From Prostheceraeus crozeri (Eukaryota; Platyhelminthes; Polycladida; Euryleptidae): 64,000 bases of DNA. The notes below the pieces were generated by a model, which searched no databases, had not been told where the DNA came from, and saw nothing but the letters and a program-made list of their open reading frames with translations. Below are positions 1 to 64,000 of the stretch, in pieces (the stretch's first letter is position 1; every line of letters starts with the position of its first letter). A program made the translations under genes and the position numbers. The stretch spans positions 123,848 through 187,847 of the forward strand of contig CAJQUW010003470.1 of assembly GCA_907163375.1 (NCBI GenBank). The letters are read 5' to 3'.

Positions 1-904
1 GCCCTATTCGAACGAATTTCGTGCTTGACATCAACTGGAATACTGCACACAGGAGCTCTGCTGTTCACATTCATCACACTGCTAATAATTATGACTTATC
101 ACTCCTTACGAAAGCCGAAACAGCCGTAAGAAACAGTCTCAAGAAATAAACGAAGATTTACTGCGAAGAGCTTTAAAGAAGAGCTGGTGAAGCAGATGAA
201 TGAACAAATTAACTTTGTTTGCGCACTCGGAGGCACATTAGGCACGGAACATTTCTTGCATGTGGATACTGCAATTAATAACCGATGAACTTAACACTAA
301 CAAGCATTACATATAACCCAGTCATAGCAGCGCTTATCTCCCATGCATTTCTATGACATCACTTTCTTGCAAACGCATTCTATCGCATCTGAATTCGAGT
401 GAGTTTATCGCAATTCAGCAGAAATAACATAGCAGAAATGAAAAAATAATTGAAAAGAGAATGACAAACTTTGGGCATCCACACCAATTGATCTGAACAG
501 AGCTTTTTGTACTCTGATTTCTCAAAATAAAGATTCTATAACTTACGTCGATCCCACAATATCGACGAACGACGAAGAGAAGACATGTTGATAAAGATTA
601 GAGCTAGTGCGCCTCAATCCTGCAGGGAATGTGAAATTAAGTATCTGAAATCCCCGGAAGTAGTATGAAGAACTTTTGTATATACACAAGGATGAGAAAA
701 CAAGAGAATGAAAAAATCCAGTAGCACACGCAGTGGCGGGGCCTCAATGCGTGAAATGTAGTTAGCATTACCAAACTTGATATGAAAATCAGAAGGATTC
801 TCATCTCTGATTTGTTGTATTTGCCGTTGAATTTGCAAGTTTTTTTGCAGAATTATCACTCCCAGGATAACAGCGAGCCATGAATGAAGCCATGTCTTCT
901 AACT
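1..904. other. Anonymous host DNA, no gene recognised
   Basis: No reading frame with recognisable protein features on either strand and no clear repeat structure. It is moderately AT-rich. Confidence is only that nothing obvious is present. Confidence 0.4.
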
Positions 905-1562
905 TGATTAAGAGGTCCCCATAAGAAACCTATTCACACGCCTCTTGAAAGTATCAAGATTATATTGGTTAGAGAAAGTGGTCAGGGGAAACTGATTGCA
1001 AAGCTTTGCCAAGCGAAGAATAACTTTTCGAAACTCAAAGTACGTGTGCTCTTCTATGCGCCTCAGGAGAAGATCTTAGGTTTGAATACGCATTCATTTG
1101 CTGCAGAGGTGGTTCTACCGAAATATTATCTGTAGAAGAGACTGACAGAAGCAGCATCACGTCTGACGGAGAACGGCTGCAACTCGCCAGCGAGCTTTCT
1201 TCCCATAAGATTCTTGACACGTTTCTCAGCCAATTCAATGTTAAGATGTGTTTGTGGCGCACATAGATGGCAAAAATACGCCATGTAACGAATGGTGGAC
1301 TTGTCAAGATAGCAGACAGTCTGTGGTGGAAGATGGTTGCTAACACGATAGAGGCTACCAATGCGTTGAGCTGCCTACCTGCTGATGGACTGGATGTACG
1401 TTTTCCATGACAAATCTTTGGTAACCTGCATTCCAAGGAGATAGACTCTTGTTCTCTGATCCTGTTATCTGACATCTTAATGCTATATTGGTCACCACTA
1501 CCCATCTTTTTGAAGTCGTGAGTGCGGAATACTCTGACTATCTGAAGGATTGAAAGAAACAA
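905..1562 (-). pseudogene. LINE (non-LTR retrotransposon) reverse-transcriptase C-terminal remnant
   Basis: On the minus strand one frame reads motifs typical of the end of Jockey/RTE-like LINE ORF2 proteins: a tract like DLSWKTYI, then AAQRIGSLYR, LPPQTVCYLDKSTIR, EKRVKNL, and finally a tail like TFKRRVNRFL. The frame is broken by in-frame stops (one right after the DLSWK segment, another after a phenylalanine-tyrosine-arginine run) and by at least one shift near 1,440. It lies downstream of the catalytic part of the RT, so this is a 5'-truncated dead copy. The 175-codon open stretch at 1035-1562 is in a different frame and is not the real protein. Confidence 0.6.
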
Positions 1563-2078
1563 GCATTTGGCGCCTATTCGGAGACCTTGCGCAAGTCCTC
1601 ATTACTCTTCGAAGCGTTATAACATTTGCATGAACAGGGTGACACTGGTATAGCTTTAAAAATGTGCATCTTCAAGTAGAAGAAGCACATTATCAAGCAA
1701 CATACGAGTAAGTCATTTAAAACGTGAAGTCAGCACATTAGTTCTCCAAAAATGTATTTTGACTTTTCCTAAGTTCTTTTCCTGTTTTCTCTAAAACATT
1801 TTGCAATTTTCTATAAAGATCGAGCATTTCTAATACCAGTCATGTTTGAAAGAACGAAGGAAGTAACAATGATCCACTCATATCTATGTTGTGTCATCCA
1901 TTAACTGTGCGATCAATTAATATTCAAATTTCAATGAGTTATCGTAAATCGCGATGAACTCATTGCAAATTTGATAGCGCGAGCCAGTGACATTCCTTTT
2001 CAATGATTAGTGAAAGGTTCACACCACAAAGACGTTTCCTAGACGCAGTCTGGTATGAAGTGTTTGGTTCTCCAATAG

Positions 2079-2324
2079 TCGTACCAAAACATTGCCGAAA
2101 AGTTTGGACGTAGCTCAAGCGCTCCACCTCATGCTGCGATTAAGTCCATTCATCAAAGGGCCTCCATACATGGAACGCTTCAAGATCTACCGAAATCAGG
2201 ACGACAGGCATGGGAACCAGAAAAGGAAAAACCAGCAACGGAGGACTTTGCCAGCCACCCCACAACATCTACAAAAACAGCATCTCGTGAGCTCATTATT
2301 TCAAAGTCAACTGTCAGTTCATAG
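2079..2324 (+). pseudogene. Helix-turn-helix fragment of a DNA transposase
   Basis: A short open frame contains the HTH pattern of IS630/Tc1-like or related insect-type transposases: NIAEKFGRS, IKSIHQR, DLPKSGR, then TSTKTASREL and ISKSTVSS. Only the DNA-binding N-terminal portion is seen, with no DDE catalytic part downstream, so it is a fragment. It ends in a TAG stop and the flanks are featureless. Confidence 0.45.
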
Positions 2325-5300
2325 TCAGGTTAAGTGCATGATAGTTAAGAGCGAGAACAATTTGCGGAAGACTTTAGGCAGGCTTATGATTGTGTTTTTG
2401 TGTTATTCTATTAGCCTCTATTAAAATGCTTCAGCTTTTTCTCAACAGGTTAAGGGGCAGACATTCAACTATTACCAGGCCACCGAGGTCTCCTTTTGGG
2501 GCGATTTGAAGTAGCGAGTATACGCCTGCAATCGATTTCAATCACTCGAATATCCTAAAGAAAAGATTCGATCTTCTGGTTGGAGGCCGCTAATGAGTGA
2601 TGACATATGAATCTCAGCTGTAATGACGTTTCGCAACAAACTCAGTCATTGCTGTGAAAATTACGTAGGTCATATCGAATAATAGTCACCATGAATCATT
2701 TCGAATGACCGCATCATTGCTAAAGAAATTAATTTTTTCTTTTCAATTTTTCACAAAACCTTTTATCAAATGGGCTAGTTTGAACCAGGTTGTGTTTTTA
2801 TGAAGTGATTCTCAAAGCAGCATTTTCAATGATCTACCAATGGTTCTTATCCCTTTTGCTCAAATTCCTCCCTAAGCGCTGTAAGTATGTTTAATTCCTC
2901 CCTCTAAACTAGAAATTCCCTATTCAAGTTTTAAAAAGAAGTTAAAGATAGTAACAACACACAATTTCAAATAGACTTTTCAGGTAGCTAATCAGCAAGT
3001 AAGTTTCAATCTCAAATCGACGCGCACGCTGATGTTGAGTCGATTGCTCGTCTGATTACTCAATCTGATACCGCCGTCAACTGCAAACCTATTTCAATCA
3101 GTAACCTATTTACATGTATTATGACTGCCGTCGCAATTCTCTGTCTAGGAGAAATCAACAGATCTTGATCATTCAAAATACTGATTCGAACCTCACTCTT
3201 CCCAAATCCTCCTTCAAACGTCATTCCACCCTTGATATGTTGAATTCCTCCCCAGGGAACCACATGGCCTCCGGCTAAGAATCATGCAAGAATGCAGCCG
3301 AAACATCATACAACCATATGCCAGTTCGCTAACATCGATATGAGATGTGGACGTCGAAGACCGATTTTGTAGAGTGAATTTTCTAATGAAAATAATTTTT
3401 GACTAAAATTTTTGGAGTGTTCTTTATCTTTACATTAGACTGCATTATAACAGATCACCTATCGAGTGGTCAACTGTATCATGCAATCATTTGAGAGATC
3501 ATGGACAAGATATGTAGCATGTTTTGAATCCTGTTTCAATTTTGTTAGACAAGTCAAAGGACAATGGAACTATGGGAGAAGTGGTAGATATAAGTGAAAT
3601 ATTCAGCACAAAAAGACCTGCTTATGAGCATGTGATCGAAAAAAGAACGACAATGGCAGTACAACCACCGACGGGCTAGGGCTACTTGCTGTGAATCTGC
3701 ATAGACAAAATTGACGATGACCGGCGAGCAAGCGAAACTAGTTTTGAATTTTATCGCTGGTGCTGATCCTGTTGCCTCTGCAGCACTTATCCAATGTGTT
3801 GCGAGAGCATCTCCTTCGACTTTTCTACGACAACGTCCATCCTGAACCTAGTAGAGGAAGGCGGTGACAGCAGGTTTTGAGACGGAACTATCCGGTATTA
3901 CTCTGCAATCATGCAGCACAGCAGCTCTCGAACTTCAATTTAGTACAATGAGATTGACGCATGAAATATTTCGGAGGAATCTCGGAGTAGAGGCGGGAAA
4001 ATGTGTTTTTTTGCGAACAACTGAACAACTACAAAACGTCACTGTATAACAATGACGATGGATTTATTGCACCACGAAATTGTTCTAAATTATTTCAGCA
4101 TCACGCACTCTTTCATTTAATTTACTTTATTAGCATTTCCATTATTTCTTAAATGCATCACTTTCATGGGATGTAAGCAGTATATAGTCATATTATCTAA
4201 ACGTGTGCTTTTTCTGCAATCTTTCGATGTAAATTCAGTGTAAGTTTTTATTTTATCATTTATTAAAGTAACACTATACTTTAAGGCCACTAACGGAGCG
4301 CAATACAAACATCATCACAATTCTCAAATTTCAATTAAAATTGAATTTTTTTCTCGAATAGCATTATTTCATTGAAATTTGATAAATATATATTTATTTT
4401 TCATTGTAAATGCTGAATCTATTTATTTGACGACATAATTGATAACCATATAGTTTCAATCGAATGCAAGGATAGGAAAGACATTTTTGAAAATACATGT
4501 TTTTTGGAGAAAAGACGTTTTAAGCCTGTTTTTTAACCACCCTAGTTTGAACCATATTAGACTTTTCCGGACATTTATAAAATAATTTGCAATGAAATTA
4601 AATGTCAATTCAAATTATAACTGCAACAATTTCACAAACGCCTTGAAAAAAATATTATGCATTTAGAACTATAATTTGAAAATATGAAAATATGTCGGTT
4701 AACACGAAAATTGGCTGCTAATGACATATAATTGAAATACTAAAGTTTCCAAAGTGGACCTACCAAAAGATATACATTTGAGTCGTTCGCCTTACTGGCC
4801 CTCCCTTCTCTTGGTTTTGCTGTATTACATAGGCAGATTAGAAACAAACAGCTTCGTTTCAGTGACACTGGAGCCTAGAAACTGGGTCTTAACGGTCGAC
4901 AGACCCAAGGTGACAAAGGGAAGAATTTGGAGCTTCAAAGAATAATATGCAATAATAACATACGTTGTGCTATGGGGATATATTGGATCAATCTCATGGC
5001 CAAACGTTTTGTCTATTGTTGTGACATTTTCTAAAATTTGAGAAATTCATCTCATCTGCGCATATCGATAAAAACGTAATATTTGATAACCTTACCAAGA
5101 TAATTCAATTACCGCTGAGAATATACTGCTGCTCAGATACACTTTAAGCAAGTCAGACCCATTTAGTATCCTAGGGCTAGACAGAAGCCTGACCCCGAAG
5201 CGAAGCTGTGAGAAGGCGCAATTAACTCCGCTAAGACGATTGAATGTCTGCTTTAAGACAAGAGGTGGATAAAATATTATGGCAGCGATTTATTTTATAA

Positions 5301-6600
5301 ATATGTAGCTGTACGCCTATGTAAAAATGAACAAATGGCATGAAAAAAACAAAAGCTTTCAAAAACTGACGCGCTTGACAGCTTGTGCGGTACTTTATCT
5401 GCTACTGTCATGTCTAATGAGTTAAGATTCCCAAATGCCAAACTTTCACTGCCGATAAGGCTGTGACGGTGTGTTACAACAAGTTCTTTACATTAAAATT
5501 TATGAAGTAGCATTTATGGTAGGGTGTATATAAAGAGCCAAGTTGTAAAATCATTGAGAAAATCTCATTACAACAATCAAATAGATGCAAGTTAATGGAT
5601 ACAGATATAAATTTGTCATCATGGGCATTAACCATAAAAATATGCAGACATTGGACACCGTACTTCGTCATTTCACTCTATGTTAAAATCAAAAGATGTG
5701 GAAGGAAATGCTCATCAAATTTTTAAATGTAGTAATCTCCAGATTAATTTCTGCGTATTTCTCTTCTTACTGAATGAGATAAAATTTCACATTTTGTCCA
5801 TCGAGCAGAATGCAGAAATTCTACAACTTACTCTCTGAGTCCGGCTCAACAAACACAGAATTTCGTCAATTCATCGAGCCAGGTTCGACGAATAGTCGTT
5901 CTGCTAGACTGTGCCTAGCATTTAGGGTTGACAGGGAGCCTAACAGGAGACAAAACAAAAAGACGGAAAAATTTTGACGAACATAAATGTCATTTTACTG
6001 AAATTGGCAAAAAATATGCATCCCCTGAACATGTCTGCTCATCATTGGCATTGTTATTCTTATACAGACTTAAAGCTTAGCACGCGTTCTAGAGACATAA
6101 ACGAACGCAATCATTTCCGAAGATTCTAGCAGCACAGATCTATACTTTTATTTTCAACTTAGAACAATATCATAGAAAAACATATAGGACCAATTCCAAA
6201 ATTACTCCAAATTTCTGTCAAAACGCACATAATCGCACTAAAACGAAATAACTACTTTTCTGTCAAAAAAAACAGCCACAACCGGACTGATAATGAGCAT
6301 CAATAAAATCAGTTCATTAGGAGCTACCAAAAACAAAATACTGAGCACAAAAATGCGATCAATAGCTTGGCTTTTATCGAAAATGCAAATTACTAACAAA
6401 ATACTGTCAGAAATCTCAGCTGGATTCTTTGGTGGAAGCGGTCTACCTTTCTCTTGAGTGCAAAAACAAGACTAAGGAGGGCGAATAAACTAAAAACAAA
6501 ACTAAACTCTAGGGGAAGATGGTCACTAAAAACTGAAAACAAAACTAATCAAAACCACGAGAAGAAGCTACATCACCTAAACTTCACTTAAAGAAACTTC
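2325..6600. other. Anonymous AT-rich host DNA
   Basis: No coding region, RNA gene or clear element recognised. The short open frames here lack protein-like composition. Nothing further seen. Confidence 0.4.
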
Positions 6601-6643
6601 ATATAGATGTCTCCTCCTGAGATGTCTACCTCTCATCAGTCTT

Positions 6644-6813
6644 CCTCTGATCCTTTCCTGCTTTTTCAATTCGCATCTTCTTCCTCTGATCTCGTCCTGC
6701 TTCTTCAATTCGTATCTTCTTCCTCTCATCATTCTTCCTCCGATCCTGTACTGCTTCTTCAACTCGAATCTTCTTCCTCTGATCCTGTCCTGCTTCTCCA
6801 ACTCGCATATTCA
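6644..6813. repeat. 39-bp minisatellite
   Basis: Four imperfect tandem copies of a 39-bp pyrimidine-rich unit of the type CCTCTGATCCTGTCCTGCTT plus 19 further bases, with a 15-bp partial unit between copies two and three. Because 39 is a multiple of three, both strands stay open: the minus strand reads a Lys/Arg/Glu-rich repeat and the plus strand a Ser-rich one. These open frames are by-products of the repeat, not a gene I can support. Confidence 0.75.
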
Positions 6814-7018
6814 GAATTGGTTCCTTTCGGATGCGTTTCTTGTTCCTATATGCTTTTGCTAGCGAAATCAATGTCTGCTTCCCATGCTATCTTCTTGCTT
6901 TTTCAGTAGCTTGAATAGCAATTCCTCTAAACATAATTCTGGCGATGGATTTCCTATGTGTTATTGCCAACGTACTCAAGAACGCACTTATCCTCCATTT
7001 CTGTAGCTCAAGGTTCTC

Positions 7019-8060
7019 TTACCTTTTCATGTACGCACCCGCCATCAGATTCGAAACAGGATCATGAAGGGCATCATTTCGCACAAACTTCTCAACAGCA
7101 TTTTGATTGTTTATCAGGAGATACTGCTTGATGGATTGGATTGCATCCAATGTTTCAATTTTCATCTGTGATGTTTTATCAGTGAGACTTGATGTCATCC
7201 TGCTAAAAGATCCATTTACCCTTGAAGTGATTATGATTGTTAGGTAGACCAAAGCTAGTTTGCAAAGAGTTGGATATGTTTCTTTCAGTCTGTACCAGTA
7301 AGTATCGATTCTTGTAACTGGAAGATGTTCTACAGATGGATCTACAGAGAAATTTCTAATTTCCTTCTCGATATTGCATTTTTCATCGTAAGTTAATATG
7401 CTGGCGTGAGCGTGATCGAATGCCAGGTACAACAAGTAGTTCTGCCTGGCGGAGTGACTTCTCATATCCTGTGACAATACCGACAAGTGCCGCAATATAT
7501 TGTTCTTGTATCGCATATCATCTCGCAGATGCGTTTCAGTGAGCAAATACGCAGAAAATAGTTGTTTCTTCAAGCGATTGGAGGACGCAACTCCTTCTCT
7601 GGTATCACCAAAAAATATATTTTGGACTGGCATGTGAACTGATTTGTCATCGAAGCTAAGATCATGAAGTGTTTCACCAGATTTCTGCATAGTACCGGTA
7701 TCTTCAGCTTAGATAAAATAATCTCCATAACTTACATAAAATACTTTTCAGCTCTTCAATCACAAACAAGATGAACCTTTGGTTCTGGTTTTCAAAAAGA
7801 ATAGTGTACTTTCGTAAAAGCGAAAGAACGCTTCTATAGAGCTTCAGTATCACAATGTGACTCCTTTCAACAAGCAGGCGATCGCTTATGCGCTGCAGCC
7901 TTTTCAGACCAGCTGTCGTGAGCTTCTTCTGACGCAGATCAGTTTACAAATTCATTAAAAAAGCTTTGTGAGTCTTCTGAAACATTCATTCTTCGAAATA
8001 TATCAGCGAGAAAATGGCGATGAATACCAACATCTTTCTCTCCCAGGTAGGTGAAAGAAA
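7019..8060 (-). pseudogene. hAT-family transposase remnant
   Basis: The 223-codon open stretch at 7019-7690 on the minus strand ends in a region resembling the hAT C-terminal dimerisation domain: DTYWYRLKETYPTLCKLAL, VYLTIIITS, a degenerate serine-rich SFSRMTSSLTDK in place of the usual SERVFS core, and a terminal KQYLLINN. Upstream on the same strand (7,700-8,060) fragments such as TTAGLKRLQRI and IHRHFLADIF read in other frames, interrupted by stops. I infer one decayed transposase gene. No terminal inverted repeats were found around it. Domestication of the intact 223-codon piece is possible but unsupported. Confidence 0.4.
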
Positions 8061-9126
8061 ACAGTATAAGCATCTAAGAGCTTCAAAACGTGACATGCGC
8101 AGTCGTAAGAAGAAAGTCAGCGAGTAGAAGTGGTCTAAAGGAAGATATAATGGAAGTTGGAGAATTTGGCAAACAGCTAGGCATCCTTCTGATCAGGTAA
8201 AAATCTAATGTGAATGTGGAGATAAGTAAAAAGAGATTCGACATTCCCTTCTACTGCTTGAGTGAACTTTTTTGTGACATTATTTCCATGATATGAGAGT
8301 CACCATCAATTTCAGACAGATTTGGTCAATGTTCTTTCATCCTGGTTTCTACACCAGACTTTGAGTCCGCATAACTCCATGAGAATGCTACTAAATCAAA
8401 ATCAATCTTTATTTGTCAAGATTGAATTCAATAAAATGCATCAAGAGGCTTTAAGGTATCCTTTCTGAAATTAACTTGAATCATCTCCACGCTGTTTAAA
8501 CGATAAACTCAAATTTTCTCCGGTTCATAATCAAGCAATCTGATGAGTATTATTTCTAGCAGTCACCTCGTCAATATATAAAGAAAAGCATCCGTCTCCG
8601 AGACCTTTTCCAATGTCATCGTTATGAAGATCCCTTAGCATCAGTTGCTTTGGAAGACATTTGGGTCAACGTGGTATTAGGTGGATAACAGATCCAAAAA
8701 CGATTAGAACCTACACTAACTACTGTAGTCACCAGAAGTAACTGAAATACAACTGAAAAGTTGACACTTTGGAAACAAAACCTGCAATTAAAGGGGTCGC
8801 ACGAAGCGTGAAAATTTTCACATTTTTGTTAGAATTGTCATTACAAAACGCCTACCAACCAAGTAACATGAAACACATTGAACGGATATCTGAATAGATT
8901 TCAGATTGGTCGCGGTACCTCTTAACTTCTCACCCCCCCCCCTAAATTTTTGATGCATTCTTGCATCAATCTCGAGAATGATCAACATCCTGAAAAAAGA
9001 AGAAAATCCGTAGAAAGACGGTAAGTTAGGCTCCCTAGGGTTGAATAAAAAACAAGACTATGTCCAGCCTCGGTTTCTTTCAACCTTTTCTTCCACAACC
9101 AAGATGGCATCCGATATCGCGATCAG
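8061..9126. other. Anonymous host DNA
   Basis: No gene recognised. It contains a cytosine homopolymer near 8,933-8,942 and nothing else of note. Confidence 0.4.
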
Positions 9127-9132
9127 TGGTAA

Positions 9133-9849
9133 CTAGACAGCGACAATTCAGGTGAATCACCTAAAATGATTTTTTACCTCAATTCCGGATATTTGGAAAA
9201 ACACCTAAATCACCTAAATATTGTCATTACGACAAAAACTTGCTGTTTGATTAACTCATCTACATGTACTCACATTGGAAAACAGTGAGAAAATCGTGGT
9301 GACGAATAACTTTTGTAATCGGAATAATGAAGACATTGATGAGTGATTCTGGGCAGTGCCACATATTTCTGGTCATAGTTTCTAATTCGTTTACATACAT
9401 TTATAAAGTTTTGATAGAGTCTATATTGCATTTGAAGCACGAGTAAGTTTGATCTGTTTCTCACATGCTGAATTGTTCAACTGAATTGTCAATATACATT
9501 TTGAAACATATATACTTTGTGTTAATGTTTGATATCTGCAGTTGCTATAGCTTGAAATAAAATCGTTCCGAATCGCGATTAAATCTAGGACTTACTTGTC
9601 ATTTTCTTTTCTCGAATTCTTTTTTTTTTAACTTATACGTAGATTATTGTCACGGTATTTGTTTAGAAATTAGTTACCGAAAAAAGCACAATTCGGAAAA
9701 TAATCAAAAAAAATACCATTGCTGTCAATAAATCTAGATATTTTAATGGATTTTTGATTCACCTAAATAAACAATCTAAATTTGTAAAATTATTCACCTA
9801 TAAAAAACCTGAAATGACAAAAATATTCACCTAAGATGTCGGTGTCTAG
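9133..9849. mobile_element. Non-autonomous DNA transposon (MITE) with 6-bp duplication
   Basis: The ends are inverted: CTAGACAGCGACA at the left and, read from the other strand, CTAGACACCGACA at the right, each followed within a few bases by AGGTGAAT. Identical direct repeats TGGTAA flank it at 9127-9132 and 9850-9855. The interior is AT-rich with no plausible transposase. A 6-bp duplication fits a few superfamilies, and I do not assign one. Confidence 0.6.
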
Positions 9850-9855
9850 TGGTAA

Positions 9856-11170
9856 CCAATGACCCAATCAAATACCCATGAATCCTAAATCCTTGATCCG
9901 GATCACACTTACTATGATTTGACATCACATCTCAGCTATTGATCCCATTGGTCCCACGTCAGGTGCAAAGCATATGTGGAAAACATTGATGACTTAGTCT
10001 TCAGATATCAGAAGACAAGAATGACTGTTTCCACGAACACTGGAAAACAGGAGCAGGCCTACATACATGTACGCTCACGCCTGCATAAAAAAGATACTTG
10101 TTGAGTGAAAACAGTGCGGTCAGTGAAGTTGAAAAATGTATTGCGAACAGGAGGGAGAGGAGAATGATTAAAAATAAATTTTCGCATATTATGCTTGTTG
10201 ATTAGTTTATCTTTAATCGTTTACAAATCGTCTGCTTTCCGGAAAGGTTACCGATGGATCTTAACAAATAAGTGAAAATATTCATCAATTTATGAACAAA
10301 GGCGCTGTTTCTTGTCGTAGATGTCGCTTTCCATGTTACCTAACTCTCGAGCTGCCAGAGACTATCTCCAAATGTCATCGGTGTTGGCATAAATGTGAAC
10401 ACCCTCTATCAGAAAATTAATGATCATATTTATGAATGATTCATTAAATTTTGTGGTCGAGAAAATCTGATGGAGGCAATTCAATAAAATTTGATGAACG
10501 ACAGTTGCCATACACCAAGTATCGGTAATCGTCAACACTCACTTGCGCAGATGTTTTATTACTATTCACAAACATTGATTGCTTTCAGTATAAGAATAAG
10601 CACTAATAACTTTATAGATTCATAATTGTACATGAGTTGATAAAATACATCTACATCAAATTTGGAAAAACTTATGGAAATATGGATCACAAAACATATT
10701 TGATAAACGTGGACCCTAATACAATGATGAGCATCTGTCGATACCGTAAAATCATATTGATATGCACAAATGACCTATAAAGCTAATGATTGATTAATTC
10801 ACTTTAGTAAAAGATATGAGAAGCTTTATTTTTTTCATGCATAAAAATTCGACAATCTATGATGATTAAGAACTAGAAACAGGCACGCAGGAGCAGGGGA
10901 TAGGAAGGGATGAGTTCCCTTCTAGAACACTTGCTCGCAGCAGCTCTGAAGCAGTTAGCCAGATTATGGTCTGATTCGTCGACAGACTGTATCTAACAAT
11001 TCAAAACAAATATTTTAGAAAATATTTCAGAATGATTTAATTTTATTTGCCATCCTAGTGTATGTTTCGGCGGGCGGAGAATCCCAATGCATCCATTGAA
11101 AAGTAAAAACAGCCTTTCAACTTTTGCGCTTATTGATATAATGAATACTGTGGTAGGGATATATAGGCAA
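9856..11170. other. Anonymous AT-rich host DNA
   Basis: No gene or element recognised between the MITE and the large inverted repeat. Confidence 0.4.
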
Positions 11171-12960
11171 TGTCGACTCAAAAAAAGCATCTGTATACAG
11201 TAAAAAATTTTATATCAAAAGATTCAGTTTTTTGCGGAGATTGCGATCCCGTGGTCCAAAAAATTATTTCAGCACTTTTGAAGAAAAAAGTCAAAATTTG
11301 CCAATTTATATACTACCGAGATGACTCTCCTAAACATGTAGTATGAAACAAGTTGGATATCAAAAGGAATGAATATTAATAGCATCCAAACAAAGCTGAA
11401 GTCCAGCTGATTATCAAGGGAATTTCATGATCCGTATTGTAATGGAAGTCTTCATGAAAAAGTCACGATATTATTCGTGCTCTCTTGGCTGAAATTTCAA
11501 GATTCTAGTTCAATATTCTCCGGCATGATTGTATGCATACACATCGAACAACAACAACTAGGTTAATGCTTAATGATTAATGTTCGATGTCTATGATTGT
11601 ATGATTCACTAGTGATGCAAATGGAAAATTTTTCCGAAATTTTCCATTTTTTCAAAATTTTCCGGAAAATTTTCCATAGGAAAATTTTGAAATTTATTTT
11701 TCGGTGATTGGCGTTTTTCCTTTGTTTTGGAGACTTACTATAGTCGTTTGAAAAGACTATGCAATATTCAAAGACTAAAACTTCTCTATCATCCCTGTAT
11801 GTCAACTTTTGGAACTTTGGAACCTGCAACTGCACCTTTTCCATGTCTATTTCAGATACTTCCAAATGAATTTCAGGCATTAGATGGATTTCAGATATCT
11901 GTCAGAAGCACAACTTTGAGAAGATCTTAAATTCAACAGGAGATCTCCAATTCACCTGGATTTAAAATTCATTTGGGCAGATCTGAAATCGATTTGGAAC
12001 TATCTGAACCATCTGAACTAGAAATGGAGAATGTGTATCCTCAACGAAGATATCGGACACTACGCCAGAAGATAGAAGCAATCATATATATTCTTTTACT
12101 CATCGCAGATATCTTTAGTTTCCAAATATCTCACGAGTTTGCAGTCTTTATATCTTCCAATATGGTCGCTCATGAATGCTGCGTAGACTGTGTGCTTTTA
12201 CTTCATCACATATTCATCAACACATGGAGAAATTGCACCACAATGATCAACGCTGCATAATAAAGCTTATCTTTGAAGCTAACAATTAGCAGACTCCAAA
12301 ATAAAGTACATTATTTTTGCTCCAGATCTTTCACATTGCATGAAGTTATGCTCCTATTGTAAAGCAAGATTCACATTATCCCAAACGGTCTCTGTGTGAT
12401 AATTAAAAATGCTAGCATTAATTTAGTACAATCCACTGGTGGCAAAGGAATGTTCAAAAATCCGCGGACGGAAATCGCTTTGCTACGATCACTTTAATCG
12501 AAATAATGATGAAATCAAGAGTTTTAGACCCAATTTATTCGCAGCTGCCTCGGCAGTGGAAGCGCTCAAATTATAGAGCCTATCAAAACAAATCAAAACT
12601 TTCAAAATTTTCCAAAATTTTCCAATTTTTTCCATAGTTTTCCACGGAAAATTTTCATCACTATGATTCACTAAATTTACGTTTCACTTCATGAATCTGA
12701 ATGGTGATGTGGACCCATTTACATCTTTCAAAGTAAATTGAAATAATTGTCCTTTGATTCTTTTACTTTGCTATGCAGTGGCATGATCACGAAGATTTCC
12801 TTGAGGTTCAGCATGAAAGCAACAACAGGTCATCGAGTTGCTAATTGAACAAACATTACCTCTCCAAGCATGCGGTAAATATGTTAGGCAGAATGGCAAC
12901 TCCGCATTTATTAAATCCCCAGTGAGATACAGTCGGAATTGTTTCCAAATGTGAGATATG
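11171..12960. repeat. Left arm of a large, diverged inverted repeat
   Basis: Begins TGTCGACTC. Its reverse complement can be followed by eye through pieces of the right arm: 12,664-12,870 matches 13,063-13,245 plus 17,198-17,250, and 11,171-11,530 matches 17,250-17,302 plus 55,240-55,280 and 55,946-56,201. The arms differ at many bases, so the palindrome is old. The left arm preserves an uninterrupted version of the site where the Polinton pair landed in the right arm (GCACGAATAATATCG on the minus strand near 11,480-11,500). Confidence 0.65.
11610..12663. mobile_element. hAT-type MITE
   Basis: Terminal inverted repeats TAGTGATGCAAAT (left) and TAGTGATGAAAAT (right, other strand), followed by runs of GGAAAATTTTCC. 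The exact 8-bp direct repeat TGATTCAC flanks it at 11602-11609 and 12664-12671. Eight-base duplications and this end sequence fit hAT. No transposase inside. A shorter relative sits in the other arm at 55,280-55,946 with a different duplication. Confidence 0.75.
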
Positions 12961-13062
12961 CACATTTATGCAGCTTTGAAGAAATTACAACGGAATTGAC
13001 TGATCATGATAGCACAAAGCAGAAGTGAATGATATTATTTTACAGATTGTCCGTGTCTGACA

Positions 13063-13245
13063 GCCTTGGTGAGGTTATGTTTGCTAAATTGGCAACTCGA
13101 TGACCTGCGCTATATTGACTTCCTGCTGAACCTCAAGAGAATCTTCTTAAGCGTGATCAGGTAGCAACTGCCACTGGCATGGAAAAATCATAGAATCAAT
13201 GACAATGATTTCAATTAACTTTGAAAGATGTAAATGGGTCCACAT
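13063..13245. repeat. Right arm of the large inverted repeat, innermost piece
   Basis: Reverse complement of about 12,680-12,870, sharing runs such as CCTCAAGAGAATCTTC-like text and GTAAATGGGTCCACAT. It is interrupted at 13,246 by the hAT transposon and continues at 17,198. Confidence 0.65.
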
Positions 13246-16200
13246 CAGTGAGTGACAAGTTCACGAAAATTTTGAACGGCGTTCAGTTCACGTTCATTTT
13301 TAAATTTGTGAACTCCGTTCAGTTCAAGTTCACAGTTTCAAAAATTGAACGCCGTTCAGTTCAAGTTCAGCAACATGTCCATCTCGTTCACTTCACGTTC
13401 ACCGATTTCCCTTTTCGTTCATTTCCCGTTCATTTCAAAAAGAAATTTTGACCTTTACTTCGAATGCGCTTATCTATCAAATAATTGAGTCATCGCTTCC
13501 TTCACATAAAAGCTTTGGTCTAAGATGCAATTTAGAGAACTTCCGGGTTATATGATTACATGGCTTAGCAGCCTTTTCCTCTGTGACATAATGGCAATTG
13601 TATGAAGGCATATGCTTGTCTAAATTTATCGTTAATAGATGGAGAAGAAGCAACGATCAGTACTAGAGCGGGTCTACAATTCTTGGTCACTAAATTTGGT
13701 TAAATTGTCGCTGCTGTGGTCAAGCCATTAATGGCCTATGCAAGTGAAATCACATGCATGCACAGAAAAGGTGACATACATGTCATCAATGCATATGTAT
13801 ACATCTTGCGCTTTGCGCATAACTAAATGCAAAATTCTGTTTGAGAAAGCCCATATCTCACACCACAAATGTAGTCATCTATGAGCACTAGACAACTTTT
13901 CATGAACTATGGCAATTTCCTAAGAAATAGTTTTTCATAATGGACGAGTGATGATGTGACGATGCGATACTATTGTAGGCCTAGCATTGTGCTTTGATGC
14001 GAATGTAGACAGTATTGGCAAATTCTGTATCTGATATCATTGCCACGTAACTTCCGACGTTCACGGTAACTGTCCGGATAGACTGACAAGTCCTGTTTAT
14101 AGTTGCATGTGACCGCAGATATAATTGCCTACATAGAATGCAAATTGACAAACAACAAAAGATTTAATTAAGTGAAAAAGCTCAATTTGCTCTTCAAAAA
14201 ATCACATCGATTCTATGATTTCTTAATTCTTTCACACTATACTACAGATTGTTTCATAAAAAACTGGGACCCTTAAAACATCGCCTTACTAACTTACTTT
14301 GTAACTCGTCCAATACTTGAACGAATTTCTCTGAAAGAATTGGAAGATATGTGTGTTGTGCTTACTAATATCATTGTTTGGAAAATTTCAAGCAATGAAT
14401 ATGAGTTGTTTTTTCTAGTATAGATAAAAAAAGAGTAAGTAATTTTAATTTACTTCATTTAGCAAATACATCATATGTAATATGTTGTTCTACAAGCCAA
14501 AAGCTATCAAGCAAAAAAAAAAAATAAGAAAAATCGGTCAAGAGAGCCAGTATAGATTATTCATCAAACAACAATGTAGTGCTACATGTGATGATGATGG
14601 ATGGACTTTCCATAGTCATTCGACTCGTTCGCGGTGGTGTTGGCAGACGGACTGTAGTTGGAAAATGGTGAGAATGATGTCTACATGTACATAGCTAAAT
14701 GAAACACTTGTTCAGTTGCAACAGCAATTGCTGTTCAAAGTTTTTGTCAGATAGACGACATCGCTTCCTGCTGAAGAGTTCTCCAGCATGGGAAAAAAGC
14801 CTTTCAACGGGGGCGCTAGATGGCAATGTAGTGTTTGATTGCACAAAAACTCTTTTGATGGCTGGAAACACGTTCAACAAAGCCAGCTCTTCAGTGTCTG
14901 AGTGGAGAAACCTCTCAATTAGTTCTTTCGAAGAAGAACGCACTTTTTTGGATGAAAAAAAGGATGCAATCTTGTGCTTTGATTTCTCTTCGATGTCGAC
15001 TCGCTTTTCATCAGGGGCCATTTCTTTCTCCACGGCATCTTGCAGTAGCTTATAGGCCGCAGCTCTTCGATTTTCCTCATGGATGAAGTCCAGGCGCTTG
15101 AACTTGGGGTGGCACACTGAGGCGAGGAGGTATTTTTCATCACTCAGAAGGTGTCCGAATCGTTTATCCAGTCCAGCCACAAGGCCATCCACAAGGGGCT
15201 TGCACACTGTCAAAATATTTTTCACTTCCAGCAGCTTTTCCTTCAGTACGTGGATGGTTGGCAACAAATAACCCAAGAACATATGCTTGTCTCCTTGAAG
15301 AATATCGAATGCACAGGCGAAGTACTGCATTGTGGTTACGTACTCCTGGATAAATATCTTCTCGTCATTCTGAAGGTGACGATGTCCTATGTGATCAGAT
15401 AGTGACTGCATCTTATCATCTTTCTCGTTCAAGATTTCCTGCACCCGCTCCATAGCGTGAAAGGTGCTGTTCCAACGAGTACAGATAGGCACAACAAGCT
15501 TCTTACCGCACGTGTCTTCAATCCTCTGAGCAATGATGGTGCTCTTTGACTGTTTATTCCACAAGTGTAGTTTCAGCATTGTCTTTCGTGATACTCTTTT
15601 GAACTGTTCGGCGGTCGTCAAGTATTTTCAACGTCCTTTGTTGCGATTAAGTTCATTGTGTGAGCAGAACACCGAAAATGTGCAGGAAGAGAAAAGCGTA
15701 GAGTGTCAGACGAAGAGAGAATGTCAGTAAGTTCTTGATAAATTACACCATCCTCGTCATTGTCATTTTCATCAGCGTCATCGTCTTCCTCACCTTTGTT
15801 TGATGCTTCCTTTAATAATTCAGCTAGAGCGGCATGAGCCTCTTCTCCAAAGTGTTTGAAGCTCTTCACAAAATTCGACGCATTGTCAGTCACAACTCCT
15901 CCTTCCATCTTATTCTGGATGCCAAAATCGCGCATTATGGCCTCGAGCTCCTCGGCAATGCGGTCATAAGTGTGATTGCCTTTCATTCGCCTGCATGATA
16001 ACACAGCAGACTTCCTCTCAAGGTTTGATGTGAGCCAATGAATAGTCACACCTAAGTATCCGCGGTGGAATGTAGTCCAGCAGTCAGCAGTAAGACAGAA
16101 GACTGAGATGTTTGAGAATTCCTTCTTCATGTTCGTCTGCATGGTGTTGAAGTCTGCATTTAACTTGGACATCAAAGTGGCGTAAGATAGAAAAGTTCGA

Positions 16201-17189
16201 CCAGGCGCCAATCCCATGACAAACTTGCGGAAGCCCTGTCTGCGGACAATTGTGAATGGCATGCCACAAGAAGGAATGAACTCCGCAATGAGCTGATCAA
16301 CTTTCTCCTTGCTGGGCACAGATTGCTTTGACGTCCCGAGGAATGCATCTAGGGTGCTTTGGTCTTGGCCTTTCTTTTTCTGTGCTGTACAACCTGAGAC
16401 GATCGCTTCGAATTCCTTGACATGAGTGGAATTGTGTTGATTAGAGAGATGACGCTTGAGGTTCGAGCGTGAAGTAGTAGCTGCAGAACACACACTTTGG
16501 CAAAGATTGCATTTGTAGTAAAGTTTATCATCGGTCTGCTTATTGAAAGTAAAAATGGGTTCATACATGTCCCACTTCTCACTGTCATTCTTCCGCTTTG
16601 CCATCGAGCCACTTGGAGATAAAACTTCACCACTTAACAGAAGGCATAAGGACACTGTGACTGCATTTTCATAATGAATTATTCGCAGAGACATCTAATC
16701 CCCATATCACACGTCACAGCGTGCGCTTTTTTATCATTCGATGTAATATTAACATCACTTCATAAAGGACTTCTAAATATAGAGCTGACGTGGCAGTTTT
16801 CATGCTGCATTCGGTTGGGTTTCAACAATGGAGGACGGTTCTATCTTACTTTATCGGAAATGCCAACATCTAAGATTTCCAAGAAATAAATATTATGCCT
16901 GCGTGGCATCAAGCTTCCAACAACATGGACAAAAATAGTACAGGGTGCAGCCATGGGAGAAGCAACCGTAGAGTACATTCTAGATTGAAGCAATTCCGGA
17001 CAATCATGTGTGAAGGTTCAAAGGTAGAAATGAACGGGAGCAGTTAACTGCCGTTCATCTCCGAAATATGCGAACGCTGTTCAGTTCAAGTTCAATTTTG
17101 AAAAAAAGAACGCCGTTCAGTTAAAGTTCACGAAAATCGTGAACTAGTTCATGAACTAGTTCAATTGAACGGTGTTTAGTCACACTCTG
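13246..17189 (-). mobile_element. Near-complete hAT transposon with BED-finger transposase
   Basis: Ends read CAGTGAGTGAC (left) and CAGAGTGTGAC (right, other strand). The 8-bp duplication GTCCACAT is exact at 13238-13245 and 17190-17197. Subterminal regions on both sides carry repeated GAACGGCGTTCAGTTCA-type motifs, a usual transposase-binding layout for hAT elements. The transposase gene occupies the right half on the minus strand. The left 1.4 kb is non-coding. The insertion is in the right arm of the large palindrome, whose other arm still shows the uninterrupted site near 12,700. Confidence 0.9.
14695..16604 (-). pseudogene. hAT transposase with BED zinc finger, frameshifted
   Basis: Start chosen at 16604 (MAKRKND) because a BED zinc finger follows at once: CNLCQSVC then HLSNQH, the C2-H2 spacing that binds transposon ends. 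Next comes the RNase H-like catalytic core with LTADCWTT (first Asp) and GVVTDNASNFVKS (second Asp). The frame stops just after CSAHTMNLIATK at 15,618, and the remaining 300 residues continue in another frame from 15,621, including TRWNSTFHAM and a C-terminal hATC dimerisation domain with SAPVERLFSHAG and RCRLSDKNFE. Length and domain order match ZBED-like hAT transposases. A single-base shift near 15,620 inactivates it; an assembly error there is possible. Confidence 0.9.
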
Positions 17190-17197
17190 GTCCACAT

Positions 17198-17302
17198 CAC
17201 TATTCAGATTCAATAAATGAAACATGAATTCAGTGAATCATAAAATCAAGGCGGTGAAAATTGAATTAGAAACTTGAAATTTTAGCCAAGAAAGCACGAA
17301 TA
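17198..17302. repeat. Right arm of the large inverted repeat, middle piece
   Basis: Continues the palindrome arm after the hAT insertion: ATTCAGATTCA, AGTGAATCATA and AGCCAAGAAAGCACGAATA match the reverse complement of left-arm sequence near 12,690 and 11,480. Its last six bases, CGAATA, are the left copy of the E2 target duplication. Confidence 0.6.
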
Positions 17303-17308
17303 AGTAAT

Positions 17309-17572
17309 AGCAGTATATAGTGTGACATCCGGCGCGACGCTTCGCTTCGCTTTGCTTCGCTTCGCTTGCGCCGGATGTCACACTTTTGCGGGTTTTTTCA
17401 AAATTTTCAAAAAATCAAAATTTCAAAAATTTAGGTAGTTTCAAATTTCACGTGGCCGAAGGCCGAAGGGCGAAAATTTAGGTAGTGACAAATTTTCAAA
17501 AAAAATCAAAATTTCACGTGGCCGAAAATTTAGGCGGTCTCAAAATATCCCGTAATCGAAAATTTAGGCGGT
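17309..17572. repeat. E1 left terminal inverted repeat
   Basis: Matches the reverse complement of 35195-35459 with few differences. Close to the end it contains a perfect-stem hairpin: CCGGCGC at about 17,329, a loop of tandem GCTTC-type pentamers, and GCGCCGG at about 17,367. Farther in come alternating blocks of AAAATTTAGGYRGT and ATTTCACGTGGCCGAA. Beyond 17,572 similar 34-bp blocks continue to about 17,720 on this side only. Confidence 0.85.
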
Positions 17573-17774
17573 CTCAAAATATCACGTAATCGAAAATTTA
17601 GGCGGTCTTAAAATATCACGTAATCTAAAAAATATCACGTGGTCGAAAAATATCACGTAGCCGAAGGTCGAAAATGTAGGCAGATGAAAATTTAGGTAGC
17701 CCAAAAAATATCACGTTGACCTAATATAGCAGAAGATTGTATTCAAAATATTTATTCAAAATATTCATTTAAAA

Positions 17775-18485
17775 ATGGAAGAAACAAAAGTGGAAGAAAC
17801 CTCAAGAATATATCCTTCGTTATCATATGAACGTAGTTCTACTTTAATGGACATTGAAAAGATTAACATTGAAAAAATGAATAAAGAAAAACACAAAGAT
17901 AGAGTACGTTATATGAAAGATAAGGAATCTCAATTATTATTAAGATTAGAGCATTATAAAAAATTAAGAAAGAGATGGACTAAAGTTAAGAATGTAACAC
18001 AAGGAATTGGCATATTCTTAACAATAAGTTTATGTGCTTTAACAATTGTTATATCTTCAGGTGTTTTAGTAATTCCAGTAGTTGCTACAGCTTTAACAGG
18101 TACGGGTGTTTTTGCAACTTCACTTGTTACAATGTTAGATAAATCTTTAATAACTAAGAAACGAAAATCATTAAAAACTAAGCATTTACATATTAAAGAA
18201 GTCTATGATAAACTACATTACTACTTTCAAAGAGTATGTGATGATAATGTTATTACGTTAGATGAGATTGAAAAATTTGATCAAATAGCTATTGAAGTAA
18301 ATCAAATATCATTTCAATTTCAGTCAGAAAAAGTTGATGATAAGAATAAACAGGATGGCAAAATTTCTAGTGATGGTAAAATTTCTAATGAAGAAAATGA
18401 CAAAATTTTTTTAGAAGAACTAAAAACTTTAAGCGAAAATTTAAGCAAAACTTTATTAAACAAAACTTTATTAAACAAAACTTAA
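17775..18485 (+). CDS. Two-segment membrane protein (conserved E1/E2 gene 1)
   Basis: A 236-residue protein with a charged N-terminus (1-70), a strongly hydrophobic hairpin at residues 77-121 (GIGIFLTISL, then ALTIVISSGVLVIPVVATAL and GVFATSLVTML), then a Lys/Glu-rich helical tail ending in a duplicated NKTLL unit. I do not recognise the family. The layout suggests a membrane-inserted virion or fusion-assisting protein, but that is inference. The first gene after the left terminal repeat, it is preceded by AT-rich repeats of ATTCAAAATATT. The E2 copy (52258-52976) is broken. Fragments of this gene also lie beside the opposite terminal repeats at 35091-35194 and 35953-36023. Confidence 0.75.
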   Translation: MEETKVEETSRIYPSLSYERSSTLMDIEKINIEKMNKEKHKDRVRYMKDKESQLLLRLEHYKKLRKRWTKVKNVTQGIGIFLTISLCALTIVISSGVLVIPVVATALTGTGVFATSLVTMLDKSLITKKRKSLKTKHLHIKEVYDKLHYYFQRVCDDNVITLDEIEKFDQIAIEVNQISFQFQSEKVDDKNKQDGKISSDGKISNEENDKIFLEELKTLSENLSKTLLNKTLLNKT

Positions 18486-18605
18486 AACGAGAAAACTTTA
18501 AACGAAAAGATGTCAGACAACAAAGCAATAAAAAAATAATTTGTTCAGTAAAATGTTTTTGTTGTATTCCAATGTTACCACAAAATTCAAATATTATATT
18601 TTAAA

Positions 18606-19418
18606 ATGGATAAAATTAGAGCTGATAATTTTAAAAGAATAAAACAATTAGAAGAGTTAATAAAACAAAGAAATATTATGAAAGAAAATCATCTTCAACA
18701 TAGAATGATAAAAGCTGGTATTCAATCTGATATGTTTGAAAAAATGCAGCAAACCGAGCAAGTAAAAACTGATTTTGAAAAAACTATGAAACCATTTAAA
18801 ACTCTTGAAAAAGAAAGTACAAATAATGATAAACAAATTGATATAACAGATCCAGAGCACAAAACTATATTAGATGACTATGGATTACTAGAATCAAACA
18901 TTAATAAGAAATTACCAAAATCTATGCAATTTGAACATTCTATTTCATTTATAGATGGAAAAACAATACCTAGATTTTATCTCGGACAAAAAGAAATATT
19001 TCCACAACCTTTTCGAGGTTTAATTTTTTCACCAGATAAATCTCCTTTTAATTTAGATAGAAATTTTGTTGATCTTTTAAGAGGAGCAGATTTAAATAAT
19101 TATGCTGTAGAAGATCTCATAAAATATAAAGCTATGTTAGATAGAGTTGGTGTAGTAAAATCTCTTAGACGTTATAAACAATTAGAAAATTTATTATCAA
19201 CGGGAGTTAAAGTAGGAAAAGGTTTTAAAACAGAAACAACTGTATTTTTACCAGATGATCCACAAGAATTACTAAATAGATTAAATATTTTAATATCGGC
19301 AATAAAAGAAGGACATAATTCTAGTTTCAATGAAATTCATGCTATATTGAAAAGACTGTTGGAAAAGAAGATTCTAAATGAAGAGGATTATAAAAGTATA
19401 ACGAACCGAATGTTCTAG
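18606..19418 (+). CDS. Conserved Polinton hypothetical protein, C-terminus altered by a mini-repeat
   Basis: 270 residues. The N-terminal 90 are a charged coiled-coil-like helix; the middle has a compact region with FYLGQKEIFPQPFRGLIF; the C-terminal third has a pattern (VFLPDDPQEL, LNILISAIKEG, LLEKKILNEEDYKS) that I associate with a recurrent uncharacterised protein of Polinton/adintovirus genomes, usually beside the capsid genes. Function unknown, perhaps a structural or scaffolding role. Start ATG follows an A-rich leader. A 31-bp GC-rich palindromic repeat at 19398-19428, absent from the E2 copy, replaces the last residues. Confidence 0.75.
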   Translation: MDKIRADNFKRIKQLEELIKQRNIMKENHLQHRMIKAGIQSDMFEKMQQTEQVKTDFEKTMKPFKTLEKESTNNDKQIDITDPEHKTILDDYGLLESNINKKLPKSMQFEHSISFIDGKTIPRFYLGQKEIFPQPFRGLIFSPDKSPFNLDRNFVDLLRGADLNNYAVEDLIKYKAMLDRVGVVKSLRRYKQLENLLSTGVKVGKGFKTETTVFLPDDPQELLNRLNILISAIKEGHNSSFNEIHAILKRLLEKKILNEEDYKSITNRMF

Positions 19419-19428
19419 GGCTTCGCCC
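19398..19428. repeat. GC-rich palindromic mini-repeat, filled site
   Basis: Insert of 31 bp containing CGAACCGAATGTTCTAGGG and CTTCGCCC. The E2 copy reads straight from AAAAGT to GTAGCTGAAATATG (51,360-51,390, minus strand), an empty site. Related repeats are at 26988-27018, 44290-44320, 45469-45497 and 45532-45560. Confidence 0.8.
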
Positions 19429-19511
19429 GTAGCTGAAATATGTTGTTGTTTTTAATTTTTTATAAAAAAAATATTTCATAAAAAATATTTATTCAAAATT
19501 TTAACTAAAAA

Positions 19512-20300
19512 ATGTGTTCAGCAGATTTAGACAAAATTAATAATCATTTAGAAAATTTGACAGAGATTTTGGGTTCATCAAAATTTAGTACGACGTTAAA
19601 AATTATAACAACTACTTCATCACACACTTGTAATTTAGAACCCATTCTACATTTGGAACAAAATAAAAATTATCAAATTGCATTGACTAGTTTCTCCACA
19701 TTTAACACTATTCAAAATGTTATAAAGGATGTGAATGATCAATTTAGATATTCTACTGATAAAGGCAAAACATGGAAAATACAAACTTTTCTTCCTGGTT
19801 CTTACGAAGTTGAATCAATATCAAATGAAATTAAGAGACATTTAGGTATACCATTTAAAGATAAGAAACAATTACATTTTGCAGTTGAACCGGCAGTTAA
19901 TAAATTTTCTCTTACTTTAGACGAAAATCATCAAGTTGATTTTAATCATGATAGATCATTGTCAAAACTATTAGGATTTAATAAACAAACTTATAGTCAA
20001 GGTTATCATTTAAGTGAGAAGATTCCAAAAATAACTGAAATAAATTCAATTGTTGTACATTGTGACATTATTGAAGGAGGATATATAAATGGTAAATTGT
20101 CAAATTTAATATTCAGTTTTCCAGCTTTTACTGTACCCATTGGTTATAGATTAAATGTAATTCCGCAAACATTAATATATTTCCCTATTACAAGAAAAAC
20201 TATTAACAGTATTAACATTAGAATCACTGATGAGAAAGGACAAGAAATAAATTTTGGAGGTGAAGAGATTATGATAGATCTTTTGGTTCGGGAGGTATAA
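19512..20300 (+). CDS. Penton (minor capsid) protein, single jelly roll
   Basis: 262 residues, the usual size of Polinton penton proteins that sit at capsid vertices. Features: an early NYQIALTSFSTFNTI strand region; a central block with HLSEKIPKITEINSIVVHCD and GGYINGKLSNLIFSFP; and a C-terminal signature, IYFPITRKTINSINIRITDE then EINFGGEEIMIDLLV, typical of the jelly-roll end of this family. It lies between the conserved hypothetical and the packaging ATPase, consistent with a morphogenesis block. The frame is intact in E1, while the E2 copy has a premature stop near the end. Its 3' end runs into the first of four 21-bp repeats. Confidence 0.85.
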   Translation: MCSADLDKINNHLENLTEILGSSKFSTTLKIITTTSSHTCNLEPILHLEQNKNYQIALTSFSTFNTIQNVIKDVNDQFRYSTDKGKTWKIQTFLPGSYEVESISNEIKRHLGIPFKDKKQLHFAVEPAVNKFSLTLDENHQVDFNHDRSLSKLLGFNKQTYSQGYHLSEKIPKITEINSIVVHCDIIEGGYINGKLSNLIFSFPAFTVPIGYRLNVIPQTLIYFPITRKTINSINIRITDEKGQEINFGGEEIMIDLLVREV

Positions 20301-20369
20301 ACTCCTGTTCGAGAGGTATAGACTCCCGTTCGAGAGGTATAAACTCCCGTTCGAGAGGTATAAACTCCC
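20286..20369. repeat. 21-bp tandem palindromic repeat, four copies
   Basis: Four units of GTTCGAGAGGTATAAACTCC plus one base. Each is itself imperfectly palindromic (GGGAGTTTATACCTC on the other strand). E2 has one unit at the corresponding place (about 50,460-50,480), so the array expanded in E1. It covers the last codons of the penton gene. Confidence 0.85.
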
Positions 20370-20478
20370 ACGCGAAGCTAGAGAAGTTTAATTTTCTTCT
20401 TCTTATTATTATTCTTCTTATTCTTCTTCTTTAGAAACAAAAAATAAAAAAATTAAAAATATATTTTTTTATTAAAAA

Positions 20479-21245
20479 ATGAGTGAAGTGCTCCCATTTA
20501 ATAAAAAAAACTCAAATTTAATCATCATCCAAATTTATCTAATAAAGTTTTGTCAGTTATTTGTGGAAGATCAGGATGTCGAAAAACGTATCTATTATTT
20601 AAAATTTTAACGACTCCAAACTTTTTGGATTATAACAATCTTATAATTTATACAACAACGGCAGAACAACCCGTCTATCAATTTTTAAAATATAGATTTG
20701 AAAATAATCTTAAAAAAACAGCAATTGCTTCATTATTCAAAGAATATGAAAAATCTGAAGATGAAGAAGAAATAAGTTCGTGGTGTGAAGAAGCAGCAAA
20801 AAATAGTCAGTTAGTAGAATCCAATAAAAATAAGCATATAAAGATACAATGAATAGATGATAGTGGTAATATGCAAGATCCTAGTAAACTAGATAAAACA
20901 ATGAAACATTGTGTAATTTTTGATGATTGTGTTAATGATAGAAATCAGTCAGTTCAGAGAAATTATTTCACAAGAGGCAGACATAATAACTGTAGTGTAT
21001 TTTATTTAACACAAAGTATGTATTCATTAGATGGAAGTGTTATTAGAAAGAATGCAAATATATTTATACTATTTGAAATAAATGCAAGAAACTTAAGTGA
21101 TTTGTTAAGAGATTTATGCGTAAGAAATAAAGATGAATTTAAACAATCGTGTAATAATGCTTGGTCAAAAGATTATGGCTTCATTACAATTAATATTAAT
21201 AAAAAAATTCATGATAGAGTTATAGAAAATATTTTCGCGCAGTGA
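20479..21245 (+). pseudogene. Genome-packaging ATPase (FtsK/HerA type), broken
   Basis: The A32-like ATPase that pumps DNA into capsids of Polintons and their relatives. The start ATG at 20479 opens MSEV, but the frame is lost within about 12 codons (one base fewer than E2 in an A-run near 20,505). It resumes with VLSVICGRSGC, whose Walker A lysine loop reads GRSGCRKT: the glycine before Lys is Arg, unlike GRSGCGKT in E2. A TGA stop at 20850-20852 divides the protein; the same stop is in E2. The second part has Walker B CVIFDDCV and a conserved QSMYSLDGSVIRKNA region and ends intact at 21245. E1 therefore cannot make a normal ATPase from this locus. Confidence 0.85.
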
Positions 21246-21308
21246 TCGAACGGAGTGACCGAATAATTTTTTCTTATAAATTTTTTGTTAATAAAAATAA
21301 AAAAAAAT

Positions 21309-21614
21309 ATGTTGAATGCTTATAAGATAGAGCATGTACCAGTTTTAAAAGATTATCGTCATCCTACAAATCCTGTAAATTCGAAGAAAGAAGTTAGATT
21401 TTATTATCATCATAAATACGTAGCGCTCGTTACAGATTATAAAACAAAACATGGTATTAAACCGTGCGTTAAAACAAAAGACTTTCCACTTTGTTTAAGA
21501 AGCTTCCGAGTATTTTTGGCGCATAATAATTTAAGGTGGTTGGTTAAGAAAGAACATTTAACAACACATGAATTAGAAACATTACATCAATTACATATTC
21601 CTGTGTATATGTAA
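21309..21614 (+). CDS. Small basic protein, unknown (E1 only)
   Basis: About 101 residues, starting at the ATG at 21309 rather than an upstream TTG because it follows the usual A-rich leader. Rich in His, Lys and aromatic residues (RFYYHHKYVAL, LCLRSFRVFLAHNNLRWL). No family recognised. It lies between the ATPase and the polymerase, in the part of E1 with no counterpart in E2, so it belongs to the polymerase-side module. Confidence 0.55.
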   Translation: MLNAYKIEHVPVLKDYRHPTNPVNSKKEVRFYYHHKYVALVTDYKTKHGIKPCVKTKDFPLCLRSFRVFLAHNNLRWLVKKEHLTTHELETLHQLHIPVYM

Positions 21615-21664
21615 AAAACGGAAGCGAGGTTCTATGTAAAAATTCATTTTTTCTTTTAAAAAAT

Positions 21665-24600
21665 ATGAATCGTGAAATGTCTCTCGGACAAACGTCTAGG
21701 ATTGATGAATTAATCAAGAAACAAACTGCTGAGTTTGATGCGCAAATTAAACATAGTAAACGTAGTAAACGTACTAGGCGTAGTATTAGACGTAATATTA
21801 AAAAAACAGAAAAGTGGAACAAAAGAAATATTAGAAACTCCTATTACTGATACCTTTTTTGATGATAGAATTAAGGATGAACTTGGTGATGATTTATGTA
21901 ATCTATTTAATCCAAATGAAATTAAATATGAAAATGTATCTTTTATTAATGTAGTAAATGATATGCGGAAACTTTTAGCAAATGGTAAAATTATTAATTT
22001 ACTTGGAAAAGTTATTAAAGATCAGGAAAATATAATTCAAAATTTTTACGTAACCTTCTATAATAAAAATTCATTTGAAATATGGTTTTCGAATCTGGAT
22101 GAGAAATCCGATGCTAACGAATGGATTTTTACAGGTAATATTAAATATGAAGATTTTGGAATGAAGTTAGTACAAAGATCGCATAGAGGGGCAGGGATTA
22201 ATATGAAATATAGAATCAAAGAATATTTCGGTGAATATTGTTATATTCCTTCTGAAGATTTTTGTTTTATTAAATGTTATAATGTTTTACGAGGTTTTAA
22301 TGAAGAACAAGGAGAAATGATGAAAGAATGTTTAATAATTTTTTATATAAAGAGAAAGCCACATCTAGAACAGGAGTAATGTCAAACTGCAAATTTTCTC
22401 AATTCAATAAATATTTTGGAGAATGTGTTCAATATTATAGTCCTGCCAATCGTCATTTAAATCCTAGAGGAATTGAAACGTTTCATAATTATGTTTATTA
22501 CAATTATTTTCACGCAGGTTCAACAATTTGTCACTATTGTTTAATTAATAAATCACATAAATTAAAAGCTATTAGAGAAATTGAAAATAATTTCAAACCC
22601 ATATATAAAACAGTTACTGATGAAAATCTAACAACGCGTCCATATAAAATCATAACAAAGAAAAAAATTGACTATGGTTCAACATATATTTGGGATCTCG
22701 AAACTTTTCCTGATCCTAACTGTTCAACAGCTCATCCTATTCCTTATGCTGTAGGAGCCATTAATTTTAATAAATTTATATGTTGCTTACCGAAACAAAG
22801 ATTGAAAGAATTAGAAACACGTTTGTTAAGTGATATGATTAAAATTAAACGATCAAAAGATGAAGATGAAATTAAAAATCTTAAAAAACAGATTAATGAG
22901 TATAATAATTTAATTGAATTAGAATTTAATAAACTTCAAAATTGTGTGAAAATATTTACGAGAACTGAGGATGATGAATGTCCGATCGAGGGAAACTCAG
23001 AGGACGTATGTCCGATCCATCAATTTTTTAAAACTCTTGGAAAATTTAATTATTCGAGAGTAACTTTAATAGCTCACAATTCATCAGGTTTTGATTCCTA
23101 TTTTCCGATAAAAGCTAATTTTAAATTATCTAAACCGCCTCTTAAAACTTCAAGAGGAATATTAACTGCTTCATTACAAAATCCTTATACAACTGAATGT
23201 GTTAGTAGATACATTCAAAAATCTTTTAGTTTTAAAAACAATATGAAAAAAGATTCACCTTCAGGTAAATTAGCACTTCAAACTATTATAATGAAATGTA
23301 GTTATCAACATGTAAAAACAAGTCTTTCTAAATGGTGTGAGAATTTTAAAATTCCTACGAATGTGTGTAAATTAAATTATGAAATTGGAGACATAACACA
23401 TGAAAATTGTAAAGAAAGAGAAATTGAATGGAGACCATATTTAGTTAACGATATTCTTTCTTTAGCTTTTTGTATCTACAAATATAATAATGTTATGCAA
23501 GATTTAGTTGGTGAAGATATAACTACTAATTTGACATCCTCTGCTTTAACATTTAACGGTTGGATGAAAAGCGTACAAAATGACAATATAAATATTCATT
23601 CTCATATAGATTTATGGGCTAGAAATTATATTAGAAAATCTGTTAAAGGTGGAAGAGTTTCAGCAAATATAAGAAAATACATATCACCATTTTGTAGCAT
23701 CTTGTTACCAATATTAAAACAGTATTTACCTGGTCGCTACGCTGGGGGGACTTTGTCCCTTGGAAGTAATTTAATAGATTTAATGAAGTATCGAGATTTA
23801 GGAGATAAAACTGAAATTTGTAGGAAAATTTCAAATCAACTACTTGAACAAAAAAATGAATTTCTAATGGCTTTTGATGCAACATCTTTATATCCATCAG
23901 CTATGTATGATGAAAATTCAGAATATCCTATAGCTGAATCAGCTAGAAAATTTCGTCAAGAAGAAGAGCGGGAAATAGTATATAAATTTAATACTCAAAC
24001 ATTTAGACCTAAAACTGGAATATTCTCTGTTGTGTTTCAATATCCGAATGATATGTTTTTCCAACCAGTTCCTATAAAAGATAAAGTTAAAAATCAAAAT
24101 AATAATTCTCATGTAAAAGTAATCAGGTTTAGAAATGGTATATGTTATGATGTATTAACTTCTGTAGACATACAAGAAATTGTTAGATGTGGGGGAAAAT
24201 CTTACATATTACTGATGGTATAATTTATGAAAAAAATTACCAGGTTTCACCATTTCGAAATTATATTGAAAAACTTTTTAATTTGAGAAAAAGATATAAA
24301 ACAGAAGGAAATACTGTAGGTGATGAGTTAATTAAATTATTGATGAATTCGCTATGTGGCAAAACTGTGCAAAAAGATATAACCACTAAATATCATTTAT
24401 GGAATGAGAATACATTGAGAAAAAATATCACTCAAGAAGTAAAAGATTATGAAAAATTAAATGATGAAAAATATTTAGCGAAAGTAGAAATGGAAGATGA
24501 TGAATTTCTCAAAACTAATATTGTAAAAGATGGGAAGACGTCATTCATGCCATCACACTTAGGTTCTTTCATTCTTTCTCACTCTAGAAGAATCATGAAT

Positions 24601-26199
24601 AACTTTATTTTAGAAATTAATGGTTTCAACGAAAAATACATTCATTATACAGATTCAGTAACAGCTGACACGCCTGTAATATTGAGAAAGAATAATTTAT
24701 TATTTATTTCTAGAATAGATAGTATTGTAAACAACTATAGAATTAATCCGTTTGAAATTAATGGTGATATGAAAGAAATTTCATTTGTTGATAATTTAGA
24801 AATTTATACTCATAATGGATGGAGTAAAGTAAAAGAAATTATTAGACATCTTACAAATAAACGTATTTATCGAATAAGAACAAAAATGGGAATAGTAGAT
24901 GTTACTGAAGATCATTCATTGTTAGATGAAAGTGGTAATGAAATAAAGCCACAAGAATTAAATATAGGAACAAATTTACTACATAATAAATTATTCTTAC
25001 ACGACAATACAATCACATTGAAACAAATTTTATATGATATTTATGTTAATCATCCACCTAATTTAATATGTAGGCGAGCATTTGTAGAAGGGTTCTTTTT
25101 AGGAGATGGTTCTGCTGGAATCTATAATTATGAATCAGGAGTCAGATATTGTTGTACTTTAAATAACCAAGACCTTAACCTCTTAATTAAATTAAAAACA
25201 TATATTAATGAAGCTTATAACAATGATTGTAAAATATATGATACAATGAAATCATCTAGTGTATACAAACTTAATTTTCAAAATCCAAAACAATATGCTA
25301 TATACTTTAGTGAAAATTATTATAATCAGTTTAGAGAAAAAAAAGTTCCTTGGTATGTTCTAAATGCTGAATATAATATTAGATATTGGTTCTTTGTTGG
25401 ATTTTATGCAGCAGATGGGGACAAGAAATCTTTTTTTACAAGGAAATATGCAACTATTCGTTTCACACAGAAAAATAAAGAAACCTTTAGTGGTTTATAC
25501 AATTTGACATCATCTCTAGGTATTAATTTGGTAGTAAGCGAAAGACAAGATAAATCATTATGCTTTAGTGCGTGTCAAGTTAAAAATAATATTACCAAAG
25601 ATGTCACCACGGTAAGATACTTAAATAATAAACCACAATATGTTTATGATATTGAAACAGAAGATGGCACATTTAATTGTGGTTTTCCATTAATTGTAAA
25701 AAACACTGATTCAATATACATTTCTAATGAGCTCTTCAATAAATTAGATGCTGCTGGATATGTTGGTGGGGAATTGTGTCAAGGAAAAAATGATTATGGA
25801 AATGGTGGAATTATTTTTGCAATGTTTATTTCTCCTAAAATAAAATATTGTATTACTATAGATGAACAAGGGAGACTTAGTGAAAAGAAAACATTCAAAG
25901 GATATTCACAAGATAAAGTAAAAGTAGAAGATTTTCTAAAATTATGTTCGGGGAAAACATTATCGACTAGAGTTAATAAACCATGGAAAAGATCTTTAGA
26001 AACTGGAATTAGTATTCCTGATAAAAATAATGATACTGAAGAAAAAAAATTCTCTGGTCAAATAAATATTCTTAAACGTCAAGCACCTGATGAAAATGAA
26101 ATTATGTTACCTTATAACGGAGAAGATATTCAAGCTGAAATATTTCAAACAATCGTCTGTGAGAGTAATTTAAGTGATGATGATGACACGTGGGAATAA
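21665..26199 (+). pseudogene. Family-B DNA polymerase with motif-C intein, frameshifted
   Basis: Protein-primed-type replicative polymerase of the Polinton group. In order: N-terminal domain with a PSEDFCFIKCYNVL segment (about 22,250); exonuclease motifs WDLET (22,694), HNSSGFDS (about 23,075) and YLVNDILSL (about 23,440); polymerase motif A DATSLYPSAM (about 23,875); motif B LMNSLCGKT (about 24,343, Cys for the usual Tyr); motif C split by an intein between YTD and TDS; then a thumb region with KIKYCITIDEQG and KKTFKGY. The frame changes three times, near the A-run at 21,800, the T-run at 22,339 and the G/A-run at 24,191. All are single-base shifts at homopolymers, so decay or assembly error are both possible. 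Not related closely to the E2 polymerase. Confidence 0.9.
24655..25704 (+). other. Intein (350 residues) with LAGLIDADG endonuclease, pol-c site
   Basis: A self-splicing protein insert in polymerase motif C: the host protein reads YIHYTD before it and TDSIYI after it. Block A starts at Ser1 (SVTADTPVIL). Block B has the Thr-x-x-His motif at residues 84-87 (TEDH). Two DOD endonuclease motifs follow, VEGFFLGDGSAG with acidic Asp151 and VGFYAADGDKK with Asp254. Block F is VYDIETEDGTF; block G ends LIVKN with Asn350, and the next host residue is Thr. The usual penultimate His is Lys, a known variation that can slow splicing. The whole 350-codon insert is open. The site equals the pol-c site of archaeal and giant-virus polymerases. 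Confidence 0.93.
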
Positions 26200-26322
26200 T
26201 AATTTTTTTATTACATCTAAAAATTTTATAACATCTAAAAAACTTAATACATCTAAAAATTTTATTACATATGAAAATATGTCTAACGAATATTTTGGTA
26301 TTTTCTATTAAGTTTTATCATA
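26200..26322. repeat. AT-rich tandem spacer at the module junction
   Basis: Imperfect repeats of TTACATCTAAAAATTTTAT between the polymerase stop and protein X. Homology with E2 starts just after this spacer (E2 about 44,990), marking one edge of the exchanged polymerase module. Confidence 0.5.
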
Positions 26323-27731
26323 TTAAGTTTTATCATATAATGTTTTATCAAAAGATAATTTAAATTTATTTTTACTAACTATTGATTCTTCATCATCATC
26401 ATCAATTGATTCTTTAACATCATAAATTACACTTTTTGGTATAGGATGCCATTCCCTGATAGGATACCATTCTCTTATTGGAATATCTAACTCTAAATTA
26501 CATCTTTTATCTGATAATAATATAATAGAGAAAAATATTGGTCTTTGATCTCTTTTGGAAAATTTAATAACACCACCATAATCTGAATCACTTTCAGTTT
26601 TTATTAAAGATGATAAAATTTTAAATTGATTAGATGTAAATCCTAATTTAAATTTTGTAGACCCGACACATAGTTGTCTAACAGTATCTTCAACTACTCC
26701 ATCATTATTATTTTCAATTGTAAGAAAATGAAATATAGATAAATTTTGATTATATGTAGTATTAATATCATGTACATCAGTATGAGATATAAATTTTTCT
26801 TCACTCAAATTTTTATAATTACTAATATTTTCATAATCTTTTTTACCATTTACACCTTTTTCAGATGTTTCAGAATCATCATCTATATTATCATCATCTA
26901 TATTCTCATCATTATTATTATAAGATTCTTTAAAATTATTATTATTATAAGATTCTTTAAAATTATTATTATAAGATTCTTTAAGATCGGGCAAAGCCCT
27001 AGAACCTTCGGTTCGTTTATTATGATTATGATTATGGTCATTGTTAATAGTATAAGATGTTGTCCACATATAAATTTTTTCTTGTTGAGCTAAACAATTT
27101 ATGTAAGATTTTAATAAATTGATATTTAAGTTTGAATATAATCCTATATATGTATCATCATCATATCTTTGGGGCATTTCTAATGTTTCTTGTTTATAAA
27201 TTGTATCTCTATAATATACTTGACATAATAATTCTTCGTTATGTTTTTTACTCTCGACATGAATATTATATTGGTTTTGTTCATCAACAAATAATCTAAT
27301 TTTTCCTTTGAAAAAGATTCAAATTTTTTAACTAATTCTCTAATATTGATATAATTAATAATTTTAGTTTCTATCCAATCAGTATTACTAATCGGCAAAA
27401 CTGCTCTAATAAATCCATAAACATTATTATGACCAATAATAACCATATTTTCTTTATTCAATTCTACATACGCAACATCATTATACTTACTTACAATCTC
27501 CATAAATTTTATAAATGGATCCCCCGGGAAAATACAACAGTTAGTTTCTATGGAAGGTAAACCTTTAGTCTGTTCTCTAAATATTTCGGCTTGTAATTGA
27601 AATAAAATATTTACATCTATACATGAATTATTATTATCGAAACATTTATTTTCAAATCCCGATGATCTCTTCGAATAAGAAGAACAGGATGATGCGGACG
27701 AATATAATTTTTTTAAATTTGCTTTTTCCTT
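26323..27731 (-). pseudogene. Protein X, Asn/Asp-rich, reverse-strand gene
   Basis: A roughly 450-residue unknown protein encoded against the capsid genes in both E1 and E2. The E1 start codon is lost: the position aligned with the E2 ATG reads AAG at 27731. The frame shifts between the 27180-27503 and 26323-27177 open stretches. Visible parts: QLQAEIFREQTKGLPSIE near the N-terminus; a variable ESYNNN and DDDNIDDD low-complexity region made by trinucleotide repeats; an EGSRALPD segment encoded by a palindromic mini-repeat; and a conserved C-terminal block with VRQLCVGSTKFKLGF and SKRDQRPIFF. No family recognised. Its orientation suggests separate, perhaps early, expression. Confidence 0.6.
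26988..27018. repeat. GC-rich palindromic mini-repeat inside protein X
   Basis: Reverse-strand copy of the CGAACCGAAGGTTCTAGGGC type repeat, read in frame as RTEGSRALP. It is also present in the E2 copy at 44290-44320. Confidence 0.8.
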
Positions 27732-27758
27732 TTTTTTATTTTTTATTGTTAAAAAACG

Positions 27759-28643
27759 ATGTTACCAAATGTTGGTGGAGGTGCATATATCCCGAATAAT
27801 CGTGAATTAGAAATAGAGATAGAAAATTATATCATGAAAACTGCAGACGTTTTATCTGGTCCATTGCATCTTTCTATTCTTCCGCAACAAAATACAGAGT
27901 TAACAAATAAACAATATGTTGATACACAAATCAATGACTTAAAAGAAAAATATATAAACGATGTTTTGGTTCCACTGATGAATGAATTAAAGTTGCTAAA
28001 ACTTAATGACAAATCATTAAACGAAAAATTATTAAAACTCGATAAAAAGGATAGAGAGCTAGAAGCAGATATAGCAAAACTTTTTAAAAAGATTTCAGAA
28101 CAATCAAAAATTTTAATATTACTTTCTTCAAATTTAAAATCTGCTGTAATTAAAAATAAACATCAGATAAAAATGTTAAAAGAACAATTAGAAGATGAAA
28201 TAGAAAAACTTCCTGAAAGAATTTAAAAAAATTTAAAACAGTTACAAACTACATTCCAAAAAAGTGTTGATGAATTAAGTTCTAAAATTACTCAACAAAT
28301 GAAAAAGATGAATAGAATAATAAATGAAGTAAACTCACTTAATCAAAAAGTTGATAAAATGAAAAATCTTAAAATCAATTTTGAAAATGAATTAAAGAAC
28401 AATTTACAAGAAAACTCTAAAGAAAATAAAGAACAGTTAGATTCTGTTAAAAAACAGTTAGATGTTCTTAAAGTTAAATTGAATGCTCTTAAAACGGCAT
28501 TGAAGATTAATCAGCAGAAAATGCAAGTTAATAGAAAAGAAATTAAAATACATCACACGCTGCTTGACGCAATAGATAACGTGCAACGGAAAATTAATAA
28601 AGTTATCTCGACGTTGTTGTCCATTCACAAACGTAAATCTTAA
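27759..28643 (+). pseudogene. Fibre-like coiled-coil protein with an in-frame stop
   Basis: One reading frame of 295 codons, interrupted only by TAA at 28224-28226. The N-terminus (MLPNVGGGAYIP) and a TELTNKQYVDTQI segment resemble the attachment part of phage and adenovirus-like fibres. The rest is heptad-rich coiled coil (repeated Leu/Ile with Lys/Glu), broken by the stop into about 155 and 114 residues; the second half could restart at an internal Met at 28299. E2 has the same stop. A trimeric vertex spike is the likely role by position next to capsid genes, but this is inference. Confidence 0.6.
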
Positions 28644-28645
28644 AC

Positions 28646-28735
28646 GGACCAAAAGTCCTCAGGTTACTAACCAATAGAACTTTGTTCAGAGGCTTTAGCC
28701 GATCGGACCAAAGGTCCTCAGGTTACTAACCAATC
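28646..28735. repeat. Paired palindromic repeats after the fibre gene
   Basis: Two copies of CGGACCAAAAGTCCTCAGGT plus GTTACTAACCAAT-like text, separated by AGAACTTTGTTCAGAGGCTTTAGC. The core GGACCAAAGGTCC is a perfect palindrome. Related cores lie at about 31,413-31,437. Possibly a transcription terminator or a second mini-repeat family. Confidence 0.65.
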
Positions 28736-28774
28736 GTAAATATTTTTCCCAAAAGTCAAATTTAATCCTAAAAA

Positions 28775-29305
28775 ATGCCTATAATTTATAAACACAATCT
28801 TAAACATTTTGCTTCAAATCAAAGAATTGCTCATGAACCACGTATGAATCCTGTTTATCATTATGATAATAGAGAAACAGTTCACACGGAAGGAGCTGGC
28901 ATCTTCTCTGGTATTGGAAGTATCGTTAACTTAATTAAAAATAATAAAGATTTGATTACATCTGCTGAAAAAGGAGCAGCTGCTATAGGTAGTACAGCTA
29001 GTGCAATATCAAATGCTGTCAAGTCTCAAAACGAATTAAAACAACTAGAAGCTATTCGTAAACTTAGGAATGATTCCGAAGAACTAAAAAATTTAAAAAA
29101 ACTTTCAGAGGAAACAAAAAATAAAATTGCTAACATAGCTGTTGGGGAAACCTTGAGGAGCGGAGCTCCGTCTGATAGTAAACATAAGAAGAAATCAGGC
29201 GTAGCCAGAAAACGTTCAATTGAAGAAATAAGAGGAAATGGCGTGAGCAGCAACCTTCGGTTTAACCAGCAAAGCCGTAGCGAAGCTGGTCTAGCAAAAT
29301 TCTAA
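28775..29305 (+). CDS. Putative membrane-active minor virion protein
   Basis: 176 residues. A basic N-terminus (MPIIYKHNLKHF) is followed by a Gly/Ala-rich amphipathic-hydrophobic segment at about 40-85 (EGAGIFSGIGSIVNLI, EKGAAAIGSTASAISNAV), a charged helix (90-135), and a basic C-terminal tail with KHKKKSGVARKRS. The arrangement resembles adenovirus pVI-like or polyomavirus VP2-like entry proteins; no sequence signature proves it. The E2 copy at 41880-42410 is intact and nearly identical, an unusual degree of preservation among otherwise broken genes. The tail overlaps a hairpin-rich stretch (CCAGCAAAGCCGTAGCGAAGCTGG). Confidence 0.6.
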   Translation: MPIIYKHNLKHFASNQRIAHEPRMNPVYHYDNRETVHTEGAGIFSGIGSIVNLIKNNKDLITSAEKGAAAIGSTASAISNAVKSQNELKQLEAIRKLRNDSEELKNLKKLSEETKNKIANIAVGETLRSGAPSDSKHKKKSGVARKRSIEEIRGNGVSSNLRFNQQSRSEAGLAKF

Positions 29306-29307
29306 AA

Positions 29308-29412
29308 TTATGTTTTTTAGTAAAATGTTTTTTAGTAAAATTTTTTTAGCAAAATTTTTTAGCAAAATTTTTTTAGTAAAATTATTTTAGTAAAATTATT
29401 TTAGCAGAATTT
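29308..29412. repeat. Tandem AT-rich array before the major capsid gene
   Basis: About seven imperfect 14-16-bp units of TTTTTTAGCAAAATT or TAGTAAAATT type. Preserved in E2 (41,760-41,880). It sits immediately upstream of the major capsid gene and could hold its promoter. Confidence 0.7.
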
Positions 29413-29457
29413 TTCTGTGTGTGAGAAAAACAAAAAGTCAAATTATTTTTTATAAAA

Positions 29458-30790
29458 ATGCCTTCTCTTATCGAAAATAAATTTAGATTAGACGATCCTC
29501 CGTTCGTCAGTTACAATCAAAAAAAGAATGACTATATAAGAATTGCTATGAATCCCGGATCTTCCAGTAGAGTAAATACTGGAGGAGATTTAATTTTTGA
29601 AGTTGATAATCAGCAGAGTTATTTATATTTACCTGGTTCCTTTTTACACTGTGAATATTCTTTATATAGTGATGCCAATTTTACAACACCATTACCAGAA
29701 ACCGATAATATTGCACTAGAGAATAATTTTTTCCAAGATTATTTACACAAATGCGTTTAGATGTTGCAACTCAAAATATAGAAACAATAAGTGATTCTCC
29801 AGGTGTAATTGATACAATGCTTAGATTTGTAACAATTGGTGAAAATAATAAAAAGTATGAAATCGAAGGTTGGTTTCCTGATACTAATGATGGTATAATT
29901 GTTGATGATTTAACTCACGCTGGAACAGATGCAGCAGGAATTGCGAAAGATGTAGAAAATATTGCAAAACATTTAAATAAAACAAACAATAGTGCATATA
30001 AAGAAAGACGTGAATTTAACAAGAAAAGTAAACAGACAGTAAATTGGTCATTGTCTCCATTATTCGGATATTTAGATTATGATAAAATATCATATCAATT
30101 AAAATTTAAATTAATAATTCATCGTACATCAAATAATGAATTAATCTTTTTTGGTAAGACTGGAAAAAAGCATATTTAAAAATTGATAGACTTGAATGGT
30201 GGATTAAGCATATTACTCCTAGTTTAGATGTTGAAACAGCTATTGCAAAAAGATTAAATACTAACAAACCAATTCCAGTAAATTTTCTAAAGCGTACTGC
30301 TAGTTCAGTAACTTTTTCCGAACAAAGATTTAACTGGCATTTTACTAGAACTTCGAATACTCCAAGATATTTATTACTAACATTTCAAAGAAATAATTCT
30401 CCAAGTTTTGATAAGAACAATAATCTTTTTCATATTAATACAATTCGAAGTTTGCAAGTTTCATTAAATCAAACCCGATATCCAATTGATCCATTAAGAT
30501 TCGATGATACCAATAATCAATTTATGGAAGGATATGATGCTTATAGAAATCTTTGTATAGAATTTGGAGTTGAACCACAATTAACTCCTGGAGATTGGAG
30601 ACATTTATATCCAATTTTCTGTTTCGATTTAAGTGCACAATCTGAAGATATTATCAAGACTGGTTGTGATGTTACAATTAATATTGAAAAAAAAGATTCC
30701 ACAACTTCATTGATGGCTTATGGTTTATTGCTAGAAGATGTAAAATATTCTATTGAAATTCTTAATGGAAAGATGGCTAGGATAGGCTAA
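29458..30790 (+). pseudogene. Major capsid protein, double jelly roll (hexon-like), frameshifted
   Basis: The capsid protein that forms the hexon lattice in Polintons. The N-terminal part (29458-29760) has NPGSSSRVNTGGDLIFEV and SYLYLPGSFLHCEYSLY, the first jelly-roll strands. The middle part contains TVNWSLSPLFGYLDYDKIS. The C-terminal part has RLEWWIKHITPSL, FNWHFTRTSNTPRYLLLTF, SLNQTRYPIDPLRFDDTNNQ, PGDWRHLYPIFCFDLSAQSE and a closing TSLMAYGLLLED, strongly typical of the Polinton/adintovirus family. The frame shifts twice, at the T-run 29727-29732 and the A-run 30164-30169; both lesions also occur in E2. A total of about 440 codons fits the family. Confidence 0.88.
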
Positions 30791-30932
30791 AGCCCAAGAC
30801 CTCGTCGATTAATTAATTAATTATTTTTTTTAACTTAAAATTTTTGATAACTTAAAATTTTTGATAACTTAAGAATTTTTCATAACTAGAATAGATTAAA
30901 ATTTTTCCTCACATAAAATTTTTTTATTAAAA

Positions 30933-31043
30933 ATGTCGCAAGCGAAAAGTAATAATAATAAAACTGTTGAATTAAAATTACGTAATATTGTTGACAAAAA
31001 TACCCCTAAAACTGTTACCATTAATAAAAAAAGTATTACATAA
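30933..31043 (+). CDS. 36-residue protein, unknown
   Basis: ATG after a typical A-rich leader, then MSQAKSNNNKTVELKLRNI and TVTINKKSIT, ending TAA nine bases before the next gene. In E2 the same ORF is split by a Penelope-like insertion but its two halves are otherwise conserved. Possibly a virion peptide; no family recognised. Confidence 0.5.
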   Translation: MSQAKSNNNKTVELKLRNIVDKNTPKTVTINKKSIT

Positions 31044-31051
31044 GTAAACCA

Positions 31052-31414
31052 ATGATAGAGAATATTCAATTACAAGAAGAAAAGAATGGCGGGATTCTCC
31101 CATTAATTCCACTAATAATAGGTGGTATAGCAGCAGCAGGAAGTGTTGCAGGTGGGACAGCTGGTATTGTACAAGCAGTAAATAAAAATAAATCAGAGAA
31201 GGCAGCATTAGAAGAACAAAAACGTCATAATAGAGAGTTAGAGAAAGTTGCTAGGGGAGAAGGAGTAGTAGGTAATTTTATTAGTAAATTAAAATTAGTT
31301 GATGAAGGAAAACCAGTTCTTAAAAACATTCTCCACAATGTTGATGATTTAATTGAAATTAAAGAAACTAAAGATGGTTCTGGAATATATCTAAGTCCTA
31401 GTATGATAAGGTAA
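31052..31414 (+). CDS. Small Gly-rich hydrophobic virion-type protein
   Basis: 120 residues. A hydrophobic Gly/Ala segment lies at 13-43 (GGILPLIPLIIGGIAAAGSV, then AGGTAGIVQAV), followed by a Lys/Glu-rich helix and a conserved tail. The GG-hydrophobic-Leu-Pro-Leu motif recurs in small Polinton/adintovirus proteins, including the E3 protein at 60449 (GGFLPALLPML), and has been compared with adenovirus pX/pVI. A membrane-active or core role is inferred. The E2 copy at 36809-37171 is intact. Confidence 0.65.
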   Translation: MIENIQLQEEKNGGILPLIPLIIGGIAAAGSVAGGTAGIVQAVNKNKSEKAALEEQKRHNRELEKVARGEGVVGNFISKLKLVDEGKPVLKNILHNVDDLIEIKETKDGSGIYLSPSMIR

Positions 31415-31437
31415 TAACCTCAGGACCTTTGGTCTGA
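31413..31437. repeat. Short palindrome after the 120-residue gene
   Basis: CCTCAGGACCTTTGGTCTGATTAGG, one of the GGACC-TTT-GGTC hairpins also found after the fibre gene. It lies between two co-directional genes, so a termination or processing signal is possible. Confidence 0.5.
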
Positions 31438-31467
31438 TTAGGTAAAACATTTATTTTATCTTTAAAA

Positions 31468-32805
31468 ATGAATTCTACAAATTCCGAAAATTTAATTAAA
31501 TTAAAAATTGCTAATTTAGATTTATTAAATTATCTATTAAACAAAAATAAAAACTCAAATTGTAAAGTTTACGAAGGTAACGACATACAAAAAAAATTAG
31601 AAAACTTTCCTGGACTTATTTGGAGTAAATATTCAAAAGAAAAACATCTTCCTGGTCATTCATATACCGGTCCAGGAACTCGATTAGATATAAGACTAGA
31701 TGAAAATAATAATCCAAAACCAGGTGAAGAACCAATAAATAGAGTAGACGCCGCCGCTTATAGACATAATTTAGCTTATCGAAATCATGACCTAAAATCT
31801 CGTCATGCAGCTGATAAGAAGATGATTCAAGAATTAGATAGTATTCAGAATCCTTCCTTTAAAGAAAGAATTGAAAAAATGTTTGTTAAGAAAGCTTTAC
31901 AAGCTAAAATATTATTCGGTCAGGGTTTAAATGAAACGACAGCAAGGCTGTCTGAGAGCAACGCTCGAACCTACGCGTCCGGAATGTCGAATGACCTAGA
32001 TCGGCATAGTGAAACTTATGCCTCGGAAATCCACAAAGAATATAGAAGGCCTAAATATTTATTGAAAGTAAAAGTATTTAATAAAGATGATATTTGGAGT
32101 TCTGATCTTATTCATATGCCGAATGAAAAAGATTATAAATACGCATTGACCGTTATAGATTTATATACACGATACGCTTGGGTAAAGCCTTTAAAAAATA
32201 AAAGTGGTCTATCAGTTAAATATGCGTTTGAAGAAATCTTTAAAGAAAGTAATAGAAAGCCAAGGAAATTGTTTGTTGACAAAGGGTCGGAATTTTATAA
32301 CAGAAATGTTCAGCCACTGTTTGAAACTGTTTATTCAACTGAAAATGCAGGGAAGGCTGTAGTGATAGAAAGATTCAATCGGACGTTAAAAAATAAATTA
32401 TTCAAGAAATTTACTGAGCAAAGAAATCAGAAATGGTTGAAGATATTACCAGGAGTTGTAGAAGAGTACAATAATAAAGTTCATTCAGGTATTGAAGAAA
32501 TTCCAAAGAATGCTTCTGACGACCCTGATTTAATCCGAAAGAAAATATTCGAAAATAATAATTTGAATGAGAGTAATCCGAATTTACAGAAACGTAAGCC
32601 AAAATTTAAAATCGGAGATAAAGTTAGAATATTTAAGTATAAGAATAAATTTGAAAAAGGCTTTGTTGGTTACTGGACTAAAGAAATATTTGAAGTTTGT
32701 AAAATAAACCAAACTTATCCGATCACTTACGAAATCAAAGATTTAGATGATGAAGATATCAGAGGCCGTTTTTATCAAAACGAATTACAAAGAAGTGATT
32801 TTTAA
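31468..32805 (+). CDS. PLA2-like domain fused to a retroviral-type integrase
   Basis: 445 residues. Residues 45-125 are a phospholipase A2-like domain of the parvovirus-VP1/Polinton type: calcium loop YTGPGTRLD (66-74) and helix VDAAAYRHNLAYRNHD (93-108). The catalytic His-Asp pair reads His100-Asn101, in E2 too, so activity is doubtful. A linker (155-190) encoded by hairpin-rich DNA leads to an integrase: first Asp213 in IWSSDLIHM, second Asp271 in FVDKGSEFYN, Glu301 in VIERFNRTLK. The Asp-Glu gap is 29 residues against 33 in the E3 integrase, so a short internal deletion is likely. The C-terminal SH3-like part contains KFKIGDKVRIFKY. In most Polintons the two are separate genes; a deletion fusion is my reading. 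Confidence 0.88.
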   Translation: MNSTNSENLIKLKIANLDLLNYLLNKNKNSNCKVYEGNDIQKKLENFPGLIWSKYSKEKHLPGHSYTGPGTRLDIRLDENNNPKPGEEPINRVDAAAYRHNLAYRNHDLKSRHAADKKMIQELDSIQNPSFKERIEKMFVKKALQAKILFGQGLNETTARLSESNARTYASGMSNDLDRHSETYASEIHKEYRRPKYLLKVKVFNKDDIWSSDLIHMPNEKDYKYALTVIDLYTRYAWVKPLKNKSGLSVKYAFEEIFKESNRKPRKLFVDKGSEFYNRNVQPLFETVYSTENAGKAVVIERFNRTLKNKLFKKFTEQRNQKWLKILPGVVEEYNNKVHSGIEEIPKNASDDPDLIRKKIFENNNLNESNPNLQKRKPKFKIGDKVRIFKYKNKFEKGFVGYWTKEIFEVCKINQTYPITYEIKDLDDEDIRGRFYQNELQRSDF

Positions 32806-32880
32806 ATATCATTATCATTATTTATTATTGGAGCTATCGTTTCGGGAGTGAAATTCCCTTATTAGGCGTAGCCATAGAAC

Positions 32881-33336
32881 CTACGCTTCATTCAATTCTA
32901 ACATAATATCTAGAAATGGTACTCCTTCCTGTAATTTCAATAAAACATAAAGACATAATTGACCACAATAAGTAGTTCCTGGTTTTTGAATTTGAAACGT
33001 ATTATAAATTCCATTTCCAAGTAATTTTTTAACTTCGTTTGTTGGAGGCAATCCATAAGAGTCAAAATAGTAATTATCTCCATTTTTATCTCTATGCCCC
33101 GCTGACCAATGTACTCCTTTTTGGTCTGACGTGTGAAGATTTGTTATGAAATTTATAGTTATAACTTTGTTCCGGGAACTGAAGGTTCCTGTTGGCTTAT
33201 TTTTAATCAATTGTGATTCGTCTCTCATTAGGACATGAAAATTCTTTATTCCTAATCGATTAGCGATTTTCTTTAGGTCGAAATTCGTTGTTGTTTGTGT
33301 TACATATAATTTAAAAAACTCATTTATGTTGCTCAT
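32881..33336 (-). CDS. Adenain-like cysteine protease
   Basis: 151 residues from the Met at 33336, chosen over a Met five codons upstream because the E2 copy starts there. Adenovirus-type maturation protease (family C5/ULP-like). Catalytic residues visible: His76 in GVHWSAGH, Asp92 in YYFDSYGLPP, and Cys128 in YCGQLCLYVL, with a Gln-containing FQIQKPG segment before it. These proteases cleave capsid precursors. Encoded opposite to the capsid genes and convergent with the integrase. The frame is open. The E2 copy keeps only the first third. Confidence 0.9.
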   Translation of the reverse strand: MSNINEFFKLYVTQTTTNFDLKKIANRLGIKNFHVLMRDESQLIKNKPTGTFSSRNKVITINFITNLHTSDQKGVHWSAGHRDKNGDNYYFDSYGLPPTNEVKKLLGNGIYNTFQIQKPGTTYCGQLCLYVLLKLQEGVPFLDIMLELNEA

Positions 33337-33373
33337 TTTATAATAAAACAATTTCTTATAGGGACTTCTAGAA

Positions 33374-33557
33374 GTCAGAAGGGAGGGGGTATTGATTTAA
33401 AACTGTTCTCTAATTATGACTTTCCTTACTACTTTGTCAGAAGGGAGGGGGTATTCATTTAAAACTGTTCTCTAATTATGACTTTCCTTACTACTTTGTC
33501 AGAAGGGGAGTATTGATTTAAAACTGTTCTCTAATTATGACTTTCCTTACTACTTAT
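33374..33557. repeat. 62-bp tandem repeat, three copies
   Basis: Units begin at 33374, 33436 and 33498, each starting GTCAGAAGGGAGGGGGTATT (the third lacks some G residues). It lies upstream of the protease gene. In E2 a related TACCCCCTCCCTTCT stretch (36,024-36,050) marks a deletion breakpoint. Confidence 0.9.
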
Positions 33558-33644
33558 TCGATTTTGAAATGATTTAATTTAATCTAAATTAAAACGTTTT
33601 ATTGTTACATTTTATTAGTAGAGTTAGTGTTTCGCACATCTTTT

Positions 33645-33776
33645 ATCAATAGTAATTCATTTCTCATCAATATGTAAAAATTCTTTATTCCCAATTGCTT
33701 AGCAATCTCATTTAAGTCGATTTGATGTGGTTTGTTTGCTGTATATTTTTAGGAAATCTCAAATGTTACTCATTTT
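33645..33776 (-). pseudogene. Second, decayed copy of the protease 5' end
   Basis: Reads on the minus strand like the first 45 codons of the adjacent protease gene (ATGAGTAAC, then ATTCTTTATTCCCAATTGC on the plus strand) with shifts and substitutions. A smaller trace is near 53,030-53,075 in E2. It implies an old partial duplication or a lost terminal segment. Confidence 0.5.
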
Positions 33777-34173
33777 AAATGGAATAAAATGTACTGTTTA
33801 ACAATGTTCCATTTTATCTTTATGAACTCTCATTAAGAAGATATTGATTGTTTTATCTGCATTAAGACAATAGCAACATCTGTTACTACATTTCTCAAAC
33901 CGCATGATTGATTCACGCATGAACAGCTGCTTGCTACCAGTTTATGCTATTCAGTATGAGAGAATTCTTTATGACCCGCATAATTCACAACTTGTCACTT
34001 GAACAGCTGCTGCAATTATTCCACGTATTACTTACGTGCATTCATTCTGTGAACGTTCTACGAGACTGACTGCTTACGAATCATCTGTGACCTTTATCTA
34101 TTTTGGACAATTTCATCAGCGACTTTCAACAATTTCATTTTTATCATAATTAATTCACTACGTTTTAACGAAA

Positions 34174-34761
34174 ATGGCACGTTCAAGCATCGCCTTTGCC
34201 GATTTGAAAAGAAAAATTTCAGAGACTATTGTGAACGAAGATCAACGGAAGAAGTGTATTGAGATGCTAACAGAATTTCAGGAGAAATATCTTAAACCAA
34301 GGGAAGAAGAAGACATCCACGCATCAAAAACATTCAGAGAATTTTTAGTGATAACTCGATTTGAAGACACATTGCAAGATAACGCCATCAATATCAGTTC
34401 AAACTATAATTTTGAAGAAATTCAAAGAGACATCTTACCATCAGAGCTAACTAATTATTTAGCACATTTAAGAAGAGAAGAAGACATTTCGGTGAACAAT
34501 ACTGTCAAGTTATCGTTGTTAAAAGGAAGAGCTTTGACTGTAATCCGGGGAAGTGGCCATGTTTGTAAACAATTAGGTTATTCGAGAGGCTATAACATCT
34601 TTTTAAGAAAATTTTATAAACTATATTTACGATTTCCGTTTATTAAGAACTCGACGGAATCTATATCATTTTTCAAAAGGAACTTCGCTATTATTGACTC
34701 GTATCTTCGCCATGGGAGACAGCGCCCAACCCTTGATGAAATACTAAACTCAATCAATTGA
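34174..34761 (+). CDS. Terminal accessory protein of E1, unknown
   Basis: 195 residues with an intact frame and base composition less AT-rich than the virion genes. Helical, charged N-terminus (DLKRKISETIVNEDQRKK), a middle with EEIQRDILPSELTNYLAHL, and a C-terminal FLRKFYKLYLRFPFIKNST. Family not recognised. It points outward toward the right terminal repeat and has its own leader and AATAAA signal. The leader (ATTCCACGTATTAC, CATTCATTCTGTGAACGTTC, CTACGAGACTG) and the 3' end match those of the E2 gene at 53615, whose protein differs strongly. A host-interaction role is inference only. Confidence 0.6.
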   Translation: MARSSIAFADLKRKISETIVNEDQRKKCIEMLTEFQEKYLKPREEEDIHASKTFREFLVITRFEDTLQDNAINISSNYNFEEIQRDILPSELTNYLAHLRREEDISVNNTVKLSLLKGRALTVIRGSGHVCKQLGYSRGYNIFLRKFYKLYLRFPFIKNSTESISFFKRNFAIIDSYLRHGRQRPTLDEILNSIN

Positions 34762-34764
34762 AAC

Positions 34765-35000
34765 GGTAAGCTACTTGCAATGGATAATAGTACTATGAGT
34801 ATTACCTTATTTCAATTTACGTGAAACAAATGTATTATGGCATGATACATTTTAGTAACATATATATTATTCGTTGTAAACCATACTACTTGTCCTCATT
34901 GGTTTTATAGTACTATGTGGCTTACCTTATTTTACTCATACAGAAACAATTGTATCATGGCATAACACATTTTCTAGTCAACATATTTTATTCGTTGTAA
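34765..35000. repeat. Two imperfect 3'-UTR repeats
   Basis: Two diverged units of about 115 bp containing ATAGTACTATG, AACAAWTGTATYATGGCAT and TTATTCGTTGTAAAYCAT. The E2 accessory gene has three similar-length repeats in the same place. Confidence 0.55.
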
Positions 35001-35039
35001 ATCATGTTTTCCTTGTACACAGCACTTGTCTGTGATGTG

Positions 35040-35045
35040 AATAAA
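35040..35045 (+). terminator. Polyadenylation signal AATAAA
   Basis: AATAAA in GTGAATAAAATATTTGAAAG, about 280 bases after the accessory stop codon and followed by TGTGTTTT. The matching E2 signal is at 54684. Confidence 0.6.
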
Positions 35046-35090
35046 ATATTTGAAAGACCAAAGATGGAAATGTGTTTTCATTTTTGCATC

Positions 35091-35194
35091 AAGTTAAAGC
35101 TGTAGCAACAACAGGAATTGTAAGAACGCCAGTTGAAATGATAATAGTAAGAGCGCCTAAACTTATTGTTAAGAATATGCCAATTCCTTGTGTT
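35091..35194 (-). pseudogene. Fragment of gene 1 beside the right terminal repeat
   Basis: Reverse complement of about 17,995-18,100, the membrane-segment coding part of gene 1, with several substitutions (reads AVATTGIV-like text on the other strand). It joins the right terminal repeat directly at 35,195, skipping the bases that separate them on the left side. The right terminal repeat must once have extended into gene 1. Confidence 0.75.
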
Positions 35195-35459
35195 ACCGCC
35201 TAAATTTTCGATTACGTGATATTTTGAGACCGCCTAAATTTTCGGCCACGTGAAATTTTGATTTTTTTTGAAAATTTGTCACTACCTAAATTTTCGCCCT
35301 TCGGCCTTCGGCCACGTGAAATTTGAAATCTACCTAAATTTTTGAAATTTTGATTTTTTGAAAATTTTGAAAAAACCCGCAAAACTGTGACATCCGGCGC
35401 AAGCGAAGCGAAGCAAAGCGAAGCGAAGCGTCGCGCCGGATGCCACACTATATACTACT
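35195..35459. repeat. E1 right terminal inverted repeat
   Basis: Reverse complement of 17309-17572, including the CCGGCGC hairpin and the GGCCGAAGGCCGAAGGGCG block. Ends CTATATACTACT, followed by the duplication copy AGCAAT (35460-35465). Confidence 0.85.
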
Positions 35460-35465
35460 AGCAAT

Positions 35466-35951
35466 GGGCAAAAGACCGTTCCAGGACACCATAAAATTCA
35501 AAAAATAGTATCTTTAAAAACGACATAAATTCATGAATTTGAACCCTTTTTCATGTTTTTAAGACCTAAATAAATGAATTTAGTCCATTCAAAAAGTACC
35601 ATTTTTCAAAAAATGGTACTTTTTAAAAACGACATAAATTCATGAATTTGAACCCTTTTTCAGGTTATGAAGAAAAAACCGTTTTTAAAAATACCCAATT
35701 TTTCAAATTTTTCAAAATCTCAAAATTTGAGAATTACAATTTTTACTCCCAAAATCATGACCGTTCCAGGACACCGAAAATCATAAAAGTTAAGAATCTC
35801 AAATTTGAGAATTACAATTTTTACCCCCCTTAAAATCATGACCGTTCCAGGACACCGAAAAAATCATAAAGTTAGTATTTTTAAAAACGTCTTTTAAATC
35901 CGTTTTTCAGGTTTTTAAAATATATCATGTGACTAATAATATTTCTTTAAA
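35466..35951. repeat. E2 left terminal inverted repeat (interrupted at its tip by E1)
   Basis: Reverse complement of 54743-55227. Internally repetitive: GACCGTTCCAGGACACC occurs at about 35,474, 35,759 and 35,839, and CGACATAAATTCATGAATTT twice. Its first six bases, AGTAAT, lie across E1 at 17303-17308. Confidence 0.85.
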
Positions 35952-35952
35952 A

Positions 35953-36023
35953 GTGGAAAAAACAAAAGTGGAAGAAACCACGGGGATGTATCCTTCAATA
36001 TCATATGAACGTAGTTCCACTAC
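35953..36023 (+). pseudogene. 5' fragment of gene 1 beside the E2 left repeat
   Basis: GTGGAAAAAACAAAAGTGG through ATATGAACGTAGTTCCAC matches the start of gene 1 (17,775-17,845). The intact gene lies at the other end of each element, so this is an end-copied fragment, truncated at 36,023 against a CCCCTCCC stretch. Confidence 0.75.
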
Positions 36024-36093
36024 CCCCTCCCTTCTAATTTCTAGGGGTCCCTTCTGACTTCTAGGGGTCCCTTAAGAAATTTTTTATTATAAA

Positions 36094-36263
36094 ATGAACA
36101 ACATAAATGAGTTTTTAAAATTATATGGAACGCAAACAACTACAAATTTTGATTTAAAGATAATTGCAAATCAATTAGGAATAAAGAATTTTCATGTTCT
36201 AATGAGAGGCCAATTACATTTCCTAAAAAATAAGCCAACTGTAAATTTCATAACAAATCTTCA
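36094..36263 (+). pseudogene. Truncated adenain-like protease of E2
   Basis: The first 55 or so codons match the E1 protease (FDLKIIANQLGIKNFHVLMR) and then jump, after AATCTTCACG, into the reverse strand of the PLA2 gene. His, Asp and Cys catalytic residues are all missing. The remaining open codons to 36378 are antisense PLA2 and have no meaning. Confidence 0.85.
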
Positions 36264-36755
36264 CGAAACAGACAGCTTTGCTGTCGTTTCATTTAAACCC
36301 TGGCCGTATAATATTTTAGCTTGTAAAGCTTTCTTAACAAACATTTTTTCAATTCTTTCTTTAAAGGAAGGATTCTGAATACTATCTAATTCTTGAATCA
36401 TCTTCTTATCAGCTGCATGACGAGATTTTAGGTCATGATTTCGATAAGCTAAATTATGTCTATAAGCGGCGGCATCTACTCTATTTATTGGTTCTTCACC
36501 TGGTTTCGGATTATTATTCTCATCAAGTCTTATATCTAATCGAGTTCCTGGACCGGTATATGAATGACCCGGAAGATGTTTTTCTTTTGAATATTTACTC
36601 CAAATAAATCCAGGAAAGTTTTCTAATGTTTTTTGTATGTCGTTACCTTCATAAACTTTACAATTTGAGTTTTTATTTTTGTTTAATAGATAATTTAATA
36701 AATCTAAATTAGCAATTTTTAATTTAATTAAATTTTCGGAATTTGTAGAATTCAT
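36261..36755 (-). CDS. PLA2-like protein of E2, integrase part deleted
   Basis: 164 residues nearly identical to residues 1-160 of the E1 fusion: YTGPGTRLD loop and AAAYRHNLAYRNHD with the same His-Asn pair. The frame ends just after LNETTAKLS at a hairpin (GACAGCAAAGCTGTC). Everything between this hairpin and the protease N-terminus, including the integrase, has been deleted. It may represent the stand-alone form of the protein, but the end here is created by the deletion. Confidence 0.75.
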   Translation of the reverse strand: MNSTNSENLIKLKIANLDLLNYLLNKNKNSNCKVYEGNDIQKTLENFPGFIWSKYSKEKHLPGHSYTGPGTRLDIRLDENNNPKPGEEPINRVDAAAYRHNLAYRNHDLKSRHAADKKMIQELDSIQNPSFKERIEKMFVKKALQAKILYGQGLNETTAKLSVS

Positions 36756-36808
36756 TTTTAAAGATAAAATAAATGTTTTACCTAATCAGACCAAAGGTCC
36801 TGAGGTTA

Positions 36809-37171
36809 TTACCTTATCATACTAGGACTTAGATATATTCCAGAACCATCTTTAGTTTCTTTAATTTCAATTAAATCATCAACATTGTGGAGAATGTTTT
36901 TAAGAACTGGTTTTCCTTCATCAACTAATTTTAATTTACTAATAAAATTACCTACTACTCCTTCTCCCCTAGCAACTTTCTCTAACTCTCTATTATGACG
37001 TTTTTGTTCTTCTAATGCTGCCTTCTCTGATTTATTTTTATTAACTGCTTGTAAAATACCAGCTGTCCCACCTGCAACACTTCCTGCTGCTGCTATACCA
37101 CCTATTATTAGTGGAATTGATGGGAGAATCCCGCCATTCTTTTCTTCTTGTAATTGAATATTCTCTATCAT
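36809..37171 (-). CDS. Small Gly-rich hydrophobic virion-type protein (E2)
   Basis: Intact 120-residue copy of the E1 gene at 31052, with two visible substitutions in the hydrophobic segment (PSIPLIIGG, AGILQAV). Same membrane-active or core role inferred. Upstream 36-residue gene is interrupted by the Penelope element at 37300. Confidence 0.65.
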   Translation of the reverse strand: MIENIQLQEEKNGGILPSIPLIIGGIAAAGSVAGGTAGILQAVNKNKSEKAALEEQKRHNRELEKVARGEGVVGNFISKLKLVDEGKPVLKNILHNVDDLIEIKETKDGSGIYLSPSMIR

Positions 37172-37299
37172 TGGTTTACTTATGTAATACTTTTTTTATT
37201 AATGGTAATAGTTTTAGGGGTATTTTTGTCAACAATATTACGTAATTTTAATTCAACAGTTTTATTATTTTTTTAAAAAAATGATTCCCCTTTACTCAG

Positions 37300-38397
37300 T
37301 TTATAAATAAATAAGGCCACTAAATTCATTTGATAAAATTAAAAACTAATTCTTGCACAATGCATTTCGTCCACTCTTATTCAAGTGCAAACATGGACTA
37401 ACTATAAAATACAAAATCTGAAATCATATACTTCTACAGTAATAAATCTATGAATGAAATTGAACATATCGGGCGCATAGAATTTGTTCCTCTGATACCT
37501 TGAAAGAAGAATTGGATTTCATTAAAAGATCACTTCGATTAAATGGGTATCCTGAGTCATTTTTCGTAAACAACAAATATAAAAAAGTTCAGTGAGAGAA
37601 AGATGTGTATGACCTGAAAAAGAAGAAAATATTCTTAACTTCCCATTCATTCATTCATTGGGGCAAAATTTTTTTTAATAGCTAGAAAGAAACAAAGCAT
37701 TCAGTGTATTTCCTAGTGCTCGTTTGCAAGTGATTTTCACTACACGAAGGATTCCGATACGCTCTCTGAAGGATAGATTCCGCCTCTTCTCCACAATCAA
37801 ATGTATATTACAATTTCATTGTACCTGTGGAAGCAAGTACGTTGGGAAGACGGTAAGATGTCTGAATGAGAGAGTTTCGGAACACCTTCCAAAGTGGTTA
37901 GCCAACCCTTTAAAATGCCCACCAAGGTCCACTGCAATTCCAGCTAGCAGCATCACAAGACATTTGCAAGTCTGTAACAACGAGAGACAAACTGCTTTGA
38001 ATAATTTTAGCATTAAGTACCACATCAACAACAAACACACATTAGGAATCACAGAGTCTCTCGTCATTTTGCGCGAGAATCCCGACTTGTGTTCGCAAAA
38101 AGATTTTATTTCCACCCTTTACTTACCTTGGTAGCTTTAGTCTCTGTTTTGCTTCTTCTAATATCTAGGTTATTTACTCAATTGTTATTAGTTCATATCT
38201 ATTAAGTCTACTAGATTATAGGTTTGCATGCTCTCAATTTCATTCATAGATTTATTACTGTAGAAGTATATGATTTCAGATTTTGTATTTTATAGTTAGT
38301 CCATGTTTGCACTTGAATAAGAGTGGACGAAATGCATTGTGCAAGAATTAGTTTTTAATTTTATCAAATGAATTTAGTGGCCTTATTTATTTATAAA
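37300..38397 (+). mobile_element. Penelope-like retroelement fragment with inverted ends
   Basis: Begins and ends with an inverted repeat of about 163 bp (37300-37462 and 38234-38397, starting TTTATAAATAAATAAGGCC). A GIY-YIG endonuclease fragment lies on the plus strand between. It interrupts the 36-residue gene of E2 at AATAATAATAAAAC, with GTTTTATTATT visible on both sides as a probable target duplication. Penelope-like elements often carry inverted flanking copies of this kind. Confidence 0.75.
37724..38134 (+). pseudogene. GIY-YIG endonuclease domain of a Penelope-like element
   Basis: The open stretch carries CTCGSKYVGKTVRCLNERV, the GIY-YIG-like start (here Ser-Lys-Tyr-Val-Gly), then EHLPKW, SSITRHLQVC and ITESLVI. 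This is the C-terminal endonuclease that nicks target DNA for reverse transcription. The reverse transcriptase upstream is missing apart from a possible short trace, so the element is 5'-truncated and inactive. Different subfamily from the neighbour at 38476. Confidence 0.8.
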
Positions 38398-38563
38398 GTT
38401 TTATTATTATTACTTTTCGCTTGCGACATTTTTAATAAAAAAATTTTATGTGAGGAAAAATTTTAATCTATTCTAATTGACTGATTAGCGTTCTGAAGCA
38501 ATGACAAAACAAGACACATTACACGAATTTGCAAGAATTTAACCTAGTAGGAAAAGCAGTTAT

Positions 38564-39232
38564 TTATTTAAAAACCTTTAGGAGGTATGACATACCGTTG
38601 TAATCTGCAGTGTGATTGATCTTAGGTTGATACTCTTTTATCATTAAAGCTTCTACAACATTTATATGATAATTACTGTTACCTTTATACCTTATGCGAA
38701 ATTGATTACTTATATCATACGTACAATGATTACATGTACTGACATGTTTGTAAATTGCTGTATCTGTACTTCTATGTTCTTCGATCCTTTGTTGGAGTCT
38801 TCGTTTGGTTTTGCCAATATATTGGCTGCTTGGATCACCCAAGCATGTGAATTCATAGACCACACAAGACTTCAGCAAAGGTCCCGATTTGCATTTCAAA
38901 GAGAAGTATGATTTTACTTTCGTAGTATTGAATACAATCTTAGAGTTGATACCGTATCTTTTGTATATTTTCATCAAATTATTCCGTAATGTAAGCGATG
39001 GTTGACCAATATACGGTAGTACTGTATAGTTTACATGTGCATCTGCTGTACTCGTACATGTATCATTGTGCCCGTTGGAAATCACTGTATTCTTTTTGTT
39101 AAGAAAGTTACGTACGATTTTTTCTACTGTACTCCGTGGGTAGCCGTTTTTCTGAAAAATACTAGTCATGTTTTTTACTTCGTTATGAAACATTTCCCAG
39201 CAGTTTGATACTGTATATGCTCGATGTAACAT
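38564..39232 (-). pseudogene. Penelope-like RT C-terminus plus GIY-YIG (left arm)
   Basis: 222 residues, open. The N-terminal part is the thumb region that follows the RT (LHRAYTVSNCWEMF, KNGYPRSTVEKIVRNFLN). The C-terminal part is GIY-YIG: SQYIGKTKRRLQQRIEEH, YKHVSTCNHC and VEALMIKEYQP. The catalytic RT domain is absent, so it is a truncated copy. It lacks any start of its own kind. Confidence 0.85.
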
Positions 39233-39346
39233 CCCATTAATAAGTCCAACTTTCCATTGCCTAGGGCAAACAGAATTGTAATTTAATAAGAGGCCAAAAA
39301 AGAGTACCTAAACAGACAACATCCTAACCTAAAATTCACCACTGAA

Positions 39347-40169
39347 GTGGGCAACAACAAGTTACCTTTCCTAGATGTATTCATTAACACTGAAGATACT
39401 TTACAAACTTCCATTTACCGTAAAGATACGTATACTGGCCTCTTATTAAATTACAATTCTGTTTGCCCTAGGCAATGGAAAGTTGGACTTATTAATGGGA
39501 TGTTACATCGAGCATATACAGTATCAAACTGCTGGGAAATGTTTCATAACGAAGTAAAAAACATGACTAGTATTTTTCAGAAAAACGGCTACCCACGGAG
39601 TACAGTAGAAAAAATCGTACGTAACTTTCTTAACAAAAAGAATACAGTGATTTCCAACGGGCACAATGATACATGTACGAGTACAGCAGATGCACATGTA
39701 AACTATACAGTACTACCGTATATTGGTCAACCATCGCTTACATTACGGAATAATTTGATGAAAATATACAAAAGATACGGTATCAACTCTAAGATTTGAT
39801 TCAATACTACGAAAGTAAAATCATACTTCTCTTTTGAAATGCAAATCGGGACCTTTGCTGAAGTCTTGTGTGGTCTATGAATTCACATGCTTGGGTGATC
39901 CAAGCAGCCAATATATTGGCAAAACCAAACGAAGACTCCAACAAAGGATCGAAGAACATAGAAGTACAGATACAGCAATTTACAAACATGTCAGTACATG
40001 TAATCATTGTACGTATGATATAAGTAATCAATTTCGCATAAGGTATAAAGGTAACAGTAATTATCATATAAATGTTGTAGAAGCTTTAATGATAAAAGAG
40101 TATCAACCTAAGATCAATCACACTGCAGATTACAACGGTATGTCATACCTCCTAAAGGTTTTTAAATAA
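39347..40169 (+). pseudogene. Penelope-like RT C-terminus plus GIY-YIG (right arm)
   Basis: Longer than the left-arm copy by the spacer: it starts with NNKLPFLDVFINTEDTL and SIYRKDTYTG, the last RT block, then repeats the thumb and GIY-YIG regions. The frame breaks at 39,799 (a stop after INSKI) and continues from 39,834, whereas the left arm is open there. So this arm has decayed slightly after the palindrome formed. Confidence 0.85.
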
Positions 40170-40380
40170 ATAACTGCTTTTCCTACTAGCTTAAATTCTT
40201 GCAAATTCGTGTAATGTGTCTTGTTTTGTCATTGCTTCAGAACGCTAATCAGTCAATTGCACCAGCCGATCGCTGCATCAAGTCTCATTAATCTATTCTA
40301 GTTATGAAAAGTTCTTAAGTTATCAAAAATTTTAAGTTAAAAAAAAATAATTAATTAATTAATCGACGAGGTCTTGGGCT

Positions 40381-41714
40381 TTAGCCTATCCTAGCCATCT
40401 TTCCATTAAGAATTTCAATAGAATATTTTACATCTTCTAGCAATAAACCATAAGCCATCAATGAAGTTGTGGAATCTTTTTTTTTCAATATTAATTGTAA
40501 CATCACAACCAGTCTTGATAATATCTTCAGATTGTGCACTTAAATCGAAACAGAAAATTGGATATAAATGTCTCCAATCTCCAGGAGTTAATTGTGGTTC
40601 AACTCCAAATTCTATACAAAGATTTCTATAAGCATCATATCCTTCCATAAATTGATTATTGGTATCATCGAATCTTAATGGATCAATTGGATATCGGGTT
40701 TGATTTAATGAAACTTGCAAACTTCGAATTGTATTAATATGAAAAAGATTATTGTTCTTATCAAAACTTGGAGAATTATTTCTTTGAAATGTTAGTAATA
40801 AATATCTTGGAGTATTCGAAGTTCTAGTAAAATGCCAGTTAAATCTTTGTTCGGAAAAAGTTACTGAACTAGCAGTACGCTTTAGAAAATTTACTGGAAT
40901 TGGTTTGTTAGTATTTAATCTTTTTGCAATAGCTGTTTCAACATCTAAACTAGGAGTAATATGCTTAATCCACCATTCAAGTCTATCAATTTTTAAATAT
41001 GCTTTTTTCCAGTCTTACCAAAAAAGATTAATTCATTATTTGATGTACGATGAATTATTAATTTAAATTTTAATTGATATGATATTTTATCATAATCTAA
41101 ATATCCGAATAATGGAGACAATGACCAATTTACTGTCTGTTTACTTTTCTTGTTAAATTCACGTCTTTCTTTATATGCACTATTGTTTGTTTTATTTAAA
41201 TGTTTTGCAATATTTTCTACATCTTTCGCAATTCCTGCTGCATCTGTTCCAGCGTGAGTTAAATCATCAACAATTATACCATCATTAGTATCAGGAAACC
41301 AACCTTCGATTTCATACTTTTTATTATTTTCACCAATTGTTACAAATCTAAGCATTGTATCAATTACACCTGGAGAATCACTTATTGTTTCTATATTTTG
41401 AGTTGCAACATCTAAACGCATTTGTGTAAATAATCTTGGAAAAAATTATTCTCTAGTGCAATATTATCGGTTTCTGGTAATGGTGTTGTAAAATTGGCAT
41501 CACTATATAAAGAATATTCACAGTGTAAAAAGGAACCAGGTAAATATAAATAACTCTGCTGATTATCAACTTCAAAAATTAAATCTCCTCCAGTATTTAC
41601 TCTACTGGAAGATCCGGGATTCATAGCAATTCTTATATAGTCATTCTTTTTTTGATTGTAACTGACGAACGGAGGATCGTCTAATCTAAATTTATTTTCG
41701 ATAAGAGAAGGCAT
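40381..41714 (-). pseudogene. Major capsid protein of E2, frameshifted
   Basis: Counterpart of 29458-30790, nearly identical including the two homopolymer shifts (after ENNFFQDY near 41,442 and after GKTGKK near 41,005). A third shift is private to E2: one extra A in the run at about 40,484, which garbles the last 25 codons of that open stretch. Same motifs (RYPIDPLRFDDTNNQ, PGDWRHLYPIFCFDL). Confidence 0.88.
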
Positions 41715-41879
41715 TTTTATAAAAAATAATTTGACTTTTTGTTTTTCTCACACACAGAAAAATTCTGCTAAAATAATTTTACTAAAATAATTTTACTAAA
41801 AAAATTTTGCTAAAAAATTTTGCTAAAAAATTTTGCTAAAAAAATTTTACTAAAAAACATTTTACTAAAAAACATAATT

Positions 41880-42410
41880 TTAGAATTTTGCTAGACCAGC
41901 TTCGCTACGGCTTTGCTGGTTAAACCGAAGGTTGCTGCTCACGCCATTTCCTCTTATTTCTTCAATTGAACGTTTTATGTCTACGCCTGATTTCTTCTTA
42001 TGTTTACTATCAGACGGAGCTCCGCTCCTCAAGGTTTCCCCAACAGCTATGTTAGCAATTTTATTTTTTGTTTCCTCTGAAAGTTTTTTTAAATTTTTTA
42101 GTTCTTCGGAATCATTCCTAAGTTTACGAATAGCTTCTAGTTGTTTTAATTCGTTTTGAGACTTGACAGCATTTGATATTGCACTAGCTGTACTACCTAT
42201 AGCAGCTGCTCCTTTTTCAGCAGATGTAATCAAATCTTTATTATTTTTAATTAAGTTAACGATACTTCCAATACCAGAGAAGATGCCAGCTCCTTCCGTG
42301 TGAACTGCTTCTCTATTATCATAATGATAAACAGGATTCATACGTGGTTCATGAGCAATTCTTTGATTTGAAGCAAAATGTTTAAGATTGTGTTTATAAA
42401 TTATAGGCAT
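41880..42410 (-). CDS. Putative membrane-active minor virion protein (E2)
   Basis: Intact 176-residue copy of the E1 gene at 28775, with three visible residue changes, two of them in the basic tail (KSGVDIKRS). Same hydrophobic segment. No stop or shift, unlike most neighbours, which hints at later decay of the others or at gene conversion here. Confidence 0.6.
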   Translation of the reverse strand: MPIIYKHNLKHFASNQRIAHEPRMNPVYHYDNREAVHTEGAGIFSGIGSIVNLIKNNKDLITSAEKGAAAIGSTASAISNAVKSQNELKQLEAIRKLRNDSEELKNLKKLSEETKNKIANIAVGETLRSGAPSDSKHKKKSGVDIKRSIEEIRGNGVSSNLRFNQQSRSEAGLAKF

Positions 42411-42540
42411 TTTTTAGGATTAAATTTGACTTTTGGGGAAATATTTACGATTGGTTAGTAACCTGAGGACCTTTGGTCCGATCGGCTAAAGCCTCTGAAC
42501 AAAGTTCTATTGGTTAGTAACCTGAGGACTTTTGGTCCGT

Positions 42541-43427
42541 TTAAGATTTACGTTTGTGAATGGACAACAACGTCGAGATAACTTTATTAATTTTCCGTTG
42601 CACGTTATCTATTGCGTCAAGCAGCGTGTGATGTATTTTAATTTCTTTTCTATTAACTTGCATTTTCTGCTGATTAATCTTCAATGCCGTTTTAAGAGCA
42701 TTCAATTTAACTTTAAGAACATCTAACTGTTTTTTAACAGAATCTAACTGTTCTTTATTTTCTTTAGAGTTTTCTTGTAAATTGTTCTTTAATTCATTTT
42801 CCAAATTGATTTTAAGATTTTTCATTTTATCAACTTTTTGATTAAGTGAGTTTACTTCATTTATTATTCTATTCATCTTTTTCATTTGTTGAGTAATTTT
42901 AGAACTTAATTCATCAACACTTTTTTGGAATGTAGTTTGTAACTGTTTTAAATTTTTTTAAATTCTTTCAGGAAGTTTTTCTATTTCATCTTCTAATTGT
43001 TCTTTTAACATTTTTATCTGATGTTTATTTTTAATTACAGCAGATTTTAAATTTGAAGAAAGTAATATTAAAATTTTTGATTGTTCTGAAATCTTTTTAA
43101 AAAGTTTTGCTATATCTGCTTCTAGCTCTCTATCCTTTTTATCGAGTTTTAATAATTTTTCGTTTAATGATTTGTCATTAAGTTTTAGCAACTTCAATTC
43201 ATTCATCAGTGGAACCAAAACATCGTTTATATATTTTTCTTTTAAGTCATTGATTTGTGTATCAGCATATTGTTTATTTGTCAACTCTGTATTTTGTTGA
43301 GGAAGAATAGAAAGATGCAATGGACCAGATAAACGTCTCCAGTTTTCATGATATAATTTTCTATCTCTATTTCTAATTCACGATTATTCGGGATATATGC
43401 ACCTCCACCAACATTTGGTATCATCAT
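42541..43427 (-). pseudogene. Fibre-like coiled-coil protein (E2), broken
   Basis: Starts at MMIPNVGGGAYIP, then loses frame near 43,335 (one T fewer in the run after GAC GTTTTATC of E1). It shares with E1 the TAA about 155 codons in (42,958). The second half (42541-42885) is open. Same TELTNKQYADTQI and heptad-rich content. Confidence 0.65.
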
Positions 43428-43530
43428 TTTTAAAACAATAAAAAAGTAAATTTTTTATATGATGAGAAAAAAAATAAAATTTTTTCTAATAAAAATAAAA
43501 AAGTAAAATTTTTCCTAATAAAAATAAAAA

Positions 43531-44956
43531 ATGGATAAAGCAAATTTAAAAAAATTATATTCGTCCGCATCATCCTGTTCTTCTTATTCGACGAGATCAA
43601 CGGGATTTGAAAATAAATGTTTTGATAATAATAATAATAATCCATGCATAGATGTTAATATTTTATTTCAATTACAAGCCGAAATATTTAGAGAACAGAC
43701 TAAAGGTTTACCTTCTATAGAAACTAATTATTGTTTATTTCCAGGTGATCCATTTATTAAATTTATGGATATAGTAAGTAAATATAATGATGTAGCTTAT
43801 GTGGAATTAAATAAAATATGGTTATAATAGGTCATAATAATGTTTATGGTTTTATTAGAGTAGTATCACCAATTAGTAATACTGATTGGATAGAAACTAA
43901 AATTATCAATTATATCAATATTAAAGAATTAGTTACAAAATTAAAATCTTTTTCGAAAGAAAAAATTAGATTATTTGTTGACGATCAAAATCAATATAAC
44001 ATTCACATAGAGAGTAAAAAACATAATGAAGAATTATTATGCCAAGGTTATTATAGAGATACAATTTATAAACAAGAAACATTAGAAATGCCGCAAAGAT
44101 ATGATGATGATACTTATATAGGATTATATTCAAATTTACATATTAATTTATTAAAATCTTATATAAATGGTTTAGTTAAACAAGAGAAAATTTATATGTG
44201 GACTACACCTTATACTATTAACAATGACCATAATCATAATCATAATAATTTTAAAAATAATAATAATTTTAAAGAATCCAATAATGATAAACGAACCGAA
44301 GGTTCTAGGGCTTTGCCCGATCTTAGAGAATCTTATAATAATAATGATGATGATAATATAGATGATGATAACATAGACGATGATTCTGAAACATCTGAAA
44401 AAGGTGTAAATGGTAAAAAAGATTATGAAAATATTAGTAATTATAAAAATTTAAGTGAAGAAAAATTTATATCTCATACTGATGTACATGATATTAATAC
44501 TACATATAATCAAAATTTATCTAAATTTCATTTTCTTACAATTGAAAATAATAATGATGGTATAGTTGAAGATACTGTTAGACAACTATGTGTCGGGTCT
44601 ACAAAATTTAAATTAGGATTTACATCTAATCAATTTAAAATTTTATCATCTTTAATAAAAACTAAAAGTGATTCAGATTATGGTGGTGTTATTAAATTTT
44701 CCAAAAGAGATCAAAGACCAATATTTTTCCCTATTATATTATTATCAGATAAAAGATGTAATTTAGAATTAGATATTCCAATAAGAGAATGGTATCCTAT
44801 CAGGGAATGGATCCTATACCAAAAAGTGTAATTTATGATGTTGAAGAAACAATTTATGATGATGAAGAATCAATTGATGATGATGATGAAGAATCAATAG
44901 TTAGTGAAAATAAATCTAAATTATCTTTTGATAAAACGTTATATGATAAAACTTAA
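43531..44956 (+). pseudogene. Protein X of E2, Asn/Asp-rich
   Basis: Better N-terminus than E1: ATG at 43531 with MDKANLKKLYSSASSCSSYS. A four-base loss near 43,815 shifts the frame after VAYVELN. The open frame from 43818 runs 337 codons, and a second shift at about 44,810 displaces the acidic tail (which reads DDDDEES in E1). Low-complexity Asn/Asp repeats differ in length from E1, as expected of microsatellites. A mini-repeat (44290-44320) encodes RTEGSRALPD. Function unknown. Confidence 0.6.
44290..44320. repeat. GC-rich palindromic mini-repeat inside protein X (E2)
   Basis: ACGAACCGAAGGTTCTAGGG plus CTTTGCCCGA, in frame, same position as in E1. Confidence 0.8.
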
Positions 44957-45468
44957 TATGATAAAACTTAATATGATGAAACTTAATATGATAAAGAAAA
45001 TAAAATAACTAAAGAACGTGAAATATATAATAATATATATTAACTTTCAAGACCTTGTTATTAGAATGTTTATATCTAAAATTAAAACACATTTTTTCCT
45101 TAAAAAATAAAAAAAGAAAATACCAAGTTTTATTGTAACTTATGTAAAAAAAAGTTGCAAACAAAAAGAAGTTATCAATCTCATTTAAATAGTAAAATGC
45201 ATTTACAAAATGTAGATCGAGTTGATGAAGGAAATATATTAAAATTAAACAGTTATAAAAACTATCTAGAAACATTGCCTACTGATATAAAAGTTAAAAA
45301 AATGTTTGATGATTATTCACATTCGGAATACAAAAAAGTTTTTAATAGTGAAGATGAACATGTACCAGATGGAAGATATTTATTTAGCGATACTGATGAA
45401 TTTAACGAAATAGATGAATTAAACGAAATTAAAAAAACAGATGAAGCTGAACGAACCGATGAAGCCGA

Positions 45469-45497
45469 ACGAAACGAAGGTTCTAGGGCTTCGCCCA
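45469..45497. repeat. GC-rich palindromic mini-repeat in the E2 polymerase linker
   Basis: GAACGAAACGAAGGTTCTAG plus GGCTTCGCCC, translated RNEGSRASP. First of two copies 63 bases apart. Confidence 0.8.
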
Positions 45498-45531
45498 TAA
45501 CAGATATAAAATATTTATTTAATGAATCGGT

Positions 45532-45560
45532 ACGAACCGAAGGTTCTAGGGCTTCGCCCG
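45532..45560. repeat. GC-rich palindromic mini-repeat in the E2 polymerase linker (second)
   Basis: ACGAACCGAAGGTTCTAGGG plus CTTCGCCCG, translated RTEGSRASP. In frame like the first. Confidence 0.8.
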
Positions 45561-48500
45561 TTGAACATAATGAAACCGATGAAACTTTTTCTGATATTCT
45601 AACAAACTTTTATAATATATTTAAGAAATCTTTCAAATTTTATATGAATGTAGAAGTACTTTATACAAAAAATGGACCTGATGGAATTCCTGAAGAAATA
45701 ATACAAGGACATTTTACAAATTCGCAAGAAATTCATAATGTAAATGATATACAACCCATATTTGAATCGATGATACTTAAATTAGAAAATTGTATAATTG
45801 AAGCCCAGTTACGTGAATCTGGTTGGAGATTTGTTAAAATACTATCTAAGAAAATAGTAATTGATAAATATAAAAATAATACTGGTGGTAGTTATGTTCC
45901 TTTGTCTTTCAGTTCACCACAAATAATCAACATAAAAAATGAAGATGATTATTGTTTTCTGTAGAGTATTATAGCACATTTACATCCTGCAAAATATCAC
46001 AAAGAAAGACTAAGTCATTACAATAAAGAAGAATACATAAATGAATTTGATCTCTCTGATGGCTTACATGAATTTCCATATGATTATAATAGGTTAAAAA
46101 AGTTTCATAAAAAGAATAAAAATTTAATAGAAGTAAATGTTTTTGAATTAAATGTGAATTATGTTTCTATTGGTAAAATTACTCCACTTTACTCAGATTC
46201 AAAAAAATTTTATTTGAATAATAAAAATTTATGTCAATCAGAAATAGTATATAATGATAGAGGAAATTACATGCATCATAATATTTTTTACCAAGGAAAT
46301 ATAATATGTACTGAAAAATTTCAAATTGTTAAAACACTATCACCAATAATGATTAATCATAATAATTATAAAGGACGTAATTATAATTATGATTATGATT
46401 CCGATTATTTATCTTTATCTTTAGAATATCAACAAAAATTACAAAATTTAAATGAAATTTTAAAAAAATGTAAAACAGATTATCAACAACAAACAAAAAT
46501 GATACTACAAGAATATCACCATAAATATCAAAATAAGATAGAAACGATTCAAAAATTAAATGAAGAAAATAATGAAGAAAATGAAACCAATCAAAAAATA
46601 AATGAATCTTTAAAAAAATGTCTACAACAATATAAAGAACAATATAATAAAGAATATGAACAACAGCTACAAATATTAAATCAAAATTTTCATCGAAATA
46701 CATTTAATCTTGCAAAAGAAATTGATGAAACACATGAAATATATGAAGACAAATTTGAAAAATTAAAACAAACAAAGCAACCAGCACAAGCGAATATATT
46801 ATATTATCAGGGTCATTTTATATTGTGTAAAGATGTTTCTATATTTACAAAAACTTCAGATAATACAAATTTTCCTTGTCTTCAATGTATGACAAGTTTT
46901 AGAACTAAAGAAGAAATGAATAGACATTTGGAGAATTGTCAACAAAACGAAGCAGTTGAAAATACTTTTCCTAAAGATGATTATTTAGAATACATTAAAT
47001 GGTATTTCAAAAATAAAGTACCCTTTACTATTTATTGTGATTTCGAAGCATATAATGTTAATATGACACAAAATCACGAGACATCGGAGATGTCTTCCAG
47101 GGCTTCATCCGATTCTGAAAATTATAATTCTGAAAATGATAATTCTGAAAAAAGTGCAGCTGAACAAAGTAAAGAAAATTATTTATTTGAACAAAAACCA
47201 TTATGTTGGGGAATGTACATTCATTCAAATTATCCTGAATTATTTAAATCAGAATATTATCAATACTATGGTGAAGATAGTTCAGAAATGTTTACAAAGA
47301 AAGTAGAAGAATTACAAGTACGTTTTTCACAATTGCTTGAAACAAATATTCCAATGATGCCATTAACAGAAAAAGAAAAATTAAATTTTATTAATGAAAC
47401 AAAATGTTATTACTGTGGAAAAGAATTTACAAAAAATTATAAAAATGGCAGAGGTAGATATCTTGATAAGGTAAAAGATCATGATCATCTAAATGGATTA
47501 TATAGAGGTGCAGCACATAATTCTTGTAATCTTAATGCTAATAAATTTAAATATAACTTTGTTCCTTTATATTTCTACAATGGTTCTAAATATGATTTCC
47601 ATCTAGTAATGAAAGATTTATTTTCATCTGAAAAATTACAACAACAACAAATAAATGTACTATGTAAAACAGAAGAAGAATATTTTTCAATGCAATTAGG
47701 TTGTATTAGAATTTTAGATGCATTTAGATTTTTTACTCCTTATTCATTAGATGTTATTGGAAAACTTTGAAATCTGAACAATGTAAAATATTAAATAAAT
47801 ATAATTTAAAACATTTAAAAGGCATATTTCCGTATGAATATATAACTGGAGATAAAACCTGTGGTTCACAGTCGAAGACTGATTTTAATTCTGTGAATAA
47901 AATTATGGAAGAAAAATAACTTCCTCCAATAAATAAATTTAAATCAACATTAAAACAATCACAATCATCTGAAGAAGATTATGCAGAAGCTGAAAAGAAT
48001 TGGAGAGAGTTAAATTGTAAAACAATGTATGATTATACAATGAAATATCTTCAGATAGATGTATTAATACTAGCTGATCTTTTCGAAAACGTTCGTGACA
48101 TGTGTTTAGAATATTACGGAATAGATCCATGTTATTGTTATTCTACACCAGGTTTAACATGGTTAGCAGGATTAAAACATACAAATGTTAAACTTAAACA
48201 TTATAAAGAAAATACATATGATAAATTATTATTTTTTGAATCTGGAATTAGAGGTGGAGTGTCATCAGTTTTAGGTAATCGTTATGTACAGTGTTACAAT
48301 AAAAAAGTAAATCCTGATGATTATGGAATAATGAAACCTTTATCTCCGAAAGAAAAAGAAAAAATATTAGAAATTTTTCGAGCGAAACGAGAAGGAGTAG
48401 AACGTGAAAATGCAATTGATGAATTCATGAGAGAAAACTATTTGTTATATTATGATTTTAATAGCTTATATTCTTCTTGCATGATACAAGAATTACCAAC

Positions 48501-49642
48501 AGGTGAAATGTCATGGTGTAATATTCTTGATTATCAAAAAACATATGATGGAAATTATAATCATGGTTATATATATGAAGTTGATTTAGTATATCCTGAT
48601 GAAATAAAAGATAAAACAAAATATTTTCCTTTCTGTCCCGAAAACAAAATTCCGGGTTTTCAGATTTAGTTTTCAGATTATCAAAAATCTATAATTCCTA
48701 AGAAATACAGACCAACAAAAAAACTTATGTTAACACAAAGTAATAAAGGAAAGTATGTTGTTGAAGGAAGAATGCTAGATTGGTATTTAGATCATGGAAT
48801 GATTCTCACAAAAATTCACCGGAAACTATTTTATCAAAAATCTAGGTGGTTAAAAGATTATATAGAGTTCAATATTGAAAAACGTAAAATAGCTAAAAGA
48901 AATAAAGATGATTTTGGAAACATGTTCTTCAAATTAATGAATAATGCATTTTATGGTAAGACTTTAGAAAATGTGCGTAATAGACAAAATATTGAAATAG
49001 TTTATGATAAAGATAGGTTTCAAAATTTAACAAGGAAACCTACATATAAAAGAACTACTAGATTTAGTGATGAACTATGTGCTGTACATTTACGTCGAAT
49101 CAGCGTAAAACATGATAAGTTTAATTTTATAGGATTCACTATATTAGAATTAGCTAAACTATTTATGTATAGATTTATATATGATTATTTAGCACCTGCT
49201 TATGGCAAAAACTATAAATTTCACTTTACAGATACCGATTCTGTTTTCTTAGAATTAATAATACCGTATAATTCTACACTTGATGAAGAAATTAATAAAA
49301 TAAAAGATATCATTCATCCTTCTGATTTATGTAAAGTAAAAGATGAATTAGAAGGAAATAAAGATTTCATAACAGAAGCTATATTTTTAAAATCTAAATG
49401 TTATTGTTATAACACAACTAATAATATTAAAACACATAAAACATTAAAAGGAATTTCAAAGGCATCAGTGGCTAATCAAATAACATTTCAAGATTATAAA
49501 AATGTATTATTTAATAATGAAATAAAAACAGCATGAAATTATAGACTTAATTCAAAGAAACATAAAATGTATTTAAAAGAAGAACATAAATTAGCATTAG
49601 ATCCATTTGATGATAAAAGAAAAATTTTACCTGATGGAATAA

Positions 49643-50378
49643 CTACTTCACCTTATCAATATTAATTGTAATGAAGCCATAATCTTTTGACCAAGCATTG
49701 TTACACGATTGTTTAAATTCATCTTTATTTCTTACACATAAATCTCTTAACAAATCACTTAAGTTTCTTGCATTTATTTCAAATAGTATAAATATATTTG
49801 CATTCTTTCTAATAACACTTCCGTCTAATGAATACATACTTTGTGTTAAATAAAAAACACTACAGTTATTATGTCTACCTCTTGTAAAATAATTTCTCTG
49901 AACTGACTGATTTCTATCATTAACACAATCATCAAAAATTACACAATGTTTCATTGTTTTATCTAGTTTACTTGGATCTTGCATATTACCACTATCATCT
50001 ATTCATTGTATCTTTATATGCTTATTTTTATTGGATTCTACTAACTGACTATTTTTTGCTGCTTCTTCACACCACGAACTTATTTCTTCTTCATCTTCAG
50101 ATTTTTCATATTCTTTGAATAATGAAGCAATTGCTGTTTTTTTTAAGATTATTTTCAAATCCATATTTTAAAAATTGATAGACGGGTTGTTCTGCCGTTG
50201 TTGAATAAATTATAAGATTGTTATAATCCAAAAAATTTGGAGTCGTTAAAATTTTAAATAATAGATACGTTTTTCCACAACCTGATCTTCCGCAAATAAC
50301 TGACAAAACTTTATTAGATAAATTTGGATGATGATTAAATTTAAGTTTCTTTTTATTTAATGGGAGCACTTCACTCAT
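49643..50378 (-). pseudogene. Genome-packaging ATPase of E2, broken and 3'-truncated
   Basis: Starts at 50378 with MSEVLPLNKKK and has a good Walker A, GRSGCGKT. The frame shifts at a T-run near 50,145, the TGA at 50003-50005 equals the E1 stop, and Walker B CVIFDDCV follows. The last 20 or so residues of the E1 protein are missing: after ITINI the sequence switches into the tail of the oppositely oriented polymerase. This point (about 49,660) is one edge of the exchanged polymerase module. Confidence 0.85.
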
Positions 50379-50465
50379 TTTTTAATAAAAAAAATTTATT
50401 TTTATTTTATTTTTATTTTTAAAGAAGAAGAAGAAAATTAAACTTCTTTAGCTTCGCGTGGGAGT

Positions 50466-51254
50466 TTATACCTCCCGAACCAAAAGATCTATCATAATCT
50501 CTTCACCTCCAAAATTTATTTCTTATCCTTTCTCATCAGTGATTCTAATGCCAATGTTGTTAATAGTTTTTCTTGTAATAGGAAAATATATTAATGTTTG
50601 TGGAATTACATTTAATCTATAACCAATGGGTACAGTAAAAGCTGGAAAACTGAATATTAAATTTGACAATTTACCATTTATATATCCTCCTTCAATGATG
50701 TCACAATGTACAACAATTGAATTTATTTCAGTTATTTTTGGAATCTTCTCACTTAAATGATAACCTTGACTATAGGTTTGTTTATTAAATCCTAATAGCT
50801 TTGACAATGATCTATCATGATTAAAATCAACTTGATGATTTTCGTCTAAAGTAAGAGAAAATTTATTAACTGCCGGTTCAACTGCAAAATGTAATTGTTT
50901 CTTATCTTTAAATGGTATACCTAAATGTCTCTTAATTTCATTTGATATTGATTCAACTTCGTAAGAACCAGGAAGAAAAGTTTGTATTTTCCATGTTTTG
51001 CCTTTATCAGTAGAATATCTAAATTGATCATTCACATCTTTTATAACATTTTGAATAGTGTTAAATGTGGAGAAACTAGTCAATGCAATTTGATAATTTT
51101 TATTTTGTTCTAAATGAAGAATGGGTTCTAAATTACAAGTGTGTGATGAAGTAGTTGTTATAATTTTTAACGTCGATTTTAATTTTGATGAACCCAAAAT
51201 CTCTGTTAGATTTTCTAAATGATTATTAATTTTGTCTAAATCTGCTGAACACAT
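50466..51254 (-). pseudogene. Penton protein of E2 with late stop
   Basis: Same protein as 19512-20300, open for 243 codons, then a CAA-to-TAA change (at 50,521-50,523) just before the last conserved strand EINFGGEE, so the jelly roll would be incomplete. After the stop the sequence stays alignable with E1 to the normal end at 50466. Confidence 0.85.
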
Positions 51255-51282
51255 TTTTTAGTTAAAATTTTGAATAAATATT

Positions 51283-51357
51283 TTAGATAAAAATCATAGA
51301 TAAAAATCATAGATAAAAATCATAGATAAAAATCATGAATAAAAATCATAGATAAAA
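51283..51357. repeat. 15-bp tandem repeat upstream of the E2 penton
   Basis: About five units of AGATAAAAATCATAG. E1 has plain AT-rich sequence here, so this array is E2-specific. Confidence 0.8.
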
Positions 51358-51358
51358 A

Positions 51359-52174
51359 TTAGAAACAACATATTTCAGCTACACTTTTATAATCCTCTTC
51401 ATTTAGAATCTTCTTTTCTAACAGTCTTTTCAATATAGCATGAATTTCATTGAAACTAGAATTATGTCCTTCTTTTATTGCCGATATTAAAATATTTAAT
51501 CTATTTAGTAATTCTTGTGGATCATCTGGTAAGAATACAGATGTTTCAGTTTTAAAACCTTTTCCTACTTTAACTCCCGTTGATAATAAATTTTATAATT
51601 GTTTATAACGTCTTAGAGATTTTACTGCACCAACTCTATCTAACATAGCTTTATATTTTATGAGATCTTCTACAGCATAATTATTTAAATCTGCTCCTCT
51701 TAAAAGATCAACAAAATTTCTATCTGAATTAAAAGGAGATTTATCTGGTGAAAAAATTAAGCCTCGAAAAGGTTGTGGAAATATTTCTTTTTGTCCGAGA
51801 TAAAATCTAGGTATTGTTTTTCCATCTATAAATGAAATAGAATGTTCAAATTGCATAGATTTTGGTAATTTCTTATTAATGTTTGATTCTAGTAATCCAT
51901 AGTCATCTAATATAGTTTTGTGCTCTGGATCTGTTATATCAATTTGTTTATCATTATTTGTACTTTCTTTTTCAAGAGTTTTAAATGGTTTCATAGTTTT
52001 TTCAAAATCAGTTTTTACTTGCTCGGTTTGCTGCATTTTTTCAAACATATCAGATTGAATACCAGCTTTTATCATTCTATGTTGAAGATGATTTTCTTTC
52101 ATAATATTTCTTTGTTTTATTAACTCTTCTAATTGTTTTATTTTTTTAAAATTATCAGCTCTAATTTTATCCAT
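51359..52174 (-). pseudogene. Conserved hypothetical (E2 copy of the 270-residue gene)
   Basis: Start at 52174 (MDKIRADNFK), as in E1. A GAA-to-TAA change at 51593-51595 stops it after RRYKQL. Beyond the stop it aligns with E1 to 51359 and carries the original C-terminus without the mini-repeat seen in E1. Confidence 0.75.
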
Positions 52175-52257
52175 TTTTAAAATATAATATTTGAATTTTG
52201 TGGTGACATTGGAATACAGCAGAAACATTTTACTGAACAAATTATTTTTTTATTGCT

Positions 52258-52976
52258 TTGTTGTCTGTCATCTTTTCGCTTAAAGTTTTGTTTAATAAAG
52301 TTTTGTTTAATAAAGTTTTGCTTAAATTTTCGCTTAAAGTTTTTAGTTCTTCTAAAAAAATTTTGTCATTTTCTTCATTAGAAATTTTACCATCACTAGA
52401 AATTTTGCCATCCTGTTTATTCTTATCATCAACTTTTTCGGACTTTAAATGAAATGGCGTTTTATTAGCTTAATTAGCTATTTGATCAAATTTTTCAATC
52501 TCATCTAACGTAATAACATTATCATCACATACTCTTTGAAAGTAGTAATGTAGTTTATCATAGACTTCTTTAATATGTAAATGCTTAGTTTTTAATGATT
52601 TTCGTTTCTTAGTTATTAAAGATTTATCTAACATTGTAACAAGTGAAGTTGCAAAAACACCCGTACCTGTTAAAGCTGTAGCAACAACAGGAATTGTAAG
52701 AACACCTGAAGATATAACAATTGTTAAAGCACCTAAACTTATTGTTAAAAATATGCCAATTCCTTGTGTTACATTCTTAACATTACTCCATCTCTTTCTT
52801 AATTTTTTATAATGCTCTAATCTTAATAATAATTGAGATTCCTTATCTTTCATATACCTAACTCTATCTTTGTGTTATTCTTTATTCATTTTTTCAATGT
52901 CCATTAAAGTAGAACTACGTTCATATGATAACGAAGGATATATTCTTGCGGTTTCTTCCATTTTTGTTTCTTCCAT
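52258..52976 (-). pseudogene. Membrane protein gene 1 of E2, broken
   Basis: Counterpart of 17775-18485. An in-frame TAA lies early (near 52,874, where E1 has Lys), and a rearranged stretch near 52,455-52,485 ends the open frame after EKFDQIA. The hydrophobic hairpin (IGIFLTISLGALTIVI) is preserved in the open middle part 52470-52853. Confidence 0.75.
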
Positions 52977-53614
52977 TTTTAAAGAAATATTTTGAATAAA
53001 TATTTTGAATACAATCTTCTGAATTTCGATTTAAATAGAAATACGCAGTTGTTTGTTTGCCGTATATTTCTAAGAACTCAGTTAGACCAAAAGCTCTGGG
53101 AGAGGATGAGACGAAGAGGGAGAGAGAACAAAGGAATTGTTTGCCAGTATGAATCGTAGATAAACAATTGAATTTTTTGTATACTCCAGTATACCTCTAC
53201 TGCCCAATACCGATGCAATCGTACATGTTATGAGGATAAAAAACTACTCTTCATTCCACGAAAAATATCCTTTTTTGGGAAGACATGCATCTTAATGCAC
53301 ATTTTAATTAGTTTTTGCAGAAGAAGTCGCTAATCTTAGTTTGTTTCGCTTGATTTGCTTTGACGTTGAACATTGAAGTGATAGCAGCTGCGGCTTGTGG
53401 CAGACAATAGCGCCAAAAATGCGGGTATACTTTAGACGCTTCGCTGGGGGCAAATGTCATAAAGATTCTCTCTCTCTCTCAGAAACAGCTGCTGCCATTA
53501 TTCCACGTATTACAATTTCATTCTTACTGCGTGCATTCATTCTGTGAGCGTTCTACGAGACTGTGACTGTTTACAATTTATCTCCGTGACCTAAACATCG
53601 AAGCTGTGACAAAA
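52977..53614. other. Leader of the E2 terminal gene
   Basis: No protein gene. Contains a trace of protease 5' sequence (about 53,030-53,075), a CT-dinucleotide run near 53,465-53,480, and from 53,487 a segment shared with the E1 accessory-gene leader (CAGCTGCTGCCATTATTCCA, CGTGCATTCATTCTGTGAGC, CTACGAGACTG). The shared part is the likely promoter and 5'-UTR. Confidence 0.5.
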
Positions 53615-54307
53615 ATGAGCGCTTCTATTCATCGCGAATTCCTCAAATTTTGTGATCAAGTACTTCAACTCATCAAAGATGAGAAGAAAGATTTTTTCAA
53701 AACTCTTATTGTAAATCATGAATTCTATTTTCAAAAGAAGATAAAACCAGAAAAAGAAGACAAGAAAAATGAGATATTTTCTGAAATAGGAAACTCATTT
53801 TCATCAGGACAACTAATCCAACGACAGCTCGACGTGAGTGCACAGGCGACATGCACTATCCAAAACTGTGTTACAACCCTACATTCTCTAATTTATCAAG
53901 AAAAAGTACACAATAATTCTTCCTTATCAATTGCTATTTGCCAAGGATTTGTGATATCTAAATTAAAATCAATGGAACATTTATCAATGGTAGCCTTTAC
54001 TCAAAAGTTGGAGAGTGAATATAACATTAAATTCTCAAGAAGGTATGTAACGTTTTTGATAAAATTATATCGCCTTTCTCAAACTAACACAAAGCTTCAA
54101 ACATGTACTTTAAGTGTATTCTTTGTTTTCAAAAACTTTAAGTATTTTGAAGATTATTTTGAATTTAAAAAAGAGGAACAGTTGCTTCAAATTAGCTCAG
54201 GGATATTTTCTTCCCAAGAATCCAATCAAACATCTGATATGACAACTGGACTAACGCAGCAATTAGAGACACAACATATACAGGATCGCCAAACACAAAA
54301 TGAGTAG
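53615..54307 (+). CDS. Terminal accessory protein of E2, unknown
   Basis: 230 residues from the ATG at 53615 (an upstream GTG is in frame but unlikely). Helical and charged; notable parts are QLIKDEKKDFFKTLIVNHEF, SLSIAICQGFVISKL, IKFSRRYVTFLIKLYRL and a Gln/Thr/Ser-rich tail. Intact frame, outward-pointing toward the right E2 terminal repeat. By eye the C-terminal halves of this and the E1 protein share a spacing of aromatic and Leu residues (FLIKLYRL versus FLRKFYKL), so they may be very distant homologues. Flanking leader and 3' sequences are much more similar than the coding parts. Confidence 0.6.
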   Translation: MSASIHREFLKFCDQVLQLIKDEKKDFFKTLIVNHEFYFQKKIKPEKEDKKNEIFSEIGNSFSSGQLIQRQLDVSAQATCTIQNCVTTLHSLIYQEKVHNNSSLSIAICQGFVISKLKSMEHLSMVAFTQKLESEYNIKFSRRYVTFLIKLYRLSQTNTKLQTCTLSVFFVFKNFKYFEDYFEFKKEEQLLQISSGIFSSQESNQTSDMTTGLTQQLETQHIQDRQTQNE

Positions 54308-54650
54308 TATGTATTGTCAATCATTTTATGTAACAGAATAGAAAAATGGGAATGCTATTCGCAGCTTATAAATGAAACAGTGGTTGCTTTTTCTTATATT
54401 GTAAGACTTTGCTATATTATGTGAGTAGCATGCATTAACATTTTATTTTGTGAGACGGAATAAGAGAATGGGAATGAGCATTCGCAGCTTATAAATGTAA
54501 CATTTCTTTATTTTTTCTTATACTGTGTGACTTCTAGCATATTATTTGACGTAGTGTCGTGTATTGACAATCATTTTATGAAACAATAGAAAAATGGGAA
54601 TGCCATTCCCAGTTTATGAATGAAACATTTTTCTAGTTGTCATATATTTA
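54301..54650. repeat. Three imperfect 3'-UTR repeats of the E2 accessory gene
   Basis: Three units of about 115 bp, each with GTATTGACAATCATTTTATG-like text and GAAAAATGGGAATG, CGCAGCTTATAAATG. Overlaps the stop codon region. Confidence 0.6.
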
Positions 54651-54683
54651 CTTTGTAATCTAAACTACTTGTACATACATCTG

Positions 54684-54689
54684 AATAAA
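54684..54689 (+). terminator. Polyadenylation signal AATAAA
   Basis: AATAAA in CATCTGAATAAAATATTTC, before a TGTGTTTTCGTTTTG tail. Corresponds to the E1 signal at 35040. Confidence 0.6.
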
Positions 54690-54742
54690 ATATTTCAAAA
54701 AGAAAAAAGAATGTGTTTTCGTTTTGCATTCACCGCTACCTG

Positions 54743-55233
54743 TTAAAGAAATATTATTAGTCACATGATATATTTTAAAAACCTGAAAAACGGATTTAAA
54801 AGACGTTTTTAAAAATACTAACTTTATGATTTTTTCGGTGTCCTGGAACGGTCATGATTTTAAGGGGGGTAAAAATTGTAATTCTCAAATTTGAGATTCT
54901 TAACTTTTATGATTTTCGGTGTCCTGGAACGGTCATGATTTTGGGAGTAAAAATTGTAATTCTCAAATTTTGAGATTTTGAAAAATTTGAAAAATTGGGT
55001 ATTTTTAAAAACGGTTTTTTCTTCATAACCTGAAAAAGGGTTCAAATTCATGAATTTATGTCGTTTTTAAAAAGTACCATTTTTTGAAAAATGGTACTTT
55101 TTGAATGGACTAAATTCATTTATTTAGGTCTTAAAAACCTAAAAAAGGGTTCAAATTCATGAATTTATGTCGATTTTAAAGATACTATTTTTTGAATTTT
55201 ATGGTGTCCTGGAACGGTCTTTTGCCCATTACT
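54743..55233. repeat. E2 right terminal inverted repeat
   Basis: Reverse complement of the left repeat, ending GCCCATTACT followed by the duplication CGAATA (55234-55239). Contains the same GGTGTCCTGGAACGGTC repeats. Confidence 0.88.
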
Positions 55234-55239
55234 CGAATA

Positions 55240-56201
55240 ATATCGCCACTTTTTCATGAAGACTTCCATTACAATACGGTAATGATGAAAATTTTCCGGA
55301 AAATTTTAAATCAAAATTTTTCTTGGAAAATTATGGAAAAAATTGGAAAAAATTGGAAAATGTTGGAAAATTATGGAAAATTTTGAAAGTTTTGATCTGT
55401 TTTGATAGGCTCTATAATTTGAGCGCTTCCACTGCTGAGGCAGCTGCGAATAAATTGGGTCTAAAACTCTTGATTTCATCATTATTTCGATTAAAGCGAT
55501 CGTAGCAAAGCGATTTCCGTCCGCGGATTTTTGAACATTCCTCTGCCACCAGTGGATTGTACTAAATTAATGCTAGCATTTTTAATTATCACACAGACAC
55601 CGTTTGGGATAATGTGAATCTTGCTTTACAATAGGAGCATGATTTCATGCAATGTGAAAGATCTGGAGCAAAAATAATGTACTTTATTTTGAAGTCTGCT
55701 AATTGTTAGCTTCAAAGATAAGCTTTATTATGCAGCGTTGATCATTGTGGTGCAATTTCTCCATGTGTTGATGAATATGTGATGAATTAAAAGCACACAG
55801 TCTACGCAGCATTCATGAGCGACCATATTGGAAGATATAAAGACTGCAAACTCGTGAGATATTTGGAAACTAAAGATATCTGTGATGAGTAAAAGAATAT
55901 AGCTTCAACGGAAAATTTTCTGGAAAATTATCCATTTGCACCACTGCAATACGGAGCATGAAATTCCTTTATTCCGCTTAGTTAGGATGCTTATTAGCAA
56001 ATATTCAATCCTTCTGATATCCAACTTGCTTTATGCTACTTACAACGGGGAGACATCTCGGTAGTATTTAAATTGGCAAAATTTTGACTTTTTCAAAACT
56101 GCTCAAATAATTTTTGGACGACGGGAACGTAATCTCCGTAAAAAACGGAATCTTTTCATATAAAAATTTTCACTGTAATACATATACTTTTTGAGTCGAC
56201 A
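55240..56201. repeat. Right arm of the large inverted repeat, outer piece
   Basis: Resumes the palindrome arm right after E2 (ATATCGCCACTTTTTCATGA, then CTTCCATTACAATACGG), is interrupted by the MITE at 55280, continues with AGCATGAAATTCC and ends GAGTCGACA, the inverse of TGTCGACTC at 11,171. Confidence 0.65.
55280..55946. mobile_element. hAT-type MITE, shorter relative of the 11,610 copy
   Basis: Left end TAATGATGAAAATTTTCC; right end, other strand, CAGTGGTGCAAATGG. Flanked by the exact 8-bp repeat CAATACGG (55272-55279 and 55947-55954). Interior 55,380-55,700 is nearly identical to the minus strand of 12,300-12,600. Distinct duplications show the two copies inserted independently. Confidence 0.8.
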
Positions 56202-56211
56202 CTCTACCTAT

Positions 56212-57317
56212 CAGTGGCGTCTTCTCCATACCTGCGAGGCCTTCGGCGCATCCTCAAAAATAATTTTCCAACAATTATAAAAATAAAAGGTGTCATCATT
56301 CATTTAAATTCGATAGCTTCTCGTGATAGCTGTGCACAGCTTTCCGTCTCAAAATCAGACTCTCAACCTCAAGAGTGAACAGTTTTGCAGCACGTGCTCG
56401 AATCACAGCTGTTTTCTTCGAACAATTAGACACACAAGCTAGTCGTGTGTCCAGACGGAGGCCTGATGTTCAGACAGCGAAAGAGAGTTGTGTGCGTGTG
56501 AGGCAGTAAGCGCACGCGCCCGCGCCAGTATTGGCTTTCCCGATAGACATAATGCTTTTCCTTCTCCAATTTTTGCAATAAAATAATCGGCAATTCTTGA
56601 TCAAGGCGCGGTATCTAAATATAGAAAGGGAAGCGCAACCCTTTTGTTCCTGGCCTTCGTTTCATGTGAGAGAGGCCACTACGTCAACAATAGCAGATGG
56701 ATGACGTTCAGACAAGACTGCGATCAGATGATGAGCGTTCTCCAATGAGTGCAGAGTAATGCATCTGACTCGAACACCCAGATTCGGTAGAATTCCATAA
56801 TTTGCTGTTACGTGATTGATGTGACGCTGTGTTTAGTACTGCAGATGAGACCATAACCAAGCCCTTCGTCCGAAGGGAATATACTGAAAAGATGACAGTC
56901 GTCAAGCAAGGTAGGCCAACACCTGATATAAAAATTGAAAGTACTCACAGAGAAAGAAATAAGAAATACGAGTACATAAGACATTTTAATGCATCAAAAT
57001 TTCAAACACATGAGTGGCTGACCAGCCGTGAGAAACGCAAGAAACTGTTGGCCTTGCCTCCTTTTTACTCGAGAAAATGTGGTCTATGGGCACAGAGGGG
57101 ATACAGTAATCTCAGCTCCTTGAGTAAGGCGGTTAAGCGACATGAGCAATCACTTCTAATGTGCACATTCACTTGGCCTTAAAAAATGTTCGATGAAATT
57201 GTTATTAAAAATTCATCTCTTATGAAAATTAATGTTATAACATAAAAAAGTCTGGTATAGAAATAGTATTCCAATGCCGAGCGAAGGCCTGTGGTCTGGG
57301 AGCACGAGACGCCACTG
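56212..57317 (+). mobile_element. hAT element remnant with ZMYM1-like transposase fragment
   Basis: Ends CAGTGGCGTCTTCTCC (left) and CAGTGGCGTCTCGTGC (right, other strand), both followed by GGCCTTCG-like text. The 8-bp duplication is CTACCTAT (56204-56211) versus CTACGTAT (57318-57325), 7 of 8 matching. At 1.1 kb it is an internal deletion derivative that kept only the start of its transposase. Confidence 0.8.
56829..57182 (+). pseudogene. TTF-type zinc-finger part of a hAT transposase
   Basis: Open stretch with FNASKFQTHEWLTSREKRKK, SRKCGLWAQRGYSNLSSLSK and AVKRHEQS, the TTF/ZMYM1-like N-terminal domain found in one hAT branch. The catalytic core and the dimerisation domain are absent. It has no ATG of its own in this frame. 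Confidence 0.65.
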
Positions 57318-57325
57318 CTACGTAT

Positions 57326-57898
57326 GTTATTCAATGCACATGGACAACATCTTTGACATTGACAGACATCCGATGATCGATTCCAGTTGGCCCTAAAATG
57401 CCCTCTGTTAATTATTTGCAATACATAGATCCATATTGTATTTTCAGCCTATTTTCAACATTTTTCGAAAAAACGACAGAGTTAGCGGCGAATGTGGGTT
57501 GGTTTTGGGCTGTAGAGCCAAAACGAAGCATCGGAGAGCAAAACGGATTTCAGATTTGGAATCAGCGTACCATTCTGCATCTGTATGGTGAATTTGAAAG
57601 CAATCGGAGAGAAAAGTTTTGCTGACGTCCCCCCCTCAGCACCGATCTTCCAACTTTGGTTCTAGTGATCGTAGAAAGTCGTGCAATAGCTCGTTTGAAA
57701 GCTAAGAGTGAGACAAATTCACTGAAAAAAACGGATTGTTCCTATCTGTCTTCGTTTAGATGTGAGACGCCATTTCAGATTTGGGAGATTGTCGAAAAAC
57801 GACAGAGTTAGAATTTCACAAGAAACAGCTCCGGCGGGCGAACGAAGGCTCGGATTGGTAAACGGAGGCCAGATTTGGAATCAGCTTGATGTTATTGT
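57326..57898. repeat. Repetitive leader region of E3, probable terminal repeat
   Basis: No gene. Two loosely repeated blocks: GAAAAAACGACAGAGTTAG at about 57,466 and GAAAAACGACAGAGTTAG at about 57,794, and CAGATTTGGAATCAGC at about 57,551 and 57,869. Such internal repetition is usual in Polinton terminal repeats, but the partner end is not in the window to prove it. Confidence 0.4.
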
Positions 57899-57972
57899 CC
57901 AATGAGGATCATCATCCAATGAGAATCAAGCATTTCTATATAAATAGCGGGCCTTCCACAGTGAGAATCATT
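57899..57972 (+). promoter_or_regulatory. RNA polymerase II promoter of E3 gene 1
   Basis: Two CCAAT boxes (57899-57903, 57916-57920), a consensus TATA box TATATAAATAG (57937-57947), and an initiator-like ATCATTCC about 28 bases farther on. A pyrimidine-rich leader with a CT run (about 58,008-58,026) follows up to the ATG at 58053. Confidence 0.8.
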
Positions 57973-58052
57973 CCATCGTTGAATCGCACGAGTGACGGAC
58001 GCACATTTTCTCTCTCTCTCTCTCTACTTCCCTATTCTATTATCCAACTAAA

Positions 58053-58827
58053 ATGGTAAGTCGCTACTTCCCTCCCTCTCCTCCCTTGAACGCAAGCTTA
58101 ATGCAATCTTTTTCATTTTCAGGCATCTACTCCATCTGCTGCACTAGTAGGACAAAATGGCGGTCAGACGCTACAAGGTTCGCTACGATCAGATCATCTA
58201 CAACTGAGGCCAGTGGAAGAAACAACCAAGGTACATAATCCTACACCGCTACAGCGTAAATTTAAACAAGTCTTGCGTAATGACGATCATAGCGTAGTAC
58301 TACAAACGGGAATGCTCCCTTCCACGGATGTCAAGATAATGCGCAATCAGTATGGGGACTACATACTGATCCCCGTGAGTCCGTACATTCGCCGCCAACT
58401 TGATATTATTGAAGAGTACGTGACATTAAATATGGACACTCCTACTCCTCTTGCTCAAGAGTGGAATGCGAGAGATGACAAGGATACTTCCTATAGAAAG
58501 ATTTGGGATGGTAATCAAATTTGCCTACCGGTATCACATTGGTGTACTTACTATAAGAAGAAGGGAGATCATTCAACATCCATCACATGCGACGAGCTCG
58601 GAGAAGGTACTTGGGATATCCTTGTCAAAGTGAATGGGCTATATTATGGTCGGCACAAGGATAATAAAATAGCCTCTCTCTCCATGCATATGGAATCCAT
58701 CCTATATATTCCAAAACCACCCAACGTGGATGATATAATTGATCAAATCCTTAACAGCAGTGGTACGAAGCGCAAGTCGGAGAAGAATGCTGCCTCAAAA
58801 CGCAAATCAAAGAAGGAGAATTACTAG
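58053..58827 (+). CDS. Spliced E3 gene 1, unknown protein
   Basis: Exon 1 contributes only the ATG at 58053-58055. It is followed at once by the donor GTAAGT, a 67-bp intron (58056-58122) with a pyrimidine tract, and the acceptor TTTTCATTTTCAG. Exon 2 starts at 58123 with GCATCTACTCC and stays open to 58827, giving 235 residues beginning MASTPSAALVGQNGGQ. Without splicing the ATG frame ends after 61 codons. The protein has a conserved-looking core with VSPYIRRQLDIIEEYV, CLPVSHWCTYYKKKGD and WDILVKVNGLYYGRHKD and a basic tail rich in KRKS that looks like a nuclear signal. Family not recognised; strong promoter and nuclear signal fit an early regulatory or abundant core protein. Confidence 0.75.
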
Positions 58828-58861
58828 TCCTTTCCTAACTCTACCCTATGATAATTCGCTT

Positions 58862-58987
58862 ATGTGCTTTGAGTGTCGTAGACGTGGTCTTATTAGATAC
58901 ATTTTACTTCTTCGTTGCCATCATATCATTTGTGTATTTTGTCGTGAAAAGCATCGATGTAATTCTTCATTTTGTGATATGTTATAG
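58862..58987 (+). CDS. 41-residue RING-like peptide
   Basis: Starts MCFECRRRG and places Cys at 2 and 5, then Cys19-His21-Cys24-Cys27 and Cys33, Cys38: a compact C3HC4-like pattern. It could be a stand-alone zinc-binding peptide or the remnant of a longer RING protein. No separate promoter seen; it follows gene 1 by 34 bases. Confidence 0.45.
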   Translation: MCFECRRRGLIRYILLLRCHHIICVFCREKHRCNSSFCDML

Positions 58988-59084
58988 AACGTTTCCTTAG
59001 ATGTGTAAATTTCCGTTTTAGGCTTCTATCATCATTTTAATGGATTGTGAGGGTTAACCTGTACAGGAGCTCAGTGCTATTGCT

Positions 59085-59570
59085 ATGAACAATTGGACAT
59101 ATCAGATTGTTAGTGTCTATCATCAACATGCCAACTGCAATCCCAATGTTGATCAATGGGCGAGAAAACACATTCATGGACTTAATCTGAAATATTTGCA
59201 AGACTATGGCATTTCTTGTGAGAGTGCTCTTCTTATTGACTTTAAACGATGGTTAGCTGCTTTCACTGTTATACGCATCTTTTGTAATAATCCTGGTAAG
59301 GAGAGGAAAGTATTTCCTAATCTAATCATTGATGACATTTTGCTCCCACCTTGGGATAGTAGAGTGAATCAACATTATCATGAAGTCACGAAACGTTTTA
59401 AGGATTTGTCTGTTCCTATTTTGTCTGTTCGTTGTAGTAGCTACGTTCATAACCAATGTTTCTTTCCTCCTTACCTCAACACTGCCAAAGTCCTGTATGG
59501 TTATCATTGCTCGCTGTATGATAGTTACCAGCTGCATCTATTTTATCTGTTTCAATCCATTGATTTATAA
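59085..59570 (+). CDS. E3 hypothetical protein, 161 residues
   Basis: Open frame from ATG 59085. Rich in His, Tyr and Cys (YQIVSVYHQHANCNPNVDQW, SYVHNQCFFPPYL). The end, LYDSYQLHLFYLFQSIDL, is hydrophobic. No domain recognised. Co-directional with the other E3 genes and similar in codon use, so probably real, though possibly decayed at the 3' end. Confidence 0.45.
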   Translation: MNNWTYQIVSVYHQHANCNPNVDQWARKHIHGLNLKYLQDYGISCESALLIDFKRWLAAFTVIRIFCNNPGKERKVFPNLIIDDILLPPWDSRVNQHYHEVTKRFKDLSVPILSVRCSSYVHNQCFFPPYLNTAKVLYGYHCSLYDSYQLHLFYLFQSIDL

Positions 59571-59657
59571 TGCATGCTTGTTGCGGTTATTCAATAAATG
59601 TTACTATGAGAAGAGTTGTTGTTTTCATGCAATGGATGGGTTAGTTAAAGGGCGATC

Positions 59658-60068
59658 ATGTCTTTCTCAAATGACTGCGGAACATTGCATTTTCATACAC
59701 AAAGTTTAAAAGGAGCTGTTCAAGATTATGTGATAAATTTTCATAAAGATGAGACCGACATCAAAGCAGTGATCGATGATGCTAGCACTCTATTTCTAGA
59801 GTTAATGAATACATTCTCTGATAGCATTGTCATGGCGCGATTAGTTGCGAAAATTAAGTTTAGTCATTTTGGAAAGGAAGAGGTGGAAACTCGCTCTTTC
59901 CATTTTGCTTCTTATTCAATGGAAGTGGTAGATCACCCCAAAGAATTTTTTAAAAGACATATGATGAAAATTGCTGAACGTCTTAACGCATTTAACCATC
60001 ATGGTAGCAGTCTAGTGATTGAAGCGATTTCAGATATTCACATTCAACTTTCTATAAAGAAAAATTGA
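59658..60068 (+). CDS. E3 hypothetical protein, 136 residues, Polinton-recurrent pattern
   Basis: Reads SFSNDCGTLHFHTQSLKGAV at the start and ends with KIAERLNAFNHHGSSLVIEA and IHIQLSI. The C-terminal pattern (Leu-Asn-x-Phe, small residues, Ser-Ser-Leu-Val-Ile, then an alternating hydrophobic strand) resembles a region that recurs in hypothetical proteins of Polintons and insect DNA viruses, often as an N-terminal piece of a larger protein. Function unknown. It ends two bases before the next ATG. Confidence 0.55.
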   Translation: MSFSNDCGTLHFHTQSLKGAVQDYVINFHKDETDIKAVIDDASTLFLELMNTFSDSIVMARLVAKIKFSHFGKEEVETRSFHFASYSMEVVDHPKEFFKRHMMKIAERLNAFNHHGSSLVIEAISDIHIQLSIKKN

Positions 60069-60070
60069 AA

Positions 60071-60397
60071 ATGCAGTGGTACTTGATTGTAGCACAACTG
60101 GTTTTCGAGCTATGTCTGCTCACTCTCGAAATATATTCCTTCTGTACATGCGTCCATTATTTAGAAAAGGCTAGCAAATTCATATCTTCAAAAAGACTTG
60201 CTATAGACGTTACCAGTAACGGTGAAACTATGTGTTGTGATGTATGTAAGCGAAAGGATGGAAATGAAAAGCGCATCTTCAAGAGATGTAAGCATGCTTT
60301 TTGTCAACGCTGTTTCATACGTAATTGCATTCAACTTTGCAAATGTAACCACTGTGATATTGCTCATTTCGAGTGTCACTTATGCCGCAATAGTTAG
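60071..60397 (+). CDS. Membrane-anchored RING-finger protein
   Basis: 108 residues from the ATG at 60071. The N-terminal segment WYLIVAQLVFELCLLTLEIY is a signal anchor. A RING finger follows: CCDVCKRKDG, FKRCKHAFCQRC, then CIQLCKCNHC, and a further pair CHLCRN, giving enough Cys/His for two zincs. RING proteins usually act as ubiquitin ligases, and viral ones often target host factors. This role is inferred from the fold alone. Confidence 0.7.
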   Translation: MQWYLIVAQLVFELCLLTLEIYSFCTCVHYLEKASKFISSKRLAIDVTSNGETMCCDVCKRKDGNEKRIFKRCKHAFCQRCFIRNCIQLCKCNHCDIAHFECHLCRNS

Positions 60398-60448
60398 TAC
60401 CTATGCAAATGTGGTAAAGACAGTTTTTAGCAAAGACTAACACGGAAA

Positions 60449-60799
60449 ATGGCGAAACGTAAAAGTCAAAAGTCTTCAAAGTTTTCTTCAGCCATTCAAG
60501 CTCTCCGACGAATGAAAGCAAATCAGCGATACAACGCTATACGACATGCCAACGATAAATTCATTCGTGAAATTATTTCTCATTTCGGAAAGTTGAGGAC
60601 GAAGAAATTAGCACCAAAACAACGAAAGTTACTTAAGCGATATGCTACGAAATTGCGTTTCATCTCCAATCCTAAAGTCACCCTTCAAAGAAAGAGGGAA
60701 ACTCTAACACAAAAGGGCGGTTTCCTTCCAGCGTTACTACCAATGCTAGCTCCTATTGTGGGCAACGTATTGGGTAATATCTTTAGCTCTAAGCGTTAA
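60449..60799 (+). CDS. Small basic protein with GGFLP hydrophobic tail
   Basis: 116 residues: a basic first half (MAKRKSQKSSKFSSAIQALR, RTKKLAPKQRKLLKRYATK) and a hydrophobic end GGFLPALLPMLAPIVGNVLG. This two-part layout is common to small Polinton/adintovirus proteins compared with adenovirus pX/core proteins: DNA-binding plus membrane-active. The E1 equivalent is at 31052. It lies directly before the ATPase. Confidence 0.7.
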   Translation: MAKRKSQKSSKFSSAIQALRRMKANQRYNAIRHANDKFIREIISHFGKLRTKKLAPKQRKLLKRYATKLRFISNPKVTLQRKRETLTQKGGFLPALLPMLAPIVGNVLGNIFSSKR

Positions 60800-60830
60800 T
60801 TATGCAAATGTTGAATCTTAAAGTATTAAA

Positions 60831-62178
60831 ATGGATTTCAGACTTCAATGTGATAAAGTTCTGACTGTATCAGGTCCATCTCATGCAGGTAAAATTGTTT
60901 TCACGCTGAATTTATTGGATAAAAGAAGGGAGTTGTTTAAGGAACCTATCAATCGAGTGATTTGGTGTTATGGTATTTATCAACCGTCGCTGTTTCAGGA
61001 ATTGCAAAGTCGCAACTTTATTCGACATGAAGGAATTATTCCAGTGGATAAACTTCAGTCTAATGATGTTGTTGTATTGGATGATCTATTAAAAGAAAGT
61101 AAGAATTCCAAAGATGTTACAGATATGTTCACTCGCGCAGCACATCATAAAAGGTGCTTTATCATCTATATCACACAAAATTTGTTTCCTGATGGAAAAG
61201 AAGCTCGTACACGAAACCTGAATGCACACTATTATGCTATTTTGATACGATATTGATGACATTCGCTCTACGGTTAATCGTGAAATAGAGAATGTTGAAT
61301 TGTGGTGCGCAAAAAACGTTTTGAGACTAAATACAAAAAAGTCTAATGTGATGATTGTTTCTCGATCTCCTGTTTCCTTAAACAATTTTTCTTTCTCTGT
61401 AAACTACGTGAAGTCCATCAAGTATCTCGGAGTCTGTATGAACAATAAGTTAACTTGGGACGACCACGTAGATTGTTTGTGAATAAAGTGTAGCAGACGC
61501 TTGCATATCATCAGACGTTTAAAGTCACTTATTTCTGCAAATCAATTGCATGATGTATATATAGCCATTTTCCGATCTGTTTTAGACTACGCATTTGAAA
61601 CATTTGTTGGGCTCTCTAAAAAGCATTGTAAAATACTTTCAACTATTGAAAACCGAGCACATCGTATAATTTATGATGGTGTTTCAAAGTGTACTAAGTG
61701 TGACGATACTATACATAGACGATTGCAACATTCTTTGAAACTTTTCAGACAGATTGAAAACGACCAAAATCACATCTTGAGAGACCTTCTGCCTGAAAGA
61801 TCTCAACGGTCGAACAGATTCGTATTCCCATGTATCCGTACTGAAAAATATGCCAGATCTTTTTTCCCATTTTTACTTCAGCAACTGTGTGTACACTTTA
61901 ACGATATTTTAAATGATATGTAGATGTAAAATGACCTCAGTTTGTATGCATTTATTTTTCGGTCTTCTTTACTTGTGTATGTGAAAATTTGTGATATGAC
62001 TATGTAATGTGTATATGATTTGTGTATATGACTGTCTTGATTTTCATTCAACTTGAAATAAAACGCTACTGAAAAACCACACGGTTACTTATTCATTGAC
62101 TTTACGCAAGAGTGTCCGGAAGAATTTAGATTTCGAATTGATATTTTGAAAACTCCCATGATTATCTACAAACTATGA
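60831..62178 (+). pseudogene. Genome-packaging ATPase of E3, interrupted by a LINE
   Basis: N-terminal part 60831-61256: Walker A loop GPSHAGKI, in which the usual Ser/Thr after Lys is Ile; Walker B DVVVLDDLL; and a conserved ITQNLFPDGKEARTRNLNAH block. The protein breaks at 61,256. The C-terminal end reappears at about 62,065-62,178 with KPHGYLFIDFTQECPEEF and stops at a TGA overlapping the next ATG. About 40-50 residues normally between these parts are absent, so the LINE insertion came with a deletion. Dead by three criteria: Walker A change, insertion and deletion. Confidence 0.85.
61257..62064 (+). mobile_element. 5'-truncated LINE inside the E3 ATPase
   Basis: Encodes the tail of a non-LTR reverse transcriptase: WCAKNVLRLNTKKSNVMIVS, KYLGVCMNNKLTWDDHV, a TGA stop at 61,480, then RRLKSLISANQLHDVY, SVLDYAFETFVGLSKKHCK and a C-terminal RSFFPFLLQQL. 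Ends near AAATAAAAC. Same orientation as the host gene. Different LINE family from the remnant at 905-1562 by motif details. Confidence 0.75.
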
Positions 62179-62867
62179 GTTCTTATTCTCGCATGATTGT
62201 TGTTCCTCAGGATGAATATGTACAATTGACTGCTATACAGCAAGTAAAGCAACCTCTTGCAAATCAAATGTATAGGAAAGAAATAGATTATCAGCAAAAT
62301 GTTCACATCAAAGATCCACATCGTGCTGTATTATTACAATCGGAAACTGTTGAACAATTGAAAAATTTGAGGAATAAGATGCGTGACTCTGTGTCGACTG
62401 CTACACCTTTAACATCTCGCGCACATGCCATATCTCTTTTCAACAGTATTGAACCCCACCTCAATGTAAATGATAGAGGAGAAATCATTACAGATGAAAA
62501 TAAAGTGATTGATGCTTCACGTTATGATGACTTGATTCAGTATGCGACCCGTAGAAAGCGCCGTCAGGGCTATGTTCCACCTGGTTGGACATACTTTCTT
62601 AAACTATTGAAAAAGCATAATGTGCCAAAATTTGCTTTGAATAATGAGACATTGAAAGAACTTGATTCAACAGTGGCTACTGCTCCAATGCTTCAGATGA
62701 TGAAAATGCCAACAAATTGGTTTAAGACGCCACCTGCTACATCCCCTCCCACACTCACTAAGCAAACAAGAGGAAGAACTCGACGTAGATCTACGCCACC
62801 ACTAAAACTAGTAAAAGGAAAACGTAAAGCAGCTCCTCCCAAGAAATACATGTTCTCAGACTATTAA
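62175..62867 (+). CDS. Conserved Polinton hypothetical with basic tail
   Basis: 230 residues. Start ATG overlaps the ATPase TGA (ATGA), a usual compact-virus arrangement. The N-terminal part is polar; the centre has DDLIQYATRRKRRQGYVPPG and GWTYFLKLLKKHNVPKFAL, a pattern I know from recurrent hypothetical proteins next to Polinton ATPases; the tail is highly basic and Pro-rich (RGRTRRRSTPP, KGKRKAAPPKK). A DNA-condensing core or scaffold role is plausible but not shown. Frame intact. Confidence 0.65.
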   Translation: MSSYSRMIVVPQDEYVQLTAIQQVKQPLANQMYRKEIDYQQNVHIKDPHRAVLLQSETVEQLKNLRNKMRDSVSTATPLTSRAHAISLFNSIEPHLNVNDRGEIITDENKVIDASRYDDLIQYATRRKRRQGYVPPGWTYFLKLLKKHNVPKFALNNETLKELDSTVATAPMLQMMKMPTNWFKTPPATSPPTLTKQTRGRTRRRSTPPLKLVKGKRKAAPPKKYMFSDY

Positions 62868-62868
62868 T

Positions 62869-63084
62869 ATGAAGCAGTTGTGTTGCTTACCATGTAATGA
62901 ACCGCCGGATGTGAGTGTCGTTGTCACTTGCACTTGCTGCGCCAGCTCTCACAATGAAACCCCTAAGCAATGTAAACACGATCGCAAAACCGCTAAAGCT
63001 AAATGCTGTAGTTGTTGTGAATGTAGAAAGGCAAGAAAGCAAAACGATGAGAAGGAGGAAAAAGAGTCAGTCGTCATCGACTGA
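62869..63084 (+). CDS. 71-residue cysteine-rich protein overlapping the integrase
   Basis: Contains 14 cysteines in paired groups (CCLPC, CTCCASS, CKHDRK, CCSCCECRK) then a Lys/Glu tail. It looks like a zinc- or metal-binding peptide. Begins one base after the previous stop and overlaps the integrase start by 38 bases in another frame. The tight packing argues it is translated. Family not recognised. Confidence 0.55.
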   Translation: MKQLCCLPCNEPPDVSVVVTCTCCASSHNETPKQCKHDRKTAKAKCCSCCECRKARKQNDEKEEKESVVID

Positions 63085-64000
63085 GCGTTTGAAGTCAATC
63101 TATTATGATGTAAAACATCCAGCAGGATTTGCATCTATCAAGAAATTGTCAAAAGCGAGTGGTCTTCCACAATCACAAGTGAAACGATGGTTAAAGGGTC
63201 AGGCTACCTATACACTCCACAAACAAGCGAAAAAGAAGTACCGTACCCGCCAATATATTGTTCATGACATTGATGAACAGTGGCAAGCAGATTTGTGTGA
63301 TGTCGCCTCCATTTCAAAACATAACTCGGGCAATAATTTTATTTTAACCGTCATTGATATTTTCTCGCGTTATGCGTGGGCTCAACCTTTAAAAACTAAA
63401 GAAGGGAAAGGAGTAGCAAAAGCATTCCAAACAATTTTTCGAGAAGGTCGGATTCCAAAAAGAATTCAGAGTGATCAAGGAAAAGAGTTTGAAAATCAGC
63501 ATGTGACAAGATTATTTGAGAGGCATGACATTGAGTTGTTTAGTGTAAAGAGTGCTTATAAAGCTGCACTCGCTGAACGTTTTAATCGCACATTAAAAAA
63601 TTGCTTGTGGCGACATTTTGCTGCCAACTTGACACAAAATTGGACAAAGGTTCTACAAGATACACTCCATGCCTACAATCACTCTATCCATCGTTCTATT
63701 GGACTCAGACCAGTAGATGTAAATGCTGACAATGTAGATAAAGTGCGCGAATCATTCCAACGTAAACGCACTCATGTGAAAAGTGATGTGAAAATTGGTG
63801 ATAAAGTTCGTATCTCAAAAGTGAAGAGTGTTTTTGCTAAAGGGTACCTTCCGAATTGGACAGAGGAGGTATTTACAGTATCAAGGATTGATCAAAAAGA
63901 CTCTCCCACCACCTACAAGTTGAAAGATTACGATAATGAAGAAATTGAGGGTAGCTTTTACCGCGATGAGATTGAGGTAGTCACTGAAAGTGAAACATTT
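63047..64000 (+). CDS. Retroviral-type integrase of E3 (runs off the window)
   Basis: Open from the ATG at 63047 for 318 codons with no stop before the window edge. N-terminal HTH-like part with KKLSKASGLPQSQVKRWLKG. DDE core: Asp82 in QWQADLCDV, Asp143 in RIQSDQGKEFEN, Glu177 in LAERFNRTLK. C-terminal SH3-like region with KIGDKVRISKVKS and FYRDEIEVV. All three catalytic residues and spacing are normal, unlike the E1 enzyme. Integrases of this type insert Polintons and make the 6-bp duplication. The last few codons are missing from view. Confidence 0.92.
   Translation, partial: MRRRKKSQSSSTERLKSIYYDVKHPAGFASIKKLSKASGLPQSQVKRWLKGQATYTLHKQAKKKYRTRQYIVHDIDEQWQADLCDVASISKHNSGNNFILTVIDIFSRYAWAQPLKTKEGKGVAKAFQTIFREGRIPKRIQSDQGKEFENQHVTRLFERHDIELFSVKSAYKAALAERFNRTLKNCLWRHFAANLTQNWTKVLQDTLHAYNHSIHRSIGLRPVDVNADNVDKVRESFQRKRTHVKSDVKIGDKVRISKVKSVFAKGYLPNWTEEVFTVSRIDQKDSPTTYKLKDYDNEEIEGSFYRDEIEVVTESETF

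Follow-up and report, generated by a model that had tools for sequence, protein, structure and literature searches.

How have two neighbouring Polintons that are near-identical over a common set of genes come to carry different DNA polymerases, and what was exchanged between them? The question is raised by a stretch of 64,000 nucleotides from the flatworm Prostheceraeus crozeri (contig CAJQUW010003470.1, hereafter the window), in which two elements, E1 and E2, abut and are inverted to each other. Their extents, terminal repeats (TIRs) and shared blocks (the 'chassis') are as follows, in window coordinates:

17312..35456, + strand: element E1 (pol1 type), ends set by eye on the printed junctions
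35463..55230, − strand: element E2 (pol2 type), inverted relative to E1 and 6 bp away
17312..17572, no strand: TIR1, left copy of E1; its outer ~170 bp are the pol1-associated tip
35195..35456, no strand: TIR1, right copy of E1 (blastn)
35463..35953, no strand: TIR2, one end of E2; its outer ~210 bp are the pol2-associated tip
54740..55230, no strand: TIR2, other end of E2 (blastn)
17730..21202, + strand: left chassis block of E1, with g236, g270, penton and ATPase (the last two named by the initial annotation)
49653..53021, − strand: left chassis block of E2 (blastn against E1)
26306..31954, + strand: right chassis block of E1, with protein X (on the − strand), g155, g176, capsid, g128 and PLA2
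36269..44973, − strand: right chassis block of E2, split by a retroelement-like insert
31939..32805, + strand: RVE integrase core of E1 (PF00665 above cut-off), sharing a reading frame with the PLA2 domain and missing from E2

In blastn, the E1 repeat spans 17308-17572 and 35195-35460 (about 265 bp, 98% identity) and that of E2 spans 35460-35953 and 55233-54740 (494 bp, 99% identity). The flanking 6-mers, considered as a candidate 6-bp target site duplication, agree at five of six bases around E1 and four of six around E2. Both elements resemble Polintons/Mavericks in their PF03175 polymerases, long TIRs and PF21738 capsid domain and, in E1 only, the PF00665 integrase. The capsid domain, a double jelly-roll major capsid domain, was matched by the piece at 30158-30787 of E1 (E=2.1e-13), where the frame is interrupted, and the right chassis block of E1 also contains a PF08398 match. 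The penton and ATPase pieces (19512-20300, 20505-20849 and 20871-21245) had no Pfam match above cut-off. Since the polymerase, capsid and ATPase frames are broken in these copies, 'chassis' refers to sequence and not to working genes.

The near-identity reported by the initial annotation was borne out, at 94-99.6% in the common blocks. Five inverted collinear blocks were recovered by blastn (E1/E2, identity over aligned columns): 17730-20305/53021-50461 (97.2%), 20349-21202/50480-49653 (97.5%), 26306-27743/44973-43520 (94.4%), 27735-30899/43450-40288 (99.6%, computed with the start taken as 27744) and 30951-31954/37272-36269 (98.4%); the capsid tract is alike in both elements and free of mismatches. 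Between them, 21202-26306 of E1 and 44973-49653 of E2 gave no mutual alignment in the blastn comparison of the two elements. E2 also lacks 31954-33180 of E1, a stretch in which the integrase and the greater part of the protease gene lie, and the terminal accessory genes differ, as do the terminal repeats. The non-aligning segments contain the polymerases:

21321..26199, + strand: pol1 of E1, broken frames (ORF pieces 21735-22379, 22328-24223 and 24187-26199), in tandem with the ATPase
24655..25705 (approximate edges), + strand: intein carrying a LAGLIDADG endonuclease, within pol1 (above-cut-off matches to TIGR01445 and PF14528)
45155..49663, + strand: pol2 of E2, broken frames (ORF pieces 45155-45964, 46154-47770, 48025-48669 and 48727-49536), convergent with the ATPase

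Both genes lie on the + strand of the window and the elements are mutually inverted, so the polymerases point in opposite directions within their elements, between ATPase and protein X, just as originally described. They had also been called unrelated, which overstates their difference. PF03175 was matched above cut-off by two pol1 pieces (22328-24223 and 24187-26199) and by pol2 piece 48025-48669, and below cut-off by piece 48727-49536; tblastn with relatives of each gave a weak cross-match (E 2e-5 to 3e-5). In BLASTP, the best match between pol1 and pol2 pieces was E=0.005 over 48 residues, and one full-length relative of pol1 had no significant match to one of pol2 (E=0.28). Judged by their sequences, pol1 and pol2 are distant members of one family-B superfamily that fall in different subfamilies, and from PF03175 both are predicted to be of the protein-primed kind. 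The pol1 start, 21321, is where the sister-family pol1 match begins in two loci, while the pol2 pieces line up along a 1286-aa relative.

The LAGLIDADG insert in pol1 is a predicted intein, with further matches below cut-off to PF14890 and PF05204; the extein is continuous around it and relatives that align across its site are without it. Intein homing as a driver of polymerase exchange found no support, the intein being absent from 8 of 10 pol1 copies checked. Two structure models were poor (mean pLDDT 57.0 and 62.4), and their Foldseek matches to bidnavirus-like, adenovirus and adintovirus polymerases therefore serve as leads only. The same is true of a by-eye likeness to the N-terminal OTU-like domain of adintovirus PolB; no Pfam OTU match was found in the polymerase pieces or in the relatives P0002 and L001. 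Scans of IMG/VR with the penton, a pol2 alignment, a capsid piece and a pol1 relative returned no confirmed relative, and a DNA pattern search for pol1 found none. Comparing by eye the lengths of the contigs hit by penton and by polymerase revealed no match that would link the two. The equivalent pol2 search recovered one locus, L001, together with four contigs of bacterial or archaeal metagenome-assembled genomes, which we take to be misbinned eukaryotic DNA.

The initial annotation placed both states in one locus and proposed a search for other copies. E1 and E2 do adjoin, but the search found that the two states are not confined there: each is a many-copy family on the same ATPase in the 2.05-Gb host assembly. 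Pol2 is convergent with the ATPase in all 30 loci examined, E2 included, which were drawn from 143 matches listed; all 15 pol1 copies chosen from about 70 listed have the tandem arrangement, the ATPase preceding the polymerase on a common strand. This recurrence rules out E1 or E2 as a one-off chimera. Neighbours that are inverted and near-identical are difficult to assemble, and the mismatch-free capsid tract could be a collapse of reads, yet it is extremely improbable that the exchange itself is an artefact of assembly or a nested insertion here, given that both states recur, in the same orientation, on many other contigs. When 40 ATPase matches were compared by position with the listed polymerases (all 70 pol1 places and two pol2 places picked by eye), only three could be tied to a polymerase, E1 itself being one. 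Orientation is not tied to polymerase type, since a sister family carries a pol1-like gene convergent with the ATPase in 8/8 cases, as against the uniformly tandem E1-type copies.

The wider sample also redefines the junction. The ATPase-side edge of E2, originally placed near 49,660 as a module border, is a deletion (edge 49,653) that is absent from the other 29 pol2 loci; with the deletion lying in E2, the edge at 21,202 in E1 is rejected as the exchange point too. The E1-type spacer follows the ATPase stop in all 15 pol1 copies, which suggests a single origin of that junction. On the reading favoured below, the replaced stretch is the polymerase gene, running with little deviation from the stop codon of the ATPase to where gene X ends.

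The replacement extends beyond the polymerase itself. TIR2 is outermost at 14/14 pol2 ends (8 left, 6 right) and at none of 16 pol1 ends, where TIR1 is outermost at 13 (8/10 left, 5/6 right); the other three are uninformative, two (L088 and L108) showing no end and one (L089) being truncated at the inner repeat. At every informative end examined, the polymerase is accompanied by its own outer 170-210 bp of terminal repeat. At the pol2 locus L026 a TIR1 tip lies next to the ATPase; we read this as a second element inserted there. The initial annotation had described a clean polymerase swap within a shared virion set; the swap stands, opposite orientation included, but the unit also takes the tips, a change that went unmentioned in that account.

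A plainer history would have two subfamilies differing by chance in polymerase and tips and then expanding in recent bursts, so that the association reflects linkage without functional coupling. The copies examined were those nearest E1 and E2, mostly 97-98% identical to them in the query piece, and their tip association is therefore not a set of independent events; this similarity, the 15 alike pol1 junctions and a slight differentiation of the ATPase by type (excess 0.35%, equalled by none of 2000 label shuffles) all accord with such descent. However, the ATPase has no fixed and 10 shared differences among 16 pol1 and 30 pol2 rows, and a single clade of pol1 rows was rejected (AU p=0.023) in a tree that is weakly resolved, with 40 of 49 inner branches open and bootstrap not settled. 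Moreover, at 7 of the 13 informative pol1 ends, TIR2-type inner repeat begins directly behind a ~170-bp tip of TIR1. These observations together indicate that sequence between polymerase and tip moved between the types, and we consider simple descent unlikely.

Integrases act on element ends, and the tips might instead follow a type-specific integrase that recognises its own ends, with the polymerase as passenger. A difference of integrase could be read from the stretch downstream of one pol1 copy (L108), where the match is only about 40% identical to the integrase of E1, a match that may come from a different element; the 14 pol2 end stretches yielded no integrase. We think this explanation quite unlikely.

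Our essential contention is that the polymerase and its own tip at both ends probably make up a replication cassette that can be exchanged on a common virion/capsid chassis, present in two many-copy Polinton types; functional coupling of polymerase and tip is what we infer from their association. A protein-primed polymerase would start at the ends and recognise its own end, and a new polymerase would persist only with its own tip. Recombination between elements replicating together would give rise to the exchange, one new end would be copied to the other, and the capsid genes would go on recombining between types.

Several known systems resemble this arrangement in part. Polintons/Mavericks differ from the present case, in which two polymerase subfamilies in opposite orientation, each paired with a tip of its own, occupy one chassis within a single genome. 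Adintoviruses likewise have re-paired capsid and polymerase lineages, mixed Alpha/Beta hexon-PolB pairings (AB and BA) having been reported (PMC11071296); that re-pairing is between deep clades, while here the blocks are 94-99.6% identical, orientation is flipped and the tips change with the polymerase. The EMALE01 and EMALE02 elements of Cafeteria are, similarly, endogenous elements of one species with a shared and an exchanged part, but what they exchanged was the morphogenesis module (PMC8547959), where E1 and E2 exchange polymerase and tips. In Polinton-like viruses, discordant pDNAP and MCP trees indicate separate histories of replication and structural genes, as in E1 and E2, although the portion of that source considered here mentions neither a near-identical pair nor a link to end sequences (PMC12220804). 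A model for polymerase-end matching comes from the protein-primed origins of phi29 and Nf, which differ in belonging to phages with a 6-nt terminal repeat and in having the parental terminal protein as the main signal (PMC4974454).

More generally, we regard it as an evenly balanced proposition that a Polinton genome consists of two separately inherited parts, a recombining capsid chassis and a replicon of polymerase plus the outer 170-210 bp at both ends, with two mutually incompatible replicons drawing on one capsid pool in one genome and installation of a replicon able to flip the orientation of the polymerase. That relatives of Polintons exchange replication genes is known mainly through discordant trees of distant elements. 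The present case shows such exchange at 94-99.6% block identity, in a genome that contains both states in many copies and in which the tip changes with the polymerase. In the natural recombinants the candidate tip shrinks to about 170 bp, and origin recognition by a eukaryotic protein-primed polymerase becomes directly testable.

The locus holds two Polinton-type elements, mutually inverted and with 6 bp between their ends, together with several smaller features:

about 17,312-35,456 (+): E1, Polinton with the family-B polymerase type pol1
about 35,463-55,230 (-): E2, Polinton with the family-B polymerase type pol2
38475-40258: insert in E2, presumably Penelope-like, with inverted arms 99.5% identical and an ORF that is GIY-YIG-like by eye (Pfam matches weak)
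19398-19428, 26989-27015, 44292-44318, 45470-45496 and 45533-45559: palindrome-rich short inserts inside coding frames or at their ends, the first in E1, with E2 lacking it at the matching site
12087-12644 and 55344-55901: inverted repeat, 97%, outside the element pair
7019-7690: hAT-like ORF, hAT dimerisation region above cut-off
14695-16694: hAT-like ORFs, weak dimerisation and BED-finger matches

Aligned with 35,461-55,250, the stretch 17,308-35,460 yields five long collinear blocks in inverted orientation, with identities of 97.2, 97.5, 94.4, 99.6 and 98.4% over aligned columns, and this bears out the near-identity outside the polymerase module described in the initial annotation; the same comparison finds no match between 21,202-26,306 and 44,973-49,653. 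Pfam supports the capsid, integrase and PLA2 domains, and the names penton, ATPase, fibre and protease come from the initial reading of the sequence. Across seven gene pieces (g270, penton, two ATPase pieces, PLA2, g155 and X, the gene beyond the polymerase) dS is 0.03-0.12 and dN/dS 0.03-0.24; dN/dS is 0.50 in g236 and 0.54, from three changes, in g128, and g176 and three capsid pieces have no synonymous changes. On these values, much of the divergence looks like that left by purifying selection, and would predate the decay of these two copies. There are no mismatches over 29,300-30,799, with other 300-base windows differing by up to 10.8%. The nearly mismatch-free capsid tract (28100-30800 in E1, about 40300-43050 in E2) shares identical frame interruptions, and reflects either recent gene conversion or read collapse.

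The breakpoints of the exchanged piece are narrowly placed by copies elsewhere in the genome. On the ATPase side, homology between E1 and 29 other pol2 loci stops at 21,227-21,246, the latter position lying directly behind the ATPase stop, and homology with the pol1-like gene of a sister family starts at 21,321 (two loci). On the X side, E1 ceases to match pol2 copies at 26,306-26,307 in seven of eight loci and at 26,262 in the remaining one; its pol1 frame ends at 26,199. From these alignments, the exchanged piece comprises the polymerase gene and about 110 bp or less per side. The ends of ATPase and pol2 meet directly in E2 (49,653-49,663); since the other 29 pol2 loci keep roughly 120-190 bp between these ends, the tight junction is a deletion in E2.

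The initial annotation called the two polymerases unrelated, which holds only in part. In its favour, full-length relatives of each (P0002, 1083 aa, for pol1; L001, 1286 aa, along which the E2 pieces align, for pol2) have no significant BLASTP match (E=0.28), and the best of three pol1/pol2 piece pairs reaches E=0.005 over 48 residues. Against it, PF03175 is found in both, above cut-off in E1 pieces 22328-24223 and 24187-26199 and in 48025-48669 of E2, and below cut-off in 48727-49536; the E2 piece 46154-47770 also has an endonuclease VII match below cut-off. At E<=0.001, homologues number 10 for the E1 polymerase piece and 95 for that of E2; in tblastn against the whole window each set matches its own cassette and makes one weak match in the other (2.8e-5 and 2.0e-5), and this search found no further remnants of the opposite type. 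Judged by sequence, pol1 and pol2 are distant subfamilies within one superfamily. In the pol1 of E1, the YxD-TDS motif is the site of an intein that carries a LAGLIDADG endonuclease (approximately 24655-25705); of ten other pol1 copies checked (L096-L105), two have this intein and eight lack it. Homing-endonuclease inserts in Polinton polymerases are already published (PMC11071308).

Both modules recur in the 2.05-Gb assembly, where the window is C2880:123848-187847. The E2 polymerase piece has at least 143 matches, and the E1 piece 72 rows representing about 70 copies, all 97-100% identical. Orientation is constant within each type: pol2 and ATPase run towards each other on opposite strands, 3' end to 3' end, in 30/30 loci cut out (E2 included), and the ATPase lies upstream of pol1 on the same strand, with E1's spacer behind its stop, in all 15 copies picked from the 70 or so. 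These copies were chosen by likeness to E1 and E2 and are therefore not independent. A third group, the sister family (the best eight PF03175 matches), has an intein-less pol1-like gene, about 77% identical and convergent with the ATPase in 8/8, and ATPase DNA 85-88% identical to that of E1. Thus three arrangements, pol2 convergent, pol1 tandem and pol1-like convergent, coexist in one genome. Among 40 listed matches to the E1 ATPase, position links two to pol1 (one being E1) and one to pol2. In a scrambled locus adjoining a sister-family element (L017 and L018, C4930:40300-53500), g270 and penton are preceded, in the same line, by pieces of pol2.

An ATPase stretch of about 370 bp, compared across 16 pol1 and 30 pol2 rows (E1 and E2 included), has no difference fixed between the types and 10 shared ones. 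Rows differ on average by 1.43 and 1.60% within the types and by 1.87% across them; none of 2000 label shuffles gave so large an excess. The tree needs five type changes and rejects pol1 as a single clade (p=0.023); 40 of its 49 inner branches are open, and the starred branches force only two changes. These data fit one exchange followed by incomplete mixing, and do not by themselves prove repeated exchange.

The terminal inverted repeats, TIR1 of E1 and TIR2 of E2, share one 30-bp match at 90%; their outer parts (170 bp of TIR1, 210 bp of TIR2) have only short words and one 37-bp stretch at 76% in common. TIR2 is outermost at all 14 pol2 ends sampled (8 left, 6 right), L059 having only the last 105 bp of its outer part. 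TIR1 is outermost at 13 of 16 pol1 ends (10 left, 6 right) and TIR2 at none; the remaining stretches have no visible end (L088, L108) or are cut off within the inner repeat (L089). Seven of the 13 TIR1-tipped ends switch to TIR2-type inner repeat right after TIR1 position 170, and six continue in TIR1-like sequence. Neither tip was found in the two left regions taken from the sister family. At one pol2 locus (L026) a TIR1 tip faces the ATPase at the expected place of penton, and probably belongs to a second element inserted there.

Each element has a g236 fragment next to its far-end TIR (35093-35196 in E1, 35938-36021 in E2), that of E1 matching E2's g236 at 88% and its own at 83%. Four of six pol1 right-end stretches (L106, L107, L109, L111) likewise have g236 matches next to the TIR. 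Such fragments suggest that end sequence was earlier copied across to the opposite end.

Because the mid-element polymerase stays with both tips while the ATPase and inner repeat are shared, polymerase and tip appear to be coupled. That the integrase, and not the polymerase, determines the tips seems to us a less likely explanation of the same association. Downstream of the pol1 copy in L108 (C641:94290-96290), an integrase match, possibly part of another element, shares only about 40% identity with that of E1.

Published accounts provide precedents in mixed Alpha/Beta hexon-PolB pairings of adintoviruses (PMC11071296), morphogenesis-module exchange in EMALEs (PMC8547959) and discordant trees of PLVs (PMC12220804). 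In the literature available, mostly outside subscription journals, we found no description of polymerase and tip exchanged together in near-identical Polintons.

Protein-primed polymerases begin at DNA ends. According to PMC11071308, Polinton pPolBs carry a fused terminal-protein domain; if that picture holds here, a new polymerase would persist only with its own tip. The route might then have been recombination between co-replicating elements, followed by copying of one end onto the other. A polymerase needing its own tip is the simplest reading of the tip association.
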